A DNA stretch of 64,000 bases from Bacteroides cellulosilyticus (GTDB lineage Bacteria > Bacteroidota > Bacteroidia > Bacteroidales > Bacteroidaceae), in contig NZ_CP081903.1 of NCBI RefSeq assembly GCF_020091405.1, forward strand, positions 4,278,501 through 4,342,500. Direction: 5' to 3'. A model generated the notes under the pieces. It was given only the letters and a program-made list of their open reading frames with translations. It was not told the DNA's origin and searched no databases. Below are positions 1 to 64,000 of this stretch, one piece after another. The stretch's first letter is position 1. Each line of letters begins with the position of its first letter. The translations under genes were made by a program, and so were the position numbers.

Positions 1-42
1 TAAATGTTAGTTACGTATTTTGCAATAATAATTCAATAACGA

Positions 43-1476
43 ATGAATGGCTTATTAAAATACTCATTTCCAATCTGTTTTTCGCTTCTGGCATTGTTTG
101 CTTGCGAAAATGATGGAATTGATGTGGATGATATAGAAGTACCTGCCGGCTTTGCCCTCTCTGCCGGTACTGCTACCAACTTCCTGACTTCCTCTTATGC
201 TTATGACAGGTCGGCTGACTGGATAACAGGAGCATACGATAAACGTTTCACCCGTGGTGACAAATTGTATGATGATATCCGCACCAGTAGTAATGGAATA
301 GGTGGAGGACTGGGACCGGTTTATGCCGGTTATTCTTGTGGTAGCTGTCACCGAAATGCCGGACGTACGCAACCTACCTTGTGGAGCGAAGGTGGTTCCG
401 GTAGCTCCGGCTTTTCGTCTATGTTGGTTTATATTAGTCGTAAGAATGGAGCTTTCTTTCAGGATTATGGACGTGTGCTTCATGATCAGGCTATTTATGG
501 TGTGAAGCCCGAGGGAAAACTGAAAGTGGAATATACCTATGAGACTTTCCAATTCCCTGATGGTGAGACGTATGAACTCTGCAAACCCAATTATTCTATT
601 TATGAATGGTATGCGGACAGCGTCAAACCCGAAGACCTGTTCTGTACGGTGCGTATTCCTTTGCGCCACGTAGGTATGGGACAAATGATGGCGCTCGATC
701 CCACTGAAATTGAAGCTTTGGCTGCTAAAAGTAATTATCCGGAATATGGTATCAGTGGCCGTTGCAACTATATCTCCGAGAGAGGAGTGAGAAGTTTAGG
801 CTTGTCCGGTAATAAAGCACAGCATGCCGACCTGACAGTGGAACTTGGTTTCTCCAGCGATATGGGAGTTACGAACAGCCGCTATCCCGAAGAAATCTGT
901 GAAGGACAGGCACAAGTAAATCAAGGCAGTATGATGGGACTTTCTTATGCTCAATTGGATGTATCTACGGAAGAAATGGAGAATGTAGACCTCTACATGC
1001 AGAGCCTTAGTGTTCCGGCACGTCGCAATGTGAATAATGAACAAGTAATCAAGGGTGAGCAGAATTTTTATAAGGCGAAGTGCCATCTCTGCCATGTAAC
1101 CACCTTGCACACAAAACCACGTGGTTCTGTACTGTTGAACGGAACTCGCCTTCCCTGGCTGGGTAGTCAGACAATTCATCCATATTCGGACTTCTTGCTT
1201 CATGACATGGGCTCTGAAATTATGGGCGTAGGACTGAATGATAACTACGTAAGCGGTTTGGCCCGTGGCAACGAATGGCGTACGACTCCGCTTTGGGGTA
1301 TCGGATTGCAGGAAACTGTGAATGGTCATACTTACTTCCTGCACGATGGACGCGCCCGCAACTATGTTGAGGCTATCATGTGGCACGGTGGTGAAGGTGA
1401 AGCATCGAAGAATCTCTTCAAAAAGATGAGTAAAGAAGATCGTGATGCTTTGGTCGCATTCCTGAAATCATTATAA
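43..1476 (+). CDS. Di-haem oxidoreductase (DHOR/DUF1111-type) lipoprotein
   Basis: A 477-residue exported lipoprotein: a hydrophobic N-terminus is followed by a lipobox-like LFAC at about residue 21. Two c-type haem-binding CxxCH motifs are visible, CGSCH at residues 99-103 and CHLCH at 347-351, in the spacing of the di-haem oxidoreductase family related to MauG and bacterial cytochrome c peroxidases. It should act on the periplasmic side of a membrane in electron transfer or peroxide/thiol chemistry; the substrate is unknown. It leads a run of co-directional genes (porin, mono-haem cytochrome, RidA-like, CcsBA), so haem attachment and use are encoded together. The ATG at 43 gives a clean lipoprotein signal. 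Only 42 bases precede it here, so the cluster may begin outside the window. Confidence 0.85.
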   Translation: MNGLLKYSFPICFSLLALFACENDGIDVDDIEVPAGFALSAGTATNFLTSSYAYDRSADWITGAYDKRFTRGDKLYDDIRTSSNGIGGGLGPVYAGYSCGSCHRNAGRTQPTLWSEGGSGSSGFSSMLVYISRKNGAFFQDYGRVLHDQAIYGVKPEGKLKVEYTYETFQFPDGETYELCKPNYSIYEWYADSVKPEDLFCTVRIPLRHVGMGQMMALDPTEIEALAAKSNYPEYGISGRCNYISERGVRSLGLSGNKAQHADLTVELGFSSDMGVTNSRYPEEICEGQAQVNQGSMMGLSYAQLDVSTEEMENVDLYMQSLSVPARRNVNNEQVIKGEQNFYKAKCHLCHVTTLHTKPRGSVLLNGTRLPWLGSQTIHPYSDFLLHDMGSEIMGVGLNDNYVSGLARGNEWRTTPLWGIGLQETVNGHTYFLHDGRARNYVEAIMWHGGEGEASKNLFKKMSKEDRDALVAFLKSL

Positions 1477-1521
1477 AACAAATAACGAACAATAAAACCA
1501 ATAAGTATTATACAAGCAATT

Positions 1522-2733
1522 ATGAAGAAATTAATTTTAATGGTTGTAATGGCTGCCCTTTCGTTGGCTGCTATGGCACAGCATGAAGAAGATACAGAAA
1601 ACGGTGTAGTGTCACTTGCCGGAAGAGAGGGATTTACGATAGAAACCAAGAAGGGAGACTTTGTATTCAAGCCCTATCTGTTGGTACAGACTTGTGCAAA
1701 TTTCAATTGGTATGATGATGAAGGTCTGGATAAGGCATACAATCAGGATAATGTAGCTAATTCCGGTTTCTCAATTCCCTATGCTGTATTGGGCTTCACT
1801 GGTAAAGCTTTTGGTAAAGTAGCCTTTAATCTTTCTATCAATGCGGCTGCCAGTGGGGGAGCATTGCTTCAACAAGCATGGTTCGATGTACAACTTAAAA
1901 AACAGTTTGCCGTGCGTGTCGGTAAATTCAAAACACCTTTCTCACATGCTTATCTGACGACGTTGGGCGAAACATTGTTGCCGCAGTTGCCAGTATCATT
2001 GACTTCTGCTGTCATTCTGCCTTATTCCTTGAATGCGGTAACGCCTAACATCGGTACCGGTTTTGACCTCGGTGTTGAAGTTCACGGATTGTTAGCTGAT
2101 AAATTTGGCTATGAAGTAGGTTTATTCAATGGTACCGGTTCTTCTGTAAATACAGCTACAAAAACTCTGAGTGATGATTGGCATATCCCTTCTTTACTGT
2201 ATGCGGGGCGCTTTACTTATATGCCTAAAGGTGTGATGCCGTCCACTCAAGGTAATCCTAACCGTTTGAATGAAGATAAGATCATGTTCGGTGTATCGGC
2301 TTCAATCAATGTGGAAAGTGAGAATGAAAGTACCAATGATACCCGTGTGGGAGTGGAATTTGCCATGTTAAAGAACAAACTGTATCTGGGTGCCGAAGCA
2401 TATTATATGAATGTGGGCTTCACGAAACGCCAGAAAATTAATGAAAGCTACAATTACTTGGGTGGTTATGTACAGGGCGGTTACTTTGTTGCTCCCCGTT
2501 TGCAGGCTGCCTTGCGTTATGACTTCTTTAACCGTAACGGTACCGGCGATGACGGATTTTTGAATATGCCGGCTGTGGGTATGAATTATTTCTTTAAGGG
2601 TTGTAACCTGAAACTCCAGGCTATGTACCAGTATATTGCCCGTACGGGGCATGATACACAACTTGACCGAGATAATGATAATTTAGGTCTGGCCACTCAT
2701 TCTGCAACAGTAATGCTGCAATATACTTTCTAA
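1522..2733 (+). CDS. Outer-membrane beta-barrel porin (phosphate-selective porin O/P-like)
   Basis: A 403-residue protein with a Sec signal peptide ending AMAQ near residue 20. After a short acidic linker come alternating amphipathic strands rich in aromatic residues, ending in the C-terminal aromatic TF typical of outer-membrane barrels. The length and the phrase GREGFTIET followed by FVFKPYLLVQ fit the phosphate-selective porin O/P superfamily. It is probably a trimeric channel for small anions or another solute; its substrate cannot be read from sequence. It lies 45 bases after the di-haem protein and 18 bases before the cytochrome lipoprotein, so the three are very likely one transcript. 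The role in the redox cluster is inferred from position only. Confidence 0.75.
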   Translation: MKKLILMVVMAALSLAAMAQHEEDTENGVVSLAGREGFTIETKKGDFVFKPYLLVQTCANFNWYDDEGLDKAYNQDNVANSGFSIPYAVLGFTGKAFGKVAFNLSINAAASGGALLQQAWFDVQLKKQFAVRVGKFKTPFSHAYLTTLGETLLPQLPVSLTSAVILPYSLNAVTPNIGTGFDLGVEVHGLLADKFGYEVGLFNGTGSSVNTATKTLSDDWHIPSLLYAGRFTYMPKGVMPSTQGNPNRLNEDKIMFGVSASINVESENESTNDTRVGVEFAMLKNKLYLGAEAYYMNVGFTKRQKINESYNYLGGYVQGGYFVAPRLQAALRYDFFNRNGTGDDGFLNMPAVGMNYFFKGCNLKLQAMYQYIARTGHDTQLDRDNDNLGLATHSATVMLQYTF

Positions 2734-2751
2734 AAAAGAAAGAGAGTAGTT

Positions 2752-3486
2752 ATGAAGAAATGTATATTATTCTTTGCGGCTATCTGGATGACAGTCTGCT
2801 TCTGTTCATGTGATGATGGAAGAATCTATGAGAAGGAGATAGAGGTGCAGCGTGGCGGCCGTGTCCTAAAGTTGACAGGTCGTTTCAGTGGTATCAGCAA
2901 TTGGACGGATGATTATAGTGTCGTTGTGGCAGGTTTCAATGATAAAAGTGAATACGCCGTTATAACGAAATCACTGCCAGTCAATGTAGCTGACGGAACA
3001 GATATCGTTATGACACTGGGAGGTATCAGTGATGATGTGAAATCACTCAAATTGTGTGTTATCAGTCGTTTGCGCGAATGTATTGTCGAATTTAAGACGA
3101 TGGAAGATGAAGAACTCGCAGCTATTACAGATACTATATTAATGGATGTGGGAACACTGGACGTGGGTATGTTCAGTTCCATCCAGTCGCAGGTTTTCGA
3201 TAAAAGATGTGTAGCGTGCCATGGGCAGACCGGTTCTGCATCGGGTAATTTATTTCTGACGGAGGGTAAGAGCTATAATGCGTTGGTCAACCAGCCGGCG
3301 CATAAGAATAGTGATATACTATTGGTGAAACCCGGCAGTGCAGAAGAGAGTTTTCTACATCTGGTCTTGAACAGGGCTGGTGATACGAGTATGAACCATA
3401 CCGATATGCTGTCAGAAGATGAGCAACCCTTATTGAAACTGATAGATAATTGGATAAACGAAGGTGTTTTTTTGAATAACGAGTAA
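2752..3486 (+). CDS. Mono-haem c-type cytochrome lipoprotein
   Basis: A 244-residue exported protein whose signal ends in a cysteine-rich stretch (CFCSC) compatible with lipoprotein processing. The first 130 residues show no family I recognise. The C-terminal part carries one haem-attachment motif, CVACH at residues 153-157, preceded by QVFDKRC and followed by a methionine-containing segment (TSMNH) that could supply the sixth ligand. This resembles the short cytochrome domains of Planctomycete and Bacteroidetes surface proteins. It probably passes electrons to or from the neighbouring di-haem oxidoreductase. It starts 18 bases after the porin and ends just before the RidA-like gene. Confidence 0.75.
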   Translation: MKKCILFFAAIWMTVCFCSCDDGRIYEKEIEVQRGGRVLKLTGRFSGISNWTDDYSVVVAGFNDKSEYAVITKSLPVNVADGTDIVMTLGGISDDVKSLKLCVISRLRECIVEFKTMEDEELAAITDTILMDVGTLDVGMFSSIQSQVFDKRCVACHGQTGSASGNLFLTEGKSYNALVNQPAHKNSDILLVKPGSAEESFLHLVLNRAGDTSMNHTDMLSEDEQPLLKLIDNWINEGVFLNNE

Positions 3487-3498
3487 ACGATATTGGAA

Positions 3499-4653
3499 AT
3501 GAACAACAAAAAACAACCAACCAACCAATCAGAGAATACATTAACCGAGATTTTTAAATATGAAGTAAAAGAAGGCGTTTCAGAGTTTCATGTAATGATT
3601 CACTCTATTCGGCCGGAAGACACTTATGAGGAACAGTTAAATGCAGTAGCCAATGCCTACAACGATTTGCTTGCAGGTGAATTGAAAGGTGCCATGGCTG
3701 TGTTTAAACGTTATTTCCTGAGTGATACCGCCAATCAGGCTGACCTCCTGCTGGCTATCACTACCGAAAGTTCCGACTGTGCTCTTTCCGTGGTAGAGCA
3801 ACCCCCTTTGGATGGGACGAAAATAGCTTTGTGGGCTTATTTACAGACCAATGTGCAGACACAAGTGCTGCACAACGGACTGTTTGAAGTAAAGCACAAT
3901 GCGTACCGCCACCTGTGGGGAGGCAGTGTTTTCAATCGTGCTGCAAATTCTGAATACCAGACTCGTTTATTGCTGAATGACTACGTGATGCAACTTATGG
4001 AACAAGGATGTAAATTGGCGGATAACTGTATCCGTACCTGGTTCTTCGTACAGAATGTGGATGTGAATTATGCCGGTGTGGTAAAGGCACGTAATGAGGT
4101 TTTCGTCACTCAGAATTTGACGGAAAAAACACACTATATTGCCAGTACAGGTATCGGCGGACGTCATGCTGATCCTAAAGTATTGGTGCAAATGGATACC
4201 TATGCTGTGGCAGGTTTAAAGCCGGAACAGATACACTTCCTTTATGCTCCTACGCATCTGAATCCTACTTATGAGTATGGTGTCAGCTTTGAACGCGGAA
4301 CGTATGTCGATTACGGTGACCGGCGTCAAGTGTTTATTTCAGGTACGGCAAGTATCAACAATAAAGGGGAAGTGGTATACCCCGGCGACATCCGCAGGCA
4401 GACGGAACGGATGTGGGAAAATGTAGAAGCCTTGCTGAAAGAGGCGGAGTGCACATTTGATGATTTGGGACATATGATTGTTTACCTGCGTGACATTGCA
4501 GACTATGCCGTTGTGAAGAGTATGTATGACAAGCGTTTCCCGGATACTCCTAAAGTATTTGTACATGCGCCTGTATGTCGTCCCGGATGGTTGATCGAAA
4601 TGGAATGTATGGGAGTTAAGGCTTTGAAGAATAAGGAATATGCACCTTTTTAA
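3499..4653 (+). CDS. RidA/chorismatase-like protein
   Basis: About 384 residues with no signal peptide. The C-terminal third has the YjgF/RidA fold signature: a GTASI strand, then a PGDI segment, an amphipathic helix with MWENVEALL, an IVYLRD strand and a final CRPGWLIEMEC. RidA proteins normally have about 130 residues. The long N-terminal extension and GTASI loop recall FkbO/Hyg5-type chorismatases, which share this fold, so a chorismate-derived or imine-type substrate is possible but unproven. An in-frame TTG lies at 3493; the ATG at 3499 is preferred. The end overlaps the CcsBA gene by 14 bases, implying coupled translation with cytochrome maturation. Confidence 0.65.
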   Translation: MNNKKQPTNQSENTLTEIFKYEVKEGVSEFHVMIHSIRPEDTYEEQLNAVANAYNDLLAGELKGAMAVFKRYFLSDTANQADLLLAITTESSDCALSVVEQPPLDGTKIALWAYLQTNVQTQVLHNGLFEVKHNAYRHLWGGSVFNRAANSEYQTRLLLNDYVMQLMEQGCKLADNCIRTWFFVQNVDVNYAGVVKARNEVFVTQNLTEKTHYIASTGIGGRHADPKVLVQMDTYAVAGLKPEQIHFLYAPTHLNPTYEYGVSFERGTYVDYGDRRQVFISGTASINNKGEVVYPGDIRRQTERMWENVEALLKEAECTFDDLGHMIVYLRDIADYAVVKSMYDKRFPDTPKVFVHAPVCRPGWLIEMECMGVKALKNKEYAPF

Positions 4654-6700
4654 TTTGAAGAAAAGTCTCGTCTTTTTATATATCTGTCTGGTGGCTTTGC
4701 TCGCTATGGTGACCTTTGTGGAGCATGTACACGGAACAGAGTTTGTAGAAAAGTATGTTTATCATACAGTTTGGTTTTGTTGTTTGTGGGGAGTACTTGC
4801 CGCATTGGCAGTTGCCGTGTTGGTTAAGCGGCAGTTGTGGCGGCATCTCCCGACATTGTTGTTGCATGGCTCCTTCCTCGTTATCTTGGTGGGAGCCATG
4901 ATTACATTTTCATGCAGCAAAAAAGGATATATGCATCTCACTGTAGGCACTGAGGTGGGAACTTTCATAGACCAAGACAGTAAGCGGGTAATCGAATTAC
5001 CATTCACATTGTGTCTGGACAGTTTCCGGGTGGAGTATTATCCGGGGACGGAAGCTCCGGCAGATTATGTCAGCTATATCCGTGGTGCGGAACCTGTTTC
5101 CATGAATCGTATCCTCTCTCGTCAGGGATATCGCTTTTACCAGTCTTCTTTTGATGGTGATAAGGAGGGGAGCTGGTTGTCGGTGAATTATGACCCGTGG
5201 GGAATAGGAATTACGTATGCAGGATATATTTTGTTGGGTATTTCCATGTCGTGGATGCTTGTCAGTTATAGTGGGGAATTCCGTAGATTGCTCAGGCATC
5301 CGTTGCTTCGAAAAGGGGGAATGTTTGTGTGGTTGCTCATGGCTACGGGAATGGTGGTGCAAGCAGAAAACAGAAGCCTTCCGGCACTTGCACTCAGACA
5401 GGCGGATAGTCTGGCATCCAAACAAGTGATTTATCATGATCGCATAGTACCTTTTAATACACTTGCACGAGACTTTGTATTGAAACTGACTGGGAAATCT
5501 TCTTATGGTGGCATGACACCCGAACAGGTTGTCGGAGGTTGGTTACTCCGTCCGGAGGTTTGGCAGAATGAACCGATGATTTATATCAAGAGTGCGGAAC
5601 TTCGTCATTTACTTCGATTACCTTCTTCCTATGCCCGTCTTACTGATTTGTTTGATGGGCAAAACTATCGCTTGCAGGAGTTTTGGAAGGTCGGACAAAA
5701 GCCGCATATGAAAATGACTTCGTTGGAAAAGGCTATTATGGAAACGGATGAAAAGGTAGGATTGATACTGATGCTACGGAGTGGAACGCTTATCCGTCCT
5801 TTACCGGAAGATGGGAGTATAAAACCACTGTCTGACGTAAAGGTGCGGGCTGAAATACTGTACAATCGCATTCCATTCAGCAAACTGTTGTTTATGTTCA
5901 ATCTGACTGTAGGGATGCTGGCATTTTTCTATTTACTTTATTGCAGCATGCATTGTTCGGCAGGTAAGGCATGGAGCGTTTTTACAGTTGCACTTTATGT
6001 GGCATTTCTTTTTCAACTCTTTGGCTACTGTTTGCGGTGGTATATTGGTGGGCGTATTCCGCTGAGCAATGGATATGAAACCATGCAGTTTATGGCACTG
6101 TGTACACTTCTGCTTGCGTGCATATTCCGGCATCGCTTCTCTTTTACTTTACCTTTTGGGTTGATTATTTCGGGTTTTGCCTTATTAGTAGCTTATCTTG
6201 GGCAGAACAATCCTCAGATCACTCCTCTGATGCCTGTGTTGCTGTCTCCTTGGTTAAGTATCCATGTTTCTCTGATTATGGTATCTTATGCATTGTTTGC
6301 CTTTATGATGCTAAATGGATTACTGGCATTCTGCATAGGAGGCTGGCGAAAAAAGGTAATCGATTCGGAGATTCAGGAACAGCGTAAGGTCCGTGTGGAG
6401 CAATTGATGCTTTTTAGTCGGTTGATGCTCTATCCGGCAGTATTTTGTCTGGGGGCGGGGATTTTTATTGGTGCTGTGTGGGCGAATGTTTCATGGGGGC
6501 GCTATTGGGCCTGGGACCCGAAAGAAGTCTGGGCTTTGATCACCTTTTTAATCTATGGTGCGGCATTTCACGGACAATCGCTTGCTGTCTTTCGGCAACC
6601 CCGATTCTTCCATGCCTATATGGTGTTGGCTTTCCTTACGGTGCTGATGACTTACTTCGGAGTAAATTATCTGCTGGGTGGTATGCATAGCTATGCCTGA
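4640..6700 (+). CDS. ccsBA: Fused ResB-CcsA cytochrome c biogenesis protein
   Basis: A 686-residue polytopic membrane protein combining a ResB/Ccs1-like N-terminal half with a CcsA/CcmF-like C-terminal half. The second half has the tryptophan-rich haem-handling (WWD) segment, seen as WGRYWAWDPKE around residues 617-627, and a conserved histidine at 542 in the helix beginning SIHVSL. System II cytochrome c synthesis moves haem across the inner membrane and attaches it to CxxCH proteins. The two upstream genes with CxxCH motifs are natural clients. The ATG at 4640 lies inside the end of the preceding gene (14-base overlap). A strong hairpin terminator follows 24 bases after the stop, ending the cluster. 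Confidence 0.9.
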   Translation: MHLFNLKKSLVFLYICLVALLAMVTFVEHVHGTEFVEKYVYHTVWFCCLWGVLAALAVAVLVKRQLWRHLPTLLLHGSFLVILVGAMITFSCSKKGYMHLTVGTEVGTFIDQDSKRVIELPFTLCLDSFRVEYYPGTEAPADYVSYIRGAEPVSMNRILSRQGYRFYQSSFDGDKEGSWLSVNYDPWGIGITYAGYILLGISMSWMLVSYSGEFRRLLRHPLLRKGGMFVWLLMATGMVVQAENRSLPALALRQADSLASKQVIYHDRIVPFNTLARDFVLKLTGKSSYGGMTPEQVVGGWLLRPEVWQNEPMIYIKSAELRHLLRLPSSYARLTDLFDGQNYRLQEFWKVGQKPHMKMTSLEKAIMETDEKVGLILMLRSGTLIRPLPEDGSIKPLSDVKVRAEILYNRIPFSKLLFMFNLTVGMLAFFYLLYCSMHCSAGKAWSVFTVALYVAFLFQLFGYCLRWYIGGRIPLSNGYETMQFMALCTLLLACIFRHRFSFTLPFGLIISGFALLVAYLGQNNPQITPLMPVLLSPWLSIHVSLIMVSYALFAFMMLNGLLAFCIGGWRKKVIDSEIQEQRKVRVEQLMLFSRLMLYPAVFCLGAGIFIGAVWANVSWGRYWAWDPKEVWALITFLIYGAAFHGQSLAVFRQPRFFHAYMVLAFLTVLMTYFGVNYLLGGMHSYA

Positions 6701-6724
6701 CGCTTATTTCCGGATAATATAATA

Positions 6725-6753
6725 AAAAAGCCTGCGGAATCCGCAGGCTTTTT
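6725..6753 (+). terminator. Intrinsic terminator after ccsBA
   Basis: A perfect 13-bp stem (6725-6737 with 6741-6753) closes on the loop AAT and ends in a T run. The A run on the other side means it could also serve transcription coming from the convergent flavodoxin gene. Confidence 0.9.
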
Positions 6754-6935
6754 CTACAAAAACAACTAACTAAACACATGCAAAGTTAATCAAGCGCACC
6801 GGACTTTTCTTTCACAGTACTGTTCGCATTGCGCACATATATCATAACCTAACATTGCCCCGAGTATAAAATCTTCTCTTTCAATTCTACCGGATTAATG
6901 TCAGATATTGTCATAAGCTATGGAATAAGAGAAAA

Positions 6936-7442
6936 TTATGCCAAGTGATTTTTTATGTCGTTCACCCAAGCGTCGATACGTTCTTCCGTCTTATCACTTT
7001 CGTTGATGTCATCAAGAGCGAGTCCGACAAACATACCGTCGATAACGGCAATAGAGGAGGAGAAAGAATAATCTTTTGCAGACACCTTACCAACGATGGT
7101 GCAACCGGAATCCTTGATATCTTCGTATATGATACCCATACCATCGCAGAATGTATCGCAATAAGATTCGGAATCACCACAACCGAACAGAGCAATTGTT
7201 TTTTCTTTCAAGTCTGATTCCTTCAACACTTTAACGCCATCATACCAGTCATCCTGCAGTTCACCGTCACCCCAGGTAGAAGTTCCTAAGAGAAGAGCTT
7301 CATATTCCTTTACCATGTCGGCATTCATTTTGCTGACATCGATTACATCGGATGCGGGGACACCAAGTTTAGAAGCAATTGTTTCGGCAATGCCTTGTGT
7401 TGTTCCGGTTGAGGAGCCATAAAAAATTCCTATTTTCTTCAT
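6936..7442 (-). CDS. fldA: Flavodoxin
   Basis: A 168-residue soluble protein, the usual length of a long-chain flavodoxin. The N-terminal strand is followed by the FMN phosphate-binding loop GSSTGTTQ (residues 9-16). The FMN-stacking regions TSTWGDGELQDDW and FGCGDSESYCDTFC are in the expected places. Flavodoxins carry one or two electrons at low potential for anaerobic enzymes and are a common ferredoxin substitute under iron limitation. The gene stands alone, convergent with ccsBA. About 180 bases after ccsBA's terminator contain nothing else I can identify. Confidence 0.95.
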   Translation of the reverse strand: MKKIGIFYGSSTGTTQGIAETIASKLGVPASDVIDVSKMNADMVKEYEALLLGTSTWGDGELQDDWYDGVKVLKESDLKEKTIALFGCGDSESYCDTFCDGMGIIYEDIKDSGCTIVGKVSAKDYSFSSSIAVIDGMFVGLALDDINESDKTEERIDAWVNDIKNHLA

Positions 7443-7597
7443 ACTATAAAATGGTTTAATTTGTACGGTTGCAAAGTAACGGCATCAGAGGGGTTTATGA
7501 AATACCCACAAATAATGAAATGTTTCTTTGTACCTAACCACTTATAGGTATGTCTGAAAACAAATGATAATCCATTCTGAAATATAGAAGTTTTATT

Positions 7598-7605
7598 TAT
7601 CTTTG
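7598..7605 (+). promoter_or_regulatory. Bacteroides -7 promoter element before the toxin-antitoxin pair
   Basis: TATCTTTG matches the Bacteroides housekeeping -7 consensus TAnnTTTG and lies 26 bases before the antitoxin ATG. I see no convincing -33 box. Confidence 0.5.
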
Positions 7606-7631
7606 CTGACGGATACTAAAATAAATCGATT

Positions 7632-7877
7632 ATGAACACTTTAGAATTGGAAGCTTATAAAGCGGAATTGGCCAGGGAAGTGTTGAACATCAATAATCAA
7701 GAGGTGCTCGATACTATAAAAGATATTATACAGAGAAGTGGAAATCTGACCAATGCTCCTTATCAGATGGGTGTCACAGAGGCCCGAAAACAGTTACAGG
7801 ACTCCGAAAAGCGCTTTGATGAAGGAGAGTATGTGAGTGAAGAGGAAATGGAAGAGTTTTATAATGCACTGCAATAA
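7632..7877 (+). CDS. Putative antitoxin of a RelE/ParE-type pair
   Basis: An 81-residue, largely helical, acidic protein (C-terminal EEEMEEFYNAL) with no signal peptide. It resembles small Bacteroides antitoxins by size and by position directly before a RelE/ParE-like toxin; the sequence alone is not diagnostic. It would neutralise the toxin and probably repress the pair. Stop and start overlap by one base (TAATG at 7875-7879), a typical translational coupling of type II systems. The pair sits between flavodoxin and a divergent MFS gene, with its own housekeeping-like promoter element. Confidence 0.7.
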   Translation: MNTLELEAYKAELAREVLNINNQEVLDTIKDIIQRSGNLTNAPYQMGVTEARKQLQDSEKRFDEGEYVSEEEMEEFYNALQ

Positions 7878-8221
7878 TGAAAATACAATACGACATTGAA
7901 GCACGACGCCAGATCGGTGAGATTTTTAAATATGGAAAAGTGAAATTTGGTACTCAGACTGCTTTGAAATATAAAGAGAAACTCAGAGAAAAAATAAATA
8001 CTTTAAAACAGAATCCCTTAATCGGCAATATCGAGTGGTTACTGACTGATGAAGAGCATGAATACAGATTTCTTTTAGTGAAACCTTATAAGATAATATA
8101 CTCCGTAAGGGGAGATATTATAAGAATTCATCTTTTTTGGCATATTCACCGTAATCCTGATATTTTAAAAGATTATCCGATAGGAGTCTGTGAAGAAGCA
8201 TCTCCTTATGGAAATATTTAA
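7877..8221 (+). CDS. RelE/ParE superfamily toxin
   Basis: A 114-residue basic protein with the fold order of the RelE/ParE family. It has an N-terminal strand, two helices (ARRQIGEIFKYGKVKFG and ALKYKEKLREKINTL), the NPLIGN turn, then strands ending EYRFLLVKPYKIIYS and a C-terminal IHLFWHIHRNPDIL. The YKIIYSV strand and a C-terminal His/Arg-bearing strand are the usual hallmark of these toxins. RelE members cleave mRNA on the ribosome and ParE members poison gyrase; which applies here cannot be decided. It ends one base before the stop of the oppositely oriented MFS gene. Confidence 0.8.
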   Translation: MKIQYDIEARRQIGEIFKYGKVKFGTQTALKYKEKLREKINTLKQNPLIGNIEWLLTDEEHEYRFLLVKPYKIIYSVRGDIIRIHLFWHIHRNPDILKDYPIGVCEEASPYGNI

Positions 8222-9424
8222 TTATTTACGGTTTTTCTTCAGATCAGGCAAAAACCAGGTAACCAATCCGAGTAACGGCATATAAGCGCAGACATTATAA
8301 ACAGCTTCGATGCCGAACTTATCCGCCATATTTCCCAATACAGCCGAGGCAATACCTGCTACTCCGAAAGCAAATCCGAAGAATAGTCCGGAGATCAGTC
8401 CCAGTTTACTGGGTAATAACTCCTGCGCATATAACAGGATGGCGGGGAAAGCAGATGAAAGAACCAGGCCGACACAGAAACTCATAATAATTGTGGCAAG
8501 CAAGCCAACATGAGGCATCAGCATACTGAAAGGTGCAGCACCGAGGATGGAACCCCAGATGACATACTTTCTTCCGATACGATCTCCGATAGGACCACCC
8601 ATCAGTGTACCGATGGCTGTAGCCACAAGAAACACAAAGAGGTAAAGCTGGGAGTCCTGCACACTTACTCCGAATTTATCAATCAGATAGAAAGTATAAT
8701 AGCTGCTTAAGCTTGCCATATAAATATATTTGGAGAAGATAAGTATCAGCAGGATAGAAATGGAAAGAACCGTTTTCCCCATAGGCAAAGGCATCTGCAT
8801 ATGAGGTTGCAGGGCAATATGATCACGTTTCATCCGGGTAATGTATCCTTTGTACCATTTGCCGACAGGTATCATTACCATGATTGCTATCACTGATAAA
8901 ATTGCGAATAATGCAATGTTGTGCCTGCCATAAGGTGCTACAATTAAAGCTACCAGTAACGGCCCCAATGATCCTCCCAGGTTTCCACCCACCTGAAACA
9001 GGGATTGTGCCAATCCTCTTCTGCCTCCGGAGGCGAGCGAAGTGATGCGGGATGCTTCCGGGTGAAGTACGGAAGAACCTATACCTATGATGAACACTGA
9101 GAACAATACCCAACAAAGATTCGTGGAAAAGGCCAGATTCAACAATCCGGTCATAGTGAACAACATCCCCATCGGTAGTGTCCAGGCAAACGGGCGCTTA
9201 TCAAAAAATAATCCGAATACGGGTTGGAATACCGATGCGGACATCTGATAAACCAGCGTAATCAATCCGATTTGTGCAAAACTCAACGTCAAATCCTCTT
9301 TGAAAAGCGGATATGTGGCGGTTATGACGGATTGCAATAAGTCGTTCAGACAATGGGAAATACTTAATGCGATCAATATCGGATAAGCTATTGAGCTTAC
9401 CGGGCGTTGTGTATTCTGTTGCAT
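8222..9424 (-). CDS. MFS transporter, fosmidomycin-resistance (Fsr)-like
   Basis: A roughly 400-residue protein with about twelve hydrophobic helices. The opening helix region (ALSISHCLNDLLQS) is characteristic of the Fsr-type branch of the major facilitator superfamily, with the usual cytoplasmic loop GDRIGRKYV. It probably exports a drug-like or small organic compound by proton antiport. A longer reading from 9457 is possible, but that ATG lies inside a good -7 promoter element (9455-9462). The ATG at 9424, giving MQQNTQ, is therefore preferred. It is followed by nothing on its own strand, because the toxin gene ends against it. Confidence 0.85.
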   Translation of the reverse strand: MQQNTQRPVSSIAYPILIALSISHCLNDLLQSVITATYPLFKEDLTLSFAQIGLITLVYQMSASVFQPVFGLFFDKRPFAWTLPMGMLFTMTGLLNLAFSTNLCWVLFSVFIIGIGSSVLHPEASRITSLASGGRRGLAQSLFQVGGNLGGSLGPLLVALIVAPYGRHNIALFAILSVIAIMVMIPVGKWYKGYITRMKRDHIALQPHMQMPLPMGKTVLSISILLILIFSKYIYMASLSSYYTFYLIDKFGVSVQDSQLYLFVFLVATAIGTLMGGPIGDRIGRKYVIWGSILGAAPFSMLMPHVGLLATIIMSFCVGLVLSSAFPAILLYAQELLPSKLGLISGLFFGFAFGVAGIASAVLGNMADKFGIEAVYNVCAYMPLLGLVTWFLPDLKKNRK

Positions 9425-9454
9425 GATGGTTGCGTCTCTAATGTAAATAGGGCG

Positions 9455-9462
9455 CAAAGGTA
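9455..9462 (-). promoter_or_regulatory. Bacteroides -7 element for the MFS gene
   Basis: Read on the minus strand this is TACCTTTG, a full match to TAnnTTTG. It would start transcription about 20-25 bases before the ATG at 9424 and argues against the upstream ATG at 9457. Confidence 0.6.
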
Positions 9463-9475
9463 CAAAATAAAATGA

Positions 9476-11899
9476 TTAATACGGATGAGTAAACCAAAAG
9501 CATGAACCTTCTCCTTCGGTTGATTCCACTCCGATTTTTCCTCCCATCTGAGATACTAAACTTTTGCAGATGGAAAGTCCGAGACCGGTGCCCTGTACAA
9601 AAGTATTAAGTTTCACAAACCGTTCGAATATGCTATCAATTTTCTCTTGGGGAATCCCGACACCTGTATCACGTACATAGAATTTTATTTTGTGGGGTGC
9701 CGTCTGTTCATATCCTAAAGCGATAGTGCCTTGTTTCGTAAACTTCAATGCATTGTTTATGAAATTGGTTATGACCTGCATGAACCGGTTCTTGTCTGTA
9801 TAAATATGACAATCGGGCATATACTTCTCGAAGACCAGATCCACAGTTTCCGGCACTTTCATCTCCATCGATTTGATGATTTTCATGCAGCTTTCGTTTA
9901 CATCCAGGTCGGAACGTACGAAGTCGAATGTTCCGGACTCTATCTTCGAAAGATCGAGAATATCAGAAACCAGTTGTAGAAGCAATTCATTATTTGTTTC
10001 TACTATTTTGATATATTCCTGACGTTCTTCCCTGTCGTCTGTTTCTGCCAGCAGACTGGAAAAACCAACGATAGAATTGAGCGGAGTACGTATTTCATGG
10101 CTCATATTGGCAAGGAAAGCAGATTTCAAGCGGTCCAGTTCTTCGGCTTTGTCACGGGCAATGATCAGCTTCTGTTCTGTCTCTTTCAAGGGAGTGATAT
10201 CATAGTTGATACACAGCATTTCAATAACTCCATCCTGAGGACGATAATCCCTGACCATTACGTTTATACTGGTCCACGAATATTTTCCGTTACCTCTGTT
10301 GACGCGTACTTCTTTACTTAAACTAGTGGCTTTCCCTTCTTTAACCTGACCTACAAACTGTTTCAGAACAGCGCAATCTTCCGGGTGAACATGAGAATAC
10401 ACTCCGATAACCTGAGGCATGGGAGTGTTTTCCTTTTCACCTAAATTCCTATACCATGTATCCTGGGCATACCCGTCTCTTGTCATTACATTGAAATGAG
10501 CAAAACCCACTTTGGCATAGTCGCCTATTAAGAGGAACAGATGCTCAAACTCTTGTATTTTGGTGTATGCACTGGTGGTTTCTGTTGTATCTATATTGAT
10601 AAACAGGTAATTGCTGAATTGATTCTGCGAATCGTAAAGCAGAGCCACCTTGGTTTGAAGATTGATAATATCTTTTCTTCGGCTTGTGACGTATCGGTCG
10701 ATCTTCGAGAAATCATAATTGATCGAGAAGTCCACATTTTCTCTGGCACGCAATTTTTCTTTCACGTCTTCGGGGATATTGGGATTCTCGAACAGTGATA
10801 CCCCCAGTGCTTCTTTCATATCCGTCAGGCCGAATATCTCAAGTTCTTTATCATTCATATCTACCAGATACCCGTCTTTGTCGTAAAGCTCGATACCTAC
10901 CGGCAGATTCTTATAAATATTGCGAAGAATTTTTTCACTGTGATCCAATGCGCGGCGATCCTCTTTAGCCTGAAGTTCCGCTTTGCGTAATTGGAGGCAA
11001 ATGCTGATGATGTTTCCTAAAGAAGAAAACCATTGATGGTCGATGTTACTCCAGCTGCGGTGTGTTCTGACCATATCGATGCCCATATATCCCCATACCT
11101 TATCTTTCGATAGGAGAGGGACCGCCATTACCGATTTAATATCTTGCACCTCCAGGGTATCACGGTAAATTTTTGCTTCGGGCGGCATATCATCCAATGT
11201 ATTCAGAATGATTGATCTCTTTTCTGAGATTTGGCGATCCCACCAGAGAGAATCATCCCAAGGTACATTCTGTAAGAAATCCAGTTCCCGGGATATTCCT
11301 TCGGCTGTTGCTTCGTAAATGCAACTTTGTACTTTATGTTCCCGGTCTATTTCGAATATATAGGTGCGGTCTCCTTTGGTTTGTTTGAGGAGATCTGCCA
11401 ATATTTTATTGATGATCTGCGTAATATCATCCGATTGCAGAAAAGCGAGCAATGAATAAGAAAGACTGTTCTGTTGATAAAGCAGGCTGTTTACCTGGAG
11501 AGAGTCCGTACTTTCACTTGTTTCTTCAGTCTGCTTGTCTATACATTGCAGATATCCTATTGTATTTTTGTACCCCTCTTCATCCGGTTGTTTGAAGCTG
11601 ATTTTAGAATATACCCATATGTCCTCCCCATCTTTTGCCCGGATGGGGAACATCTGCTCATAGGTTTCTATGTTTGTGAGCGAAAAGTATTCATTTTTGA
11701 GTCGCCTCCGATGATCTTCCCGTATTCTTCCGTGGAAATCTTCGAAACTGATCCGGTCACTTTCAAGTCCGAGTAAGTCAATGATAAAGTCAGAACAAAT
11801 ATATTGGCGATTCTTCAGGTCCGATTCCCACCAACCCATTTTGGCCATTTGCGCAATCTGGCGATATTTATCACAGTCAAAGTCTGGCTTCTCTTTCAT
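9476..11899 (-). CDS. Soluble PAS/GAF sensor histidine kinase
   Basis: An 807-residue protein with no membrane segment. Domains in order: an N-terminal PAS-like domain (about 10-125), a GAF-like domain (about 145-310), two more PAS regions (about 330-450 and 455-580), HisKA with [10 protein letters not shown] and phospho-acceptor His601, and HATPase_c with N, G1 and G2 boxes (NNALKFT, DTGVGIP, GTGLGLS) running to the C-terminus. It should autophosphorylate in response to a cytoplasmic or redox signal. No response regulator is adjacent, so its partner is encoded elsewhere. It has its own -7 element. It is probably not part of the pectin locus that starts 165 bases away in the opposite direction. 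Confidence 0.9.
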
Positions 11900-11946
11900 A
11901 TATCTTTTTGCTCCTGTTTCCTATTCCTTATTAAAATCTCAGTGGG

Positions 11947-11954
11947 CAAATATA
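11947..11954 (-). promoter_or_regulatory. Bacteroides -7 element for the histidine kinase
   Basis: TATATTTG on the minus strand matches TAnnTTTG, 48 bases upstream of the kinase ATG. Confidence 0.5.
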
Positions 11955-12063
11955 GAGATAACTTTTATATTTTGAAGAATTTGTTGTCAAAAGAATGTTA
12001 TTGCTTGCAATATGGATACTAATGAAGGGACTTTGGGGGAACCATTGAAGGAGGAAGGATGAT

Positions 12064-12089
12064 GAGTACAAAATAGGCCGTTTTTCGTC
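12064..12089 (+). promoter_or_regulatory. ECF-type promoter motif upstream of GH106
   Basis: GAGTAC, 16 bases, CGTC, preceded by T and followed by T. This is the first of nine copies of TGAKTAC-N16-CGTC in the pectin locus. The distance to the GH106 ATG is 180 bases, but a 123-bp palindromic element (12099-12221) lies between. Without it the gap would be 57 bases, within the range of most other copies (30-77). Confidence 0.75.
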
Positions 12090-12098
12090 TTTTAGTAT

Positions 12099-12221
12099 GG
12101 TTATGAATCTTTTCACCACAGAGGACACAGAGTTCACAGAGTTTTTAGGCTTCTAGTTCAGAGATAATTATAACCTCTGTGTCCTCTGCGTCCTCTGTGG
12201 TGAAATAATTCCTTTCTTTTC
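12099..12221 (+). repeat. 123-bp imperfect palindromic element, left copy
   Basis: The outer arms are inverted repeats of each other (TTCACCACAGAGGACACAGAG near 12111 and its near-complement ending near 12204) around an asymmetric centre. The same 123 bases recur in inverted orientation at 63281-63403 with about eight differences by eye. Similarity covers the flanks as well as the stem, so this is a dispersed element and not just a hairpin. It lies between a promoter motif and the GH106 gene. Confidence 0.85.
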
Positions 12222-12269
12222 CGATATGAATTAATAAACTCCTTACTCACATAAATAATTTAGATAAGA

Positions 12270-15200
12270 ATGAAAAGTCCGCTAAGATTCCGAATATTCA
12301 TAGTATCCTTACTGTTGTGGATCGTTGCTGATTCTGCCGTTGCTCAACAGATACGTTCACTTCACGAACAATTTCTTCATCCTTCGGAAGAAGCAAAACC
12401 CTGGACGTTTTGGTATTGGATGTACGGTGCCGTATCAAAAGAAGGGATTACCGCCGATTTGGAGGCTATGAAGCAAGCCGGGTTGGGAGGCACGTATCTG
12501 ATGCCGATTAAGGGAATTCATGAAGGAGCGCAATATAGCGGAAAAGCACAACAACTGACACCTGAATGGTGGGAGATGGTGCGTTTCAGTATGGAAGAAG
12601 CCGATCGTTTGGGGTTAAAGTTGGGCATGCATATCTGTGATGGTTTTGCATTGGCCGGTGGTCCCTGGATCAGTCCGGAGGAATCTATGCAGAAGGTGGT
12701 ATGGAGCGATACAATCGTTGACGGTGGCAAACTCAAGGCGTTCCGTCTGCCACAGCCCGAGGCCTATGAGGGTTTTTATGAAGATATCTCTCTGTTTGCT
12801 TTGCCCGTAAAGGAAGTTCCGGATGAGATGCCGGCCCGGATAACATGTGTCAATATAGCTATGGAAGAGCAGGCTGATTCTCCCAAAGCGGTGAATATGG
12901 ATGCCGCCGGTGTGATCCGTTCTTCATATCCTTGTTATATCCAGTATGAATATGAACATCCTTTTACCTGCCGTAACGTTGAGGTGATTCTGAGCGGGAA
13001 CAATTATCAGGCACATCGACTGAAAGTGACGGCAAGTGACGACGGGGTGAATTTCCATTTCGTGAAACAGCTGGTACCCGCCCGTCAGGGATGGCAGAAT
13101 ACGGATGAGAATTCAACGCATACGATTCCTGCAACTACTGCCCGCTATTTCCGCTTCTATTGGACTCCTGAAGGGAGTGAGCCGGGAAGTGAGGATATGG
13201 ATGCAGCCAAGTGGAAACCTAATTTGAAGATAAAGCAGCTGCGACTGCACCGGGAAGCCCGGTTGAATCAGTGGGAGGGGAAAGCCGGACTGGTATGGCG
13301 TGTTGCCCCGGCTACAAAGGAAGAGGAAGTAGGGAAGAAAGATTGTTATTCCCTTTCACAGATCATCAATCTGACCGGTCAATGTAGAGCGGGCATATTG
13401 ACAACTACTCTTCCCAAGGGAAAATGGAAATTATTGCGTATGGGGCATACAGCCACCGGACATACCAATGCCACTGCCGGAGGGGGAAAGGGGTTGGAAT
13501 GTGATAAGTTCAGTGCGAAAGCAGTGCGTAAACAGTTCGACAACTGGTTTGCACAGGCATTTCTAAAGACGGATCCCAACGTTGCGCGTCGTGTATTGAA
13601 GTACATGCATGTGGATAGCTGGGAATGTGGCAGCCAGAATTGGAGTGATACGTTTGCCGCTGAATTCCGGAAACGTCGCGGATACGACCTGATGCCTTAT
13701 TTACCGTTACTGGCGGGTATTCCGATGGAAAGTGCAGAACGGAGTGAAGAGATTCTGAGGGATGTTCGTATTACTATATCCGAGCTTGTTGTTGATGTCT
13801 TTTATAAGGTATTGGCAGATTGTGCCAAAGAATATGATTGTCAGTTCTCGGCAGAATGTGTAGCCCCCACGATGGTGAGCGACGGGTTGTTGCATTACCA
13901 AATGGTGGACCTTCCCATGGGAGAATTCTGGCTGAACAGTCCGACCCATGACAAACTGAATGATATGCTGGATGCTGTCAGTGGGGCGCATATTTATGGA
14001 AAGAACATTATCCAGGCAGAAGGATTTACGGAGGTGCGCGGCACATGGGATGAGCATCCCGGAATGCTGAAGGCGTTGCTCGACCGGAATTACGCACTGG
14101 GGATTAACCGTCTTTTTTATCATGTGTATGTCCACAATCCATGGCTGGATCGCAAGCCCGGCATGACATTGGATGGCATCGGCCTTTTCTTTCAGAGGGA
14201 TCAGACCTGGTGGAATAAAGGGGCAAAGGCACTTTCCGTTTATGCCACTCGTTGCCAGGCATTGTTGCAGTATGGGCATCCAGTAGTGGATATTGCCGTT
14301 TTCACAGGCGAAGAGATTCCGAGGCGCGCGGTGCTGCCGGACCGGTTGGTTCCTTCTCTTCCGGGTATTTTCGGGGCGGAGCGTGTGGAAAGTGAGCGTA
14401 TTCGCCGGACGAATGAGGGACAGCCTTTGCGTGTGCGTCCTGTGGGCGTTACGCATTCTGCCAATATGGTTGATCCGGAGAAATGGGTGAACCCGCTTCG
14501 TGGTTATGCCTATGATAGTTTCAACAAGGATGCATTGCTCCGGTTGGCGAAAGTGGAAGATGGCAGGATGACATTGCCGGGCGGAGCCGGTTATAAAGTG
14601 TTGGTCGTGCCACTTCCCCGACCGATGAATCCGGAGCAGGCGGAGTTGTCTCCTGAAGTAGAGCGGAAGATCAATGAATTGAAGAAAGCGGGTATATTGA
14701 TTCCTGATCTTCCTTATACCGGAGATGACTTCTCGGCATACGGATTGGAACGTGATCTGATTGTGCCGGAAGATGTTGCCTGGACACATCGCCGGGGAGA
14801 ACAAGGGGATATTTATTTTATTGCTAACCAACGGGAAGAGACACGTACTTTCACCGCAAGTATGCGTATCTGCGGAAAGAAGCCCGAATGTTGGAATCCG
14901 TTGACGGGAGAGATTGACTTCCGGCCTCCGTATGAGCGGAAGAATAATCGAACGGAAGTTACACTGACGTTGGCGCCGAATGAATCCGTATTTATCGTAT
15001 ATCCGGCAGAAAAGAACTGTTCCGGTGACGGGAATAGTTCACAGAAGCGGCAGAAGGAGGGGAGCCGTCCTGCGAAAGAGTTTTCGGAGGTTGCGGTGGA
15101 ATTGGGAGAGTATACAGTGAACTTCATAGCTAATGGCAGGACCGTAAATCGGAAAGAGCTTTTCGATTGGAGCCGGGAGGGGGATGAGAAGATCCGGTAC

Positions 15201-15557
15201 TATTCGGGAACAGCCGTCTACAGGACTGCATTCCATTGGAAAGGCAAACCGGAAACAGCGGTTTATCTGAATTTGGGAAAGGTCTGCGATCTGGCAACTG
15301 TCCGCGTGAATGGCGTGGACTGCGGAACAATCTGGACTGCTCCTTACCGGACTAATATTACGGCAGCTTTAAAAGAAGGTACAAATGAACTTGAAATAGA
15401 GGTGACCAATACCTGGGCGAATGCTCTCAAAGGAGCTGATGAAGGAAAAGCACCGTTCAGCGGAATCTGGACGAACGCCAAATATAGGAGGCAGGAAAAA
15501 ACACTGCTCCCGGCAGGACTGCTGGGACCGGTTTCATTCCTTTCTGGCGGGTTTTGA
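12270..15557 (+). CDS. GH106 family alpha-L-rhamnosidase
   Basis: A 1095-residue secreted enzyme with a signal peptide ending AVAQ near residue 26. The N-terminal catalytic region begins with the GH106 hallmark WTFWYWMYG followed by ITADLEAMKQAGLGG, and continues through a long alpha/beta barrel. The last 130 residues (VYLNLGKVCDLATVRVNG onward) form a galactose-binding-like beta-sandwich. GH106 enzymes remove alpha-L-rhamnose from rhamnogalacturonan I/II or related glycans, which fits the pectin locus. It is the first gene of the locus, with a promoter motif upstream and a palindromic element inserted between motif and gene. It is followed directly by a large inverted repeat overlapping the stop codon. 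Confidence 0.9.
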   Translation: MKSPLRFRIFIVSLLLWIVADSAVAQQIRSLHEQFLHPSEEAKPWTFWYWMYGAVSKEGITADLEAMKQAGLGGTYLMPIKGIHEGAQYSGKAQQLTPEWWEMVRFSMEEADRLGLKLGMHICDGFALAGGPWISPEESMQKVVWSDTIVDGGKLKAFRLPQPEAYEGFYEDISLFALPVKEVPDEMPARITCVNIAMEEQADSPKAVNMDAAGVIRSSYPCYIQYEYEHPFTCRNVEVILSGNNYQAHRLKVTASDDGVNFHFVKQLVPARQGWQNTDENSTHTIPATTARYFRFYWTPEGSEPGSEDMDAAKWKPNLKIKQLRLHREARLNQWEGKAGLVWRVAPATKEEEVGKKDCYSLSQIINLTGQCRAGILTTTLPKGKWKLLRMGHTATGHTNATAGGGKGLECDKFSAKAVRKQFDNWFAQAFLKTDPNVARRVLKYMHVDSWECGSQNWSDTFAAEFRKRRGYDLMPYLPLLAGIPMESAERSEEILRDVRITISELVVDVFYKVLADCAKEYDCQFSAECVAPTMVSDGLLHYQMVDLPMGEFWLNSPTHDKLNDMLDAVSGAHIYGKNIIQAEGFTEVRGTWDEHPGMLKALLDRNYALGINRLFYHVYVHNPWLDRKPGMTLDGIGLFFQRDQTWWNKGAKALSVYATRCQALLQYGHPVVDIAVFTGEEIPRRAVLPDRLVPSLPGIFGAERVESERIRRTNEGQPLRVRPVGVTHSANMVDPEKWVNPLRGYAYDSFNKDALLRLAKVEDGRMTLPGGAGYKVLVVPLPRPMNPEQAELSPEVERKINELKKAGILIPDLPYTGDDFSAYGLERDLIVPEDVAWTHRRGEQGDIYFIANQREETRTFTASMRICGKKPECWNPLTGEIDFRPPYERKNNRTEVTLTLAPNESVFIVYPAEKNCSGDGNSSQKRQKEGSRPAKEFSEVAVELGEYTVNFIANGRTVNRKELFDWSREGDEKIRYYSGTAVYRTAFHWKGKPETAVYLNLGKVCDLATVRVNGVDCGTIWTAPYRTNITAALKEGTNELEIEVTNTWANALKGADEGKAPFSGIWTNAKYRRQEKTLLPAGLLGPVSFLSGGF

Positions 15558-15686
15558 ATCAAATGGGTACGCGGACAACGCGGATAAGGCGGACGAACGC
15601 GGACTTTAATTTCTTAATAGTATAGCGCAGCTTTTTAAATCCGCGTTCGTCCGCCTTATCCGCGTTGTCTGCGTATCCATTGATTC
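15556..15686 (+). repeat. Long inverted repeat after GH106 (CGCGGATAAGGCGGACG type)
   Basis: Arms at 15556-15603 and 15640-15686 are near-perfect reverse complements of about 47 bp enclosing a 36-base loop that contains TATAGCGCAGCT. The left arm starts on the GH106 stop codon, so it may end that transcript. A single degenerate arm of the same family recurs at 21189-21234. Confidence 0.85.
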
Positions 15687-15786
15687 ATGTCTGCACCAGT
15701 TATGATTCTATTTTAGATACGGATGCTATCAAAACTAACGCCCTCCCTTGGTAAGACTTTCCTTTCTTACTATGAATACTTAAAAT

Positions 15787-15870
15787 GAAAGCTTCGTTTC
15801 TAAAAACGAAAGCTTCATTTATAGAAACGGAGATTATATTTATAGAAACGGAGCCTTCATTCTAAGTCTT
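15787..15870 (+). repeat. 21-bp tandem array, four units
   Basis: Four consecutive 21-base units begin at 15787, 15808, 15829 and 15850. They share an opening GAAAGCTTC or GGAG, a middle ATTTATAG or variant, and a closing AAAC. The array is non-coding and lies in the gap between GH106 and the Rpn gene. Confidence 0.7.
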
Positions 15871-15938
15871 TGTTGCAAGGACGATGATTTTAGAAGCTAT
15901 AGACGATAACTTTGCATTGCGGATAAGTTATGAATCTA

Positions 15939-15999
15939 TTTTAGACACGGATTACACTGTTGCAGTATATAAAAACAACAGTGTAATCCGTGTCTAAAA
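15939..15999 (+). repeat. 24-bp perfect inverted repeat
   Basis: Arms 15939-15962 and 15976-15999 are perfect reverse complements around a 13-base AT-rich loop. A shortened relative of the left arm (TCTATTTTAGATACGGAT) is present near 15700. It lies upstream of the Rpn nuclease gene. Confidence 0.8.
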
Positions 16000-16164
16000 T
16001 CTCAATTATCCTTTGCCTCCTTTCTGCACTGTTATGAATGAAATGATTATTTATCAGCTCGTCCTGACGAATTACAAATCCGATTGAATCGGAAATTGCT
16101 GAAAGTGCACGGAATGGCTTCGAATAAATTCATGGTTGTTGCTTGGATTTCAACATTTTCCCTT

Positions 16165-16172
16165 TACCTTTG
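16165..16172 (+). promoter_or_regulatory. Bacteroides -7 element for the Rpn gene
   Basis: TACCTTTG matches TAnnTTTG. Transcription would begin close to or after the ATG at 16178, which favours the ATG at 16211 as the true start; AGGAG lies about 10 bases before it. Confidence 0.55.
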
Positions 16173-16210
16173 TTGTTATGAAAACAAAACAAGAGAAAGG
16201 AGACGGACTT

Positions 16211-17065
16211 ATGGCAAATACTTATATTCGTTTCGATTGGGCAATGAAGCGCCTTTTGCGCAACAAGGCCAATTTCGGAGTGCTCGAAGGCCTCCTGACC
16301 ACCCTGCTTAAGGAGACTATCACGATTCAGAAACTGCTGGAAAGCGAAGGCAATCAGGAAGATGAATTTGATAAGTATAACCGTGTGGACATACTCGCCG
16401 AGGACTCCAAAGGCGAACTCATCCTGATTGAAGTGCAGAATAACAACGAATACGCTTACTTCCAGCGCATGCTGTTCGGCACCTCAAAACTGGTAACCGA
16501 ATACATCAACCGTGGTGAAGGCTACGACAAGGTGCGTAAAGTGTACAGTGTCAATATCGTATACTTCGCCTTGGGTAGTGGGAAGGATACCGTGTATCAT
16601 GGAAAAACAGAGTTCCGGGGAATACACGACGGCGACATCCTTGAGCTGACTCCTTTCCAGAAACAAACCTTTAAAGTGGACAGTGTGAGCCAGCTATATC
16701 CCGAGTTTTATATCCTGAAAGTGAATGACTTTAACCAAGTAGCCAAAAGCCCGCTCGAAGAGTGGATTTACTACCTGAACACAGGTGACATTCCTGATAC
16801 CGCCACCGCTCCGGGTTTGCATGAAGCCCGCGAGCGATTGAAACTGGACCGGATGACCAAAACGGAGCTGGATGCTTATTATCGCCATCTGGATAATGTT
16901 GTCATCCTGCGGAGCAATATCTATACGGAACGCGAGGAAGGGCGCTGGGAAGGCCGTGAAGAAGAGCGTATGGCCAATGCCCGTAAAATGAAAATGAAAG
17001 GGCTGGATAATCAGCTGATTTCTGACATTACCGGTCTGACGATTGACGAGATAGATAAGCTGTAG
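16211..17065 (+). CDS. Rpn-family PD-(D/E)XK nuclease (transposase-like)
   Basis: About 284 residues from the ATG at 16211. The opening TYIRFDWAMKRLLRNK and the nuclease core VDILAEDSKGELILIEVQNN, with the Asp and the Glu-x-Gln of a PD-(D/E)XK site, identify the recombination-promoting nuclease family related to YhgA. Members stimulate RecA-independent recombination and are often found in many copies. The C-terminus is a basic helical tail (LDNQLISDITGLTIDEIDKL). It is out of place among pectin genes: it has its own housekeeping promoter, its own terminator, and strong palindromes on both sides (15939-15999 and 17145-17229). It was probably inserted between GH106 and the esterase operon. Confidence 0.85.
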   Translation: MANTYIRFDWAMKRLLRNKANFGVLEGLLTTLLKETITIQKLLESEGNQEDEFDKYNRVDILAEDSKGELILIEVQNNNEYAYFQRMLFGTSKLVTEYINRGEGYDKVRKVYSVNIVYFALGSGKDTVYHGKTEFRGIHDGDILELTPFQKQTFKVDSVSQLYPEFYILKVNDFNQVAKSPLEEWIYYLNTGDIPDTATAPGLHEARERLKLDRMTKTELDAYYRHLDNVVILRSNIYTEREEGRWEGREEERMANARKMKMKGLDNQLISDITGLTIDEIDKL

Positions 17066-17091
17066 AAATAAAGAAAATACCTCCATAACAA

Positions 17092-17131
17092 GAATCCCGC
17101 AAACTGATAATAATCATCGTTTGCGGGATTC
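17092..17131 (+). terminator. Hairpin after the Rpn gene
   Basis: A perfect 13-bp stem (17092-17104 with 17119-17131) around a 14-base loop, 26 bases after the stop. There is no long T run, so termination is likely but not certain. Confidence 0.6.
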
Positions 17132-17144
17132 ATTCGTATAAATC

Positions 17145-17229
17145 AGTTACGAGCTACAGGCTACAAGCTACAAGTGCCTTTCGGTATATAGCGCAGCTAC
17201 TTGTAGCTTGTAGCCTGTAGCTCGTAACT
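17145..17229 (+). repeat. 31-bp perfect inverted repeat (CTACAGGCTACAAGC type)
   Basis: Arms 17145-17175 and 17199-17229 are perfect reverse complements. The 23-base loop contains TATAGCGCAGCT, the same string as the loop of the 15556-15686 element. A single degenerate arm recurs at 21248-21278. Confidence 0.85.
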
Positions 17230-17254
17230 TAATTTAGCGCAAAGCGCTAAATTA
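17230..17254 (+). repeat. Short palindrome before the esterase promoter
   Basis: An 11-bp stem (17230-17240 with 17244-17254) around AAA, immediately after the 31-bp inverted repeat and 4 bases before the ECF-type promoter motif. It could be a terminator or an operator. Confidence 0.5.
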
Positions 17255-17258
17255 TCAT

Positions 17259-17284
17259 GAGTACAAACTTCCCTCTCTTCCGTC
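17259..17284 (+). promoter_or_regulatory. ECF-type promoter motif of the esterase operon
   Basis: TGAGTACA, then CGTC after a 16-base spacer, 77 bases before the esterase ATG at 17362. The alternative upstream ATG at 17257 runs through the motif and is therefore unlikely to be the start. Confidence 0.75.
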
Positions 17285-17361
17285 TTCTCTTTATGGAATC
17301 CGGTTCTTCTCTTTTGGGGATGCTCATCCCTGAACTCTGTGAGAGCCCTAAATATACAACG

Positions 17362-18795
17362 ATGAAAAACTTAATAGCTACAGCAGGCACCGCACTTGCT
17401 ACTTTTCTATTTGCAGTTTGCCTGTCAACTCATGCAGAAGTGCACCTGCCTGCCATCTTCTCGGATGGCATGGTGATGCAGCAACAGACCCATGCCAATC
17501 TCTGGGGGACGGCAACTCCCAATAAGAAAGTAACCGTCCGCACCAGCTGGGATGGAAAACTGTATGCAGTAACAGCCGACGCACAAGGTACGTGGAAACT
17601 AGCCGTTTCCACTCCCGAAGCAGGCGGACCTTACACTGTTACTTTTGATGATGGAACTCCGAAAGTCCTGAGCAATATTCTGATAGGGGAATTATGGCTT
17701 TGCTCCGGTCAAAGCAATATGGAGATGCCTATGAAAGGCTTTAAAAACCAGCCTGTAGAGAACGCTAATATGGATATTCTTCGTAGCAGGAACCCTGAGA
17801 TAAGACTGTTCACAGTGAAACGTACCTCCACGCTCACTCCGCAAAATGATGTGACAGGCTCCTGGAAAGAGGCAAGTCCGGCGGCAGTGCGCGATTTCAG
17901 TGCGACAGCCTATTACTTCGGGCGGTTGGTAAATGAAATATTAGATGTTCCGGTGGGCTTGATAGTGGCAGCCTGGGGCGGTTCGGCTTGCGAAGCTTGG
18001 ATGACTGCCGACTGGTTGAAGGCTTTTCCGGATGCAAAGATACCCCGGTCGGAGGCAGATATCAAATCAAAGAACCGTACTCCAACCGTACTGTACAATG
18101 GCATGCTGCACCCATTGATCGGACTGACCATGAAAGGAGTCATCTGGTATCAGGGTGAGGATAACTGGAATCGTGCCCATACCTATGCGGATATGTTTAC
18201 GACACTCATTAACGGATGGCGTGCCGAATGGAAACAAGGTGATTTCCCTTTTTATTACTGCCAGATAGCTCCATACGATTATGGAATTATCACGGAACGC
18301 GGAAAGGAAGTAATCAATACAGCCTATCTCCGCGAAGCGCAGGCGCAAGTAGAGCACCGTGTACCCAATACCGGTATGGCCGTACTGCTGGATGCAGGGA
18401 TGGAAAAAGGCATTCATCCCGCCCGCAAGCAAGTTGCCGGTGAGCGATTGGCACTTCTTGCCCTGACGAAGACTTACGGGATAGAAGGAGTAAACGGTGA
18501 AAGCCCTTATTATAAAAGCATTGAAATAAAGAATGACACGGTTATTGTGAGTTTCGAACGTGCCGGCATGTGGATTAGTGGCAAGAACTGTTTTGAATCG
18601 AAGAATTTCCAGGTAGCGGGCGAAGACAAAGTATTCTATCCGGCCAAGGCATGGATAGAACGCAGCAAGATACTTGTAAAAAGTGAGAGGGTACCACATC
18701 CTGTGGCCGTACGATATGGTTTTGTGAATTATGTGGAAGGAGATGTCTATTGTGACGGTTTGCCGCTGGGTTCTTTCCGTTCGGATGACTGGTGA
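17362..18795 (+). CDS. SGNH-type carbohydrate acetylesterase (sialate O-acetylesterase-like)
   Basis: About 477 residues from the ATG at 17362, which yields a proper signal peptide (MKNLIATAGTALATFLFAV). The longer frame to 17257 gives no better N-terminus. The catalytic Ser block LCSGQSNMEMP and a C-terminal GIHPARKQ bearing the likely catalytic His are visible. An N-terminal beta-sandwich (LPAIFSDGMVMQQ) precedes them, as in sialate O-acetylesterase-like proteins. In a pectin locus the natural role is deacetylation of acetylated galacturonan or of RG-II sugars such as aceric acid or methylfucose; this is inference. It heads an operon with the DUF5703 gene 13 bases downstream and GH2 beyond. 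Confidence 0.8.
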   Translation: MKNLIATAGTALATFLFAVCLSTHAEVHLPAIFSDGMVMQQQTHANLWGTATPNKKVTVRTSWDGKLYAVTADAQGTWKLAVSTPEAGGPYTVTFDDGTPKVLSNILIGELWLCSGQSNMEMPMKGFKNQPVENANMDILRSRNPEIRLFTVKRTSTLTPQNDVTGSWKEASPAAVRDFSATAYYFGRLVNEILDVPVGLIVAAWGGSACEAWMTADWLKAFPDAKIPRSEADIKSKNRTPTVLYNGMLHPLIGLTMKGVIWYQGEDNWNRAHTYADMFTTLINGWRAEWKQGDFPFYYCQIAPYDYGIITERGKEVINTAYLREAQAQVEHRVPNTGMAVLLDAGMEKGIHPARKQVAGERLALLALTKTYGIEGVNGESPYYKSIEIKNDTVIVSFERAGMWISGKNCFESKNFQVAGEDKVFYPAKAWIERSKILVKSERVPHPVAVRYGFVNYVEGDVYCDGLPLGSFRSDDW

Positions 18796-18807
18796 TGCGT
18801 GTGAAAT

Positions 18808-21129
18808 ATGAAAAGAATTTATCTGATTATAATCCTGATTCTTGTTGGCGTGTCGGCTCTTTGGAGCCAACATGCCAATGTTGTTTGGAATACCCCCAGT
18901 CGTAATTCTTCCGAATCAATGCCGTGTGGAGGTGGAGATATCGGTATGAATGTGTGGGTGGAAGAGGGTGATGTGCTGTTTTATCTGAGTCGTAGCGGTA
19001 CTTTTGATGAGAATAACTGCCTGCTGAAACAGGGGCGTTTCCGTATCCGCCTGTCTCCCAATCCTTTTAAAGATACCAAAGACTTCCGGCAGGAATTAAT
19101 GCTTAATGACGGATTCGTGGAGATTTCGGCAGAAGGTACACGCATTCAAATTTGGGCGGATGTGTTCCATCCCGTAGTTCATGTAGAGATTGTCAACGCC
19201 CGTCCCTTGCAGGCGGAAATCTTTTATGAGAATTGGAGATACCGGGACCGGCCGATCCGGAAAGGAGAGGGGCAACAATGTTCCTACAAATGGGCTCCTC
19301 CCCAGGGAGCGGTGACAAGTGCCGACGTCATCCGTCCCCTCCCAAACTCTCCATTCTCCACTCTCCGCTCTCCACTTATTACGTTTTATCACCGTAATCC
19401 GGAAGAGACCGTTTTTGATGTAGCGGTATCTCAGCAAGGCATGGATACAGTCAAATCCCGGTTGATGAATCCTTTAAAGAACCTGACGTTCGGAGGATGC
19501 CTGTCAGGTGAGAATCTGGAATATGCCGGAATCTCAGATGCGGTATATGCCGGAACTGATTATCGGGCATGGAAGTTTCGTTCATCGAAAGCATCCCGGA
19601 AACAACACTTTTTCGTTGTACTGCATACAGATCAGACGGAGACAGAAGAACAGTGGGCGCAGGACTTACAAGTCAGTCTGAGGAGAATAATGCCACACGG
19701 AAAAGTTTCTATGAAAGCACTTTCGCAAGATAAGAAACAAACCCGCCAATGGTGGAACGCTTTCTGGCAACGTAGTTTCATTGTGGCAGAAGGAGAGGCC
19801 GGGGAGATAACCCGGAATTACACTCTTTTCCGCTATATGCTGGGCTGCAATGCTTATGGCAATGCTCCTACCAAGTTCAATGGTGGCTTGTTCACCTTTG
19901 ATCCTTTACATATAGATCCGAAGCAGGCGTTTACTCCTGATTATCGGAAATGGGGAGGCGGCACAATGACCGCGCAGAATCAACGTCTGGTATATTGGCC
20001 GATGTTGAAAAGCGGTGACTCTGACATGATGCCTGCCCAGTTCGATTTCTATAACCGGATGCTGAAGAATGCCGAATTGCGCAGCCGTGTGTATTGGCAG
20101 CACGGGGGAGCCTGCTTCTGCGAACAGATTGAGAATTTCGGTTTGCCCAATCCTGCCGAATATGGTTTTAAACGTCCGGAAGGGTTCGATAAAGGACTGG
20201 AATACAACGCGTGGCTGGAATACGAATGGGATACCGTACTCGAATTCTGCCAGATGATACTTGAGACGAATAATTATGCCGATACGGATATCGCTTCCTA
20301 TTTGCCTCTGATTGAAAGTTCATTGACTTTCTTTGATGAGCATTATCGTATGCTTGCTTCCCGCCGTGGACGGAAGGAGTTGGATGGAGAAGGACACCTG
20401 ATTCTCTTTCCGGGTTCTGCCTGTGAAACCTATAAAATGACTAATAACGCCAGCAGCACTATTGCCGCATTGCGGACCGTGCTGGAAACTTACGGACGGA
20501 AGAACGAAATGCTGGAAGTAATCCCACCAATACCATTGCGTTATATCGAAGTGCAGGATTCTGCGAATTCCATAACTATGCCGGTGCTGAAACAAACGAT
20601 TGCCCCTGCTAAGAGTTGGGAGCGTATTAATAATGTGGAGACTCCACAACTCTATCCCGTATTTCCGTGGCGTGTTTACGGCATTGGCAAAGAGAAATTG
20701 GAGGTTGCCCGCGATACCTATTTCTATGATCCCGATGCGGTTAAATTCCGTTCGCACATCGGATGGAAACAAGATAATATCTGGGCTGCATGTTTGGGAT
20801 TGCCTGAAGAATCCCGACGGCTTAATCTGGCTAAATTATCCAACGGCCCGCATCGCTTTCCGGCTTTCTGGGGCCCCGGCTATGACTGGACGCCTGATCA
20901 CAACTGGGGAGGAAGCGGCATGATAGGACTTCAGGAGATGCTGTTGCAGACAAACGGAGAACTGATACTCCTGTTTCCGGCTTGGCCTCTAGAATGGAAT
21001 GTACACTTCAAACTTCATGCACCCGGCAATACAACGGTAGAGGCTACTTTGAAAGAGGGGAAAGTGACAGATTTAAAAGTGTTGCCGGAAAGTAGGAAGA
21101 AGGATGTGGTGATAATGATAGGTGGCTAA
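18808..21129 (+). CDS. DUF5703-type secreted protein, probable glycosidase
   Basis: A 773-residue protein with a signal peptide (ending around LWSQ). The opening ANVVWNTPSRNSSESMPCGGGDIGMNVWVEEGDVLFYLSRSG pattern (N-terminal sandwich, residues about 22-60) matches what I recall of DUF5703 proteins and resembles the start of GH95-like enzymes. The rest looks like an alpha/alpha barrel rich in tryptophan and tyrosine. It is probably a glycosidase acting on a pectin side chain; no catalytic residues can be assigned. It is translationally close to the esterase (13-base gap). A 167-base gap with repeat debris separates it from GH2. Confidence 0.65.
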   Translation: MKRIYLIIILILVGVSALWSQHANVVWNTPSRNSSESMPCGGGDIGMNVWVEEGDVLFYLSRSGTFDENNCLLKQGRFRIRLSPNPFKDTKDFRQELMLNDGFVEISAEGTRIQIWADVFHPVVHVEIVNARPLQAEIFYENWRYRDRPIRKGEGQQCSYKWAPPQGAVTSADVIRPLPNSPFSTLRSPLITFYHRNPEETVFDVAVSQQGMDTVKSRLMNPLKNLTFGGCLSGENLEYAGISDAVYAGTDYRAWKFRSSKASRKQHFFVVLHTDQTETEEQWAQDLQVSLRRIMPHGKVSMKALSQDKKQTRQWWNAFWQRSFIVAEGEAGEITRNYTLFRYMLGCNAYGNAPTKFNGGLFTFDPLHIDPKQAFTPDYRKWGGGTMTAQNQRLVYWPMLKSGDSDMMPAQFDFYNRMLKNAELRSRVYWQHGGACFCEQIENFGLPNPAEYGFKRPEGFDKGLEYNAWLEYEWDTVLEFCQMILETNNYADTDIASYLPLIESSLTFFDEHYRMLASRRGRKELDGEGHLILFPGSACETYKMTNNASSTIAALRTVLETYGRKNEMLEVIPPIPLRYIEVQDSANSITMPVLKQTIAPAKSWERINNVETPQLYPVFPWRVYGIGKEKLEVARDTYFYDPDAVKFRSHIGWKQDNIWAACLGLPEESRRLNLAKLSNGPHRFPAFWGPGYDWTPDHNWGGSGMIGLQEMLLQTNGELILLFPAWPLEWNVHFKLHAPGNTTVEATLKEGKVTDLKVLPESRKKDVVIMIGG

Positions 21130-21188
21130 ATGATGATTTAGCGGCGAGGGGAATCAGGATACTCCTACAATAAATATCGAGAAAAAAG

Positions 21189-21278
21189 TCCGCGTTCGTC
21201 CGCCTTATCCGCGTCGTCCGCGTACCCAGTGATTGTGCCGAAAGGATACTTGTCACTCGTAGCAGGTAGCTCGTAACT
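21189..21278 (+). repeat. Two degenerate single arms of nearby inverted-repeat families
   Basis: Positions 21189-21234 match the right arm of the 15556-15686 repeat with a few changes. Positions 21248-21278 match the right arm of the 17145-17229 repeat with a few changes. The partner arms are missing. Both families lie side by side just before the GH2 start. Confidence 0.75.
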
Positions 21279-21296
21279 AAATAAAACTAAGAATAT

Positions 21297-23930
21297 ATGA
21301 ATAAGAACTTGTTTTTAACCTTGTCAGCCTTTTTGTTTTTATTCCCATTATCAGGGAAAGCGACAGGAACTTACCGTCCCGAGACCTCAGTTGCCGGTTT
21401 CATTCAGCTTCCCGGAAGCGGACGACAGGTATATGATTTCAATCCGGGCTGGCGCTTCTTCAAAGGCGACATATCTGGAGCGGAAACAGTGAACTTCGAT
21501 GATCGTTCATGGGAAGTTGTCTCCACCCCTCACACTGTGGAATTAATGCCTGCTGAGGCCAGTGGATGCCGGAACTATCAGGGACCTGTCTGGTATCGCA
21601 AGCATTTCGTCGTTCCGGCAGAGACTAAAGGACAACGGGTATCCATTCATTTTGAAGGAGCGATGGGGAAACAGATTCTTTATCTGAACGGAAAGCGTAT
21701 TCAGGAGCATATAGGCGGTTATCTGCCTTTCACACTGGACTTGACAACCCATGGAGTGCAAGCCGGAGACTCCTGCCTGCTTGCTGTTTTTGCAGATAAC
21801 AGCGATGATAAATCCTATCCTCCGGGCAAACGTCAGTATACCTTAGATTTCACCTATCATGGAGGCATCTATCGGGATGTATGGATGATTGCCAAATCTC
21901 CTATATCCATTACTGATGCCATCGAATCGAAGACTGCTGCCGGAGGTGGTGTGTTTGTTCACTTCGATCAGATCAGTGAAAAGAGTGCGCAAGTCTGTGT
22001 CAATACGGAAGTACAGAATGAAAATACCCATTCTGAATCTGTGATTGTAGAGACGACACTGACAGATGCTGACGGCAAAATAATCAGGCGCATATCCGGT
22101 AAACTCTCCTTGCAATCGGGAGAGAAGAAAATAATCCGTCAGCAAATGGAAGTGAAGAATCCGAAGCTATGGTCGCCGGATACGCCTTATTTATATAGAG
22201 TACAGTCTCGCCTTAAAAAAGGCAATCAGTCCGTAGATGGCGGAGTCACCCGTGTCGGAATTCGTCTGGCGGAATTCCGTGGTAAAGATGGCTTTTGGCT
22301 GAATGGCAAACCTTTCGGCCAGTTGGTGGGAGCCAACCGTCATCAAGATTTCGCTTATGTGGGCAATGCCTTACCAAACTCTCAGCAATGGCGTGATGCC
22401 AAGCGCTTACGTGATGCAGGATGCACTATTATCCGTACAGCCCATTATCCGCAGGACCCGTCTTTCATGGATGCATGTGACGAACTTGGCCTGTTTGTAA
22501 TTGTCGCTACACCGGGGTGGCAATATTGGAACAAAGATCCGCAATTTGGAGAGCTTGTCCATCGGAATACACGTGAAATGATCCGTCGTGACCGCAATCA
22601 TCCTTCTGTTTTGATGTGGGAACCTATCTTGAATGAAACCCGTTACCCGCTTGATTTTGCTTTGAAGGCTCTTGATATTACCAAAGAAGAATATCCGTAT
22701 CCGGGGCGTCCGGTAGCGGCGGCTGATGTGCATTCGGCAGGAGTAAAAGAGCATTATGATGTGGTCTATGGTTGGCCCGGTGATGATGAAAAGGAAGACA
22801 GGCCGGAGCAATGTATCTTTACCCGTGAGTTCGGGGAGAATGTGGATGACTGGTATGCCCACAATAATGATAACCGTGCAAGCCGCAGCTGGGGAGAACA
22901 TCCGTTGCTGGTGCAGGCACTTTCTCTGGCTAAGAGTTATGATGAGATGTATCGCACTACGGGCCTGTTTATCGGTGGTGCCCAGTGGCATCCGTTCGAT
23001 CACCAACGGGGGTATCACCCTGATCCATATTGGGGAGGTATTTATGATGCTTTTCGTCAGAAAAAATATGCATACGAGATGTTCCGCAGTCAGTCTTCAG
23101 CCAGTATGCGGCATCCTTTGGCTGAGTGTGGACCCATGGTTTTCATTGCTCATGAAATGTCGCAGTTCTCTGATAAAGATGTAGTTGTTTTCAGTAATTG
23201 CGATTCGGTCAGGCTTTCTGTCTATGATGGAACAAAGACATGGACGAAGCCGGTGGTTCATGCCAAAGGCCATCTGCCGAATGCCCCTGTCGTTTTTGAA
23301 AATGTATGGGATTTCTGGGAAGCCCGCAGTTATAGTTATACTCAGAAGAATTGGCAAAAAGTGAATATGATTGTAGAAGGCATTATAAATGGGAAAGTGG
23401 TGTGCACTCAGAAGAAGATGCCTTCACGACGTTCCACTAAATTGAGGCTATATGCGGATACAGGGAATGTGAACCTGGTGGCGGATGGTTCTGATTTCAT
23501 TGTAGTGGTTGCTGAGGTGACTGATGACAATGGAAATGTGAGACGCCTGGCTAAAGAGAATATCGTTTTTACCGTAGAAGGGGAAGGAGATATTATTGGC
23601 GATGCGGCTATCGGTGCGAATCCCCGTGCAGTGGAGTTCGGTTCTGCCCCTGTACTGATTCGTTCTACCAGAAAAGCCGGAAAGATCAAAGTGAAAGCCC
23701 GTGTGCAATTTGAGGGTACACAAGCTCCGACAGCTGCGGAGCTGGAGTTCGAAAGTGTTCCTGCGGAATATCCTTTTTGTTATGAGGAGCGGGAAATAGC
23801 TTCTGCGGCTGTGAAAACAAGGTTACAAAAAGATACAACTGACAAGAAAATACAGTTGACAGAAGAAGAACGCCAAAAGGTGTTGGATGAGGTAGAACGT
23901 CAGCAGACGGAGTTCGGAACAAAAGAATAA
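21297..23930 (+). CDS. GH2 family glycosidase
   Basis: An 877-residue secreted enzyme with a signal peptide ending near KATG. Domain order is the GH2 sugar-binding sandwich (NPGWRFFKGDISG), an immunoglobulin-like domain, then the TIM barrel from about residue 340 (VGANRHQDFAYVG). C-terminal beta-sandwich domains carry big-Ig-like sequence (VADGSDFIVVVAEV). The acid/base Glu447 lies in PILNET and the probable nucleophile Glu511 in TREFGEN. Family members are beta-galactosidases, beta-glucuronidases or alpha-L-arabinopyranosidase-like enzymes; substrate specificity cannot be read here. It lacks its own recognisable promoter motif and is probably read from the esterase operon. Confidence 0.88.
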   Translation: MNKNLFLTLSAFLFLFPLSGKATGTYRPETSVAGFIQLPGSGRQVYDFNPGWRFFKGDISGAETVNFDDRSWEVVSTPHTVELMPAEASGCRNYQGPVWYRKHFVVPAETKGQRVSIHFEGAMGKQILYLNGKRIQEHIGGYLPFTLDLTTHGVQAGDSCLLAVFADNSDDKSYPPGKRQYTLDFTYHGGIYRDVWMIAKSPISITDAIESKTAAGGGVFVHFDQISEKSAQVCVNTEVQNENTHSESVIVETTLTDADGKIIRRISGKLSLQSGEKKIIRQQMEVKNPKLWSPDTPYLYRVQSRLKKGNQSVDGGVTRVGIRLAEFRGKDGFWLNGKPFGQLVGANRHQDFAYVGNALPNSQQWRDAKRLRDAGCTIIRTAHYPQDPSFMDACDELGLFVIVATPGWQYWNKDPQFGELVHRNTREMIRRDRNHPSVLMWEPILNETRYPLDFALKALDITKEEYPYPGRPVAAADVHSAGVKEHYDVVYGWPGDDEKEDRPEQCIFTREFGENVDDWYAHNNDNRASRSWGEHPLLVQALSLAKSYDEMYRTTGLFIGGAQWHPFDHQRGYHPDPYWGGIYDAFRQKKYAYEMFRSQSSASMRHPLAECGPMVFIAHEMSQFSDKDVVVFSNCDSVRLSVYDGTKTWTKPVVHAKGHLPNAPVVFENVWDFWEARSYSYTQKNWQKVNMIVEGIINGKVVCTQKKMPSRRSTKLRLYADTGNVNLVADGSDFIVVVAEVTDDNGNVRRLAKENIVFTVEGEGDIIGDAAIGANPRAVEFGSAPVLIRSTRKAGKIKVKARVQFEGTQAPTAAELEFESVPAEYPFCYEEREIASAAVKTRLQKDTTDKKIQLTEEERQKVLDEVERQQTEFGTKE

Positions 23931-23975
23931 TCTAAAATAAGGGAGTGATAATTTTAGTCACTGTTAGAAAAAGCT

Positions 23976-23983
23976 TATCTTTG
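23976..23983 (+). promoter_or_regulatory. Bacteroides -7 element for the HTCS gene
   Basis: TATCTTTG, a full TAnnTTTG match, 29 bases before the HTCS ATG. The regulator therefore appears to be driven by the housekeeping sigma factor and not by the ECF-type motif. Confidence 0.6.
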
Positions 23984-24012
23984 GATACATTTTATATCAA
24001 CTGTTGTTATAA

Positions 24013-27000
24013 ATGAAGAAACGATCTATTCTAATACTATTTCTATCGGTGATAGGGCTTACAAGCTTTGCCTATCCCAGCATGATTGTGGAACACTACA
24101 CGGCCGAACGAGGGTTACCTAATAATATTGTAAACTGTACTTTAAAGGGTAGCGAGGGCTTTGTCTGGTTCGGCACTTGGTATGGCTTATGTAGCTTTGA
24201 CGGTACTAAGTTTCGTTCGTACGATAACCGTGACGGATTTTATTCGGCTGACATTCCTCCACGTAAGATTCAGCGTATCGTAGAAGATAAGAATGGCTTT
24301 CTTTGGCTCAAGACCATTGATCGTAAACTGTATCTGTTTGATAAGAAACATGAAAGTTTTCATGCGGTTTATGACGATGTGAAGGAATACTCTGAGAATA
24401 TTCAGATTATCAAGATTCAGACTACTGCGGATGGGGATGTCCTATTACTGACCAAAGATAAGAGTCTGCTTCGTGCGCATACTGATAAAGAGGGCAAAAT
24501 TACAATGAAGCAATTGCACGATTCACGCCCTAATATTAACCACTACGATATGCGTTTGAAGCATAATGTGTTATGCGAGACTTCCGAATTTATCAATTGG
24601 GTGGGTATGGATTATCAGATACTTTCGTTAAGGAAAGGAGCGGGGTTGAAAGATAAGCCTGCCGATTTCATTCAGAAGAAGATAGCCGGTAGCCCCGACC
24701 AGTTCACCTGTGCGTCTTATAATTCCAGATGTTTATGGTTAGGCGACCGGAACGGACACATCTATAGTATTGATCCGGAGAATGGAGTGGTCAATCGTTA
24801 TGAAATACCGGGAATGGATCAGCCGGTTGTAAATTTGCTGGTAACAGAGACAGGGTTGGTGTATATTACTACAAGTGAAGGAGTATACGAGTATAATATC
24901 GGTTATAAGCAATTGACAAAATTACCGCTTTCCATCGACGGGAGAGAAACAGGAACTATATTCATAGACAAATATGATAAAATCTGGTTTCAGGAAGGTA
25001 ATAATGCATTGGTATACTATGATCCTTTAAATAAAGCCAATCGTCGCTTTACATTTCCTAAACAGAATTCCATAGGAAATTTTGAAATGCAAGATGCCGG
25101 TGAACAGGGTATGTTTTTTCTGACTCCGGGCGGAGAGATTCTTTTGTTCGACCGGGAGGAACTGGAGATGGTTCGCCTGAATCAATCAAAGCCTTTTGTC
25201 GATGATGCTCCCGGACAACTGTTTTTTCATCTATTGCTGGATAAAGACGAGATTCTCTGGTTGGCTTCTACAGATAATGGGGTGTACAGGGTTAACTTTC
25301 CCAAGAAGCAGTTCCAGGTACTTAAAGAAGTGTCTCCGGTGCCGGTTGGTGATGAAAAACCTAATTCCTGGAATCAGGGGATACGCGCTCTGTATCAGGC
25401 AAAGAATGGCGATATTTGGGCAGGAACCCGTTGGCAGGCCCTTTATCGCCTTGATAGTAACGGACAGGTAAAGCAAGTTTTCTCGGAAAAGAATTATCTG
25501 GTGGGAGCTGTATATCATATCATGGAAGATAAAGATGGGAATCTTTGGTTCTCTACCAAAGGCAATGGTCTTGTGAAGGCTGAACCGGATATGAATTCTC
25601 CGCAAGGGTTACGCTTCATACGTTATAAAAATGATCCTAAGAATCCGAATTCAATCAGTAGTAATGATGTGTATTTCACTTATCAGGATAGCCAGGGACG
25701 TATCTGGGTTGGTTTGTTAGGTGGTGGTCTGAATCTGATCAGTGAAGCGAACGGGACAATTGCCTTCAAGCATAAGTATAATGGTTTGAAGCAATATCCG
25801 CTTTATGGGCTTTATATGGAAGTGCGTACAATGATGGAGGATAATGACGGACGTATCTGGGTAGGAACAATGGATGGTCTGATGTCTTTTGATGGTCATT
25901 TCACTAATCCCGAAGAGATTCAATTTGAAACTTACCGCCAGGTGAGTGAACGTTCGAATGTTGCTGACAATGATATTTATGTATTGTACAAAGATTCCGA
26001 ATCACAAATCTGGGTAAGCGTATTTGGGGGAGGATTGAATAAACTGGTACACTATGATAAAGAAAGGCGGGTACCTGTCTTTAAATCTTACGGCATCCGT
26101 GAAGGTATGAATAATGATGTAGTAAAATCAATAGTAGAAGATAAAGACGGAAATCTCTGGTTTACTACAGAAATAGGATTGTCTTGTTTCAATAAAGACA
26201 CCGAACAGTTCCGTAATTACGACAGGTACGATGGATTCCTGAACGTTGAGTTGGAAGAAAGCAGCGCGCTCCGTACTTTGAACGGTGACTTATGGCTTGG
26301 TTCCAGGCAAGGTATTCTCACATTTTCACCTAATAAACTGGAAACGCAGAATATGAACTATGATACACGCATAGTCGACTTTAAAATCTCCAATCGTGAT
26401 TTGCGTAGTTTTCATGAAGATCCTGTATTGAAAGAATCGATTACATTTGCCGATGCAATCAGGCTAAAGTATAATCAGTCTATGTTTACCATTGAATTTG
26501 CTGCATTGAACTTCTATAATCCCAATCGTGTGTTTTATCGATATATCCTTGAAGGATACGAGAATGAATGGCATTACAATGGCAAAAACCGTATTGCTTC
26601 TTACACGAATGTGCCGCCCGGATCCTATACTTTCCGGGTGGAAACAATAGATGAAGCCAATCCGGAGCTCGTTTCCAACCGCACGTTGGCCATCACTATT
26701 CTTCCGCCCTGGTGGTTAAGCTGGTGGGCTATTGTGATTTATGTAGTCTTGGGTATTATAGCCCTTTATTTCAGTTTGCGTCTGGCTTTCTTTATGATTA
26801 AAATGAAGAATGACATCTACATCGAACAGAAGGTTTCGGAAATGAAGATCAAGTTCTTTACAAATATTTCTCATGAACTACGCACTCCTCTGACTTTAAT
26901 AAAAGGTCCGATACAGGAATTGAGAGAGCGTGAGACACTTTCACCAAAAGGTGTGCAATATGTGGAACTGATGGAGAAGAACACTAACCAGATGTTACAA

Positions 27001-28437
27001 CTTGTCAATCAGATACTTGATTTCCGAAAGATACAGAACGGAAAGATGCGTTTGCATGTGTCGTTGATTGATTTTAATGAGTTGGTAGTCTCTTTCCAGA
27101 AGGAATTCCGTGTTCTTTCCGAAGAAAATGAAGTTAGCTTTACTTTCCAGTTGCCGGATGCGGCTATTATGATATGGGCGGATAAGGAGAAGCTGAGTAT
27201 TGTTATTCGGAACATCATATCCAATGCCTTCAAATTTACCCCTTCCGGTGGCAGCATCCATGTAGTTGCCGGACTGACAGAAGATGGAGAACACTGTTTC
27301 CTGAGAGTGGAAGATAACGGGATCGGAATCCCCCAGAATAAATTGACCGAGATTTTTGAACGCTTCTCACAAGGAGAGAATGCCCAAAACTCGTATTATC
27401 AGGGTACAGGTATCGGACTGGCACTTTCCAAAGAAATCGTGAATCTGCATCATGGAGTGATTCGTGCTGAAAGTCCTGAAGGAAAGGGAACCGTGTTTAT
27501 TGTAGAACTATTGCTCGGAAAGGAACATTATCGCATTTCGGAAGTCGATTTTTATGTCAGTGACACTGAAACTGCTCCTGCCGGAGGTGTGTCTTCTGCT
27601 GATATCATGGCAGAGGAAGATTCCGAAGAGCAGACGGAAATTGACGCTTCATTGCCGAATCTTTTGTTGGTGGAAGACAATAAAGACCTCTGCCAGCTGA
27701 TCAAGCTGCAATTGGAAGACAAGTTTAATATTCATATTGCTAATAATGGAGTAGAGGGATTGAAGAAAGTTCACTTGTATCATCCCGATATCGTGGTCAC
27801 CGACCAGATGATGCCTGAAATGGATGGTTTGGAAATGTTGCAGTCTATTCGTAAAGATTTCCAGATCAGTCATATTCCGGTTATCATCCTGACCGCGAAG
27901 AATGATGAAGACGCCAAGACGAAAGCAATCACTTTAGGAGCCAATGCTTACATAACGAAGCCTTTTAGCAAGGAATATTTGTTGGCACGCATTGATCAGT
28001 TGCTATCTGAGCGGCTGCTTTTCCGGGAACGGATCCGCCTGCAAATGGAGAATCAGAAAACAACGGAGGAAGATAGTTATGAGCAATATCTTGTGAAGAA
28101 GGATGTGCAGTTCCTTGAAAAGATACATCAGGTGATTGAGGAGAACATGGACGACAGCGATTTTAATATCGACACCATAGCTTCCGGAATAGGATTAAGC
28201 CGCTCGGCATTCTTTAAGAAATTGAAGAGCCTTACCGGACTGGCACCTGTCGACCTGGTTAAAGAGATTCGTTTGAATAAATCTGTCGAACTGATTAAGA
28301 ACACGGACTTAAGTATCTCGGAGATTGCCTTTGCCGTCGGATTCAAAGACTCGGGCTATTATAGCAAGTGTTTCCGGAAGAAATATAACCAGACTCCCCG
28401 CGAATATATGAGTGAATGGCGGAAAGGGGAGAAATAA
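24013..28437 (+). CDS. Hybrid two-component system regulator (HTCS)
   Basis: A 1474-residue single-chain sensor and transcription factor. After a signal sequence come periplasmic two-component propeller repeats (many DxxGxLW or DGRIWVG blocks) and a Y_Y_Y domain. A membrane segment follows near residues 899-925, then HisKA with SHELRTP and His954, HATPase_c, a receiver domain from about residue 1217 with phospho-acceptor Asp1264 in VVTDQMMPEMDG, and a C-terminal AraC-type HTH (about 1365-1474). HTCS proteins bind a liberated oligosaccharide in the periplasm and activate their locus. Here the ligand is presumably a pectic oligosaccharide. The stop is two bases from the ECF-type motif of the next gene. 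Confidence 0.95.
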   Translation: MKKRSILILFLSVIGLTSFAYPSMIVEHYTAERGLPNNIVNCTLKGSEGFVWFGTWYGLCSFDGTKFRSYDNRDGFYSADIPPRKIQRIVEDKNGFLWLKTIDRKLYLFDKKHESFHAVYDDVKEYSENIQIIKIQTTADGDVLLLTKDKSLLRAHTDKEGKITMKQLHDSRPNINHYDMRLKHNVLCETSEFINWVGMDYQILSLRKGAGLKDKPADFIQKKIAGSPDQFTCASYNSRCLWLGDRNGHIYSIDPENGVVNRYEIPGMDQPVVNLLVTETGLVYITTSEGVYEYNIGYKQLTKLPLSIDGRETGTIFIDKYDKIWFQEGNNALVYYDPLNKANRRFTFPKQNSIGNFEMQDAGEQGMFFLTPGGEILLFDREELEMVRLNQSKPFVDDAPGQLFFHLLLDKDEILWLASTDNGVYRVNFPKKQFQVLKEVSPVPVGDEKPNSWNQGIRALYQAKNGDIWAGTRWQALYRLDSNGQVKQVFSEKNYLVGAVYHIMEDKDGNLWFSTKGNGLVKAEPDMNSPQGLRFIRYKNDPKNPNSISSNDVYFTYQDSQGRIWVGLLGGGLNLISEANGTIAFKHKYNGLKQYPLYGLYMEVRTMMEDNDGRIWVGTMDGLMSFDGHFTNPEEIQFETYRQVSERSNVADNDIYVLYKDSESQIWVSVFGGGLNKLVHYDKERRVPVFKSYGIREGMNNDVVKSIVEDKDGNLWFTTEIGLSCFNKDTEQFRNYDRYDGFLNVELEESSALRTLNGDLWLGSRQGILTFSPNKLETQNMNYDTRIVDFKISNRDLRSFHEDPVLKESITFADAIRLKYNQSMFTIEFAALNFYNPNRVFYRYILEGYENEWHYNGKNRIASYTNVPPGSYTFRVETIDEANPELVSNRTLAITILPPWWLSWWAIVIYVVLGIIALYFSLRLAFFMIKMKNDIYIEQKVSEMKIKFFTNISHELRTPLTLIKGPIQELRERETLSPKGVQYVELMEKNTNQMLQLVNQILDFRKIQNGKMRLHVSLIDFNELVVSFQKEFRVLSEENEVSFTFQLPDAAIMIWADKEKLSIVIRNIISNAFKFTPSGGSIHVVAGLTEDGEHCFLRVEDNGIGIPQNKLTEIFERFSQGENAQNSYYQGTGIGLALSKEIVNLHHGVIRAESPEGKGTVFIVELLLGKEHYRISEVDFYVSDTETAPAGGVSSADIMAEEDSEEQTEIDASLPNLLLVEDNKDLCQLIKLQLEDKFNIHIANNGVEGLKKVHLYHPDIVVTDQMMPEMDGLEMLQSIRKDFQISHIPVIILTAKNDEDAKTKAITLGANAYITKPFSKEYLLARIDQLLSERLLFRERIRLQMENQKTTEEDSYEQYLVKKDVQFLEKIHQVIEENMDDSDFNIDTIASGIGLSRSAFFKKLKSLTGLAPVDLVKEIRLNKSVELIKNTDLSISEIAFAVGFKDSGYYSKCFRKKYNQTPREYMSEWRKGEK

Positions 28438-28439
28438 CC

Positions 28440-28465
28440 GATTACAAAATGTTTTCTTAACCGTC
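28440..28465 (+). promoter_or_regulatory. ECF-type promoter motif of the first PL1 operon
   Basis: GATTACA and CGTC separated by exactly 16 bases, beginning just after the HTCS stop and 30 bases before the PL1 ATG. This is the one copy that lacks the leading T. Confidence 0.75.
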
Positions 28466-28495
28466 TTCTTAGAAAACCTATTAAGATTCGAAAGA

Positions 28496-30178
28496 ATGAA
28501 CAACATTAAGAAAGTATTATCAGTATGGATGCTGGCTACGTGCGTATTGCCAGTGGCAGCACAGTATCCTGTCATTCCCGACTCGGTGAAAGCGAGAGCA
28601 GCAAAACAAGAAGCGGAGTTTGACCGGAAATCGGATGCGGCATGGAAGAAAGCCCTGCCGGTTGTTATGGAGGAAGCACAAAAAGGACGTCCTTATAAAC
28701 CGTGGGCTTCCAAACCGGAAGATTTGATGAAAAGTAACATTCCGGCTTTTCCCGGTGCGGAAGGTGGAGGTATGTATACTCCCGGTGGGCGTGGTGGTAA
28801 AGTGATCGTGGTCACTTCTTTGGAAGACTCAGGACCCGGAACTTTGCGTGAGGCTTGTGAAACGGGAGGTGCTCGTGTCATTGTGTTTAATGTTTCCGGA
28901 GTTATCCGTTTGAAAGCACCTATCAGCCTGCGTGCTCCTTATGTTACAATTGCCGGACAGACCGCTCCGGGAGATGGTATCTGTGTTACCGGACATTCTT
29001 TTCTGATTGATACGCATGATGTTGTGATCAGGCACATGCGCTTCCGCCGTGGAGCGCAGGACGTAGCTTTCCGTGACGATGCGTTGGGAGGAAATGCCGT
29101 AGGGAATATCATTATAGACCACTGCTCGGCCAGTTGGGGATTGGATGAGAATATGTCTATCTACCGACATGTATATAACCGGGGAGCGGATGGACATGGG
29201 CTGAAATTGCCGACTGTAAATATCACGATTCAGAATTCAATATTTTCGGAAGCATTGGATGCCTACAATCATGCTTTCGGAGCTACAATCGGTGGTCATA
29301 ACAGCATGTTCTGCCGGAATCTTTTTGCCTCAAATATCAGTCGTAACAGCTCGGTAGGTATGGACGGAGACTTTAACTTTGTCAATAATGTTGTTTTCAA
29401 CTGGTGGAATCGCTCCATTGACGGTGGTGATAATAAGAGTTTCTATAACATTATAAATAACTATTTCAAACCCGGACCTATCACTCCGTTGGATAAGCCG
29501 ATTTCTTATCGTATTCTGAAGCCGGAGGCCGGACGTGACAAAAGTCAGCCGACGTCCTTTGGTAAGGCTTATGTAAATGGAAATATCGTCCATGGAAATG
29601 CAAAGGTTACAAAAGACAACTGGGATGGTGGTGTACAACTAGCCAATGAAGTGGATGCCGGAAAATTTATTCCGCAGATCAGGGTGGACGAACCTTTCAA
29701 AACATCTCCTGTAACCATTATGGATACTCAAAAGGCTTATAATTTCGTGTTAAGTAATGTGGGAGCGACTTTTCCGAAGCGGGATGCTGTTGATACGAGA
29801 GTCATCAAAACAGTGAAGACAGGAAAAGCCATCTATGTGAAAGACGCTCCGGAATTCATTTCTCCTTATGTGAAAAGACGTTTGCCTGCGGACTCCTATA
29901 AACAAGGCATCATTACGGATATCCGTCAGGTGGGTGGACTGCCCGAGTACAAAGGAGAATCTTATGTGGACTCCGATGGTGACGGTATGCCGGATGCGTG
30001 GGAGCTAGCTAATGGACTGAATCCGAATGATCCGAGTGATGCTGTGAAGGATTGCAATGGAGATGGTTACACTAATATTGAGAAATACATCAACGGTATG
30101 GATACGAAGATGAAAGTGGACTGGACGGATTTGAAGAACAACTACGATACATTATCCAAACGGAAAAGTTTGCTATAA
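28496..30178 (+). CDS. PL1 family pectate lyase-like enzyme with Ca-binding tail (copy 1)
   Basis: About 560 residues from the ATG at 28496, giving a signal peptide ending VAAQ. A longer frame to 28412 overlaps the promoter motif and lacks a signal. The parallel beta-helix lyase core is clear: FPGAEGGGMYTPGGRGG, then VTIAGQTAPGDG, then IIIDHCSASWGLDEN, the PL1 block equivalent to vWIDHC. The C-terminus carries a thrombospondin-type-3/dockerin-like calcium repeat (DSDGDGMPDAWE and DCNGDGYTNIEKY). It should cleave homogalacturonan-type backbone by beta-elimination. A second homologue lies at 50092 with the same tail. It forms an operon with the DUF6298-type gene 30 bases downstream. Confidence 0.88.
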   Translation: MNNIKKVLSVWMLATCVLPVAAQYPVIPDSVKARAAKQEAEFDRKSDAAWKKALPVVMEEAQKGRPYKPWASKPEDLMKSNIPAFPGAEGGGMYTPGGRGGKVIVVTSLEDSGPGTLREACETGGARVIVFNVSGVIRLKAPISLRAPYVTIAGQTAPGDGICVTGHSFLIDTHDVVIRHMRFRRGAQDVAFRDDALGGNAVGNIIIDHCSASWGLDENMSIYRHVYNRGADGHGLKLPTVNITIQNSIFSEALDAYNHAFGATIGGHNSMFCRNLFASNISRNSSVGMDGDFNFVNNVVFNWWNRSIDGGDNKSFYNIINNYFKPGPITPLDKPISYRILKPEAGRDKSQPTSFGKAYVNGNIVHGNAKVTKDNWDGGVQLANEVDAGKFIPQIRVDEPFKTSPVTIMDTQKAYNFVLSNVGATFPKRDAVDTRVIKTVKTGKAIYVKDAPEFISPYVKRRLPADSYKQGIITDIRQVGGLPEYKGESYVDSDGDGMPDAWELANGLNPNDPSDAVKDCNGDGYTNIEKYINGMDTKMKVDWTDLKNNYDTLSKRKSLL

Positions 30179-30208
30179 AAGTATGTGTTGAAAATAAAGT
30201 TTATTGTA

Positions 30209-33200
30209 ATGAATATGCAATTGAGAACAATCCTTCTGGGATTATTGAGTATAGGGGTTGTGCAGGGATATGCGCAAACCTTTGCTTTACAGGTTAAGAA
30301 TGAAGGAATTACTTACCTGAATGATGAACGGGGAAACCGGATACTCGATTTCTCCTATTGCGGCTACCATGCTTCCGGGCAGGATATTCCTTCTGTGGAC
30401 AATGCAGTGTTTGTACCCTGGAAGGCGGGTGATAATACTGCGCGAATCCAGCGTGCCATTGACTATGTAGCGTCATTGACTCCCAATGCTTCTGGTTTCC
30501 GTGGAGCCGTATTACTGGATCGTGGAGAATTCAGCTTATCCGGGGAACTTCGTATTTCCGCGTCCGGCATTGTTCTGCGTGGTATGGATAGAGAAAAAAC
30601 TATTCTGCTAAAGAAAGGTGTAGATAGAGGAGCACTTATATATATAGAAGGAACGGACAATCTGAGGGCAAAAGATACCTTGCAGGTTCTTTCAGCTTAT
30701 GTTCCTGTGAATGCAAGAACATTACAGGTTGCTTCGGGCACTTCTTTAAAGAAAGGAGACCGAGTGATGGTGAATCGCCCTTCCGGCAAAGAGTGGATTA
30801 CCTCCTTAGGGTGTGATATTTTTGGAGGCGGTATTAGTGCTTTAGGATGGAAGCCGGGTGATATGGACCTGACATGGGATCGGACAATCAGCGAAGTAAA
30901 CGGTAATCAGATTACTCTGGATGCACCATTGACGGTGGCATTGGATGCTCAATATGGGGCTTCTTCTCTCATTCTTTATCAATGGAACGGTCGCATTCAG
31001 GAGTGTGGAATTGAAAATATGACATTGGTTTCCGATTATGACAGGCGTTATTCTAAAGATGAAGACCATTGCTGGACAGGTATTTCTATCGGAGAGGCGG
31101 AGAACTGTTGGGTGAGACAAGTGAGTTTCAGACATTTTTCAGGTAGTGCGGTTATTGTCCAGCGTACCGGATCAAGAATTACGGTTGAGGACTGTATTTC
31201 CCGGGAACCGATATCTGAAATAGGAGGAATGCGCCGTTGTACTTTCCATACATTGGGACAGCAGACTTTATTTCAGCGTTGTTATTCTGAGCAGGGCATT
31301 CACGACTTTGCTGCCGGATATTGTGCTGCCGGACCCAATGCCTTTGTGCAATGCGATTCGTATGAATCATTGGGATTCAGCGGATCTATTGATTCCTGGG
31401 CGTGCGGATTGCTGTTTGATGTGGTTAATATCGATGGTCATAATCTTACATTTAAGAATCTGGGACAAGATAAGAATGGAGCAGGTTGGAATACAGCGAA
31501 TAGTTTATTCTGGCAATGTACAGCCGCTGAGATAGAGTGTTATACTCCGGCAAAAGATGCGAAAAACCGCGCGTATGGGTGTTGGGCACAATTCTCCGGC
31601 GACGGTGAATGGGCGGAATCCAATAATCATGTGCAACCTCGTAGCATCTTTTATGCCCAGTTGGAAGCGCGTTTGCAGAAGAAATGTGCTGAGCGTGCCC
31701 GTATTCTGCCCAGAAATACAAGTGCAACGAGCAGTCCTACTGTAGAAGTGGCAATGGAACTTGCCAAAGAAGCTTATGAGCCACGTCTGACATTGGAACA
31801 TTGGATTGAGGAGAGGGAATTTGCTCCTTCGGTGTCAGTTGTCGGCTTGAAATCTATTGAGGATATTAAAGAGAAAAAGACAATTCAGGGCGAAACGCGA
31901 GACCTACCGGAAATGGTTATTGCAAATGGGCGTGTTCAAATGGATGGGGTCTTGTTGGTGGGAAAAAGCCGCACTACTCCTTGGTGGAATGGTAAGCTCA
32001 GAACCAACTATTTGAAGAAGGCAAGTCCGGCAATTACCCGCTTTGTCCCCGGGCGTGAGGGGTTGGGACTGACAGACCGTATAGATTCAGTCGTTAACTT
32101 TATGAAGCGGAATCATATACTCGTATTTGACCAGAATTACGGACTTTGGTATGATCGTCGCCGGGATGACCATGAACGTATCCGTCGGCGCGATGGAGAT
32201 GTATGGGGCCCCTTTTATGAACAACCTTTCGGACGTAGCGGTCAAGGTATTGCCTGGGAAGGATTGAGTAAATATGATCTGAATCGTCCCAATGCATGGT
32301 ATTGGGCACGTCTGAAAGAGTTTGCGGAAAAGGGAAGTAAAGAAGGATTGCTCTTGTTCCATGAGAACTATTTTCAGCATAATATTTTGGAAGCCGGTGC
32401 ACATTGGGTGGACTGTCCTTGGAGAAGCAGTAATAATATTAATGAAACGGACTTCCCGGAACCTGTTCCGTTTGCAGGCGATAAACGCATTTTTGTTGCG
32501 GATATGTTTTATGATATCAATCATCCTGTGCGACGTGAGCTGCATAGACGATACATTCGTCAGTGCCTGGACAACTTTGCCGATAATCCTAATGTGATTC
32601 AGTTGACCAGTGCAGAGTTTACCGGTCCTTTACATTTTGTACAGTTCTGGCTGGATGTAATAGCAGAATGGAAGGTGGAAACCGGTAAGAAGGCCAAAGT
32701 AGCATTAAGTACAACGAAAGATGTGCAGGACGCTGTTCTTGCTGATCCGAAACGTGCAGCTGTAGTAGATATTATTGATATTCGATATTGGCATTATAAA
32801 ACGGATGGCATTTTTGCTCCGGAAGGGGGAAAGAATATGGCTCCCCGCCAGCACATGCGCAAAATGAAGGTAGGAAAGGTGACCTTTGATGAAGCATATA
32901 AAGCTGTGAGTGAGTATCGCCGGAAGTTTCCGGATAAGGCGGTTACTTTCTATGCACAAAATTATCCGGCTATGGGATGGGCAGTATTCATGGCGGGAGG
33001 CTCATGTCCGGTGATACCCTGCACTGACAAAGATTTCCTAAGAGATGCTGCAATGATGGAGGTAGAAGAAACAGACACTGATGACTATAGGAAAATGGTA
33101 AAATCTGGTATCGGAAGTATCATTTATTCCAAGTCCGGAACAGAAATTCCTATTCGATTGTCGTCTGGAAAGTATGTGTTAAAGTACATTCACCCAGGTA

Positions 33201-33304
33201 CAGGAAGAGTGGATGTGATATATAAATCTTTGAAAATTAACGAAATATACCGTTTGAAGACTCTGGAAAAAGGAGAAGGAATTTATTGGTTCCACAAACT
33301 GTAA
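30209..33304 (+). CDS. Large secreted protein, beta-helix plus DUF6298-like C-terminal region
   Basis: A roughly 1030-residue protein with a signal peptide ending GYAQ (the ATG at 30215 is equally possible; the reading to 30185 uses GTG). The first 400-450 residues look like a right-handed beta-helix of the pectate-lyase superfold (AIDYVASL, LDRGEFSLSGELRI, SYCGYHASGQDIP). After a linker near residue 540, a second domain with conserved tryptophans (LWYDRRRDDHERIRR, LHRRYIRQCLDNF) looks like a TIM-barrel hydrolase and matches what I recall as DUF6298. It is probably a bifunctional pectin enzyme; no activity can be assigned. A hairpin terminator follows at once. Confidence 0.65.
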   Translation: MNMQLRTILLGLLSIGVVQGYAQTFALQVKNEGITYLNDERGNRILDFSYCGYHASGQDIPSVDNAVFVPWKAGDNTARIQRAIDYVASLTPNASGFRGAVLLDRGEFSLSGELRISASGIVLRGMDREKTILLKKGVDRGALIYIEGTDNLRAKDTLQVLSAYVPVNARTLQVASGTSLKKGDRVMVNRPSGKEWITSLGCDIFGGGISALGWKPGDMDLTWDRTISEVNGNQITLDAPLTVALDAQYGASSLILYQWNGRIQECGIENMTLVSDYDRRYSKDEDHCWTGISIGEAENCWVRQVSFRHFSGSAVIVQRTGSRITVEDCISREPISEIGGMRRCTFHTLGQQTLFQRCYSEQGIHDFAAGYCAAGPNAFVQCDSYESLGFSGSIDSWACGLLFDVVNIDGHNLTFKNLGQDKNGAGWNTANSLFWQCTAAEIECYTPAKDAKNRAYGCWAQFSGDGEWAESNNHVQPRSIFYAQLEARLQKKCAERARILPRNTSATSSPTVEVAMELAKEAYEPRLTLEHWIEEREFAPSVSVVGLKSIEDIKEKKTIQGETRDLPEMVIANGRVQMDGVLLVGKSRTTPWWNGKLRTNYLKKASPAITRFVPGREGLGLTDRIDSVVNFMKRNHILVFDQNYGLWYDRRRDDHERIRRRDGDVWGPFYEQPFGRSGQGIAWEGLSKYDLNRPNAWYWARLKEFAEKGSKEGLLLFHENYFQHNILEAGAHWVDCPWRSSNNINETDFPEPVPFAGDKRIFVADMFYDINHPVRRELHRRYIRQCLDNFADNPNVIQLTSAEFTGPLHFVQFWLDVIAEWKVETGKKAKVALSTTKDVQDAVLADPKRAAVVDIIDIRYWHYKTDGIFAPEGGKNMAPRQHMRKMKVGKVTFDEAYKAVSEYRRKFPDKAVTFYAQNYPAMGWAVFMAGGSCPVIPCTDKDFLRDAAMMEVEETDTDDYRKMVKSGIGSIIYSKSGTEIPIRLSSGKYVLKYIHPGTGRVDVIYKSLKINEIYRLKTLEKGEGIYWFHKL

Positions 33305-33308
33305 AATG

Positions 33309-33343
33309 AAAGGTCCCGTTGAAGCCAATTCGATGGGATCTTT
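33309..33343 (+). terminator. Terminator after the PL1/DUF6298-type operon
   Basis: A 15-bp stem including three G-U pairs (33309-33323 with 33329-33343) around a 5-base loop, with T-rich sequence after it, 5 bases past the stop. Confidence 0.7.
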
Positions 33344-33444
33344 CTCTTTATAGGTAATATCTAATAAAAAAGTGTTATAAAACATAGTACTTGTTTTTTC
33401 AATCTCCATATCAGATTTTACCTAAAGATTAAGTCGATACCGCA

Positions 33445-33452
33445 TAGCTTTG
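33445..33452 (+). promoter_or_regulatory. Bacteroides -7 element for the ECF sigma gene
   Basis: TAGCTTTG matches TAnnTTTG, 27 bases before the sigma factor ATG. No TGAKTAC-N16-CGTC copy lies in this gap, so the sigma gene seems not to be directly autoactivated. Confidence 0.6.
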
Positions 33453-33479
33453 CAACATCAAATCAATCGAATTAATGCT

Positions 33480-34031
33480 ATGATGGAACAGACTAATAAT
33501 TCAACCGAAACTTTACTCGCCTCTTTTCAAGCGGGCAATATGGCAGCTTTCTCTGAGCTGTACGATTTGCACATTAATATTCTTTTTAATTATGGGTTGA
33601 AGTTGACTATTGATAAAGAGTTGCTGAAAGATTGCATCCACGATATTTTTGTGAAGCTTTATGTGAAGAAGGACGAACTGGGTGTTATTGACAATCTGAA
33701 GTCCTACTTGTTCATTTCATTAAAGAATAAACTCTGTGATGAGCTTCGCAAACGCATGTATATGTCCGACACGGCTGTCGAAGAGATAAATGTGGGCTCA
33801 TCTACGGATGTGGAAGACGATTATATGGAGGAAGAGAAAACCCGGAACAACCTCTTGCTGGTCAATAACCTTATGGACCAGTTATCTCCCCGGCAGCGTG
33901 AGGCGCTTACCTTATACTATATAGAAGAAAAAAAATACGAAGATATTTGCGAGATTATGGATATGAATTATCAGTCTGTACGCAATTTGATGCATCGGGG
34001 ACTGACAAAACTACGTGCTTTGGTAGGGTAA
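33480..34031 (+). CDS. ECF-type RNA polymerase sigma factor (FecI-like)
   Basis: About 183 residues from the ATG at 33480 (the longer frame to 33450 runs back across the -7 element). Region 2 is seen as FSELYDLHINILFNYGL followed by LKDCIHDIFVKLY and KSYLFISLKNKLCDELRK. Region 4 is LSPRQREALTLYYIEEKKYEDI, then NYQSVRNLMHRGLTKLR. There is no 1.1 or 3 region, so this is an ECF sigma. It would direct RNA polymerase to an alternative promoter; the best candidate is the TGAKTAC-N16-CGTC motif found nine times in this locus. Its usual full-length membrane FecR partner is missing. A 77-residue FecR-like gene follows. Confidence 0.92.
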   Translation: MMEQTNNSTETLLASFQAGNMAAFSELYDLHINILFNYGLKLTIDKELLKDCIHDIFVKLYVKKDELGVIDNLKSYLFISLKNKLCDELRKRMYMSDTAVEEINVGSSTDVEDDYMEEEKTRNNLLLVNNLMDQLSPRQREALTLYYIEEKKYEDICEIMDMNYQSVRNLMHRGLTKLRALVG

Positions 34032-34078
34032 TAGGATTGCAGGAAAACTGTTAATATAGGCAAAAGAGGGTAGGGATT

Positions 34079-34104
34079 GAGTACACGTTCGGGATAATAG
34101 CGTC
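34079..34104 (+). promoter_or_regulatory. ECF-type promoter motif of the FecR-like mini gene
   Basis: TGAGTACA and CGTC with a 16-base spacer, in the 107-base gap between the sigma factor stop and the FecR-like ATG (34 bases upstream of it). It places the putative anti-sigma in the same regulon as the pectin enzymes. Confidence 0.75.
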
Positions 34105-34138
34105 CTATTTATGTAAATGCTTAAAAAAAGACATAGGT

Positions 34139-34372
34139 ATGAGCGCTAAGGTAAAGTTTTTTTTAATGGATGAAGATTTCATAGATTATGTTCTGGGTGT
34201 GGCTCCGGAATTGGCTTCTCAATGGGAAGCTTATTTCAGAGTACACCCGGAGGACATAATCGATGCGGAGGAGGCGAAAGCAGTATTATTGGCTCCTGCC
34301 GATGTGGATTGCGGTTTCTTGAAAAGTGAATGTGCAATGTTGAAAGATAGGATTATTAGCAGTATATTTTGA
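34139..34372 (+). CDS. Stand-alone FecR N-terminal-like protein, putative mini anti-sigma factor
   Basis: A 77-residue acidic protein with no signal or membrane segment. MDEDFIDYVLGVAPELASQW followed by EAYFRVHPE and AEEAKAVL resembles the sigma-binding N-terminal domain of Bacteroidetes FecR anti-sigma factors, which normally continue through a membrane helix into a 200-residue periplasmic domain. Here the protein stops after the first domain (LKDRIISSIF). It may be a soluble inhibitor that holds the sigma factor regardless of outside signals, or a leftover of a longer gene; the intact promoter motif and reading frame favour function. It follows the sigma gene by 107 bases with its own promoter. 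Confidence 0.6.
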   Translation: MSAKVKFFLMDEDFIDYVLGVAPELASQWEAYFRVHPEDIIDAEEAKAVLLAPADVDCGFLKSECAMLKDRIISSIF

Positions 34373-34393
34373 CGCTTATTGGAATAAATTGGG

Positions 34394-34401
34394 TACATTT
34401 G
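34394..34401 (+). promoter_or_regulatory. Bacteroides -7 element for the DUF6078 gene
   Basis: TACATTTG matches TAnnTTTG, 36 bases before the DUF6078 ATG. Confidence 0.5.
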
Positions 34402-34437
34402 CATGAAATTGCAATGTCCAATTAATTTCAGATCATT

Positions 34438-34890
34438 ATGATATTAAAACAAGATATCCCTCATGGCTATGCCTATTGTTTTGCAGGTAAAGACTGCTGT
34501 CCCAAGGCGAACAGTTGCCTGAGAGCCATAGCGGCGAAGTTGCTCACAGAGAGCGAAGAACCGCAACCTCAAACCGTAAATACGGTGAATGCTATTTATG
34601 TTGAGCAATTATCCGACCTGTCTGCCTGTTCCCTTTACCGTTCGAGCGAGCCGCTCCGCTATGCCAAGGGGATGACTCATCTTTTTGACGATTTTCCTCT
34701 GAAAGAAGCTCCCTCCATTCGCTTCAGAGTCGTCAACTGTTTTTCGTGCGAACGTTACTTCTATCATTGTCGTAAGGGAGACCGGTTGATTTCGCCGGAA
34801 GAACAGCGGAAGATAGCCAATGTATTTCGTGCCTCCGGTCTTGGTATTGCTCCCAAATTCGATGGGTTTGAATATGTGATTGCATGGTGA
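34438..34890 (+). CDS. DUF6078-type cysteine-rich protein
   Basis: A 150-residue soluble protein with eight or so cysteines clustered in two places: near the start (CFAGKDCCPKANSCLR) and near the middle (NCFSCERYFYHC). The pattern suggests a metal or Fe-S site. It resembles a Bacteroides family I recall as DUF6078, of unknown function. It has its own housekeeping-like promoter and is probably not part of the pectin regulon. Another small Bacteroides protein of this kind is typical of variable regions, in keeping with the broken KilA-N gene and repeat array that follow. Confidence 0.6.
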   Translation: MILKQDIPHGYAYCFAGKDCCPKANSCLRAIAAKLLTESEEPQPQTVNTVNAIYVEQLSDLSACSLYRSSEPLRYAKGMTHLFDDFPLKEAPSIRFRVVNCFSCERYFYHCRKGDRLISPEEQRKIANVFRASGLGIAPKFDGFEYVIAW

Positions 34891-35252
34891 TTCCTATATT
34901 CTCTCTCAATATAGTTTTTTTAAAAGTTGTCAGCACTTCAGCACTGATAACTCTTAAACCCTTTGTCAGTCGGGGTTTGACGGCAGTGTTGACAAGGTGT
35001 TGGTAAGTGACGACAAGCGTTTTGTCAGCACTGAATTTTAAGCTATTTTCCAGCGTATATTATTATGAATCAAATAAATACTTCGTTTTTGCATGTATGG
35101 AATCTTTTCTCTTAATATGTGCATAAAAGAGCTTTCAAGTGGGTAGTTCTCGGTGCGGACACCCACATCCCCACTATATATTAATTAAAGGGATTAGAGT
35201 CGATAATCAATGTACTACTGTTCTGTTTCCCTACATCCATGTCACTGAATTA
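34891..35252 (+). other. Gene-free stretch with short repeats
   Basis: No gene is supported here. The first 130 bases contain several copies of GTCAGCACT or close variants in both directions and a short hairpin built on AAACCC/GGGTTT near 34957-34982. Farther on, GTGGGT (35139-35144) pairs with ACCCAC (35161-35166). It looks like debris of mobile sequence. Confidence 0.5.
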
Positions 35253-35417
35253 CTGCAAAAGGGAAACAGTCTTACTGCAAGGCGTGTGCAGTTTCGCTGC
35301 AAGGCATGTACAGTGTTACTGTAAAGCATGTGCAGTGCTGCTGTAAAGCATATGCAGTATCACTGCAAGATATGTGCAGTATCATTGCAAGGTATGTGCA
35401 GCAACGTTGCAACACAG
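35253..35417 (+). repeat. 22-bp tandem array, seven units plus a partial
   Basis: Units begin every 22 bases from 35253 (the first is degenerate; clear units start at 35275, 35297, 35319, 35341, 35363 and 35385). The consensus is near CTGCAAGGCATGTGCAGT plus four variable bases. Each unit contains a small dyad, CTGCA-N7-TGCAG, like a binding site for a dimeric protein. Units are contiguous with no constant spacer, so this is not a CRISPR array. Confidence 0.85.
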
Positions 35418-35499
35418 TTATAGCATTACGTGTTAAGAGTAAGAGCATCGATTTTCCGCATTAGGATTACAAAATCTATATTCTTTCGTCTTATTTTTA

Positions 35500-35883
35500 G
35501 ACAATGAGAATGACTATATCAGTCTGACAGATATAGCAAAATACAAAAGCGATGATCCGACTGCGGTTATCGAGAACTGGCTGCGTAACCGAAACACAAT
35601 AGAATATCTTGGTATTTGCGAGAGTTTATACAACCCGAATTTTAAACCCCTCGAATTCGAGGGGTTTAAAAAGGAAGCCGGGCTAAACACCTTTACCTTG
35701 TCGCCAACAAAATGGATAAGTACGACAAACGCAATAGGAAATGAAGGTCAAGCAAAAGATCTGCGGATGTTTCCGCACGGAGCAGGGGGGGCTGACCACT
35801 TTATGAATATTCACTCTGTCGTTGAAACCGCTAAGAAAAACGGAAATTCTAAATATAATGCCATTCTTGCTATTCTTGGATAG
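35500..35883 (+). pseudogene. Broken KilA-N domain gene fused to an unrelated tail
   Basis: The frame reads DNENDYISLTDIAKYKSDD, then ENWLRNRNTIEYLGI, then KWISTTNAIG: the KilA-N DNA-binding domain of Bacteroides phage/island proteins. The expected start (about 15 residues further upstream) is absent; the frame opens at a stop near 35440 with no ATG. After TTNAIG (about 35740) the sequence departs from the family and becomes GAGGADHFMNIHSVVETAKK, which looks like a transposase C-terminus, ending at a stop. Both ends are therefore remnants joined by recombination. An inverted repeat (AACCCCTCGAATTCGAGGGGTT, split around 35655) lies inside the frame. Confidence 0.6.
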
Positions 35884-36044
35884 TGAGACTTAGCATTATG
35901 CATACTTTTGATACTTGAGTAGTTACCTATTTTGAATGACGTGATATTAATAAATTGTAATCAGCTTATGCGATCTTTTTTTTAATTAATCTTGTATTTG
36001 AAATTATTAAAAAGAACTCAGTCCTTTTTTATAGAAGAACTGAT

Positions 36045-36070
36045 GATTACAGAAGATAATTTTTTTCGTC
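36045..36070 (+). promoter_or_regulatory. ECF-type promoter motif upstream of the isomerase-like gene
   Basis: TGATTACA and CGTC with a 16-base spacer, 144 bases before the ATG at 36215. This is the second longest leader of the nine; nothing recognisable fills it. Confidence 0.65.
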
Positions 36071-36214
36071 TTGTTATTAAGTTTAAGATAAACTTGACTC
36101 TCGTTAGAAGAGTATTCCTTTTGTTCTTTTTTAGGGGCAGGGATAATGATATTGTTTTCTCGCAAAAACTGAATAGTATTATAAATGGGAAGAATTTTGA
36201 ATTTAATTAATAGT

Positions 36215-37117
36215 ATGAATAAACAAGTCTTGATTAGTATTTATTTACTTCTTTTTGTTTTGCTTCCTGCAGGAGCTCAGAACTGTGAGGCAGTTCATGA
36301 TGATTGTATACAAGTTGCACATCGCTATAAAGTAGCCGTATGTGATTGGATGATTTTGAAGCGTCAGAAGATCGGTTCGTTTCAGTTGATACATGAATTG
36401 AAAGGTGATGGTGTAGAATTGGATATGGGATCTCTTGGTAAAAGGGAGATGTTCGATAATAAACTGCGTGAACCTCATTTTCAACAATTGTTTCGTGAAA
36501 CTGCCCGGAAGTTTCAACTGGAAGTCCCTTCTGTTGCCATGTCCGGTTTTTACGGTCAGTCTTTTTTAGAGCGTACTAATTATAAGGAGTTGGTTCGGGA
36601 CTGTTTGGAAGCTATGAAAGTGATGGATGCCAAAGTTGCTTTTCTTCCTTTAGGAGGAATAAAGGCAGGGTGGGAAGGAGAACCGGAGCTTCGGGCTGAA
36701 GTTGTGAAGCGTTTGAAAGAAGTGGGAGATATGGCTGCTTCCGAAGGTTTAGTAATCGGAATTGAAACCCAATTGGATGCCAAAGGTGATGTGAAGTTAT
36801 TGAAGGAGGTAGATTCTCCCGGCATCAAGATTTATTTCAAATTTCAGAATGCATTAGAGAATGGACGTGATTTGTGTAAGGAAATTAAGATTTTGGGAAA
36901 AAAGAGAATCTGCCAGATTCATTGCACGGATACGGATGGGGTGACTCTTCCTTTTAATGAGCGGCTGGATATGAATAAAGTTAAAAAGACACTCGATAAA
37001 ATAGGATGGAGCGGATGGCTGGTCGTAGAGCGTTCACGGGATAAGGATGATGTACATAATGTCAGAAAGAACTATGGGACGAATATTGAGTATTTGAAGA
37101 AGGTGTTTCAGGAATAA
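36215..37117 (+). CDS. Exported sugar phosphate isomerase/epimerase-like TIM-barrel protein
   Basis: About 300 residues from the ATG at 36215 with a signal peptide (LLLFVLLPAGAQ). The mature part shows the xylose-isomerase-like barrel: GDGVELDMGS, VPSVAMSGFYGQSF, AFLPLGG, GLVIGIETQLDA, CQIHCTDTDG and WSGWLVVERS, with His/Glu/Asp residues at strand ends that could bind a metal. Such proteins usually act on sugars inside the cell, so the signal peptide is notable; it may process a pectin-derived sugar in the periplasm. It is in front of the first susC gene, with its own promoter motif and a long hairpin behind it. Confidence 0.75.
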   Translation: MNKQVLISIYLLLFVLLPAGAQNCEAVHDDCIQVAHRYKVAVCDWMILKRQKIGSFQLIHELKGDGVELDMGSLGKREMFDNKLREPHFQQLFRETARKFQLEVPSVAMSGFYGQSFLERTNYKELVRDCLEAMKVMDAKVAFLPLGGIKAGWEGEPELRAEVVKRLKEVGDMAASEGLVIGIETQLDAKGDVKLLKEVDSPGIKIYFKFQNALENGRDLCKEIKILGKKRICQIHCTDTDGVTLPFNERLDMNKVKKTLDKIGWSGWLVVERSRDKDDVHNVRKNYGTNIEYLKKVFQE

Positions 37118-37127
37118 ATGAGGGGTA

Positions 37128-37188
37128 ATAACGAGGTAAGCGACTGAATAAATATAATATGTATTTATTCAGTCGCTTGCCTTGTTAT
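37128..37188 (+). terminator. Long hairpin after the isomerase-like gene
   Basis: A 27-bp stem with two imperfect positions (37128-37154 with 37162-37188) around a 7-base loop, 10 bases after the stop. It lacks a strong T tract. Confidence 0.65.
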
Positions 37189-37267
37189 ATAGGTTTTGAC
37201 TATTATAAGGTGGGAGAAGGGAAAATATAGAAAAGTGTTGTTAATGGATTTTTTTTAGAATAATATA

Positions 37268-37293
37268 TGAGTACGACATTTCTTGATATACGT
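37268..37293 (+). promoter_or_regulatory. ECF-type promoter motif of the first susCD operon
   Basis: TGAGTAC and CGTC with a 16-base spacer, 49 bases before the first susC ATG. This copy has G in place of A directly after GAGTAC. Confidence 0.75.
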
Positions 37294-37342
37294 CATTTAG
37301 AAAGACAAAACAATTATTAATTTGTTAACTGTTTAAATAGAA

Positions 37343-40300
37343 ATGAAAAACCTAAAAAAAAGTCCGAAACAAGATTGGGAGAGAAGTATTAGGCGTACTC
37401 CTATTATCTTAGGATTATCTGTAGCATTATGTATACCAGCTACATTTTCGTATGCCAATGTAAGTGACCTGTTTATTGGTGAATTAGTCCAGGCTATTCA
37501 GCAGGGACGTATTGTCACTGGTAGGGTTTTAGATGAAAATGGAGAACCCTTAATTGGTGTTTCCGTTTTAGTGAAAAACACGACAGTAGGCACAATTACT
37601 GACTTTGACGGTAATTATTCTTTGGAAGTTCCTTCAGATATGAATGAGTTGGTTATATCTTATATCGGATATAAAACGCAAAATGTAGCTGTTGGAAATA
37701 GTAATGAACTGAATATTAAAATGGAAGCGGATACACAAGCTCTGGACGAAGTCGTAGTTGTAGGGTATGGTGTAATGAAGAAGCGGGATCTGACAGGTTC
37801 TATTGCTTCAGTAAAATCTGATGATATTGTTAAATCACCAGCATCTAATGCGATGGAGGCATTGCAGGGACAGGTCCCTGGTTTGGACATTATACGTAAT
37901 TCGGGTAAAGCGACCTCAGGAGTTACCATTAATATTCGTGGTCAACGTTCACTGTCTGACGTAAAGGATGAGTTTGGTAACAATATAGCCAATGCTCCGC
38001 TATTTATTATCGATGGTATGCAAGGTGGTGACTTTTCGGATATTGCTCCCGCTGATATTGAATCTATTGAAGTTTTGAAAGATGCCTCCTCTACAGCTAT
38101 TTATGGTTCGCAAGGTGCTAACGGAGTAATCATTATTACTACTAAGAAAGGGGCATTGGGCAAGACTAAGTTTTCTTATAATGGTTATTTCGGTGTAAAC
38201 GGTTGGGCGCAATATCCTGACATGCTGAGTGGCGAAGATTATATGCAAGTGCGTCGTGAAGCTGCCCGTACCGGTGGTCAGTGGAGTTCTACTGTTGATG
38301 ACCAGAAACTGTTTACTGTGGAGGAATGGCAAGCTATTCAGAATGGTGAATGGACTAATTGGGTGGATGAAGTACTCCATACCGGACTTGTTCAAAGCCA
38401 TCAGGTAACGGCATCTGGCGGTACTGAGAAAACAACCGCTTTATTGTCTGCCGGATATTATCAGGAAAGAGGGTCTTTCAAGAATGACAAGATGGAAAAA
38501 TATAATTTACGTATGAATATCGAACATAAGTTAGGCAGAACTGTAAAAGTGGGAGCAACTACACAAATTACTCATTATGCGCAAGATGAACGTGCTGAAA
38601 ATGTATTGTGGCGTGCCGCGACGAATGCCCCTCTTGGTAAGGCTTATGATGAAGACGGTAAAGTAGTGGAATATCCATTGGGGAAAAATGGGCAGGTGAG
38701 TCCGTTGGTTGATGAAGCTTCGGAAATAGCAGCGAGGCATCATGTCTTGAAAACCAATTTGATAGCTAACGGCTATTTGGATTTTACTCCGATTGAAGGT
38801 TTGACCTTTCGTTCTAATTTGGGGACTAATTATGCTTTCTATCGTAAGCAGGATTTTGAAAGTTCAAGTTCTATTGATCGTTTAGGGCAATACTCATCTT
38901 CGCTCTCTAAAATAAATTCTTCTGAGAAAAGTTTTGTGAATTGGGATAATATTCTCAGTTATAATAAATCAATAAAAGAGCATACTTTTGGTGCTACAGC
39001 TTTGACTTCATGGACACAGTCTAAATATACCTCTGCATATGCACAAGGAGAAGGCCAGTTGGTTGATTCTTACTTGTGGCATAACTTGGGGGCAAATGAT
39101 AAAAGTTCTTATGTGATAGGTTCTAATTATATCCAGCATCAGACATTTTCATATGCGTTGCGTTTTAATTATAGCTATAAAGGTCGCTATATGCTGACTG
39201 TTTCTAATCGTTGGGATGGCGACTCGCGCTTGTCGAAAGGCAATAAATGGGCTAGTTTCCCTTCTGTTGCGGCTGCATGGCGTATTAGTGATGAGGCATT
39301 CCTAAGAAATATAGAAGCTTTGAGCAACTTAAAAGTACGTTTGAGCTGGGGTAAAACAGGCAATTCCGGTATTATGGCTTATGGAACCCAGTCAGGTCTG
39401 ACACCGAAAACAAATTCCGCATTTCAGGATAATGCTTATACCTACTATATATATAATGAATATGTAGGTAATGAAAATGTAGGTTGGGAAATGTCCAATA
39501 CCTGGGATTTGGGTTTTGATTTAGGACTATTTAAGAACCGTATTTCGGTTGTGGTTGATTTATATCAGACTAAGACAACAGATATCCTATTGCCTCGTAC
39601 ATTGCCCACTTCTATGGGAGGTAGTAATGCTACTCCATTCAAAATGTATCAAAACATAGGTGCGACAATGAACCGTGGTATTGAATTGTCAGTTAATACT
39701 GTAAACGTTGATAATAAAAACTTTAAATGGAATTCTACCCTTACTTTTGCTGCTAATCATGAAGAAATTACAGACTTGATTGATGGTAAAGATATTATTG
39801 GTTCAGATTCTCATATTACTACCAGTTTGTTGATAGGACATCCGTTGAATTCATTCTATCACTTTGTAAATCAGGGTGTCTGGCAAGAAGATGAAGTGGA
39901 CGAAGCTGCAAAGTATTTTAAGGATACTAAGAAAACCCAACCGTTTAAACCGGGTGATATCAAGCTGAAAGATTTGAATAATGATTTTATTATTGATGAT
40001 AGGGATGAAACATACTTGGGCAGTAAATCACCGAAATGGACTGGAGGCTTCAATAATAATTTCAGCTATAAAAACTTTGATTTGAATGTCTATATTATAG
40101 CTCGTTGGGGACAGATGATAGATTATGAATTGGCAGGATCTTATGATCCCCAAGGGAAAGGTAACTTTCCCGCATATTTGAACTATTGGACACCAGAGAA
40201 CCCGTCAAACGATTTCCCACGTCCGTCTCAGACCAATTTTTATAATTATTTGGGTTATCAGACATTGAATTACATTGACGGTTCTTATTGGAAGATTAAG

Positions 40301-40501
40301 ACTGTATCATTGGGATATACGTTACCGAAATCTTTGACATTAAAGTTTGGCGTGTCTAAACTTCGTGCATACATAACTGCCAATAATCTCTTTTCTTTTG
40401 CCAAGAATCATTTAATTCAGGATTACGATGCGGAACGTGGAGGCTCGGCTAAGGCCCCATTGCAGCGTCAGTTTATATTTGGTTTGAATCTTGATTTTTA
40501 A
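37343..40501 (+). CDS. SusC-like TonB-dependent transporter (pair 1)
   Basis: A 1052-residue outer-membrane transporter. After a long N-terminus with a signal anchor comes a carboxypeptidase-regulatory-like domain (VTGRVLDENGEPLIGVSV, residues about 58-130). Then come a TonB box region (LDEVVVVGYG), the plug (FIIDGMQGGDFSDI, IEVLKDASSTAIYGSQGANGV) and a 22-strand barrel ending FIFGLNLDF. It imports pectic oligosaccharides with its SusD partner. No STN domain is present, so this transporter is not built for direct FecR signalling. susD follows 23 bases later. Confidence 0.95.
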   Translation: MKNLKKSPKQDWERSIRRTPIILGLSVALCIPATFSYANVSDLFIGELVQAIQQGRIVTGRVLDENGEPLIGVSVLVKNTTVGTITDFDGNYSLEVPSDMNELVISYIGYKTQNVAVGNSNELNIKMEADTQALDEVVVVGYGVMKKRDLTGSIASVKSDDIVKSPASNAMEALQGQVPGLDIIRNSGKATSGVTINIRGQRSLSDVKDEFGNNIANAPLFIIDGMQGGDFSDIAPADIESIEVLKDASSTAIYGSQGANGVIIITTKKGALGKTKFSYNGYFGVNGWAQYPDMLSGEDYMQVRREAARTGGQWSSTVDDQKLFTVEEWQAIQNGEWTNWVDEVLHTGLVQSHQVTASGGTEKTTALLSAGYYQERGSFKNDKMEKYNLRMNIEHKLGRTVKVGATTQITHYAQDERAENVLWRAATNAPLGKAYDEDGKVVEYPLGKNGQVSPLVDEASEIAARHHVLKTNLIANGYLDFTPIEGLTFRSNLGTNYAFYRKQDFESSSSIDRLGQYSSSLSKINSSEKSFVNWDNILSYNKSIKEHTFGATALTSWTQSKYTSAYAQGEGQLVDSYLWHNLGANDKSSYVIGSNYIQHQTFSYALRFNYSYKGRYMLTVSNRWDGDSRLSKGNKWASFPSVAAAWRISDEAFLRNIEALSNLKVRLSWGKTGNSGIMAYGTQSGLTPKTNSAFQDNAYTYYIYNEYVGNENVGWEMSNTWDLGFDLGLFKNRISVVVDLYQTKTTDILLPRTLPTSMGGSNATPFKMYQNIGATMNRGIELSVNTVNVDNKNFKWNSTLTFAANHEEITDLIDGKDIIGSDSHITTSLLIGHPLNSFYHFVNQGVWQEDEVDEAAKYFKDTKKTQPFKPGDIKLKDLNNDFIIDDRDETYLGSKSPKWTGGFNNNFSYKNFDLNVYIIARWGQMIDYELAGSYDPQGKGNFPAYLNYWTPENPSNDFPRPSQTNFYNYLGYQTLNYIDGSYWKIKTVSLGYTLPKSLTLKFGVSKLRAYITANNLFSFAKNHLIQDYDAERGGSAKAPLQRQFIFGLNLDF

Positions 40502-40524
40502 TATATTAAAAAGAAGCAACTATC

Positions 40525-42300
40525 ATGAAATACAATAAGAAATATGTGTTTGTTACATGTGCTGCTCTGTTATTGGGCATGCAATCATGTGATTTGGAAG
40601 AATATAATCCGGCCGGAAGTACTCCGGACAATGTGTACAAGGAACAAGCTGGCTTTGAAGCTTTAGTAAATTCAGCTTATGCCTTTTGGGGTGGACAATT
40701 CTATGGGCGTGAAGACTTTGTATTGCTACTGAATGGTGGCGGCGATCTTTGGATTAATATTGCTAATTGCGGTTATGGTCGCCAAATGTCTAAATATGAA
40801 GAGTTGGCTCCTTCCGTTGGTCAGATAAAGAATACATGGAATCGTCTTTATGAGATTGTGAACGATTGCAATGCTGGTTTAGAACGCATTGATCAGGTGG
40901 ATTTTAAAGATAAAAATCTGAGGGATATCCGCTTTGGAGAATTAAGCTTTATGCGTGCTTATGCTTATTGGCATCTGGTCGAGATTTATGGCAATGTTGA
41001 CCTTAGGACGAAAGAGACTTCTGCTGAAAGTATTTCGATGAAATGCTATCGTAGCAGTTACGAGGATTTGTATGATTTGATGTTGACTGATGCGCAGAAT
41101 GCGGTTGACAACTTGCCGGTAGATCCTTATCCTGTAAAGGAAGTAGGGCGTGCTACTTTAAAGGCGGCATACGGGCTATTGGCACGTGTCGCATTGACAC
41201 GTGTTGCATACTGTGACAGCCAGGCAGATAAAGACAAATATTATAAGATTGCCGAAGATGCAGCCCAGTATGTCATTGATAATCAAAATACATTGAAAGT
41301 GACTTTGTATGACACACCTGCTGAAGTCTTCGATCCGAATAATAACAAGACTAATAAAGAAGCTATGTTTGTGGTAACTCATTCTACTGAGCCTTCTTTG
41401 AATATGCAGTCTAGTAATCCTAACCGTTTGCATATGTATTTCCATGCCAGTTATTCGGCAAGGGCAGGAATGGTGCAGAATTACGAATATGGAAATGATA
41501 AAAATGCCAAGTCGGGCAGTATGGCTATGATGCCTACACGTTATTTGTTGGAATTGTATAATGAAGATGTAGATGCTCGATACAATGCTTGGTTCCGTGA
41601 AGAATATAAACTAAATACAGCAAAAGCCTACTCCTGGACTAAAGATCAATTAGATTATTTCGAAAAACCGTCATCTATGGTCGGCCAAACTATTCAGCCG
41701 GGAGAAACAGCCTTGTTGTTTACCAAGAAGAAAATCGCTGATAAACGTAACTTACCTTACGCTGTGGTTGATATCGATGATACGTATACAGCTGATGGGG
41801 GAGTTAGTAGCAGTGCCAACTTTAATATTCACTTTCCGACATTACTGAAATATGAGGATGCAAGTTTGGAATCTAGAGGCTTGCCTACAAACTCGCAGGT
41901 TGGTGCCAATGATGTTATTACTATGCGTTTGCCTGAGATGTATTTCATTGTTGCCGAATGTGAAATAATGAAGTCCGGAGGAAACAAAGAGATAGCAAGA
42001 GCGCGCATCAATGATATACGACGGCGTGCGGCTATGCCGGGCAAAGAAGCTGAAATGGAGGTAGGAGCAGACAAAATGACTATTGACTTTATACTTGAAG
42101 AAAGAGCACGTGAGTATTGTGGTGAGTTCATGCGTTGGTTTGATTTAAAAAGAACTGGTAAACTGGTTGAGTATGTGAAAGGACATAACCCGGATATTCC
42201 CTTGATTCAATTGCATCATGCATGGCGTCCTATCCCTCAGATGTTCTTGGATTCAATTTTGAATCCGGATGAATTTGGTCAGAATGAGGGATATAATTAA
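40525..42300 (+). CDS. SusD-like glycan-binding lipoprotein (pair 1)
   Basis: A 591-residue surface lipoprotein: the signal ends LLGMQSC with the lipidated Cys near residue 22. The family's tetratricopeptide-like helices are visible (AYWHLVEIYGNVDL, FMRAYAYWHLV), as is the C-terminal block FILEERAREYCGEFMRWFDLKRTG. It captures oligosaccharide over the mouth of the SusC barrel. It lies between susC and the histidine phosphatase, all in one transcript. Confidence 0.95.
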   Translation: MKYNKKYVFVTCAALLLGMQSCDLEEYNPAGSTPDNVYKEQAGFEALVNSAYAFWGGQFYGREDFVLLLNGGGDLWINIANCGYGRQMSKYEELAPSVGQIKNTWNRLYEIVNDCNAGLERIDQVDFKDKNLRDIRFGELSFMRAYAYWHLVEIYGNVDLRTKETSAESISMKCYRSSYEDLYDLMLTDAQNAVDNLPVDPYPVKEVGRATLKAAYGLLARVALTRVAYCDSQADKDKYYKIAEDAAQYVIDNQNTLKVTLYDTPAEVFDPNNNKTNKEAMFVVTHSTEPSLNMQSSNPNRLHMYFHASYSARAGMVQNYEYGNDKNAKSGSMAMMPTRYLLELYNEDVDARYNAWFREEYKLNTAKAYSWTKDQLDYFEKPSSMVGQTIQPGETALLFTKKKIADKRNLPYAVVDIDDTYTADGGVSSSANFNIHFPTLLKYEDASLESRGLPTNSQVGANDVITMRLPEMYFIVAECEIMKSGGNKEIARARINDIRRRAAMPGKEAEMEVGADKMTIDFILEERAREYCGEFMRWFDLKRTGKLVEYVKGHNPDIPLIQLHHAWRPIPQMFLDSILNPDEFGQNEGYN

Positions 42301-42356
42301 TTGGCTATTTGTTTAGTAAATCATCAATTTGCTTTTACTTGAATTATCAACTAAAA

Positions 42357-43646
42357 ATGAGGGCTATGGAGCTTTTTAAATATTTTATAGTGTTAATGTT
42401 CTTGTGTGGAATTCATTTGAACGGCTTTGCTCAAATCACACGTGCGGCTATATTGGAAAATATAGCCCAAACAGGTGGTGTGTATTATGCCTATCCTGTG
42501 AAGGAAGCGATAGTAACTCCGGCTCCAAAAGGATATAAGCCTTTCTACATCAGTCATTATGCACGACACGGATCGAGGTGGATTCAGTCGGAACAAGATT
42601 ACAAGACTGTAGTTGATATTTTTGAGAAAGCGCATCGAGCCGGAGCATTGACTGCTTTGGGTAATGATGTCCGCAAAAGGATGGCAATAGTATGGGAAGA
42701 CGCAGAAGGGCATGGAGGAGACCTGACTTCTTTGGGGGTAAAACAGCATCGTGAAATAGCTGAAAGGATGTTTCAGAACTATCCTGAAGTTTTCAAGGGG
42801 ACTCCTGCCATGTCTGCGCGTTCCACAACCGTATTACGTTGTGTGTTGAGTATGGATGCATTTTGTGAGCGATTAAAAGAGTTGAATCCTGCTTTACGGA
42901 TTAAGCGTGAAGCTTGTGCTAAATATATGAAATATATGAATTATCATACCCCGGAAGCTGTGGAATTTGTTTCACACCAAGGAATTTGGTATGAGGAATA
43001 TAGAAAATTTAAAGAAAGTCATACTCATCCCGATCGTTTGATTACTTCCTTGTTTAGTAGTTCGGATTATATTCGTAGAAATATAAATCCCGGTGAATTG
43101 ATGTGGGGACTTTACTGGATAGCTTCCGATATGCAGAATGTTGAGATAGGGGTGGACTTCTATGATATATTTGAGGAAGATGAATTATTTGATTTGTGGC
43201 AAGTTTGTAATTATCATAATTATGTATGTGACGGTCCTGCACCTATTAATGGTGGAATAATGGTAGCAAGTGCAAAGTCATTACTTGAAAATATATTGGA
43301 CTCTGCTGATGAAGCTATTAAGTCCGAAACCAATACTGCAACATTACGTTTCGGGCATGATGGGAATATTATTCCTTTGGTAGCATTACTGCAACTGGGA
43401 GATATGTGGAAAGCTGAAACAGAACCTGATAAGTTTTATCAGACATGGTGCAATTTCAAGGTGACTCCAATGGCTGCGAACATTCAAATGGTTTTCTTCA
43501 GAAAAAAAGCATCTGATGATATTATAGTGAAGTTTATGCATTGTGAGAAAGAAGTCGCAGTTCCTATAGAGACAGATATTACTCCTTTCTATCATTGGAA
43601 AGATGTTGAAATATACTATCGTAATCTTTTAAAGAAATTGCCATAG
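42357..43646 (+). CDS. Histidine acid phosphatase-family protein (MINPP-like)
   Basis: About 429 residues from the ATG at 42357 with a signal peptide ending NGFAQ. The catalytic phosphohistidine motif is seen as ARHGSRW (Arg70, His71) and the proton donor as FGHDGNIIPL (His334, Asp335). Its size and layout match Bacteroides multiple-inositol-polyphosphate phosphatases, which strip phosphate from phytate outside the cytoplasm. It sits 57 bases after the first susD and has no promoter motif of its own, so it is co-expressed with pectin uptake. Phytate and pectin occur together in plant cell material, which may explain the pairing; that is inference. Confidence 0.85.
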   Translation: MRAMELFKYFIVLMFLCGIHLNGFAQITRAAILENIAQTGGVYYAYPVKEAIVTPAPKGYKPFYISHYARHGSRWIQSEQDYKTVVDIFEKAHRAGALTALGNDVRKRMAIVWEDAEGHGGDLTSLGVKQHREIAERMFQNYPEVFKGTPAMSARSTTVLRCVLSMDAFCERLKELNPALRIKREACAKYMKYMNYHTPEAVEFVSHQGIWYEEYRKFKESHTHPDRLITSLFSSSDYIRRNINPGELMWGLYWIASDMQNVEIGVDFYDIFEEDELFDLWQVCNYHNYVCDGPAPINGGIMVASAKSLLENILDSADEAIKSETNTATLRFGHDGNIIPLVALLQLGDMWKAETEPDKFYQTWCNFKVTPMAANIQMVFFRKKASDDIIVKFMHCEKEVAVPIETDITPFYHWKDVEIYYRNLLKKLP

Positions 43647-43966
43647 ATCGTAAGCAATAGGTTTTATGGGCATCACACATTTTCGTATATAATATGTGAT
43701 AAGAGAGGTAGGAATAGGTAAGAGGTTTATGGTTGAAATATTCTTGGTGAACAGCATTGACTTTTTGACAAATTGTATTTTTTGTAGGCTGAGAATTCGT
43801 TGTTTCCGACAGAATGCCTATGAAGGTGGAAATACGCAAATAAAAATGGGCAAGTGGTGGATTATTAATGTAATATCGAAATGATTACATTTCTTTCGGA
43901 AAGGAATGTTCCTTGAAAAGTGTGTTAATAAGAGAAAAATGTGCTGCAAGTAAGCATGTGACCGGT
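43647..43966 (+). other. Gene-free stretch upstream of the second susC operon, left part
   Basis: I see no supported gene; a 62-residue frame at 43696-43884 has no recognisable features. A sequence TGATTACA near 43881 resembles the first half of the promoter motif but lacks CGTC at the right distance. Confidence 0.4.
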
Positions 43967-44054
43967 AAGTAGTAACCCTTTTGGCCGGAAGTAGTAACCC
44001 TTTTGCCCATAAGTAGTAATGATATCACTTCTAAGTAGTAACCCTTTTTTGTAT
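43967..44054 (+). repeat. 22-bp tandem array, four units
   Basis: Units start at 43967, 43989, 44011 and 44033, each opening with AAGTAGTAA; three of four continue CCCTTTT. The array lies about 240 bases before the promoter motif of the second susC operon. The period equals that of the arrays at 35253 and 56973, but the sequence is unrelated. Confidence 0.85.
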
Positions 44055-44294
44055 AAGATGCCTGTAAAAGTGCAAATATATGCAGAAATGGCGGATTATC
44101 ATCCTTTGTTTATACACAGAATACTCTGTAATATCATTTTTTGAAATAGGGTATGTTCTTTAAAAGGTGGATATACTGTCATTATTGTTATGAACTGGGT
44201 CGTATTTCTGTTATTTTGATATTTAAGGTTTTTGTTTTTTCTCTATCAATAGAACAATAGATAGATAACTTTTCTTTTTTTATTCTTTTCAGGT

Positions 44295-44320
44295 GATTAC
44301 ATATTTTTTAGTTGTTCGTC
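44295..44320 (+). promoter_or_regulatory. ECF-type promoter motif of the second susCD operon
   Basis: TGATTACA and CGTC with a 16-base spacer, 72 bases before the second susC ATG. Confidence 0.75.
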
Positions 44321-44392
44321 CTTTATCTGTAAAATGTAGATATTGGGTCCAATCAAGAGTTTTTATATTTTTGAATTTAATTTATTGAACAG

Positions 44393-47300
44393 ATGAAAAA
44401 AGAAAAAATCTTTTCTAGAAAAACACAGAGCAGGTATCTAAGCGCTGCAAAGATTATTTGCCTCTCTTTCCTTTTTTCCGTACCAGTACAGGTTTGGGCA
44501 GAAAGCTTTGAAGATACACCTGCGTTGAATGTTGTTCAGCAACAAAAATCAGTAAAAGGTACTGTAGTGGATACGACTGGTGAGCCGGTGATTGGTGCGA
44601 ATATAAAAGCGCAAGGTACTGATACCGGTACAATTACAGACTTGGATGGAAACTTCAGTTTGGTAATTCCGGCAAGTGCTAAACTTGAAATATCATTTAT
44701 TGGATATGTCACACAAGTAGTGGCTGTGCCTGCAAATGGTATTGTAAAAATAACCTTGGCAGAAGATTCCAAACTTCTGGACGAAGTGGTTGTAGTAGGT
44801 TATGGAACTCAAAAGAAAGCGCATTTGACAGGTTCTATCTCTACGGTTAATCCCAATGATCTGAAAGAAATGCCCTATAGTAATATGGGTGCAATGCTGG
44901 CAGGTACGGTAGCGGGTTTGAACGTTAGCGGAGGTGACGGTCGTCCAGGTGTTGGAGCAACGATGACTATTCGCGATCCGTTCTCTACAGGGGTTTCAGG
45001 AAGTACCACTGCACCGATTTATGTGATTGACGGTGTTATTCAGTCGGATAATCCGCGTAACGGTATTTCAGCTTCGGAAGCTTTCAATAATCTCGATCCG
45101 AATGAGATCGAGTCCATTTCTATTTTGAAGGATGCCGCAGCGGCAGTATACGGAGCACGTGGTGCGCAAGGTGCTATCATCGTCACTACCAAGAAAGGTA
45201 GTGTAGATGGGAAACCTCGTATCAGCTACACTGGATCGGTGACTATGAATGATGAGATCTCACGTCCTAAGATGTTGGATGCATATCAGTATGGTCAATT
45301 CTGGAATGGATTTAAAGGTGCGGATGGTAACGAGTCAATCGGCAACCGAAAGAAAGATCTCTTCCAAATGGATGAGTTGGAGGCAATGAAAGGCATGAAC
45401 TATGACTGGCTGGATAAAGCTTGGTCTGCGGCCTATAGTACCAAGCATAATGTGAATATCAGTGGTGGCGGTAACAGTTCATCCTATTTCGGAAGTATCT
45501 CTTATCAGACGCAAGAAGGTAACCTGAGTATGCTGGATTATGATCGTTGGAACTATCGCGTAGGAATGAGTACAACGATGGCTAAACATCTGAAGGTGAA
45601 TTTGTCTATTTCGGGTAATTATGGCGACAGGAAGACTACTTTCAATAAGATTGGCGGAGAGAAAGATGATAACGATTATCTGGCATTGCTTACTACTCCG
45701 CGCTATGTGCCATGGTCGATAGAAAATGACAAAGGCGAAGATATCTGGCTATTGAGATATGGACCTAAAAATACTAATAGTAGCGTTCTTGGAAACTCTA
45801 ATTATTTGCGTTACAATTATTTTGCCGTTGAGGATTTAGGTAACCAAAAGCAGACTAAGACGCAAGATATGACGATCAATGGTTCGTTGGAATATGATTT
45901 CGACTGGTTGGAGACATTGAAAGGTTTGAAATTGCGTTTTAGCTATGCGAAAACCATTGGTAATACTGAGGGAAGACAATTAGGTTCTAAATATGATGGT
46001 TATTATTTTACCACTCGTGGAGGTTCCGGTAATCACCTTTATATTGACGAAGGCGCACCAAGTAATAATCTGACTTTGCCATCGAATATGAAAACCCAGT
46101 CAGTTGATAATGGAAATCGTGTATTGCGTGACTTCGACCGTACAGATAGTTATCAGGTCAATTTCCAAGCCAGTTATGCACGTGATTTCGGAAAACATTC
46201 GGTAAGCGCTATGTTTGCCATGGAAAAGCGTGAAATGAATTATGAGTTTTCTCGTATATTGAAAGAAGGTCCGCTCAATGGTGACCTTGCCAATGGTGAA
46301 ACCAATACAGCTACAGGTTCGGTAAGTTCAAGCAGCCAGACGTCGAGAAGCGAGAGCGGTGATTTATCCTATATCGGTCGTATTAATTACGCCTATGATA
46401 ACCGTTACCTGTTCGAGTTTCTGATTCGTTCCGATGCTTCAACCAAGTTTGCTCCCGACAATTATTGGGGAGTCTTCCCTTCTATTTCCGTGGGATGGAT
46501 TGTTTCAGAAGAAAAGTGGTATAAACTGGATTGGATGGATTATCTGAAAGTACGTGCTTCATTCGGTATCTTGGGACAGGATAATACAGCGGCTTGGTTG
46601 TGGCGTCAGCGATATACATATCAGGCTAATTATGGTGCAATATTTGGCACTTCACCGAGCAATAACTTAGGTTGGGCTTTGAAAACCGAGGCAGCTCCTA
46701 ACTATGATGCGCACTGGGATAAAGACTACAAATATAATCTGGGAATAGATATGAAGTTCCTGAAGAACCGTTTATCGGTAGGTATCGATGCTTATCTGGA
46801 CAAAAGAACCGATATGTTGGTAGTGCGTAGTGGTGTACCTGTAACTGTAGGCGCCAAGTCGGCGGCAGAGAATTTTGATGCGGTAGATAACTATGGTGTA
46901 GAACTGTCATTAGGTTGGCGCGATCATGTGTCTGACTTCAATTATTCTGTTCAGCTGAATGGGCAATGGCGTGATGCCCGCTATCGGAAAAAAGACTGGC
47001 CGGCTATATCAACTTACAAAGATGTCTATCGTGATGGCCCGGTTGATATGGGACAATGGGGATATGATTGTCTGGGTATGTTCCGCAATCAGGCTGAGAT
47101 TGACAAATTTGTTGCAGACAACAATATTACTCAATATATGGGCTATAAGCCGGAGCAGATTAAACCGGGTATGTTGATATACCGCGATGTACGTGGCGAA
47201 CAGAATCTGGATGGCTCATATAAAGGAGCGGACGGTATTGTAGACGATAAGGACATGATCCAACTGAGCAAAAGAAAGAGCAATCCTTACGGCATGTCTC

Positions 47301-47794
47301 TGATTCTGGGCGGTAGCTGGAAGGGAATCTCACTGAATGCCAACATCTCCAGCTCATGGGGTGGATATTCTACATATGCGGGAGGTTCATATATCTTTAT
47401 GAATGAGGCTTCATTAGATGGTGCCAATCTTCCGATATATTGGAAAGACATGTTCGTTCCCGAAGATGTTGTGGACGATGCGGGCAATGTGGTGGCCAAG
47501 CAAAACCTGACAGCCAAATATCCTAATATGAAATACAGTATGAACAAGGAGGCATCCAGCTTCTGGAAGGTTAGTTCGTTCCGTATGTATGTTCGCAACC
47601 TGTCTTTGGGCTATACATTGCCAAAGGAATGGTTGAGCAAAGTGGGAATCTCAAGTTGTAAGATCAATCTGAGCGGAACAAATCTGTTCAGCTTCTTCAA
47701 TCCTTATCCTGAACATTATACAGACCCGTTAACCGGTTACGGTACATTCCCGGCATTGCGCAGTTGGACAGTGGGATTGAATCTTTCTTTTTAA
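44393..47794 (+). CDS. SusC-like TonB-dependent transporter (pair 2)
   Basis: A 1133-residue outer-membrane transporter with a signal ending VWAE. It has a carboxypeptidase-regulatory-like domain (VKGTVVDTTGEPVIGAN), a TonB box region LDEVVVVGYG, a plug (VIDGVIQSDNPRNG, ISILKDAAAAVYGARGAQGA) and a barrel ending TVGLNLSF. Like the first pair it lacks an STN domain. The two SusC proteins differ clearly in length and sequence, so they probably take up different pectic fragments. susD starts 30 bases later. Confidence 0.95.
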   Translation: MKKEKIFSRKTQSRYLSAAKIICLSFLFSVPVQVWAESFEDTPALNVVQQQKSVKGTVVDTTGEPVIGANIKAQGTDTGTITDLDGNFSLVIPASAKLEISFIGYVTQVVAVPANGIVKITLAEDSKLLDEVVVVGYGTQKKAHLTGSISTVNPNDLKEMPYSNMGAMLAGTVAGLNVSGGDGRPGVGATMTIRDPFSTGVSGSTTAPIYVIDGVIQSDNPRNGISASEAFNNLDPNEIESISILKDAAAAVYGARGAQGAIIVTTKKGSVDGKPRISYTGSVTMNDEISRPKMLDAYQYGQFWNGFKGADGNESIGNRKKDLFQMDELEAMKGMNYDWLDKAWSAAYSTKHNVNISGGGNSSSYFGSISYQTQEGNLSMLDYDRWNYRVGMSTTMAKHLKVNLSISGNYGDRKTTFNKIGGEKDDNDYLALLTTPRYVPWSIENDKGEDIWLLRYGPKNTNSSVLGNSNYLRYNYFAVEDLGNQKQTKTQDMTINGSLEYDFDWLETLKGLKLRFSYAKTIGNTEGRQLGSKYDGYYFTTRGGSGNHLYIDEGAPSNNLTLPSNMKTQSVDNGNRVLRDFDRTDSYQVNFQASYARDFGKHSVSAMFAMEKREMNYEFSRILKEGPLNGDLANGETNTATGSVSSSSQTSRSESGDLSYIGRINYAYDNRYLFEFLIRSDASTKFAPDNYWGVFPSISVGWIVSEEKWYKLDWMDYLKVRASFGILGQDNTAAWLWRQRYTYQANYGAIFGTSPSNNLGWALKTEAAPNYDAHWDKDYKYNLGIDMKFLKNRLSVGIDAYLDKRTDMLVVRSGVPVTVGAKSAAENFDAVDNYGVELSLGWRDHVSDFNYSVQLNGQWRDARYRKKDWPAISTYKDVYRDGPVDMGQWGYDCLGMFRNQAEIDKFVADNNITQYMGYKPEQIKPGMLIYRDVRGEQNLDGSYKGADGIVDDKDMIQLSKRKSNPYGMSLILGGSWKGISLNANISSSWGGYSTYAGGSYIFMNEASLDGANLPIYWKDMFVPEDVVDDAGNVVAKQNLTAKYPNMKYSMNKEASSFWKVSSFRMYVRNLSLGYTLPKEWLSKVGISSCKINLSGTNLFSFFNPYPEHYTDPLTGYGTFPALRSWTVGLNLSF

Positions 47795-47824
47795 GTGATG
47801 TAATAATATAAATAAGATTAGAAT

Positions 47825-49906
47825 ATGAAAATAGATAATATCATACATAAAGGTGTGGGAATAGTTGCCTTTAGCGCATTGTTTCTGCTAGGCGGCTGTA
47901 GCGATGACTTCTTGAAGGATAAGAAGGACTATAATGGCTTCAACGATGAAATATACAGTAATTTCAGTATGGCGCAGGCAAGTGTGGATTACATTCACAG
48001 GCAGGTTGAACCCAAGGTAGGAGGAGTAAGTGCATTGAATGGTAGTACAGGTTCGGCTGATGATTTTTCCAAATCAACGCTGGAGTATGCCGGTTCTACG
48101 CCATTTGTTGGTTTGGCTGAAATCCTTACCAGCAATGTACCTTGTTATTTTAATGGCTCCAACGATCCGGCAAATAATAACGGTGTATGGTTGAATATCC
48201 GTCGTTGCAATCTGTTCCTTGACAATATTGACAAGGGGACATTGTCGGAAGGAGAAAGAAATATTCTTAAAGGGCAGGTTTACTTTTGGCGTGCATGGTT
48301 GTATTACCGTTTGGTGACCACTTATGGTGGAGTGCCTATCATAAAGAATGCGCAAAACCCTACGATTGGCGACGGTACGGTAGAAGAATCTACTTTGAAT
48401 GTTGAACGTAGTTCTACAGATGATTGTGTAACGTTTGTCTGTGAAGATTTAGATAATGCAGCTTCGTTGTTGCCATCTGTTTGGAGTGATCCGTCAGTAA
48501 ATTACGGTCGTGTAACCAAAGGTGCGGCTATGGCTTTGAAAGGACGCATGCTACTTTTCTATGCAAGCCCATTGTTCAATCGTTCCAACGATAAAAAAAG
48601 ATGGGAGACAGCTTATACTGCAAACAAGGCTGCTTATGACGAACTTACTACTAATGGTGATAGAGAATTGGTGAGTGCAACAAGTAAGAGAGCGCAAGAC
48701 TGGGAAAAGATGTTTGTGAATCCATTGTCCAAAGAGGCTGTATTGATAACATTATACAATAATATCTCTGACGATCAGTTCAGGTTCAATAATAGCTGGG
48801 AACAAAGCGCACGTCCCAAAGACATCAAAGGTGGTGGTGGAATCGCTGCCACAGCTGAAATGGTAGACTTGTTCCCTATGGCTGACGGTAAGAAGCCTGC
48901 TGAAAGTTCATTGACATATGATCCGCTGAAGTTCTACAAAGATCGTGATCCGCGCTTCTATCGTACCTTTGCATTTAATGGAGTTTGTTGGCCTTATAAT
49001 ACAGATAAAAGATATACAGTATGGAATTACCAATGGTTTAAGGATGCTGCGGCAGCCAATGAAGGTAAACCGGGTAATTCGGCACTTTATGACGGTGATG
49101 TCAGTTCAAGTATCTTTGTACGTAAACGTACTGACCCGAATGCTTACAATACATCCAATCTTAGTAGCGGAGTATTCTCACAGAGCGGTAGTCCATATAT
49201 GGAAATACGTATGGCGGAAGTTATTCTGAATGTAGCTGAGGCGGCTTGTGGAAAAGGAGATGATGCCACTGCATTAACATTCCTGAAATATATTCGTGAA
49301 CGTGTAGGTTATACAGGCAACTGCGGCTTTCCTTCCACTCTTTCAGGTGATGCCTTAATGGGTGCTATCCTTTATGAACGCCAGATAGAGTTGGCTTATG
49401 AAGGAAAAAGATTTGACGATATGCGTCGTTGGCTCTTATGGGATGACAGCTATGGTACTTGTACTCGTCTGGGTATTGCTCCTATCAGTGGAAATCAGAC
49501 ACGCAGACATGGCATTATTCTGGCTGTAAAACCGGAACTCTACACAAATAGTAAAGCTGGTAAGGATTATGATCCATTCAATCCGGAAGCTGCAGAATAC
49601 TTAGGATCATCGGATCGCACGCAAATCAGTCTTGATCCGGATGCTTCAGATTCAGATTGGGAAAGTCAGATTGCTACCTTGGATAAATTCTATGAAAACA
49701 ATTTGAATCGTGTAGTTAATGATCAGCTTGACGGTACGAGTACACCTGTGTTTTACATTACACACTTGAATAAATATTATTTCTTGGGTATTAAGCAGAA
49801 TGTATTGCAAACAGGTACTAAACTGCAACAAAATATTGGTTGGTCAGATTATTATGGTTCTGAGGGAACATTTAATCCTATTGGTACCGGAAGTCTACTT
49901 CCATAA
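47825..49906 (+). CDS. SusD-like glycan-binding lipoprotein (pair 2)
   Basis: A 693-residue lipoprotein with lipobox LGGC near residue 28, longer than the usual SusD (about 550-600). The family helices are visible (YFWRAWLYYRLVTTYGGVP, ILYERQIELAYEGKRFDDMRRW). The extra length lies mainly in the C-terminal half around KAGKDYDPFNPEAAEYL. A good intrinsic terminator follows 33 bases after the stop, separating this operon from the second PL1 operon. Confidence 0.92.
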   Translation: MKIDNIIHKGVGIVAFSALFLLGGCSDDFLKDKKDYNGFNDEIYSNFSMAQASVDYIHRQVEPKVGGVSALNGSTGSADDFSKSTLEYAGSTPFVGLAEILTSNVPCYFNGSNDPANNNGVWLNIRRCNLFLDNIDKGTLSEGERNILKGQVYFWRAWLYYRLVTTYGGVPIIKNAQNPTIGDGTVEESTLNVERSSTDDCVTFVCEDLDNAASLLPSVWSDPSVNYGRVTKGAAMALKGRMLLFYASPLFNRSNDKKRWETAYTANKAAYDELTTNGDRELVSATSKRAQDWEKMFVNPLSKEAVLITLYNNISDDQFRFNNSWEQSARPKDIKGGGGIAATAEMVDLFPMADGKKPAESSLTYDPLKFYKDRDPRFYRTFAFNGVCWPYNTDKRYTVWNYQWFKDAAAANEGKPGNSALYDGDVSSSIFVRKRTDPNAYNTSNLSSGVFSQSGSPYMEIRMAEVILNVAEAACGKGDDATALTFLKYIRERVGYTGNCGFPSTLSGDALMGAILYERQIELAYEGKRFDDMRRWLLWDDSYGTCTRLGIAPISGNQTRRHGIILAVKPELYTNSKAGKDYDPFNPEAAEYLGSSDRTQISLDPDASDSDWESQIATLDKFYENNLNRVVNDQLDGTSTPVFYITHLNKYYFLGIKQNVLQTGTKLQQNIGWSDYYGSEGTFNPIGTGSLLP

Positions 49907-49939
49907 ATCGCTCTTGAAATTTTTTGTTTAAGATCGCTT

Positions 49940-49972
49940 AAAGCTGCCAGGTGATTTCCATCTGGCAGCTTT
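49940..49972 (+). terminator. Intrinsic terminator after the second susCD operon
   Basis: An 11-bp stem (49940-49950 with 49962-49972) around an 11-base loop, ending in a short T run. Confidence 0.85.
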
Positions 49973-50031
49973 TATTAGAATGATTGCTGTTATAAGTTAT
50001 CGATTATTTTGCGATTAAAAAAGTTTCATGT

Positions 50032-50057
50032 GATTACAAAACATTTTTATCTTCGTC
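50032..50057 (+). promoter_or_regulatory. ECF-type promoter motif of the second PL1 operon
   Basis: TGATTACA and CGTC with a 16-base spacer, 34 bases before the ATG. Confidence 0.75.
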
Positions 50058-50091
50058 TAATAAATACATATAATTAATATATAAGAGAACA

Positions 50092-51819
50092 ATGAAAAAG
50101 AAAGTAATACTAATAGTTTGTACTGCCGCAATGCTGACTCCGACTATTGCATGGGCACAATACCCGCAATTAACGGATGAAGCTAAGGAGACTTATAAGA
50201 AAATGATAACTGAAGAACGGAAACGTTCGGATGAAGCTTGGGCAAAAGCACGGCCTGTTGTTGAGAAAGAGGCTCGGGAAGGTCGTCCATATATTGAATG
50301 GGCTTCTCGTCCGGATGATCTTCCTCAAGCCGGCATTCCCGCTTTCCCCGGAGCTGAGGGTGGTGGTATGTATGCGCTTGGAGGTCGTGGTGGTAAAGTA
50401 ATTACAGTAACCAATTTGAATGATCGTGGTCCCGGTTCTTTCCGTGAAGCTTGCGAAACAGGTGGTGCACGTATCATTGTATTCAATGTAGCGGGTATTA
50501 TCCGTTTAGAATCTCCCATTATTGTTCGTGCTCCTTATGTAACGATAGCCGGACAAACAGCTCCGGGAGATGGAGTTTGTATTGCTGGAGAGTCATTTTG
50601 GGTGGATACTCATGATGTAGTGGTACGCCACATGCGTTTCCGTCGTGGTGAAACGAAAGTCCACCACCGTGACGACTCATTTGGAGGTAATCCGATTGGC
50701 AATATTATGATTGACCATTGCTCATGTACCTGGGGGCTGGATGAGAATATTTCTTTCTATCGTCACATGTACAGTCCGGGCGAAGGCTATAAAGATGAGA
50801 AACTTCCGACTGTCAATGTAACCATTCAAAATACAATTTCCGCTAAGGCACTGGATACATATAATCATGCTTTCGGTAGTACCTTGGGTGGTGAGAACTG
50901 TGCCTTTATGCGCAATCTTTGGGCCAGTAATGCTGGACGTAATCCCTCTGTCGGCTGGTATGGCATTTTCAATTTTGTGAATAACGTTGTGTATAATTGG
51001 GTACACCGTTCAATGGATGGCGGTGATTATCGTGCGATGTTCAATGTGGTCAATAATTATTATAAACCAGGACCGTTGACTCCGAAAGATTCTCCGGTGG
51101 GACATCGTATTTTGAAACCGGAAGCCGGGCGTAGTAAGTTGAACTATAAAGTATATGGTCGTGTATATGCAGATGGTAATGTAATGGAAGGGTATCCTGA
51201 AATAACTAAAGACAATTGGGCAGGTGGTATCCAGATTGAAACTCAAAAGGATACTGAGGGATATACCGATCAAATGCGTGCTTATCGGCCTTTCGTTATG
51301 CCTTATATCAATATTATGTCTGCTAATGATGCTTATGATTATGTCTTGAAATATGTGGGCGCCAATATCCCTTGTCGTGACATTGTTGATGAGCGAGTTA
51401 TTGAGGAAGTGAAGACCGGTGTGGCTTATTATGAAAAGAAACTTCCCAAAGATGCTTATGGAGATAGATGGGGGTTAGCACCGAAATCTCAAGATGAAGA
51501 AGGTTATTTTAAGTATCGTCGTTTGCCGAAAGATTCTTATAAATCGGGGATTATTACTGATATTCGCCAGATGGGTGGTTATCCTGAATATAAAGGTACT
51601 CCATACGTTGATACAGATGGCGACGGTATGCCTGATAAATGGGAAATAGAGAATGGGCTGAATCCGAATGATCCGAGTGATGCGAATGAAGACTGCACCG
51701 GCGATGGATATACCAATATTGAGAAATACATCAATGGTATCAGCACCAAGAATAGGATTGACTGGACTGATATGAAAAATAACTACGATACATTGGCTGA
51801 AAAAGGTAAATTAATGTAA
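50092..51819 (+). CDS. PL1 family pectate lyase-like enzyme with Ca-binding tail (copy 2)
   Basis: A 575-residue secreted enzyme with a signal peptide ending AWAQ. It has the same architecture as the PL1 protein at 28496: FPGAEGGGMYALGGRGG, VTIAGQTAPGDG, IMIDHCSCTWGLDEN, then an insert and a C-terminal calcium repeat (DTDGDGMPDKWE, DCTGDGYTNIEKYING). The two are clear paralogues, with an extra segment near residue 475 here (PKSQDEEGYFKYRRL). By position it resembles BT1023-type PL1_2 lyases that cut the RG-II homogalacturonan backbone. The DUF3826 gene starts 2 bases after its stop. Confidence 0.9.
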   Translation: MKKKVILIVCTAAMLTPTIAWAQYPQLTDEAKETYKKMITEERKRSDEAWAKARPVVEKEAREGRPYIEWASRPDDLPQAGIPAFPGAEGGGMYALGGRGGKVITVTNLNDRGPGSFREACETGGARIIVFNVAGIIRLESPIIVRAPYVTIAGQTAPGDGVCIAGESFWVDTHDVVVRHMRFRRGETKVHHRDDSFGGNPIGNIMIDHCSCTWGLDENISFYRHMYSPGEGYKDEKLPTVNVTIQNTISAKALDTYNHAFGSTLGGENCAFMRNLWASNAGRNPSVGWYGIFNFVNNVVYNWVHRSMDGGDYRAMFNVVNNYYKPGPLTPKDSPVGHRILKPEAGRSKLNYKVYGRVYADGNVMEGYPEITKDNWAGGIQIETQKDTEGYTDQMRAYRPFVMPYINIMSANDAYDYVLKYVGANIPCRDIVDERVIEEVKTGVAYYEKKLPKDAYGDRWGLAPKSQDEEGYFKYRRLPKDSYKSGIITDIRQMGGYPEYKGTPYVDTDGDGMPDKWEIENGLNPNDPSDANEDCTGDGYTNIEKYINGISTKNRIDWTDMKNNYDTLAEKGKLM

Positions 51820-51821
51820 TT

Positions 51822-52493
51822 ATGAAAAAGATACTGTTACTCTCTTTGTTATTTCTTACCGGATGGGCGTTTACCGCTCAAGCCATTGATCTGGACAAAG
51901 AGAATCGTGATCCTGAATATGTAGAATCCATTGTGAAACGCTCGCAGAAAATTGTGGATAAACTTGGCATTAATGATGCGAAGGTAGCTGAAGATGTACG
52001 CAATGTTATTGCCAATCGCTACTTCACATTGAATGACATTTATGAGGTACGTGATGCGAAAATAAAAGAAATCAAAGAGTCGGGATTGACTGGCGATGCG
52101 AAAAATAATGCGTTGAAAGCTGCAGAAGACGCTAAAGATGCAGCTCTCTACCGGATTCATTTCGCTTTTCCTGCAGAATTGTCCCTTTTTCTGAATGAGG
52201 AACAAATAGAAGGAGTGAAAGACGGGATGACGTATGGAGTTCTGGAAATAACTTATAAATCGCATCTCGACATGATTCCTTCTCTTAAGGAAGATGAAAA
52301 GGCTCAGATTTATGCTTGGCTGAAAGAGGCCCGTGAATTTGCCATTGATGCTGAAAACTCAGATAGGAAACATGCTTTTTTCGGCAAGTACAAAGGGCGA
52401 ATCAATAATTATCTTACTAAACGTGGATATGATTTGAAGAAAGAGCGTGAAGAGTGGTATAAACGTGTGAAGGCACGTGGAGGTTCTCTGTAA
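51822..52493 (+). CDS. DUF3826 domain protein
   Basis: A 223-residue exported helical protein with a signal peptide ending AQA. It contains charged helices and the blocks FLNEEQIEGVKDGMTYGVL and WLKEAREFAIDAENSDRKHAFF. Related sequence forms the C-terminal 150 residues of the CE19-like esterase at 61336. The gene starts two bases after PL1 copy 2, so the two are translated together. The function of DUF3826 is unknown; its repeated partnership with pectin enzymes suggests a binding or activating role. A strong terminator follows. Confidence 0.85.
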   Translation: MKKILLLSLLFLTGWAFTAQAIDLDKENRDPEYVESIVKRSQKIVDKLGINDAKVAEDVRNVIANRYFTLNDIYEVRDAKIKEIKESGLTGDAKNNALKAAEDAKDAALYRIHFAFPAELSLFLNEEQIEGVKDGMTYGVLEITYKSHLDMIPSLKEDEKAQIYAWLKEAREFAIDAENSDRKHAFFGKYKGRINNYLTKRGYDLKKEREEWYKRVKARGGSL

Positions 52494-52521
52494 ACGCCAT
52501 AATGGTTAGTGTTTGATGTGG

Positions 52522-52550
52522 AAAAAGGCAACTTGTAAGGTTGCCTTTTT
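52522..52550 (+). terminator. Intrinsic terminator after the DUF3826 gene
   Basis: An 11-bp stem (52522-52532 with 52540-52550) around a 7-base loop followed by a T run. Confidence 0.9.
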
Positions 52551-52576
52551 TGTTGTTGAAACTTCCACCTCTATTT

Positions 52577-52602
52577 GAGTACAAATCTCTTTTTCCACCG
52601 TC
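52577..52602 (+). promoter_or_regulatory. ECF-type promoter motif of the GH43 operon
   Basis: TGAGTACA and CGTC with a 16-base spacer, 44 bases before the GH43 ATG at 52647. Confidence 0.75.
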
Positions 52603-52646
52603 TACTCTGCATATATAATATAATATCGAATAAAAGATTTATAGAA

Positions 52647-53576
52647 ATGAGGAAATTTAGAAATACATTAGCTGCAATAAGCATCTTGTTTTTAGCTTCT
52701 TGTGGGGGAAACAAAGACTATTATATGTTTACTTCATTCCATGAGCCCGCTGATGAAGGGTTAAGATATTTATATAGTGAAGATGGTATGCATTGGGATA
52801 GCATCCCCGGTGTCTGGCTGAAACCGGCATTGGGGCAACAACAGTTGATGCGTGACCCCTCAATGGTGCGTACCCCGGATGGAACCTATCACTTGGTATG
52901 GACTACCAGTTGGAAGGGAGATCTTGGATTTGGCTATGCACATTCCAAAGATTTGGTCCACTGGTCGGAGCAACAAATGATTCCGGTAATGGCTGATGAA
53001 CCGACGACTGTCAATGTATGGGCGCCGGAGATTTTTTATGATGATGAGAACGGACAATTTATGGTTGTTTGGGCATCTTGTGTCCCGGGTCGCTTTGAAA
53101 GAGGAATAGAGGAAGAAGAAAATAATCATCGTTTATATTACATCACAACGAAAGATTTTAAGACGATATCGGAAACCAAACTTTTATATGATCCGGGATT
53201 CAGTTCGATTGACGCTACCATCCTGAAACGTGCGAAAAACGATTACGTAATGGTGCTTAAAGATAATACACGCCCCGAACGTAACTTGAAAGTAGCTTTC
53301 GCCGACTCACTTACAGGACCTTATTCTCCAGCTTCGCAACCGTTTACCGAGTCCTTTGTAGAGGGACCGTCGGTAGAGAAAGTAGGAGAGGATTACCTTG
53401 TTTATTTTGATGTTTACAGAAAAAAAATATACGGAGCCGTACGTACCCGGGATTTTATTAACTTTACCGATGAAACCAGAAACGTAAGCATACCTGTGGG
53501 ACATAAACACGGGACTATCTTCAAAGCTCCGGAGTCACTTGTCAAGGCTTTACTTGAGGGGAATAAGAAGAAATAA
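52647..53576 (+). CDS. GH43-like five-bladed propeller lipoprotein
   Basis: About 309 residues from the ATG at 52647, with lipobox LASC near residue 16; the longer frame to 52575 runs through the promoter motif. Propeller signatures include DPSMVRTPDGTYHLVWTT, VWAPEIFYDDENGQF, SIDATILKR and VEGPSVEKVG. The last two hold the usual pKa-modulating Asp and general-acid Glu of GH43; the first catalytic Asp is not obvious. It probably removes alpha-L-arabinofuranose or a similar residue from a pectin side chain, but activity may be lost. The GH143-GH142 gene follows after 29 bases. Confidence 0.75.
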   Translation: MRKFRNTLAAISILFLASCGGNKDYYMFTSFHEPADEGLRYLYSEDGMHWDSIPGVWLKPALGQQQLMRDPSMVRTPDGTYHLVWTTSWKGDLGFGYAHSKDLVHWSEQQMIPVMADEPTTVNVWAPEIFYDDENGQFMVVWASCVPGRFERGIEEEENNHRLYYITTKDFKTISETKLLYDPGFSSIDATILKRAKNDYVMVLKDNTRPERNLKVAFADSLTGPYSPASQPFTESFVEGPSVEKVGEDYLVYFDVYRKKIYGAVRTRDFINFTDETRNVSIPVGHKHGTIFKAPESLVKALLEGNKKK

Positions 53577-53605
53577 TTATAAATCCGAAACAATAAACCG
53601 TAATC

Positions 53606-56600
53606 ATGAATAACTCCACAAAACTTCTTTTTGTATTGGCTGCCGGATGGCTGGCAGCAACAGTTTCTGCGCAGGATAGAATCCACTATACAGGAACGGA
53701 ATTATCGAATCCTGCCTATCATGACGGACAGTTGTCTCCGGTGGTGGGAGTGCACAATATACAGTTGGTACGTGCCAACCGTGAAAACCCTGATGCATCT
53801 AACGGTGCCGGGTGGACTTATAATCACCAGCCGATGCTGGCATATTGGAACGGGCAGTTTTATTATCAGTACCTGTCTGACCCTTCGGATGAGCACATCC
53901 CGCCTTCGCAGACTTTCCTGATGACCTCTGAAGATGGTTATCAGTGGACAAATCCGGAAGTAGTGTTTCCACCTTATAAGGTACCGGATGGATATACAAA
54001 AGAGTCTCGTCCGTGCATACAGGCTAAAGATTTGATTGCAATCATGCACCAGCGTGTAGGATTTTATGTTTCCAAATCGGGCCGGCTGATTACAATGGGA
54101 AATTATGGAGTTGCCTTGGATAAAAAGGATGACCCTAATGATGGAAATGGAATTGGACGTGTGGTACGCGAAATAAATAAAGATGGTTCTTTCGGACCGA
54201 TCTATTTTATTTATTATAACCACGGGTTCAACGAAAAGAATACTGACTATCCATATTTCAGGAAAAGTAAGGATCGTGAGTTCGTAAAAGCTTGTCAGGA
54301 AATTCTGGATAATCCGTTGTATATGATGCAATGGGTGGAGGAAGCTGACCGGGAAGACCCGGTTATTCCTTTGAAAAAGGGATATAAAGCGTTCAACTGT
54401 TATACATTACCCGATGGGCGTATTGCCAGCCTTTGGAAACATGCCCTGACTTCCATCAGTGAAGATGGCGGACATACCTGGGCGGAGCCTGTGCTTCGTG
54501 CCAAAGGTTTTGTCAACAGTAATGCGAAAATCTGGGGGCAGCGTCTGAGCGACGGTATGTATGCTACCGTGTATAATCCGTCGGAATTTCGCTGGCCGCT
54601 GGCAATCTCCCTGAGCAAAGATGGGTTGGAATATACGACTCTGAACCTGGTGCATGGTGAGATTCCTCCGATGCGTTATGGTGGGAATTACAAATCTTAC
54701 GGCCCGCAATATGCCCGTGGCATTCAGGAAGGAAACGGAGTACCTGCCGATGGTGACTTGTGGGTTTCCTACAGCGTGAATAAGGAAGACATGTGGATAT
54801 CCCGTATTCCTGTTCCCGTAGAACTGAAGGCGTCCGCGCATGCGGATGATAATTTCTCCGGATATGAGACCATTGCAGGACTGACGAACTGGAATATTTA
54901 TTCTCCGGTTTGGGCGCCGGTCTCTTTGGATGGGAAATGGCTGCGCCTGCAGGATAAAGATCCTTTTGATTATGCAAAGGTGGAACGTAAAATTCCGGCT
55001 TCCAAAGAGTTGAAAGTAACCTTTGATTTGCAGGCCGGACAGAATGATAAAGGTACGCTTCAGATTGACTTTCTGGATGAGAACAGCATTGCCTGTTCGC
55101 GGCTGGAACTGACTCCCGATGGCGTTTTCCGTGCCAAGGGCGGTTCGCGTTTCGGAAATATGATGAAGTATGAGCCGGGAAAGACTTATCATGTCGAGGC
55201 TGTTCTTTCGGTTGCCGACCGTAACATCCAGGTTTATGTGGATGGCAAAAGAGTGGGCCTCCGCATGTTCTTTGCCCCTGTAGCCTCTATCGAGCGAATA
55301 GCTTTCCGCACTGGAGCGCCACGCACATTCCCCACTGTAGATACTCCTGCCGACCAGACATACGATCTTCCGGATGCAGGTGCCCGGGAGGCTTTGGTTG
55401 AATATCGTATTGCCAATGTGAAGACTTCTTCTGCCGATAAAGATGCAACAGCCGCTTTTCTGAACTATGCGGATTTTAAGCATTATGTGGATTATTTCAA
55501 TGGAATGGAAGATGAGAATATAGCCCAGGCTATTCCAAATGCGAAAGCTTCGGAGTGGATGGAAGAAAATATTCCTTTGTTTGAGTGCCCGCAACGTAAT
55601 TTTGAAGAGATGTATTACTACCGTTGGTGGTCGCTACGTAAACATATCAAACAGACTCCTGCCGGTTACGGCATGACGGAGTTCCTTGTGCAGCGTTCAT
55701 ACGCCGACAAATACAATTTAATTGCTTGTGCTATCGGGCATCATATTTATGAAAGCCGTTGGCTGCGCAATCCCGAGTATCTGGATCAGATTATTCACAC
55801 CTGGTATCGTGGTAACGAAGGTGGTCCGATGAAGAAAATGGATAAGTTCAGTTCCTGGAATGCGGATGCCGTGCTGGCCCGCTATATGGTGGATGCGGAC
55901 AGGGATTTCATGTTGGACATGAAGAAGGACCTGGAAACGGAATATGAACGTTGGGAGCGTACAAACCGTTTGAAGAATGGACTGTATTGGCAGGGAGACG
56001 TGCAGGACGGTATGGAAGAGTCTATCAGCGGCGGTCGTAGAAAGAAGTATGCACGCCCCACGATCAACAGCTATATGTATGGCAATGCAAAGGCGCTTTC
56101 GCTGATGGGTATCTTTGCCGGTGATGAGGGAGGAGCTATGAAATATGGAATGAAGGCGGACACACTGAGAGGTCTGGTTCAGAGTGAACTGTGGAATACG
56201 CGTCATCAGTTTTTTGAAACCATGCGTACGGATTCTTCCGCAAATGTGCGCGAAGCTATCGGTTATATTCCCTGGTATTTTAATTTGCCGGACACAGCCG
56301 GACAATATGCAGTCGCCTGGAAAGAGATTATGGACGAGAAGGGATTCTCCGCCCCTTACGGATTGACAACAGCCGAACGCCGCCATCCTGAATTCCGCAC
56401 ACACGGAGTAGGTAAATGCGAGTGGGACGGTGCAATCTGGCCGTTTGCTTCGGCACAGACTCTCACGGCTATGGCTAATTTCATGAATAACTATCCGCAG
56501 ACTGTGTTGTCAGACAGTGTCTATTTTCGTCAGATGGAGCTGTATGTGGAATCGCAATATCATCGCGGACGGCCTTATATCGGCGAATATCTGGATGAAG

Positions 56601-56926
56601 TGACTGGTTATTGGCTGAAAGGCGACCAGGAACGAAGCCGTTACTACAACCATTCCACTTTCAATGATTTGATGATTACGGGTTTAATCGGACTTCGCCC
56701 ACGTCTGGACGATACGGTAGAGGTGAATCCGCTGATACCGGCGGATCGATGGGATTGGTTCTGTCTGGACAATGTTTTGTATCACGGGCATAATCTTACT
56801 ATTCTTTGGGATAAGTACGGTGATCGTTACCACCGGGGAAAAGGGTTGCGCATCTTTGTAGATGGAAAAGAAGTGGGACATGCGGATACATTGACGAGGA
56901 TTGTTTGTGAACATGCATTGAAATGA
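53606..56926 (+). CDS. Bifunctional GH143-GH142 RG-II side-chain enzyme (BT1020-like)
   Basis: A 1106-residue secreted protein with a signal peptide ending VSAQ. The first half (to about 430) is a sialidase-like beta-propeller (FLMTSEDGYQWTNPEV, SISEDGGHTWAEPVL). A concanavalin-like sandwich follows (LKVTFDLQAGQNDKGTLQID), and from about residue 640 comes an alpha/alpha toroid (YRWWSLRKHIKQTPAGYG, AIWPFASAQTLTAM, YNHSTFNDLMITGL). The order matches, from memory, BT1020: an N-terminal DHA hydrolase (GH143) and a C-terminal beta-L-arabinofuranosidase (GH142) acting on one RG-II side chain. It is the best evidence here that the target includes RG-II. Confidence 0.8.
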   Translation: MNNSTKLLFVLAAGWLAATVSAQDRIHYTGTELSNPAYHDGQLSPVVGVHNIQLVRANRENPDASNGAGWTYNHQPMLAYWNGQFYYQYLSDPSDEHIPPSQTFLMTSEDGYQWTNPEVVFPPYKVPDGYTKESRPCIQAKDLIAIMHQRVGFYVSKSGRLITMGNYGVALDKKDDPNDGNGIGRVVREINKDGSFGPIYFIYYNHGFNEKNTDYPYFRKSKDREFVKACQEILDNPLYMMQWVEEADREDPVIPLKKGYKAFNCYTLPDGRIASLWKHALTSISEDGGHTWAEPVLRAKGFVNSNAKIWGQRLSDGMYATVYNPSEFRWPLAISLSKDGLEYTTLNLVHGEIPPMRYGGNYKSYGPQYARGIQEGNGVPADGDLWVSYSVNKEDMWISRIPVPVELKASAHADDNFSGYETIAGLTNWNIYSPVWAPVSLDGKWLRLQDKDPFDYAKVERKIPASKELKVTFDLQAGQNDKGTLQIDFLDENSIACSRLELTPDGVFRAKGGSRFGNMMKYEPGKTYHVEAVLSVADRNIQVYVDGKRVGLRMFFAPVASIERIAFRTGAPRTFPTVDTPADQTYDLPDAGAREALVEYRIANVKTSSADKDATAAFLNYADFKHYVDYFNGMEDENIAQAIPNAKASEWMEENIPLFECPQRNFEEMYYYRWWSLRKHIKQTPAGYGMTEFLVQRSYADKYNLIACAIGHHIYESRWLRNPEYLDQIIHTWYRGNEGGPMKKMDKFSSWNADAVLARYMVDADRDFMLDMKKDLETEYERWERTNRLKNGLYWQGDVQDGMEESISGGRRKKYARPTINSYMYGNAKALSLMGIFAGDEGGAMKYGMKADTLRGLVQSELWNTRHQFFETMRTDSSANVREAIGYIPWYFNLPDTAGQYAVAWKEIMDEKGFSAPYGLTTAERRHPEFRTHGVGKCEWDGAIWPFASAQTLTAMANFMNNYPQTVLSDSVYFRQMELYVESQYHRGRPYIGEYLDEVTGYWLKGDQERSRYYNHSTFNDLMITGLIGLRPRLDDTVEVNPLIPADRWDWFCLDNVLYHGHNLTILWDKYGDRYHRGKGLRIFVDGKEVGHADTLTRIVCEHALK

Positions 56927-56941
56927 TGGCAAATGATAATT

Positions 56942-57125
56942 TAACGAAGCCCCGTGAAGCCGCCGGAAAAGCACTTGCGCAGGGGGTCAAAACTGCGTGC
57001 GCACGCAGTTAAAAATGGAAGCGCAAGGAGTTTTAACTGGAAGCGCAAGCATTTTCAACCGGAAGCGCAAGCATTTTTAAGCGCCCGCGCAAGCGTTTTT
57101 CAGGCAGCTTCACGGGGCTTCGTTA
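56942..57125 (+). repeat. 22-bp tandem array enclosed by a 23-bp inverted repeat
   Basis: The outer arms 56942-56964 and 57103-57125 are reverse complements with one mismatch. Between them lie 22-base units starting at 56973, 56995, 57017, 57039, 57061 and 57083; the middle ones read GGAAGCGCAAGCATTTT plus a variable tail, and the first two are degenerate. The arms may form a terminator for GH143-GH142. Confidence 0.85.
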
Positions 57126-57170
57126 TTGTATAAGACTGATGTGATTACTTACTGAAATAGAGATAGACTA

Positions 57171-59966
57171 ATGATGGTTTTAAAAAGATATATTCTTCTT
57201 CTTCTTTGTTTGCCTTGTCTGGCGCAGGCAAAGAATATAACGGTTAGCCGCCTCACTTGTGAAATGCAGGAGGGAATGGTGATTGTTGAGGGTTATCCCC
57301 GTCTGGGATGGGCTATGTCGTCATCCGAAAACGGGACGAGGCAGACCGCCTATCAGGTTGAAATTCGTGAAGCCTGCACGGGACGTTCTGTCTGGAACAG
57401 CGGAAAAGTCAAGTCTTCTCAAAGCCAGTTAATATCCACTCAGGAGGCTGACATTCATCGTTACAGTCCCTATAGTTATGTTTGGCGTGTGCGCGTTTGG
57501 GATGAAACAGATGCGCCGTCCGAGTGGAGCCGTGAGGCGAAATTCCGTTTAGCTCCCGAAAGTTTATCTTCTGCAAAATGGATTGGCGCCATCACCCGTG
57601 AAGATGCCCGTCTGCCCGAAGGACGGAGATTTCATGGCGCAGAGTTGAAGAAGCCGGAAGTTAAAGCGGCCTGGGCGGCTGTGGACACATTGGCTAAGAA
57701 AAGCATTTGTCTGCGCCGGGAGTTCAGGACTGATAAGAAAGTGGTGGAAGCCACCGCATCAGTCTGTGGTCTGGGATTTTATGAATTCTCCCTGAACGGG
57801 AAGAAAGTAGGCGACAGTGAGTTTGCCCCGCTTTGGAGCGATTATGATAAAAGCGTGTATTATAATACGTATGATGTAACGGAATTGTTGCAGAAAGGTG
57901 AAAATGTCGCCGGTGTTTTGTTGGGTAACGGCTTTTATAATGTGCAGGGCGGGCGTTATCGTAAATTGCTGATAAGTTTCGGAGCTCCGACTCTTTTGTT
58001 TTCATTGGTCATTAATTATGAGGATGGAACGCGGGAGACAATCTATTCGGATAACGACTGGAAATACGATTTGAGCCCTATCACTTTTAATTGCATTTAC
58101 GGGGGAGAAGATTATGATGCGCGCCGTGAACAGGAAGGATGGAATAAAATCGGTTTCAATGACAGGCAATGGCGTCCGGTAGTGGTTCAGGAAGCTCCGA
58201 AGGGAATGCTTCGTCCGCAGAAGGCGGCTCCGGTAAAGATTATGGAGCGCTATGACATTCAGAAGGTGACGAAACTTACGTCTGAACAGATTCTTTCTGC
58301 CTGTAAATCAACCAAAAGAACGGTCGATCCTTCTGCCTTTGTACTGGATATGGGGCAGAATCTGGCTGGTTTCCCGGAGATTACCGTGCGTGGAAAGCGG
58401 GGGCAAAAGGTCACTTTGATAGTTGCCGAGGCCTTGACCGATGAAGGTGCTTGCAATCAGCGTCAGACGGGACGCCAGCATTATTATGAATATACCTTGA
58501 AAGGTGAAGGCGACGAGACTTGGCATCCCCGTTTTTCTTATTATGGCTATCGTTACATCCAGGTGGAAGGGGCGGTGCTGAAGGGACAGAAGAATCCGGG
58601 AAAACTGCCTGTCTTGAAAAACATTCAATCGTGCTTTGTTTATAACTCGGCACGAAAGGTATCTACGTTCGAGTGTTCCAACCCCATCTTCAATGCGGCT
58701 CATCGTCTGATAGAGAAAGCTGTGCGCAGCAATATGCAGTCGGTGTTTACGGATTGTCCCCATCGTGAAAAGCTGGGTTGGCTGGAACAGGTGCACCTCA
58801 ATGGCCCGGGCTTGCTCTATAATTATGATCTCACAGCCTTTGCCCCTCAGATAATGCGGAATATGGCAGATGCCCAGCATGCCAATGGAGCGATGCCTAC
58901 GACTGCACCGGAATATGTGGTTTTTGAAGGTCCGGGAATGGACGCTTTTGCCGAATCTCCGGAGTGGGGAGGAGCTTTGGTCATTTTTCCGTATATGTAT
59001 TATGAAACATACGGAGACGATTCACTGATAAAGAAATACTATCAGAATATGCGCCGCTATGTAGACTATCTCTCCACCCGCGCCGACCGCCATATCCTTT
59101 CTTTCGGCCTGGGCGACTGGTATGATTACGGGGATTTCCGTGCCGGTTTCTCCCGGAATACACCGGTTCCGTTGGTAGCCACGGCGCACTATTACATGAG
59201 CGTTGACTATTTAATTAAAGCGGCATCTATTGTAGGTAATGATTATGATGTCAGATATTACAGTTCTTTGGCATACGACATCATGGTTGCGTTTAATGAA
59301 CGCTTTCTGAATCATGATACGGCACAATACGGCACGGGAAGCCAGTGCAGCAATGCATTGCCGCTTTTCCTCCGGCTCACTCAAAGCGCCGGACACCAGG
59401 GCATCTATGAAATGGATCATCGCCTGAACCGGAAGGTCTTCATGAACCTTGTGAAAGATGTGGAAGCCCATGGCAACCGGTTGACCACCGGTGATGTAGG
59501 CAACCGCTATCTGATCCAGACGTTGGCCAATTACGGTGCGGATGAACTTATCTATAAGATGTTCAACCACGAAGAAGCACCCGGATATGGCTTCCAACTC
59601 AAGTTTGGCGCCACAACTCTGACGGAACAGTGGGACCCCCGCCAAGGCTCTTCCTGGAATCACTTTATGATGGGACAGATTGATGAATGGTTTTTCAATT
59701 CGCTGGCCGGAATCCGTCCGTATGTTAAGAATGGATACCAGATTGTTGGCATTGCCCCGAAACCGGTTGGTGACTTGAAATATGTGAAATGCTCTTATGA
59801 TACTCCTTACGGTGTGATAGCTGTAGACTGGACTCATGAGAGTGGAACGTTTACGTTGAATCTTTCTGTTCCGGTAAATACAACCGCAGTCGTTACCCTT
59901 CCCGGAGAGATAGCGCCGAAAGAAGTACAAAGCGGAACCTATCAATGGGTAGTGAACGAAAAATAA
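57171..59966 (+). CDS. GH78 family alpha-L-rhamnosidase
   Basis: A 931-residue secreted enzyme with a signal peptide ending AQAK (the ATG at 57174 is equally possible). Domain order is a fibronectin-like start (RLTCEMQEG), carbohydrate-binding sandwiches (SAKWIGAI, VCGLGFYEFSLNGKKVG), and an alpha/alpha barrel with the GH78 signature TDCPHREKLGWLEQVH and the catalytic-region block DWYDYGDF. A C-terminal beta-domain ends it. It hydrolyses alpha-L-rhamnosyl linkages in rhamnogalacturonan. It lies after the 22-bp array; a degenerate motif (GATTAC-N16-AGAC) sits just before the ATG. GH28 follows 17 bases later. Confidence 0.92.
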   Translation: MMVLKRYILLLLCLPCLAQAKNITVSRLTCEMQEGMVIVEGYPRLGWAMSSSENGTRQTAYQVEIREACTGRSVWNSGKVKSSQSQLISTQEADIHRYSPYSYVWRVRVWDETDAPSEWSREAKFRLAPESLSSAKWIGAITREDARLPEGRRFHGAELKKPEVKAAWAAVDTLAKKSICLRREFRTDKKVVEATASVCGLGFYEFSLNGKKVGDSEFAPLWSDYDKSVYYNTYDVTELLQKGENVAGVLLGNGFYNVQGGRYRKLLISFGAPTLLFSLVINYEDGTRETIYSDNDWKYDLSPITFNCIYGGEDYDARREQEGWNKIGFNDRQWRPVVVQEAPKGMLRPQKAAPVKIMERYDIQKVTKLTSEQILSACKSTKRTVDPSAFVLDMGQNLAGFPEITVRGKRGQKVTLIVAEALTDEGACNQRQTGRQHYYEYTLKGEGDETWHPRFSYYGYRYIQVEGAVLKGQKNPGKLPVLKNIQSCFVYNSARKVSTFECSNPIFNAAHRLIEKAVRSNMQSVFTDCPHREKLGWLEQVHLNGPGLLYNYDLTAFAPQIMRNMADAQHANGAMPTTAPEYVVFEGPGMDAFAESPEWGGALVIFPYMYYETYGDDSLIKKYYQNMRRYVDYLSTRADRHILSFGLGDWYDYGDFRAGFSRNTPVPLVATAHYYMSVDYLIKAASIVGNDYDVRYYSSLAYDIMVAFNERFLNHDTAQYGTGSQCSNALPLFLRLTQSAGHQGIYEMDHRLNRKVFMNLVKDVEAHGNRLTTGDVGNRYLIQTLANYGADELIYKMFNHEEAPGYGFQLKFGATTLTEQWDPRQGSSWNHFMMGQIDEWFFNSLAGIRPYVKNGYQIVGIAPKPVGDLKYVKCSYDTPYGVIAVDWTHESGTFTLNLSVPVNTTAVVTLPGEIAPKEVQSGTYQWVVNEK

Positions 59967-59983
59967 TCAATAACAATATGACT

Positions 59984-61321
59984 ATGAAACTCAGAATAAC
60001 CCTTTTCTCCCTCTTCTGTTTTTGTGTAACTATTGCGCTCCGTGCGGAACGGGTGGATATGATTAAGGCAGGTGCGGCAACAGACGGGAAGTCCTTGAAT
60101 ACACGGCTGATAAACTCTACCATCGACCGCCTGAATGCCAATGGCGGAGGAACGCTTTACTTTCCCGCCGGAACTTATCTGACAGGAAGCATCCGTATGA
60201 AAAGTAACATAACCCTCGAACTGGAGGCAGGGGCCACCTTGCTGTTCTCCGATAACTTTGACGATTACCTGCCTTTTGTGGAGATGCGTTACGAAGGGGT
60301 GATGATGAAGAGCTTCCAGCCTTTGATTTATGCCGTAGACGCGGAGAACATCACCATCAAGGGAGAAGGAACTCTGGATGGCCAGGGCAAGAAGTGGTGG
60401 ATGGAGTTCTTTCGCGTCATGATTGACCTGCGAGATAACGGCGTTCGCGATATAAATAAATACCAGCCGATGTGGGATAAGGAGAACGATACGAAGGCCA
60501 TTTATGCTGATACGAACGAAGACTATGTCGGTACGCTGCAACGTCGTTTCTTCCGTCCTCCATTCATACAGACTGTCCGTTGTAAGGGAGTCAGAATAGA
60601 GGGTGTGAAGATTATCAATTCTCCATTCTGGACGGTGAATCCAGAGTTTTGTGAGAACGTGGTGGTAAAAGGAATCACCATTCATAACGTACCTTCTCCC
60701 AATACGGATGGAATTAATCCGGAATCTTGCCGGAACGTGCATATCAGCGATTGCCACATTTCGGTAGGCGACGATTGTATAACGATTAAATCCGGTCGGG
60801 ATGCGCAAGGACGCCGTCTGGGAGTACCTTGTGAGAATATTACAATAACCAATTGTATCATGCTTGCCGGACATGGCGGAGTAGTGATTGGCAGTGAAAT
60901 GAGCGGAGGAGTCCGTAAAGTGGCTATTTCCAACTGCATTTTTGATGGAACCGACCGTGGCATCCGGCTTAAATCGACCCGCGGGCGGGGAGGAGTCGTC
61001 GAAGATATCCGTGTCAGCAATATTGTGATGAGCAATATCAAACAGGAAGCCGTGATTCTGGATTTGAAGTACAGCAAGATGCCTCTCGAACCCAAGAGCG
61101 AGCGTACTCCCATATTTCGTAATGTGCACATCAGCGGGATGACTGTGACGGACGTTAAAACTCCGATAAAGATTGCCGGCCTGGAAGAAGCTCCGATATC
61201 CGACATTGTACTGCGTGACATCCATATCCGGGGTGCCGGGCAGAAGTGTGTGTTTGAAGACTGCGAGCGTATTACGCTGGATGATGTCAACGTCAACGGT
61301 GAAGAAGTGAAACTTAAATAA
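59984..61321 (+). CDS. GH28 family polygalacturonase-like enzyme
   Basis: About 445 residues; the ATG at 59984 gives the best signal peptide (RITLFSLFCFCVTIALRA), while longer frames overlap the GH78 gene. The GH28 beta-helix motifs are present in order: NTDG near residue 240, VGDDC, GHGG and RGIRLKS. The DD and His are the catalytic residues. It cleaves galacturonic acid linkages from galacturonan-type backbone, probably acting exo on RG-II-derived oligosaccharide. It sits 17 bases after GH78 and 14 before the esterase, so the three form one translated block. Confidence 0.93.
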   Translation: MKLRITLFSLFCFCVTIALRAERVDMIKAGAATDGKSLNTRLINSTIDRLNANGGGTLYFPAGTYLTGSIRMKSNITLELEAGATLLFSDNFDDYLPFVEMRYEGVMMKSFQPLIYAVDAENITIKGEGTLDGQGKKWWMEFFRVMIDLRDNGVRDINKYQPMWDKENDTKAIYADTNEDYVGTLQRRFFRPPFIQTVRCKGVRIEGVKIINSPFWTVNPEFCENVVVKGITIHNVPSPNTDGINPESCRNVHISDCHISVGDDCITIKSGRDAQGRRLGVPCENITITNCIMLAGHGGVVIGSEMSGGVRKVAISNCIFDGTDRGIRLKSTRGRGGVVEDIRVSNIVMSNIKQEAVILDLKYSKMPLEPKSERTPIFRNVHISGMTVTDVKTPIKIAGLEEAPISDIVLRDIHIRGAGQKCVFEDCERITLDDVNVNGEEVKLK

Positions 61322-61335
61322 CATGATACAGAAAT

Positions 61336-63282
61336 ATGAAACGAATTATTTTCTCCGTGCTTCTTGCCGCATCTCTTTCGGCAGAAGCACAAACGCAAAC
61401 TTATGAGACGGCATTTGCCCGTCCGCTGAATGAAGTACTGGCGGATATTCAACAACGTTTTGGCATTCGTTTGAAGTATGACATAGATACGGTAGGAAAA
61501 GTATTGCCATACGCGGATTTTCGTATCCGTCCTTATTCAGTAGAAGAATCCCTGACGAATGTATTGTCACCTTTCGATTACAAATTTGTCAAGCAGGGGG
61601 CGGATATGTATAAGTTGAAAGCATACGAATATCCCCGCCGGACGGATGCTGATGGTGAAAAAATGCTGGCCTATCTCAATTCCCTTTATGCGGATAAAGA
61701 GGCTTTGGAACTCCGTGCCGATTCTTTGAGAAAAGAGGTTCGTCGGCGTTTAGGCATTGACGCTTTGCTGGCTCAATGTGTGAAGTCAAAGCCGGTTCTT
61801 TCGAAGGTGAGGAAATTTGACGGCTATACGGTACAGAATTTTGCACTCGAAACGCTTCCCGGACTCTACGTCTGCGGTTCCGTTTATGTCCCTAAATCGA
61901 AAGGGAAACATGCGCTTATCATCTGTCCGAACGGACATTTCGGTGGCGGGCGTTATCGCGAAGACCAGCAGCAGCGTATGGGAACCCTGGCGCGTATGGG
62001 TGCCGTTTGTGTGGATTATGATCTTTTCGGCTGGGGAGAGTCCGCCTTGCAGGTGGGCAGTGCGGCACATCGCAGCAGTGCGGCGCATACCATTCAGGCT
62101 ATGAACGGACTTCTGATTCTTGACTATATGCTTGCTTCCCGTAAAGATATTGATGTGAACCGTATCGGAGTAAACGGAGGGTCCGGTGGCGGGACGCAAA
62201 CTGTTTTGCTGAGCGTGCTCGACGGGCGTTTTACGGCTTCGGCACCGGTGGTGAGCCTTGCCTCTCATTTCGACGGAGGGTGTCCCTGTGAGAGTGGTAT
62301 GCCTATCCAGCTTGCTGCGGGAGGAACCTGCAATGCCGAACTGGCTGCAATTTTTGCTCCTCGTCCGCAGTTGGTAGTGTCTGATGGCGGAGATTGGACT
62401 GCAAGCGTCCCTACGCTGGAATTTCCCTATCTGCAACGTGTTTATGGATTTTACGGTGCAAAAGATAAAGTGGTGAATGTACATCTGCCGAAAGAGAAGC
62501 ATGATTTCGGTCCCAATAAGCGGAACGCTGTTTATGATTTCTTTGCCGAAGTCTTCGATTTGGATAAGAAGATGCTGGATGAGAGTAAAATCACTATTGA
62601 GCCGGAATCTGCCATGTATAGTTTTGGCGAGAAAGGTGAGTTGCTTCCGGAAAGCGCGGTTCGTTCATTTGATGGAATAGCCGCCTACTTTGATAAGAAA
62701 GCTTTTGCCCGATTGAAATCAGATGCTTCTCTTGAGAAAAAGGCAAACGAATGGGTAGCTTCTCTGAATCTGGATGATGACAAGAAAGCCGGTTTTGCTG
62801 CAACCGCTGTGTACAATCATTTGCGTAAAGTTCGCGACTGGCATAATGAACATCCTTATACTACTATTCCTGCCGGTATCAATCCTCTGACCGGTAAACC
62901 GCTGAGCAAGCTGGACCGTGAAATGATAGCCGATTCTGCCATGCCGGAAGAAGTTCATGAAAAGTTGATGAAAGATTTACGCAGAGTGCTGACAGAAGAA
63001 CAGGTGGAACAGATTCTTGATAAATATACGGTTGGTAAAGTGGCTTTCACTTTAAAGGGATATCAGGCTATTGTTCCCGACATGACGGAAGAGGAAACGG
63101 CTTTTGTGCTGGAACAGTTGAAGTTGGCTCGTGAACAGGCTATTGATTATAAGAACATGAAGCAGATTTCCGCAATCTTCGAAATCTATAAAACCAAGTG
63201 TGAGCAGTATTTTAATGAGCATGGCCGTAACTGGCGTCAGATGTTCAAGGACTATGTAAATAAGAGGAAGGCGGAAAAGTGA
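61336..63282 (+). CDS. CE19-like pectin methylesterase with STN-like and DUF3826 domains
   Basis: A 648-residue secreted protein with three parts. After a signal ending SAEAQ, residues about 20-95 resemble an STN/secretin short domain (LNEVLADIQQRFGIRLKYD). Residues about 110-410 are an alpha/beta hydrolase with nucleophile elbow GGSGGG, a cysteine pair (GGCPCESG) and catalytic-type His in KHDFGPNK. The last 150 residues are homologous to the DUF3826 protein at 51822 (LTEEQVEQILDKYTVGKVAFT, LKLAREQAIDYKN). By domain and position it resembles BT1017, recalled as the founding CE19 pectin methylesterase of RG-II breakdown. The stop overlaps a palindromic element that may end the transcript. Confidence 0.75.
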   Translation: MKRIIFSVLLAASLSAEAQTQTYETAFARPLNEVLADIQQRFGIRLKYDIDTVGKVLPYADFRIRPYSVEESLTNVLSPFDYKFVKQGADMYKLKAYEYPRRTDADGEKMLAYLNSLYADKEALELRADSLRKEVRRRLGIDALLAQCVKSKPVLSKVRKFDGYTVQNFALETLPGLYVCGSVYVPKSKGKHALIICPNGHFGGGRYREDQQQRMGTLARMGAVCVDYDLFGWGESALQVGSAAHRSSAAHTIQAMNGLLILDYMLASRKDIDVNRIGVNGGSGGGTQTVLLSVLDGRFTASAPVVSLASHFDGGCPCESGMPIQLAAGGTCNAELAAIFAPRPQLVVSDGGDWTASVPTLEFPYLQRVYGFYGAKDKVVNVHLPKEKHDFGPNKRNAVYDFFAEVFDLDKKMLDESKITIEPESAMYSFGEKGELLPESAVRSFDGIAAYFDKKAFARLKSDASLEKKANEWVASLNLDDDKKAGFAATAVYNHLRKVRDWHNEHPYTTIPAGINPLTGKPLSKLDREMIADSAMPEEVHEKLMKDLRRVLTEEQVEQILDKYTVGKVAFTLKGYQAIVPDMTEEETAFVLEQLKLAREQAIDYKNMKQISAIFEIYKTKCEQYFNEHGRNWRQMFKDYVNKRKAEK

Positions 63283-63403
63283 AAAGAAAGGAATTATTTC
63301 ACCACAGAGGACACAGAGAGCACAGAGGTTATAATTATCTCTGAATTAGAAGTCTAAAAACTCTGCGTTCTCTGTGTCCTCTGTGGTGAAAAGATTCATA
63401 ACC
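63281..63403 (-). repeat. 123-bp imperfect palindromic element, right copy
   Basis: The reverse complement of the element at 12099-12221 with about eight differences by eye; it begins on the last two bases of the esterase stop codon. Its outer arms can form a hairpin. Being inverted relative to the left copy, the pair brackets the whole pectin locus. Confidence 0.85.
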
Positions 63404-63481
63404 GCTCAGAAAGGAAGAGAATAGATTCACTTGTTTTCAAAAGAAGTCAGCCTTTCCTCTTCCCTGTTTAAAAGAAAAGCC

Positions 63482-63489
63482 TATCTTTG
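63482..63489 (+). promoter_or_regulatory. Bacteroides -7 element for the HU-like gene
   Basis: TATCTTTG matches TAnnTTTG. The ATG at 63663 lies 173 bases further on, implying a long leader. Confidence 0.5.
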
Positions 63490-63662
63490 CCTGTCCTTCA
63501 AAATCAAACGGACGAAACATACTCCCATCTCCCCCCTCTCGACGACAATGCCGCAAGGAAGAAGAAGCCGGTATAACGATACACATTTATTAATCCGAGA
63601 CCACGCCTTCGCCATCTGAACGAGACGGACACGCAGCCTCACAAACAAGAACTCCATTCATT

Positions 63663-64000
63663 ATGGCTGAAACAAGAACTTACAAGAACGAGCTGGACCT
63701 GAAGGCCTACCTCAACGAACTGACCCCTGACATCGACACGGACTACACCGTGAAAGTAAACACCAAAGAGCAAACGTTGACTGATGACGACATTGCTGCC
63801 GACGTGGCTCTGTTGAGCGGCAAGTACAACAAAAGCGAAATCCGTCACCTCTTCGACCTCCAGGCGCAGGCCGTGGCCGCAGCCGTCGCCAGCGGTTACA
63901 ACATCGCCACGCAGCTGTGCTACGTGCAACCCATGGCCAGCGGTGTCATCATGGAAGAAGAACTCTCTATCCCGGTGGACCGCGAGAAAGTGAAAGTCTA
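63663..64000 (+). CDS. HU-like DNA-binding domain protein (partial, cut by window end)
   Basis: The first 112 residues are readable: they start MAETRTYKNELDLKAYLNEL, continue to LLSGKYNKSEIRHLFDLQ, then AVASGYNIATQL and ASGVIMEEELSIPVD. The helix pair followed by strands resembles the N-terminal HU-type module of Bacteroides proteins that also carry a DUF4469-like domain. It is probably a nucleoid or phage/island-associated DNA-binding protein. The codons are clearly richer in C and G than those of the pectin genes, as in highly expressed or transferred genes. It lies outside the palindromic element and is unlikely to belong to the pectin locus. Confidence 0.6.
   Translation, partial: MAETRTYKNELDLKAYLNELTPDIDTDYTVKVNTKEQTLTDDDIAADVALLSGKYNKSEIRHLFDLQAQAVAAAVASGYNIATQLCYVQPMASGVIMEEELSIPVDREKVKV

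Follow-up and report, generated by a model that had tools for sequence, protein, structure and literature searches.

Surface signalling in Bacteroides PULs combines an ECF sigma factor, a FecR-like anti-sigma factor and a SusC protein with an STN domain. The rhamnogalacturonan-II (RG-II) locus described here resembles both this PUL form and the FecI/FecR/FecA system in that an ECF sigma factor is encoded next to a partner with a FecR domain, with SusC/SusD genes as putative targets, but the partner lacks any membrane or periplasmic portion and the tested SusCs have no STN domain. Artificial N-terminal fragments of FecR act on FecI, and a fragment of FpvR inhibits FpvI (passages in PMC9249621). 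The pro-sigma fragment FecR 1-85 and similar constructs comprise the same domain, at similar length, as the partner found here, hereafter mini-FecR; unlike them, mini-FecR has its own gene and its own copy of a promoter-like motif, and it was found in 36/36 testable loci. Control of a sigma gene by a two-component system, as proposed below, is described for SigE/CseBC and SigQ/AfsQ1Q2 of Streptomyces, and CfrX and the ZAS proteins are anti-sigma factors that are soluble like mini-FecR (passages in PMC8999054). In contrast to the Streptomyces cases, the present system would join an HTCS in a polysaccharide locus to a soluble partner derived from FecR; neither an HTCS-driven ECF sigma factor in a polysaccharide locus nor such a partner was met among the literature matches listed.

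The RG-II loci of B. theta (BT0977-1030) likewise contain the RG-II gene set and one HTCS, BT0981, and the passages found do not describe ECF control of them. According to the relevant parts of PMC3243724, loss of BT0981 leaves 78.3% of growth on RG-II, and two further RG-II-induced PULs have no associated regulator; the effect of the loss would be mild for a master switch, if the B. theta locus is wired alike. Passages of PMC3878776 state that no HTCS motif was predictable for BT0981, and that prediction of ECF promoters is a challenging task requiring start-site data. A motif was known for no B. theta ECF sigma factor in 2020 (passage in PMC7366714), and a 2025 study put PM2 forward as the motif of SigW-1 and SigH-1 (passage in PMC12596196). 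The TAnnTTTG, PM2 and EcfO promoters of Bacteroides are also built of two boxes, but differ in sequence from the motif reported below. Among the matches listed in our literature search, no publication dealt with this sigma factor or this motif.

A recurrent motif in an RG-II locus

The window, i.e. the whole stretch of 64 kb analyzed from Bacteroides cellulosilyticus, covers part of a locus with susCD pairs and RG-II enzymes (BT1020-like, apiosidase, GH141), as well as a protein that we take to be GH127, a name that does not derive from Pfam. Few plant polysaccharides are as complex as RG-II; the "pectin locus" of the initial annotation is by its enzymes an RG-II locus, and it extends ~38 kb beyond the window. 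An exact scan of both strands for GAKTAC-N16-CGTC found 10 matches, all on the + strand, compared to a mean of 0.12 and a maximum of 2 in 100 dinucleotide shuffles of the window. When the spacer was varied from 10 to 22, only 16 stood out with its 10 + strand copies; every other length gave 0 or 1 on either strand.

The copies, regarded as putative ECF-type promoters, precede genes for GH106 (12064..12089; ATG 12270), an esterase with a SASA domain (17259..17284; ATG 17362), a PL1-like protein together with DUF6298 (28440..28465; ATG 28496), mini-FecR (34079..34104, in the gap behind the sigma gene), an AP_endonuc_2/isomerase-like protein (36045..36070), susC1-susD1 (37269..37294), susC2-susD2 (44295..44320), a PL1-like protein together with DUF3826 (50032..50057), and GH43 together with a BT1020-like enzyme (52577..52602; ATG 52647). 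An additional copy (35465..35490) has no long ORF after it, but a sequence that is presumably a KilA-N-like remnant. The PL1 labels come from the initial annotation and not from Pfam, which gives TSP3 repeats only for the gene at ATG 28496; the position of the promoter before that gene is kept in many relatives. For the 17259 site the distance was measured to ATG 17362; a nearer ATG exists. The initial annotation had counted nine copies, overlooking that at 35465 and placing that at 37269 one nucleotide too early (37268), but it was right that all lie on the + strand, that eight of its nine sites have a leading T, and that in seven of them 30-77 nt separate CGTC from an ATG.

The 6.94-Mb genome contains 20 exact copies, compared to 15 of the reversed-pattern control, and 13 of the 20 fall inside one 83.6-kb RG-II locus (4290564-4374139). 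An ORF starts 26-180 nt after CGTC at 12 of these 13 sites, the exception being 35465, while all seven copies outside the locus lie within stop-free frames of 384-781 codons. The genome scan proposed in the initial annotation to separate upstream from coding copies came out in favor of promoters. A 14th site, with one mismatch, is located upstream of a divergent GH95 operon. At 13 of the 14 sites the housekeeping box TAnnTTTG is absent from the 75 nt downstream.

The sigma factor and its membrane-free FecR partner

The sigma factor (33480..34031, + strand, 183 aa) comprises regions 2 and 4 only (Pfam r2 score 25.5, cut-off 24; r4_2 score 59.5, cut-off 25.7). It belongs to the ECF family according to TIGR02937 (85.6, cut-off 42.9), with a score against the Bacteroides subfamily TIGR02985 (86.4) under that model's 126.4. 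The gene behind it (34139..34372, + strand) encodes mini-FecR, a stand-alone FecR cytoplasmic domain of 77 aa, for which no match to a Pfam or NCBIfam model was found. Profile comparison with the N-termini of five full-length FecR proteins indicated homology (hhalign 97%, E 1e-10); the mini-FecR set A1 consists of 27 sequences chosen by hand, one of them from the window. The predicted structure consists of five helices (mean pLDDT 84.7); the model had no match in the PDB (Foldseek, and VIA-align on Foldseek's two chains only), and the sequence had no credible match there either.

Mini-FecR contains the cytoplasmic anti/pro-sigma domain of the FecR family, but not the transmembrane helix or the periplasmic FecR/FecR_C part. 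The initial annotation's "FecR-like" target is, as judged from its sequence, a soluble domain of ~80 aa and not a membrane anti-sigma factor. A pseudogene truncated by the adjoining insertion was considered and rejected, because the short form (76-97 aa, with no membrane or periplasmic part) is present in all 36 testable orthologous loci; loci L085 and L090 end too close to the sigma gene to reveal it. In a tree of 36 sigma factors with mini-FecR (that of L057 left out), seven with full-length FecR and three outgroups, the 36 form one clade, with a support of only 0.68. Among 12 more distant sigma loci, seven encode a full-length FecR of 370-420 aa, and five (L094, L096, L097, L103, L104) gave no FecR domain match.

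It is conceivable that the sigma factor reads the motif while a conventional surface switch persists, with RG-II sensed by a membrane FecR from elsewhere or by an unrecognised signalling domain of SusC. The genome does encode 15 FecR_C proteins outside the RG-II locus, and the related sigma factors with full-length FecR are accompanied by STN-SusCs (five of the six SusCs beside a full FecR carry STN). However, the locus itself encodes no FecR_C protein, none of the five SusCs tested from mini-FecR loci has an STN domain, and the mini form is found in every testable orthologue, which makes a persisting surface switch unlikely.

Association of the motif with the sigma factor across genomes

We scanned 158 Bacteroides genomes. 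Those with the sigma gene (42) contain 386 motif copies versus 65 of the control pattern, and those without it (116) contain 162 versus 181; at least four copies occur in 41 of the former and 11 of the latter. Linkage between the sigma factor, the motif and the RG-II genes, and kinship among the genomes, keep these counts from being independent tests. Five complete genomes without the sigma gene have 4-6 copies each (control 1-3), and no complete genome among the 158 was found to combine absence of the sigma gene with a full RG-II locus. PF24067 is present in five sigma-negative genomes: in G055 (99% complete) the protein is a divergent relative of 638 aa and there are 0 motif copies, while the incomplete G269, G271, G279 and G321 have 5, 4, 0 and 10, respectively. 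Four sigma-positive genomes (G201, G280, G286, G326) are without PF24067.

Between the sigma and mini-FecR genes the motif is present in 34/36 orthologous loci, with a spacer of 16-17 and CGTY permitted (the exceptions are L087 and L092; exact form in 20/36), compared to 42/6931 random windows; in some relatives the boxes are 17 rather than 16 nt apart. RG-II genes lie dispersed across hundreds of kb in Phocaeicola vulgatus and in a genome that is probably B. xylanisolvens, and those fragments that were read retain the motif. The expectation that the motif would recur at orthologous loci of other Bacteroides has thus been borne out.

The motif could be a site for an activator, for instance the HTCS, which is encoded in the locus and co-conserved with it, instead of a sigma promoter. 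As target sites HTCS proteins use direct repeats with an average spacing of 21 bp (passage in PMC3878776), in contrast to the two unequal boxes at fixed spacing seen here. With this difference, the location 26-180 nt before an ATG and the TAnnTTTG box missing after 13 of 14 sites, the motif was rejected as an HTCS site, and we regard an activator site as very improbable. The same features, and the way the motif tracks the sigma factor across genomes, suggest that the initial annotation was correct in calling it an ECF promoter. We attach equally little credence to the idea that another of the many ECF sigma factors in Bacteroides genomes reads the promoter, with the neighboring one as a passenger, since the motif excess follows the presence of this sigma gene over the 158 genomes and a copy of the motif stands in the gap that separates it from its partner gene. 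Chance or base composition, to which the background-level number of copies outside the locus might point, is ruled out for practical purposes by the 10 copies versus 0.12 expected, by the excess in sigma-positive genomes and by the conservation of orthologous sites in another genus.

Candidate inputs to the sigma gene and the proposed circuit

GAKTAC-N16-CGTC is missing from all 39 sequences upstream of the sigma gene, and autoregulation was rejected for this reason. In the window the sigma gene is preceded by a putative housekeeping -7 box TAnnTTTG (33445..33452, + strand; consensus from a passage in PMC7366714), and such a box occurs in 39/39 upstream regions, 35-113 nt before the start used, a count without a chance control. 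The promoter also contains a Crp/Cur-type palindrome, TATGTTnTAnAACATA (BT4338 site consensus, from a passage in PMC3878776), at 33371..33386, with 2 substitutions from the consensus. The palindrome is present with at most two substitutions in 22/39 sigma promoters (exact in three) compared to 0.6% of background windows, and is poor (4-5 substitutions) in L066, L067, L089 and L092. Between palindrome and -7 box, comparison of upstream sequences revealed a conserved block (33394..33422, + strand) that is a candidate HTCS site: self-similarity of the sigma promoters peaks only at 21 bp (z 3.2, 25 offsets tried). That analysis used 31 of the 39 sequences; the near-duplicates L057, L059, L061, L062, L067, L069 and L079 were left out, as was L092 because it is without the promoter footprint.

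The HTCS (24013..28437, + strand) unites in one chain a propeller sensor (Reg_prop, Y_Y_Y), a kinase (HisKA, HATPase), a receiver and an AraC HTH according to Pfam, and belongs to the same conserved block as the sigma gene. A relative more than 50% identical is encoded in the same locus in 28/38 cases and elsewhere in three more genomes; no orthologue was found in the L060 draft genome. The initial annotation had proposed ECF control in place of an HTCS. The ECF wiring is supported, but the co-conserved HTCS probably acts above the sigma factor and has not been replaced by it.

We consider it probable that one ECF sigma factor with a shared promoter drives the RG-II regulon, that surface sensing has been lost, and that the HTCS and carbon status provide the input and mini-FecR the feedback. 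The support is comparative throughout: the motif, its distribution, the scattered layout, the mini-FecR family and the footprint in the sigma promoter. The sigma factor would descend from FecI/FecR/STN-SusC signalling of which the sensing half was lost, and would read GAKTAC(A)-N16-CGTC at ~14 promoters on both strands of the genome as one regulon, acting in trans where the genes of relatives are scattered. The claim that the sigma factor at 33480 drives the locus thus stands as far as its co-conservation with a promoter-like motif goes, from which we infer the binding itself. The signal would probably enter through transcription of the sigma gene from its housekeeping promoter, where Cur may bind the palindrome as a carbon-status input and the co-conserved HTCS would probably bind the 21-bp direct repeat in response to RG-II fragments. 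The sigma factor would then switch on the RG-II operons together with mini-FecR, which presumably binds the sigma factor and closes a feedback loop, as a brake or as an activator; we lean slightly towards a brake.

On balance we are also inclined to see here a rewired second-tier amplifier, in which an HTCS and the global carbon regulator would act jointly on the gene of a sigma factor that in turn controls RG-II operons in trans, with feedback by a stand-alone FecR domain of 80 aa expressed from a promoter that this sigma factor reads, and with much the same wiring in groups ranging from Bacteroides and Phocaeicola as far as Paludibacter-type bacteria. In such an amplifier mini-FecR might feed back as a soluble brake, or it might be a natural equivalent of the artificial activator FecR 1-85. 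A FecR without a membrane part and with a gene of its own would be a natural experiment on how the FecR cytoplasmic domain affects its sigma factor, and with RG-II operons marked by one motif in different genomes, the coordination of scattered loci becomes directly testable.

Motif copies in the locus and the genome

By Pfam, the window encodes GH106, an esterase, DUF5703, GH2, DUF6298, a histidine phosphatase, DUF3826, GH43, a BT1020-like enzyme, GH78 and GH28, together with an HTCS (24013..28437, +), the ECF sigma factor (33480..34031, +; 183 aa) and two SusC/SusD pairs; GH78 with a BNR domain, apiosidase, GH88, GH95, a GH141 domain and several GH2 lie outside it. We take this gene set to be that of rhamnogalacturonan-II (RG-II) loci. 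A passage of PMC3243724 names RG-II as the primary substrate for the B. theta locus whose HTCS is BT0981. The histidine-phosphatase gene (branch 2, 42309-43646) lies between both SusC/SusD pairs, two PDDEXK_2 transposase-family genes (16136-17065 and L021:11394-12362, L021 being a fetched locus) lie within the RG-II locus, and two minus-strand fimbrillin-like (Mfa_like_1) genes separate RG-II operons (L021:13745-18189).

An exact scan found ten copies of GAKTAC-N16-CGTC in the window, all on the + strand, against 0.12 expected from shuffles, which bears out the repeated motif of the initial annotation; a spacer scan showed an excess for 16 only. All nine copies originally listed are real, although 37269 was one base off and a tenth, at 35465, was missing. 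The complete genome (6.94 Mb) contains 20 copies versus 15 for a reversed-pattern control, and 13 of the 20 fall within 4290564-4374139; in the same coordinates the window spans 4278501-4342500. Equally frequent motifs in coding sequence, named at the outset as evidence against a regulon, were not what the genome scan gave, because the seven copies outside the locus all sit within stop-free frames (384-781 codons).

Allowing one mismatch adds six sites in the 129-kb region, of which only 4353100 (minus strand), 36 nt ahead of a GH95-GH88-apiosidase-GH78 operon, was judged convincing; its P. vulgatus counterpart matches exactly. The 14-site logo reads TGAgTACAAA-N13-CGTCtt. A one-mismatch copy at 56674, within the BT1020-like gene and upstream of GH78, has an exact equivalent in P. 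vulgatus (L184:7573) and may reflect either coding conservation or an internal promoter. CACAGAG/CTCTGTG letters, which could form a hairpin, recur at 12110-12200, downstream of the first motif and ahead of the start of GH106.

Motif and sigma factor across genomes

Sigma-positive genomes, defined by a match at E <= 1e-45, number 42 of 158 Bacteroides genomes and carry 386 copies of GAKTACA-N15-CGTC versus 65 for the control; the 116 sigma-negative genomes carry 162 versus 181. At least four copies occur in 41/42 and 11/116, respectively. Six of these 11 genomes, among them the ones with 15, 10 and 7 copies, are assembled incompletely (60-94%), and the other five have 4-6 copies (control 1-3). 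PF24067 (BT1020-like) is present in 43 genomes, 38 of them sigma-positive; the genes thus form a linked package and the copy counts are not independent.

Despite these linked counts, the layout of RG-II genes in relatives helps to associate motif and sigma. B. xylanisolvens XB1A has 20 copies (control 11), five of them adjoining sigma (412625-503679) and four on the opposite strand ~255 kb from it (759026-771613), preceding GH43/BT1020-like, PL1-like/DUF3826, a susCD-containing gene group and an isomerase-like gene. P. vulgatus has 20 (control 7), with sigma at 3.70 Mb and motifs ahead of GH95-GH88-apiosidase-GH78, GH127-GH141, another enzyme and the BT1020-like gene at 3.35, 3.36, 3.41 and 3.48 Mb. 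The boxes are kept in relatives and the spacer letters vary. Aligned sigma orthologues share a near-invariant region-4 stretch around MNYQSVRNL, which differs in distant relatives. The core proposal of the initial annotation, that this sigma reads promoters of the whole locus, is well supported by comparison.

The sigma gene promoter and the mini-FecR partner

The ECF motif is absent upstream of the sigma gene in 39/39 sequences. A TAnnTTTG box is present in all 39 (a count without control), and a palindrome resembling the Crp/BT4338 consensus, scored as the best match anywhere within 260 nt upstream, occurs with <=2 substitutions in 22/39 versus 0.6% of 1425 background windows. Between palindrome and box lies a conserved block that most sequences hold in register almost without gaps. 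It is self-similar at offset 21 only (z 3.2, next 1.7; 31 sequences, 25 offsets), and a passage of PMC3878776 gives this distance as the average for HTCS sites. The 129-kb region holds one occurrence of the block within two substitutions; the next-best match (five substitutions) is inside the HTCS gene. An HTCS >50% identical is found in the same locus in 28/38 loci, from Bacteroides to Paludibacter MAGs. Five genomes have no such HTCS adjacent. Three of them carry a full-length orthologue elsewhere (65%, 69%, 56%), the first being P. vulgatus, ~14 kb before sigma; the orthologue is partial in the L092 genome, and none was found in a draft B. acidifaciens genome.

Sigma is followed by the motif and then by a small ORF (34139..34372, +; mini-FecR), 76-97 aa long in 36/36 orthologous loci. 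The intervening motif is exact in 20/36 and present in a looser form (spacer 16-17, CGTY) in 34/36, against 42/6931 random windows from the same loci; of the 36, L087 and L092 lack even this form. Compared as a family, mini-FecRs match the cytoplasmic part of full-length FecRs (97%, E 1e-10). None of the genome's 15 FecR_C proteins lies in the RG-II locus. Full-length FecRs (370-420 aa) follow sigma in 7/12 more distant loci, whose sigmas are 29-39% identical; STN was detected in 5/6 SusCs tested from full-FecR loci and 0/5 from mini-FecR loci (two from the window). Since mini-FecR sigmas form one clade (support 0.68), a single event may account for loss of the sensing half. TGAGTATAAA-like boxes precede the full-length FecR genes, 3' of sigma, in distant loci L098 and L100, which suggests that the -35 boxes of related sigmas are themselves related. 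The interval from mini-FecR to the isomerase-like gene (34438-35890) holds a DUF6078 gene, also found in B. stercorirosoris (L055), and a remnant, presumably KilA-N-like; in B. cellulosilyticus L064 both the gap and the gene are absent.

A proposed circuit

The wiring appears more unusual than first proposed. An HTCS sensing RG-II fragments and Cur (the Crp-type regulator BT4338), reporting carbon status, would raise transcription of sigma, which would in turn direct that of ~14 operons encoding SusCD, enzymes and mini-FecR; mini-FecR would then bind sigma. It could act either as a brake or as an activator: FecI is activated by FecR 1-85 and FpvI inhibited by an FpvR fragment (passage of PMC9249621), and loss of the B. 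theta anti-sigma BT1876 raises PUL24 expression (passage of PMC11501099). The system is a variant of kinds already described, namely the ECF regulon, the two-component-driven ECF and the FecR partner. A B. theta HTCS mutant grows on RG-II at 78.3% of wild-type, a mild phenotype, according to a passage of PMC3243724; if that locus is wired alike, this would require basal or other input into sigma.
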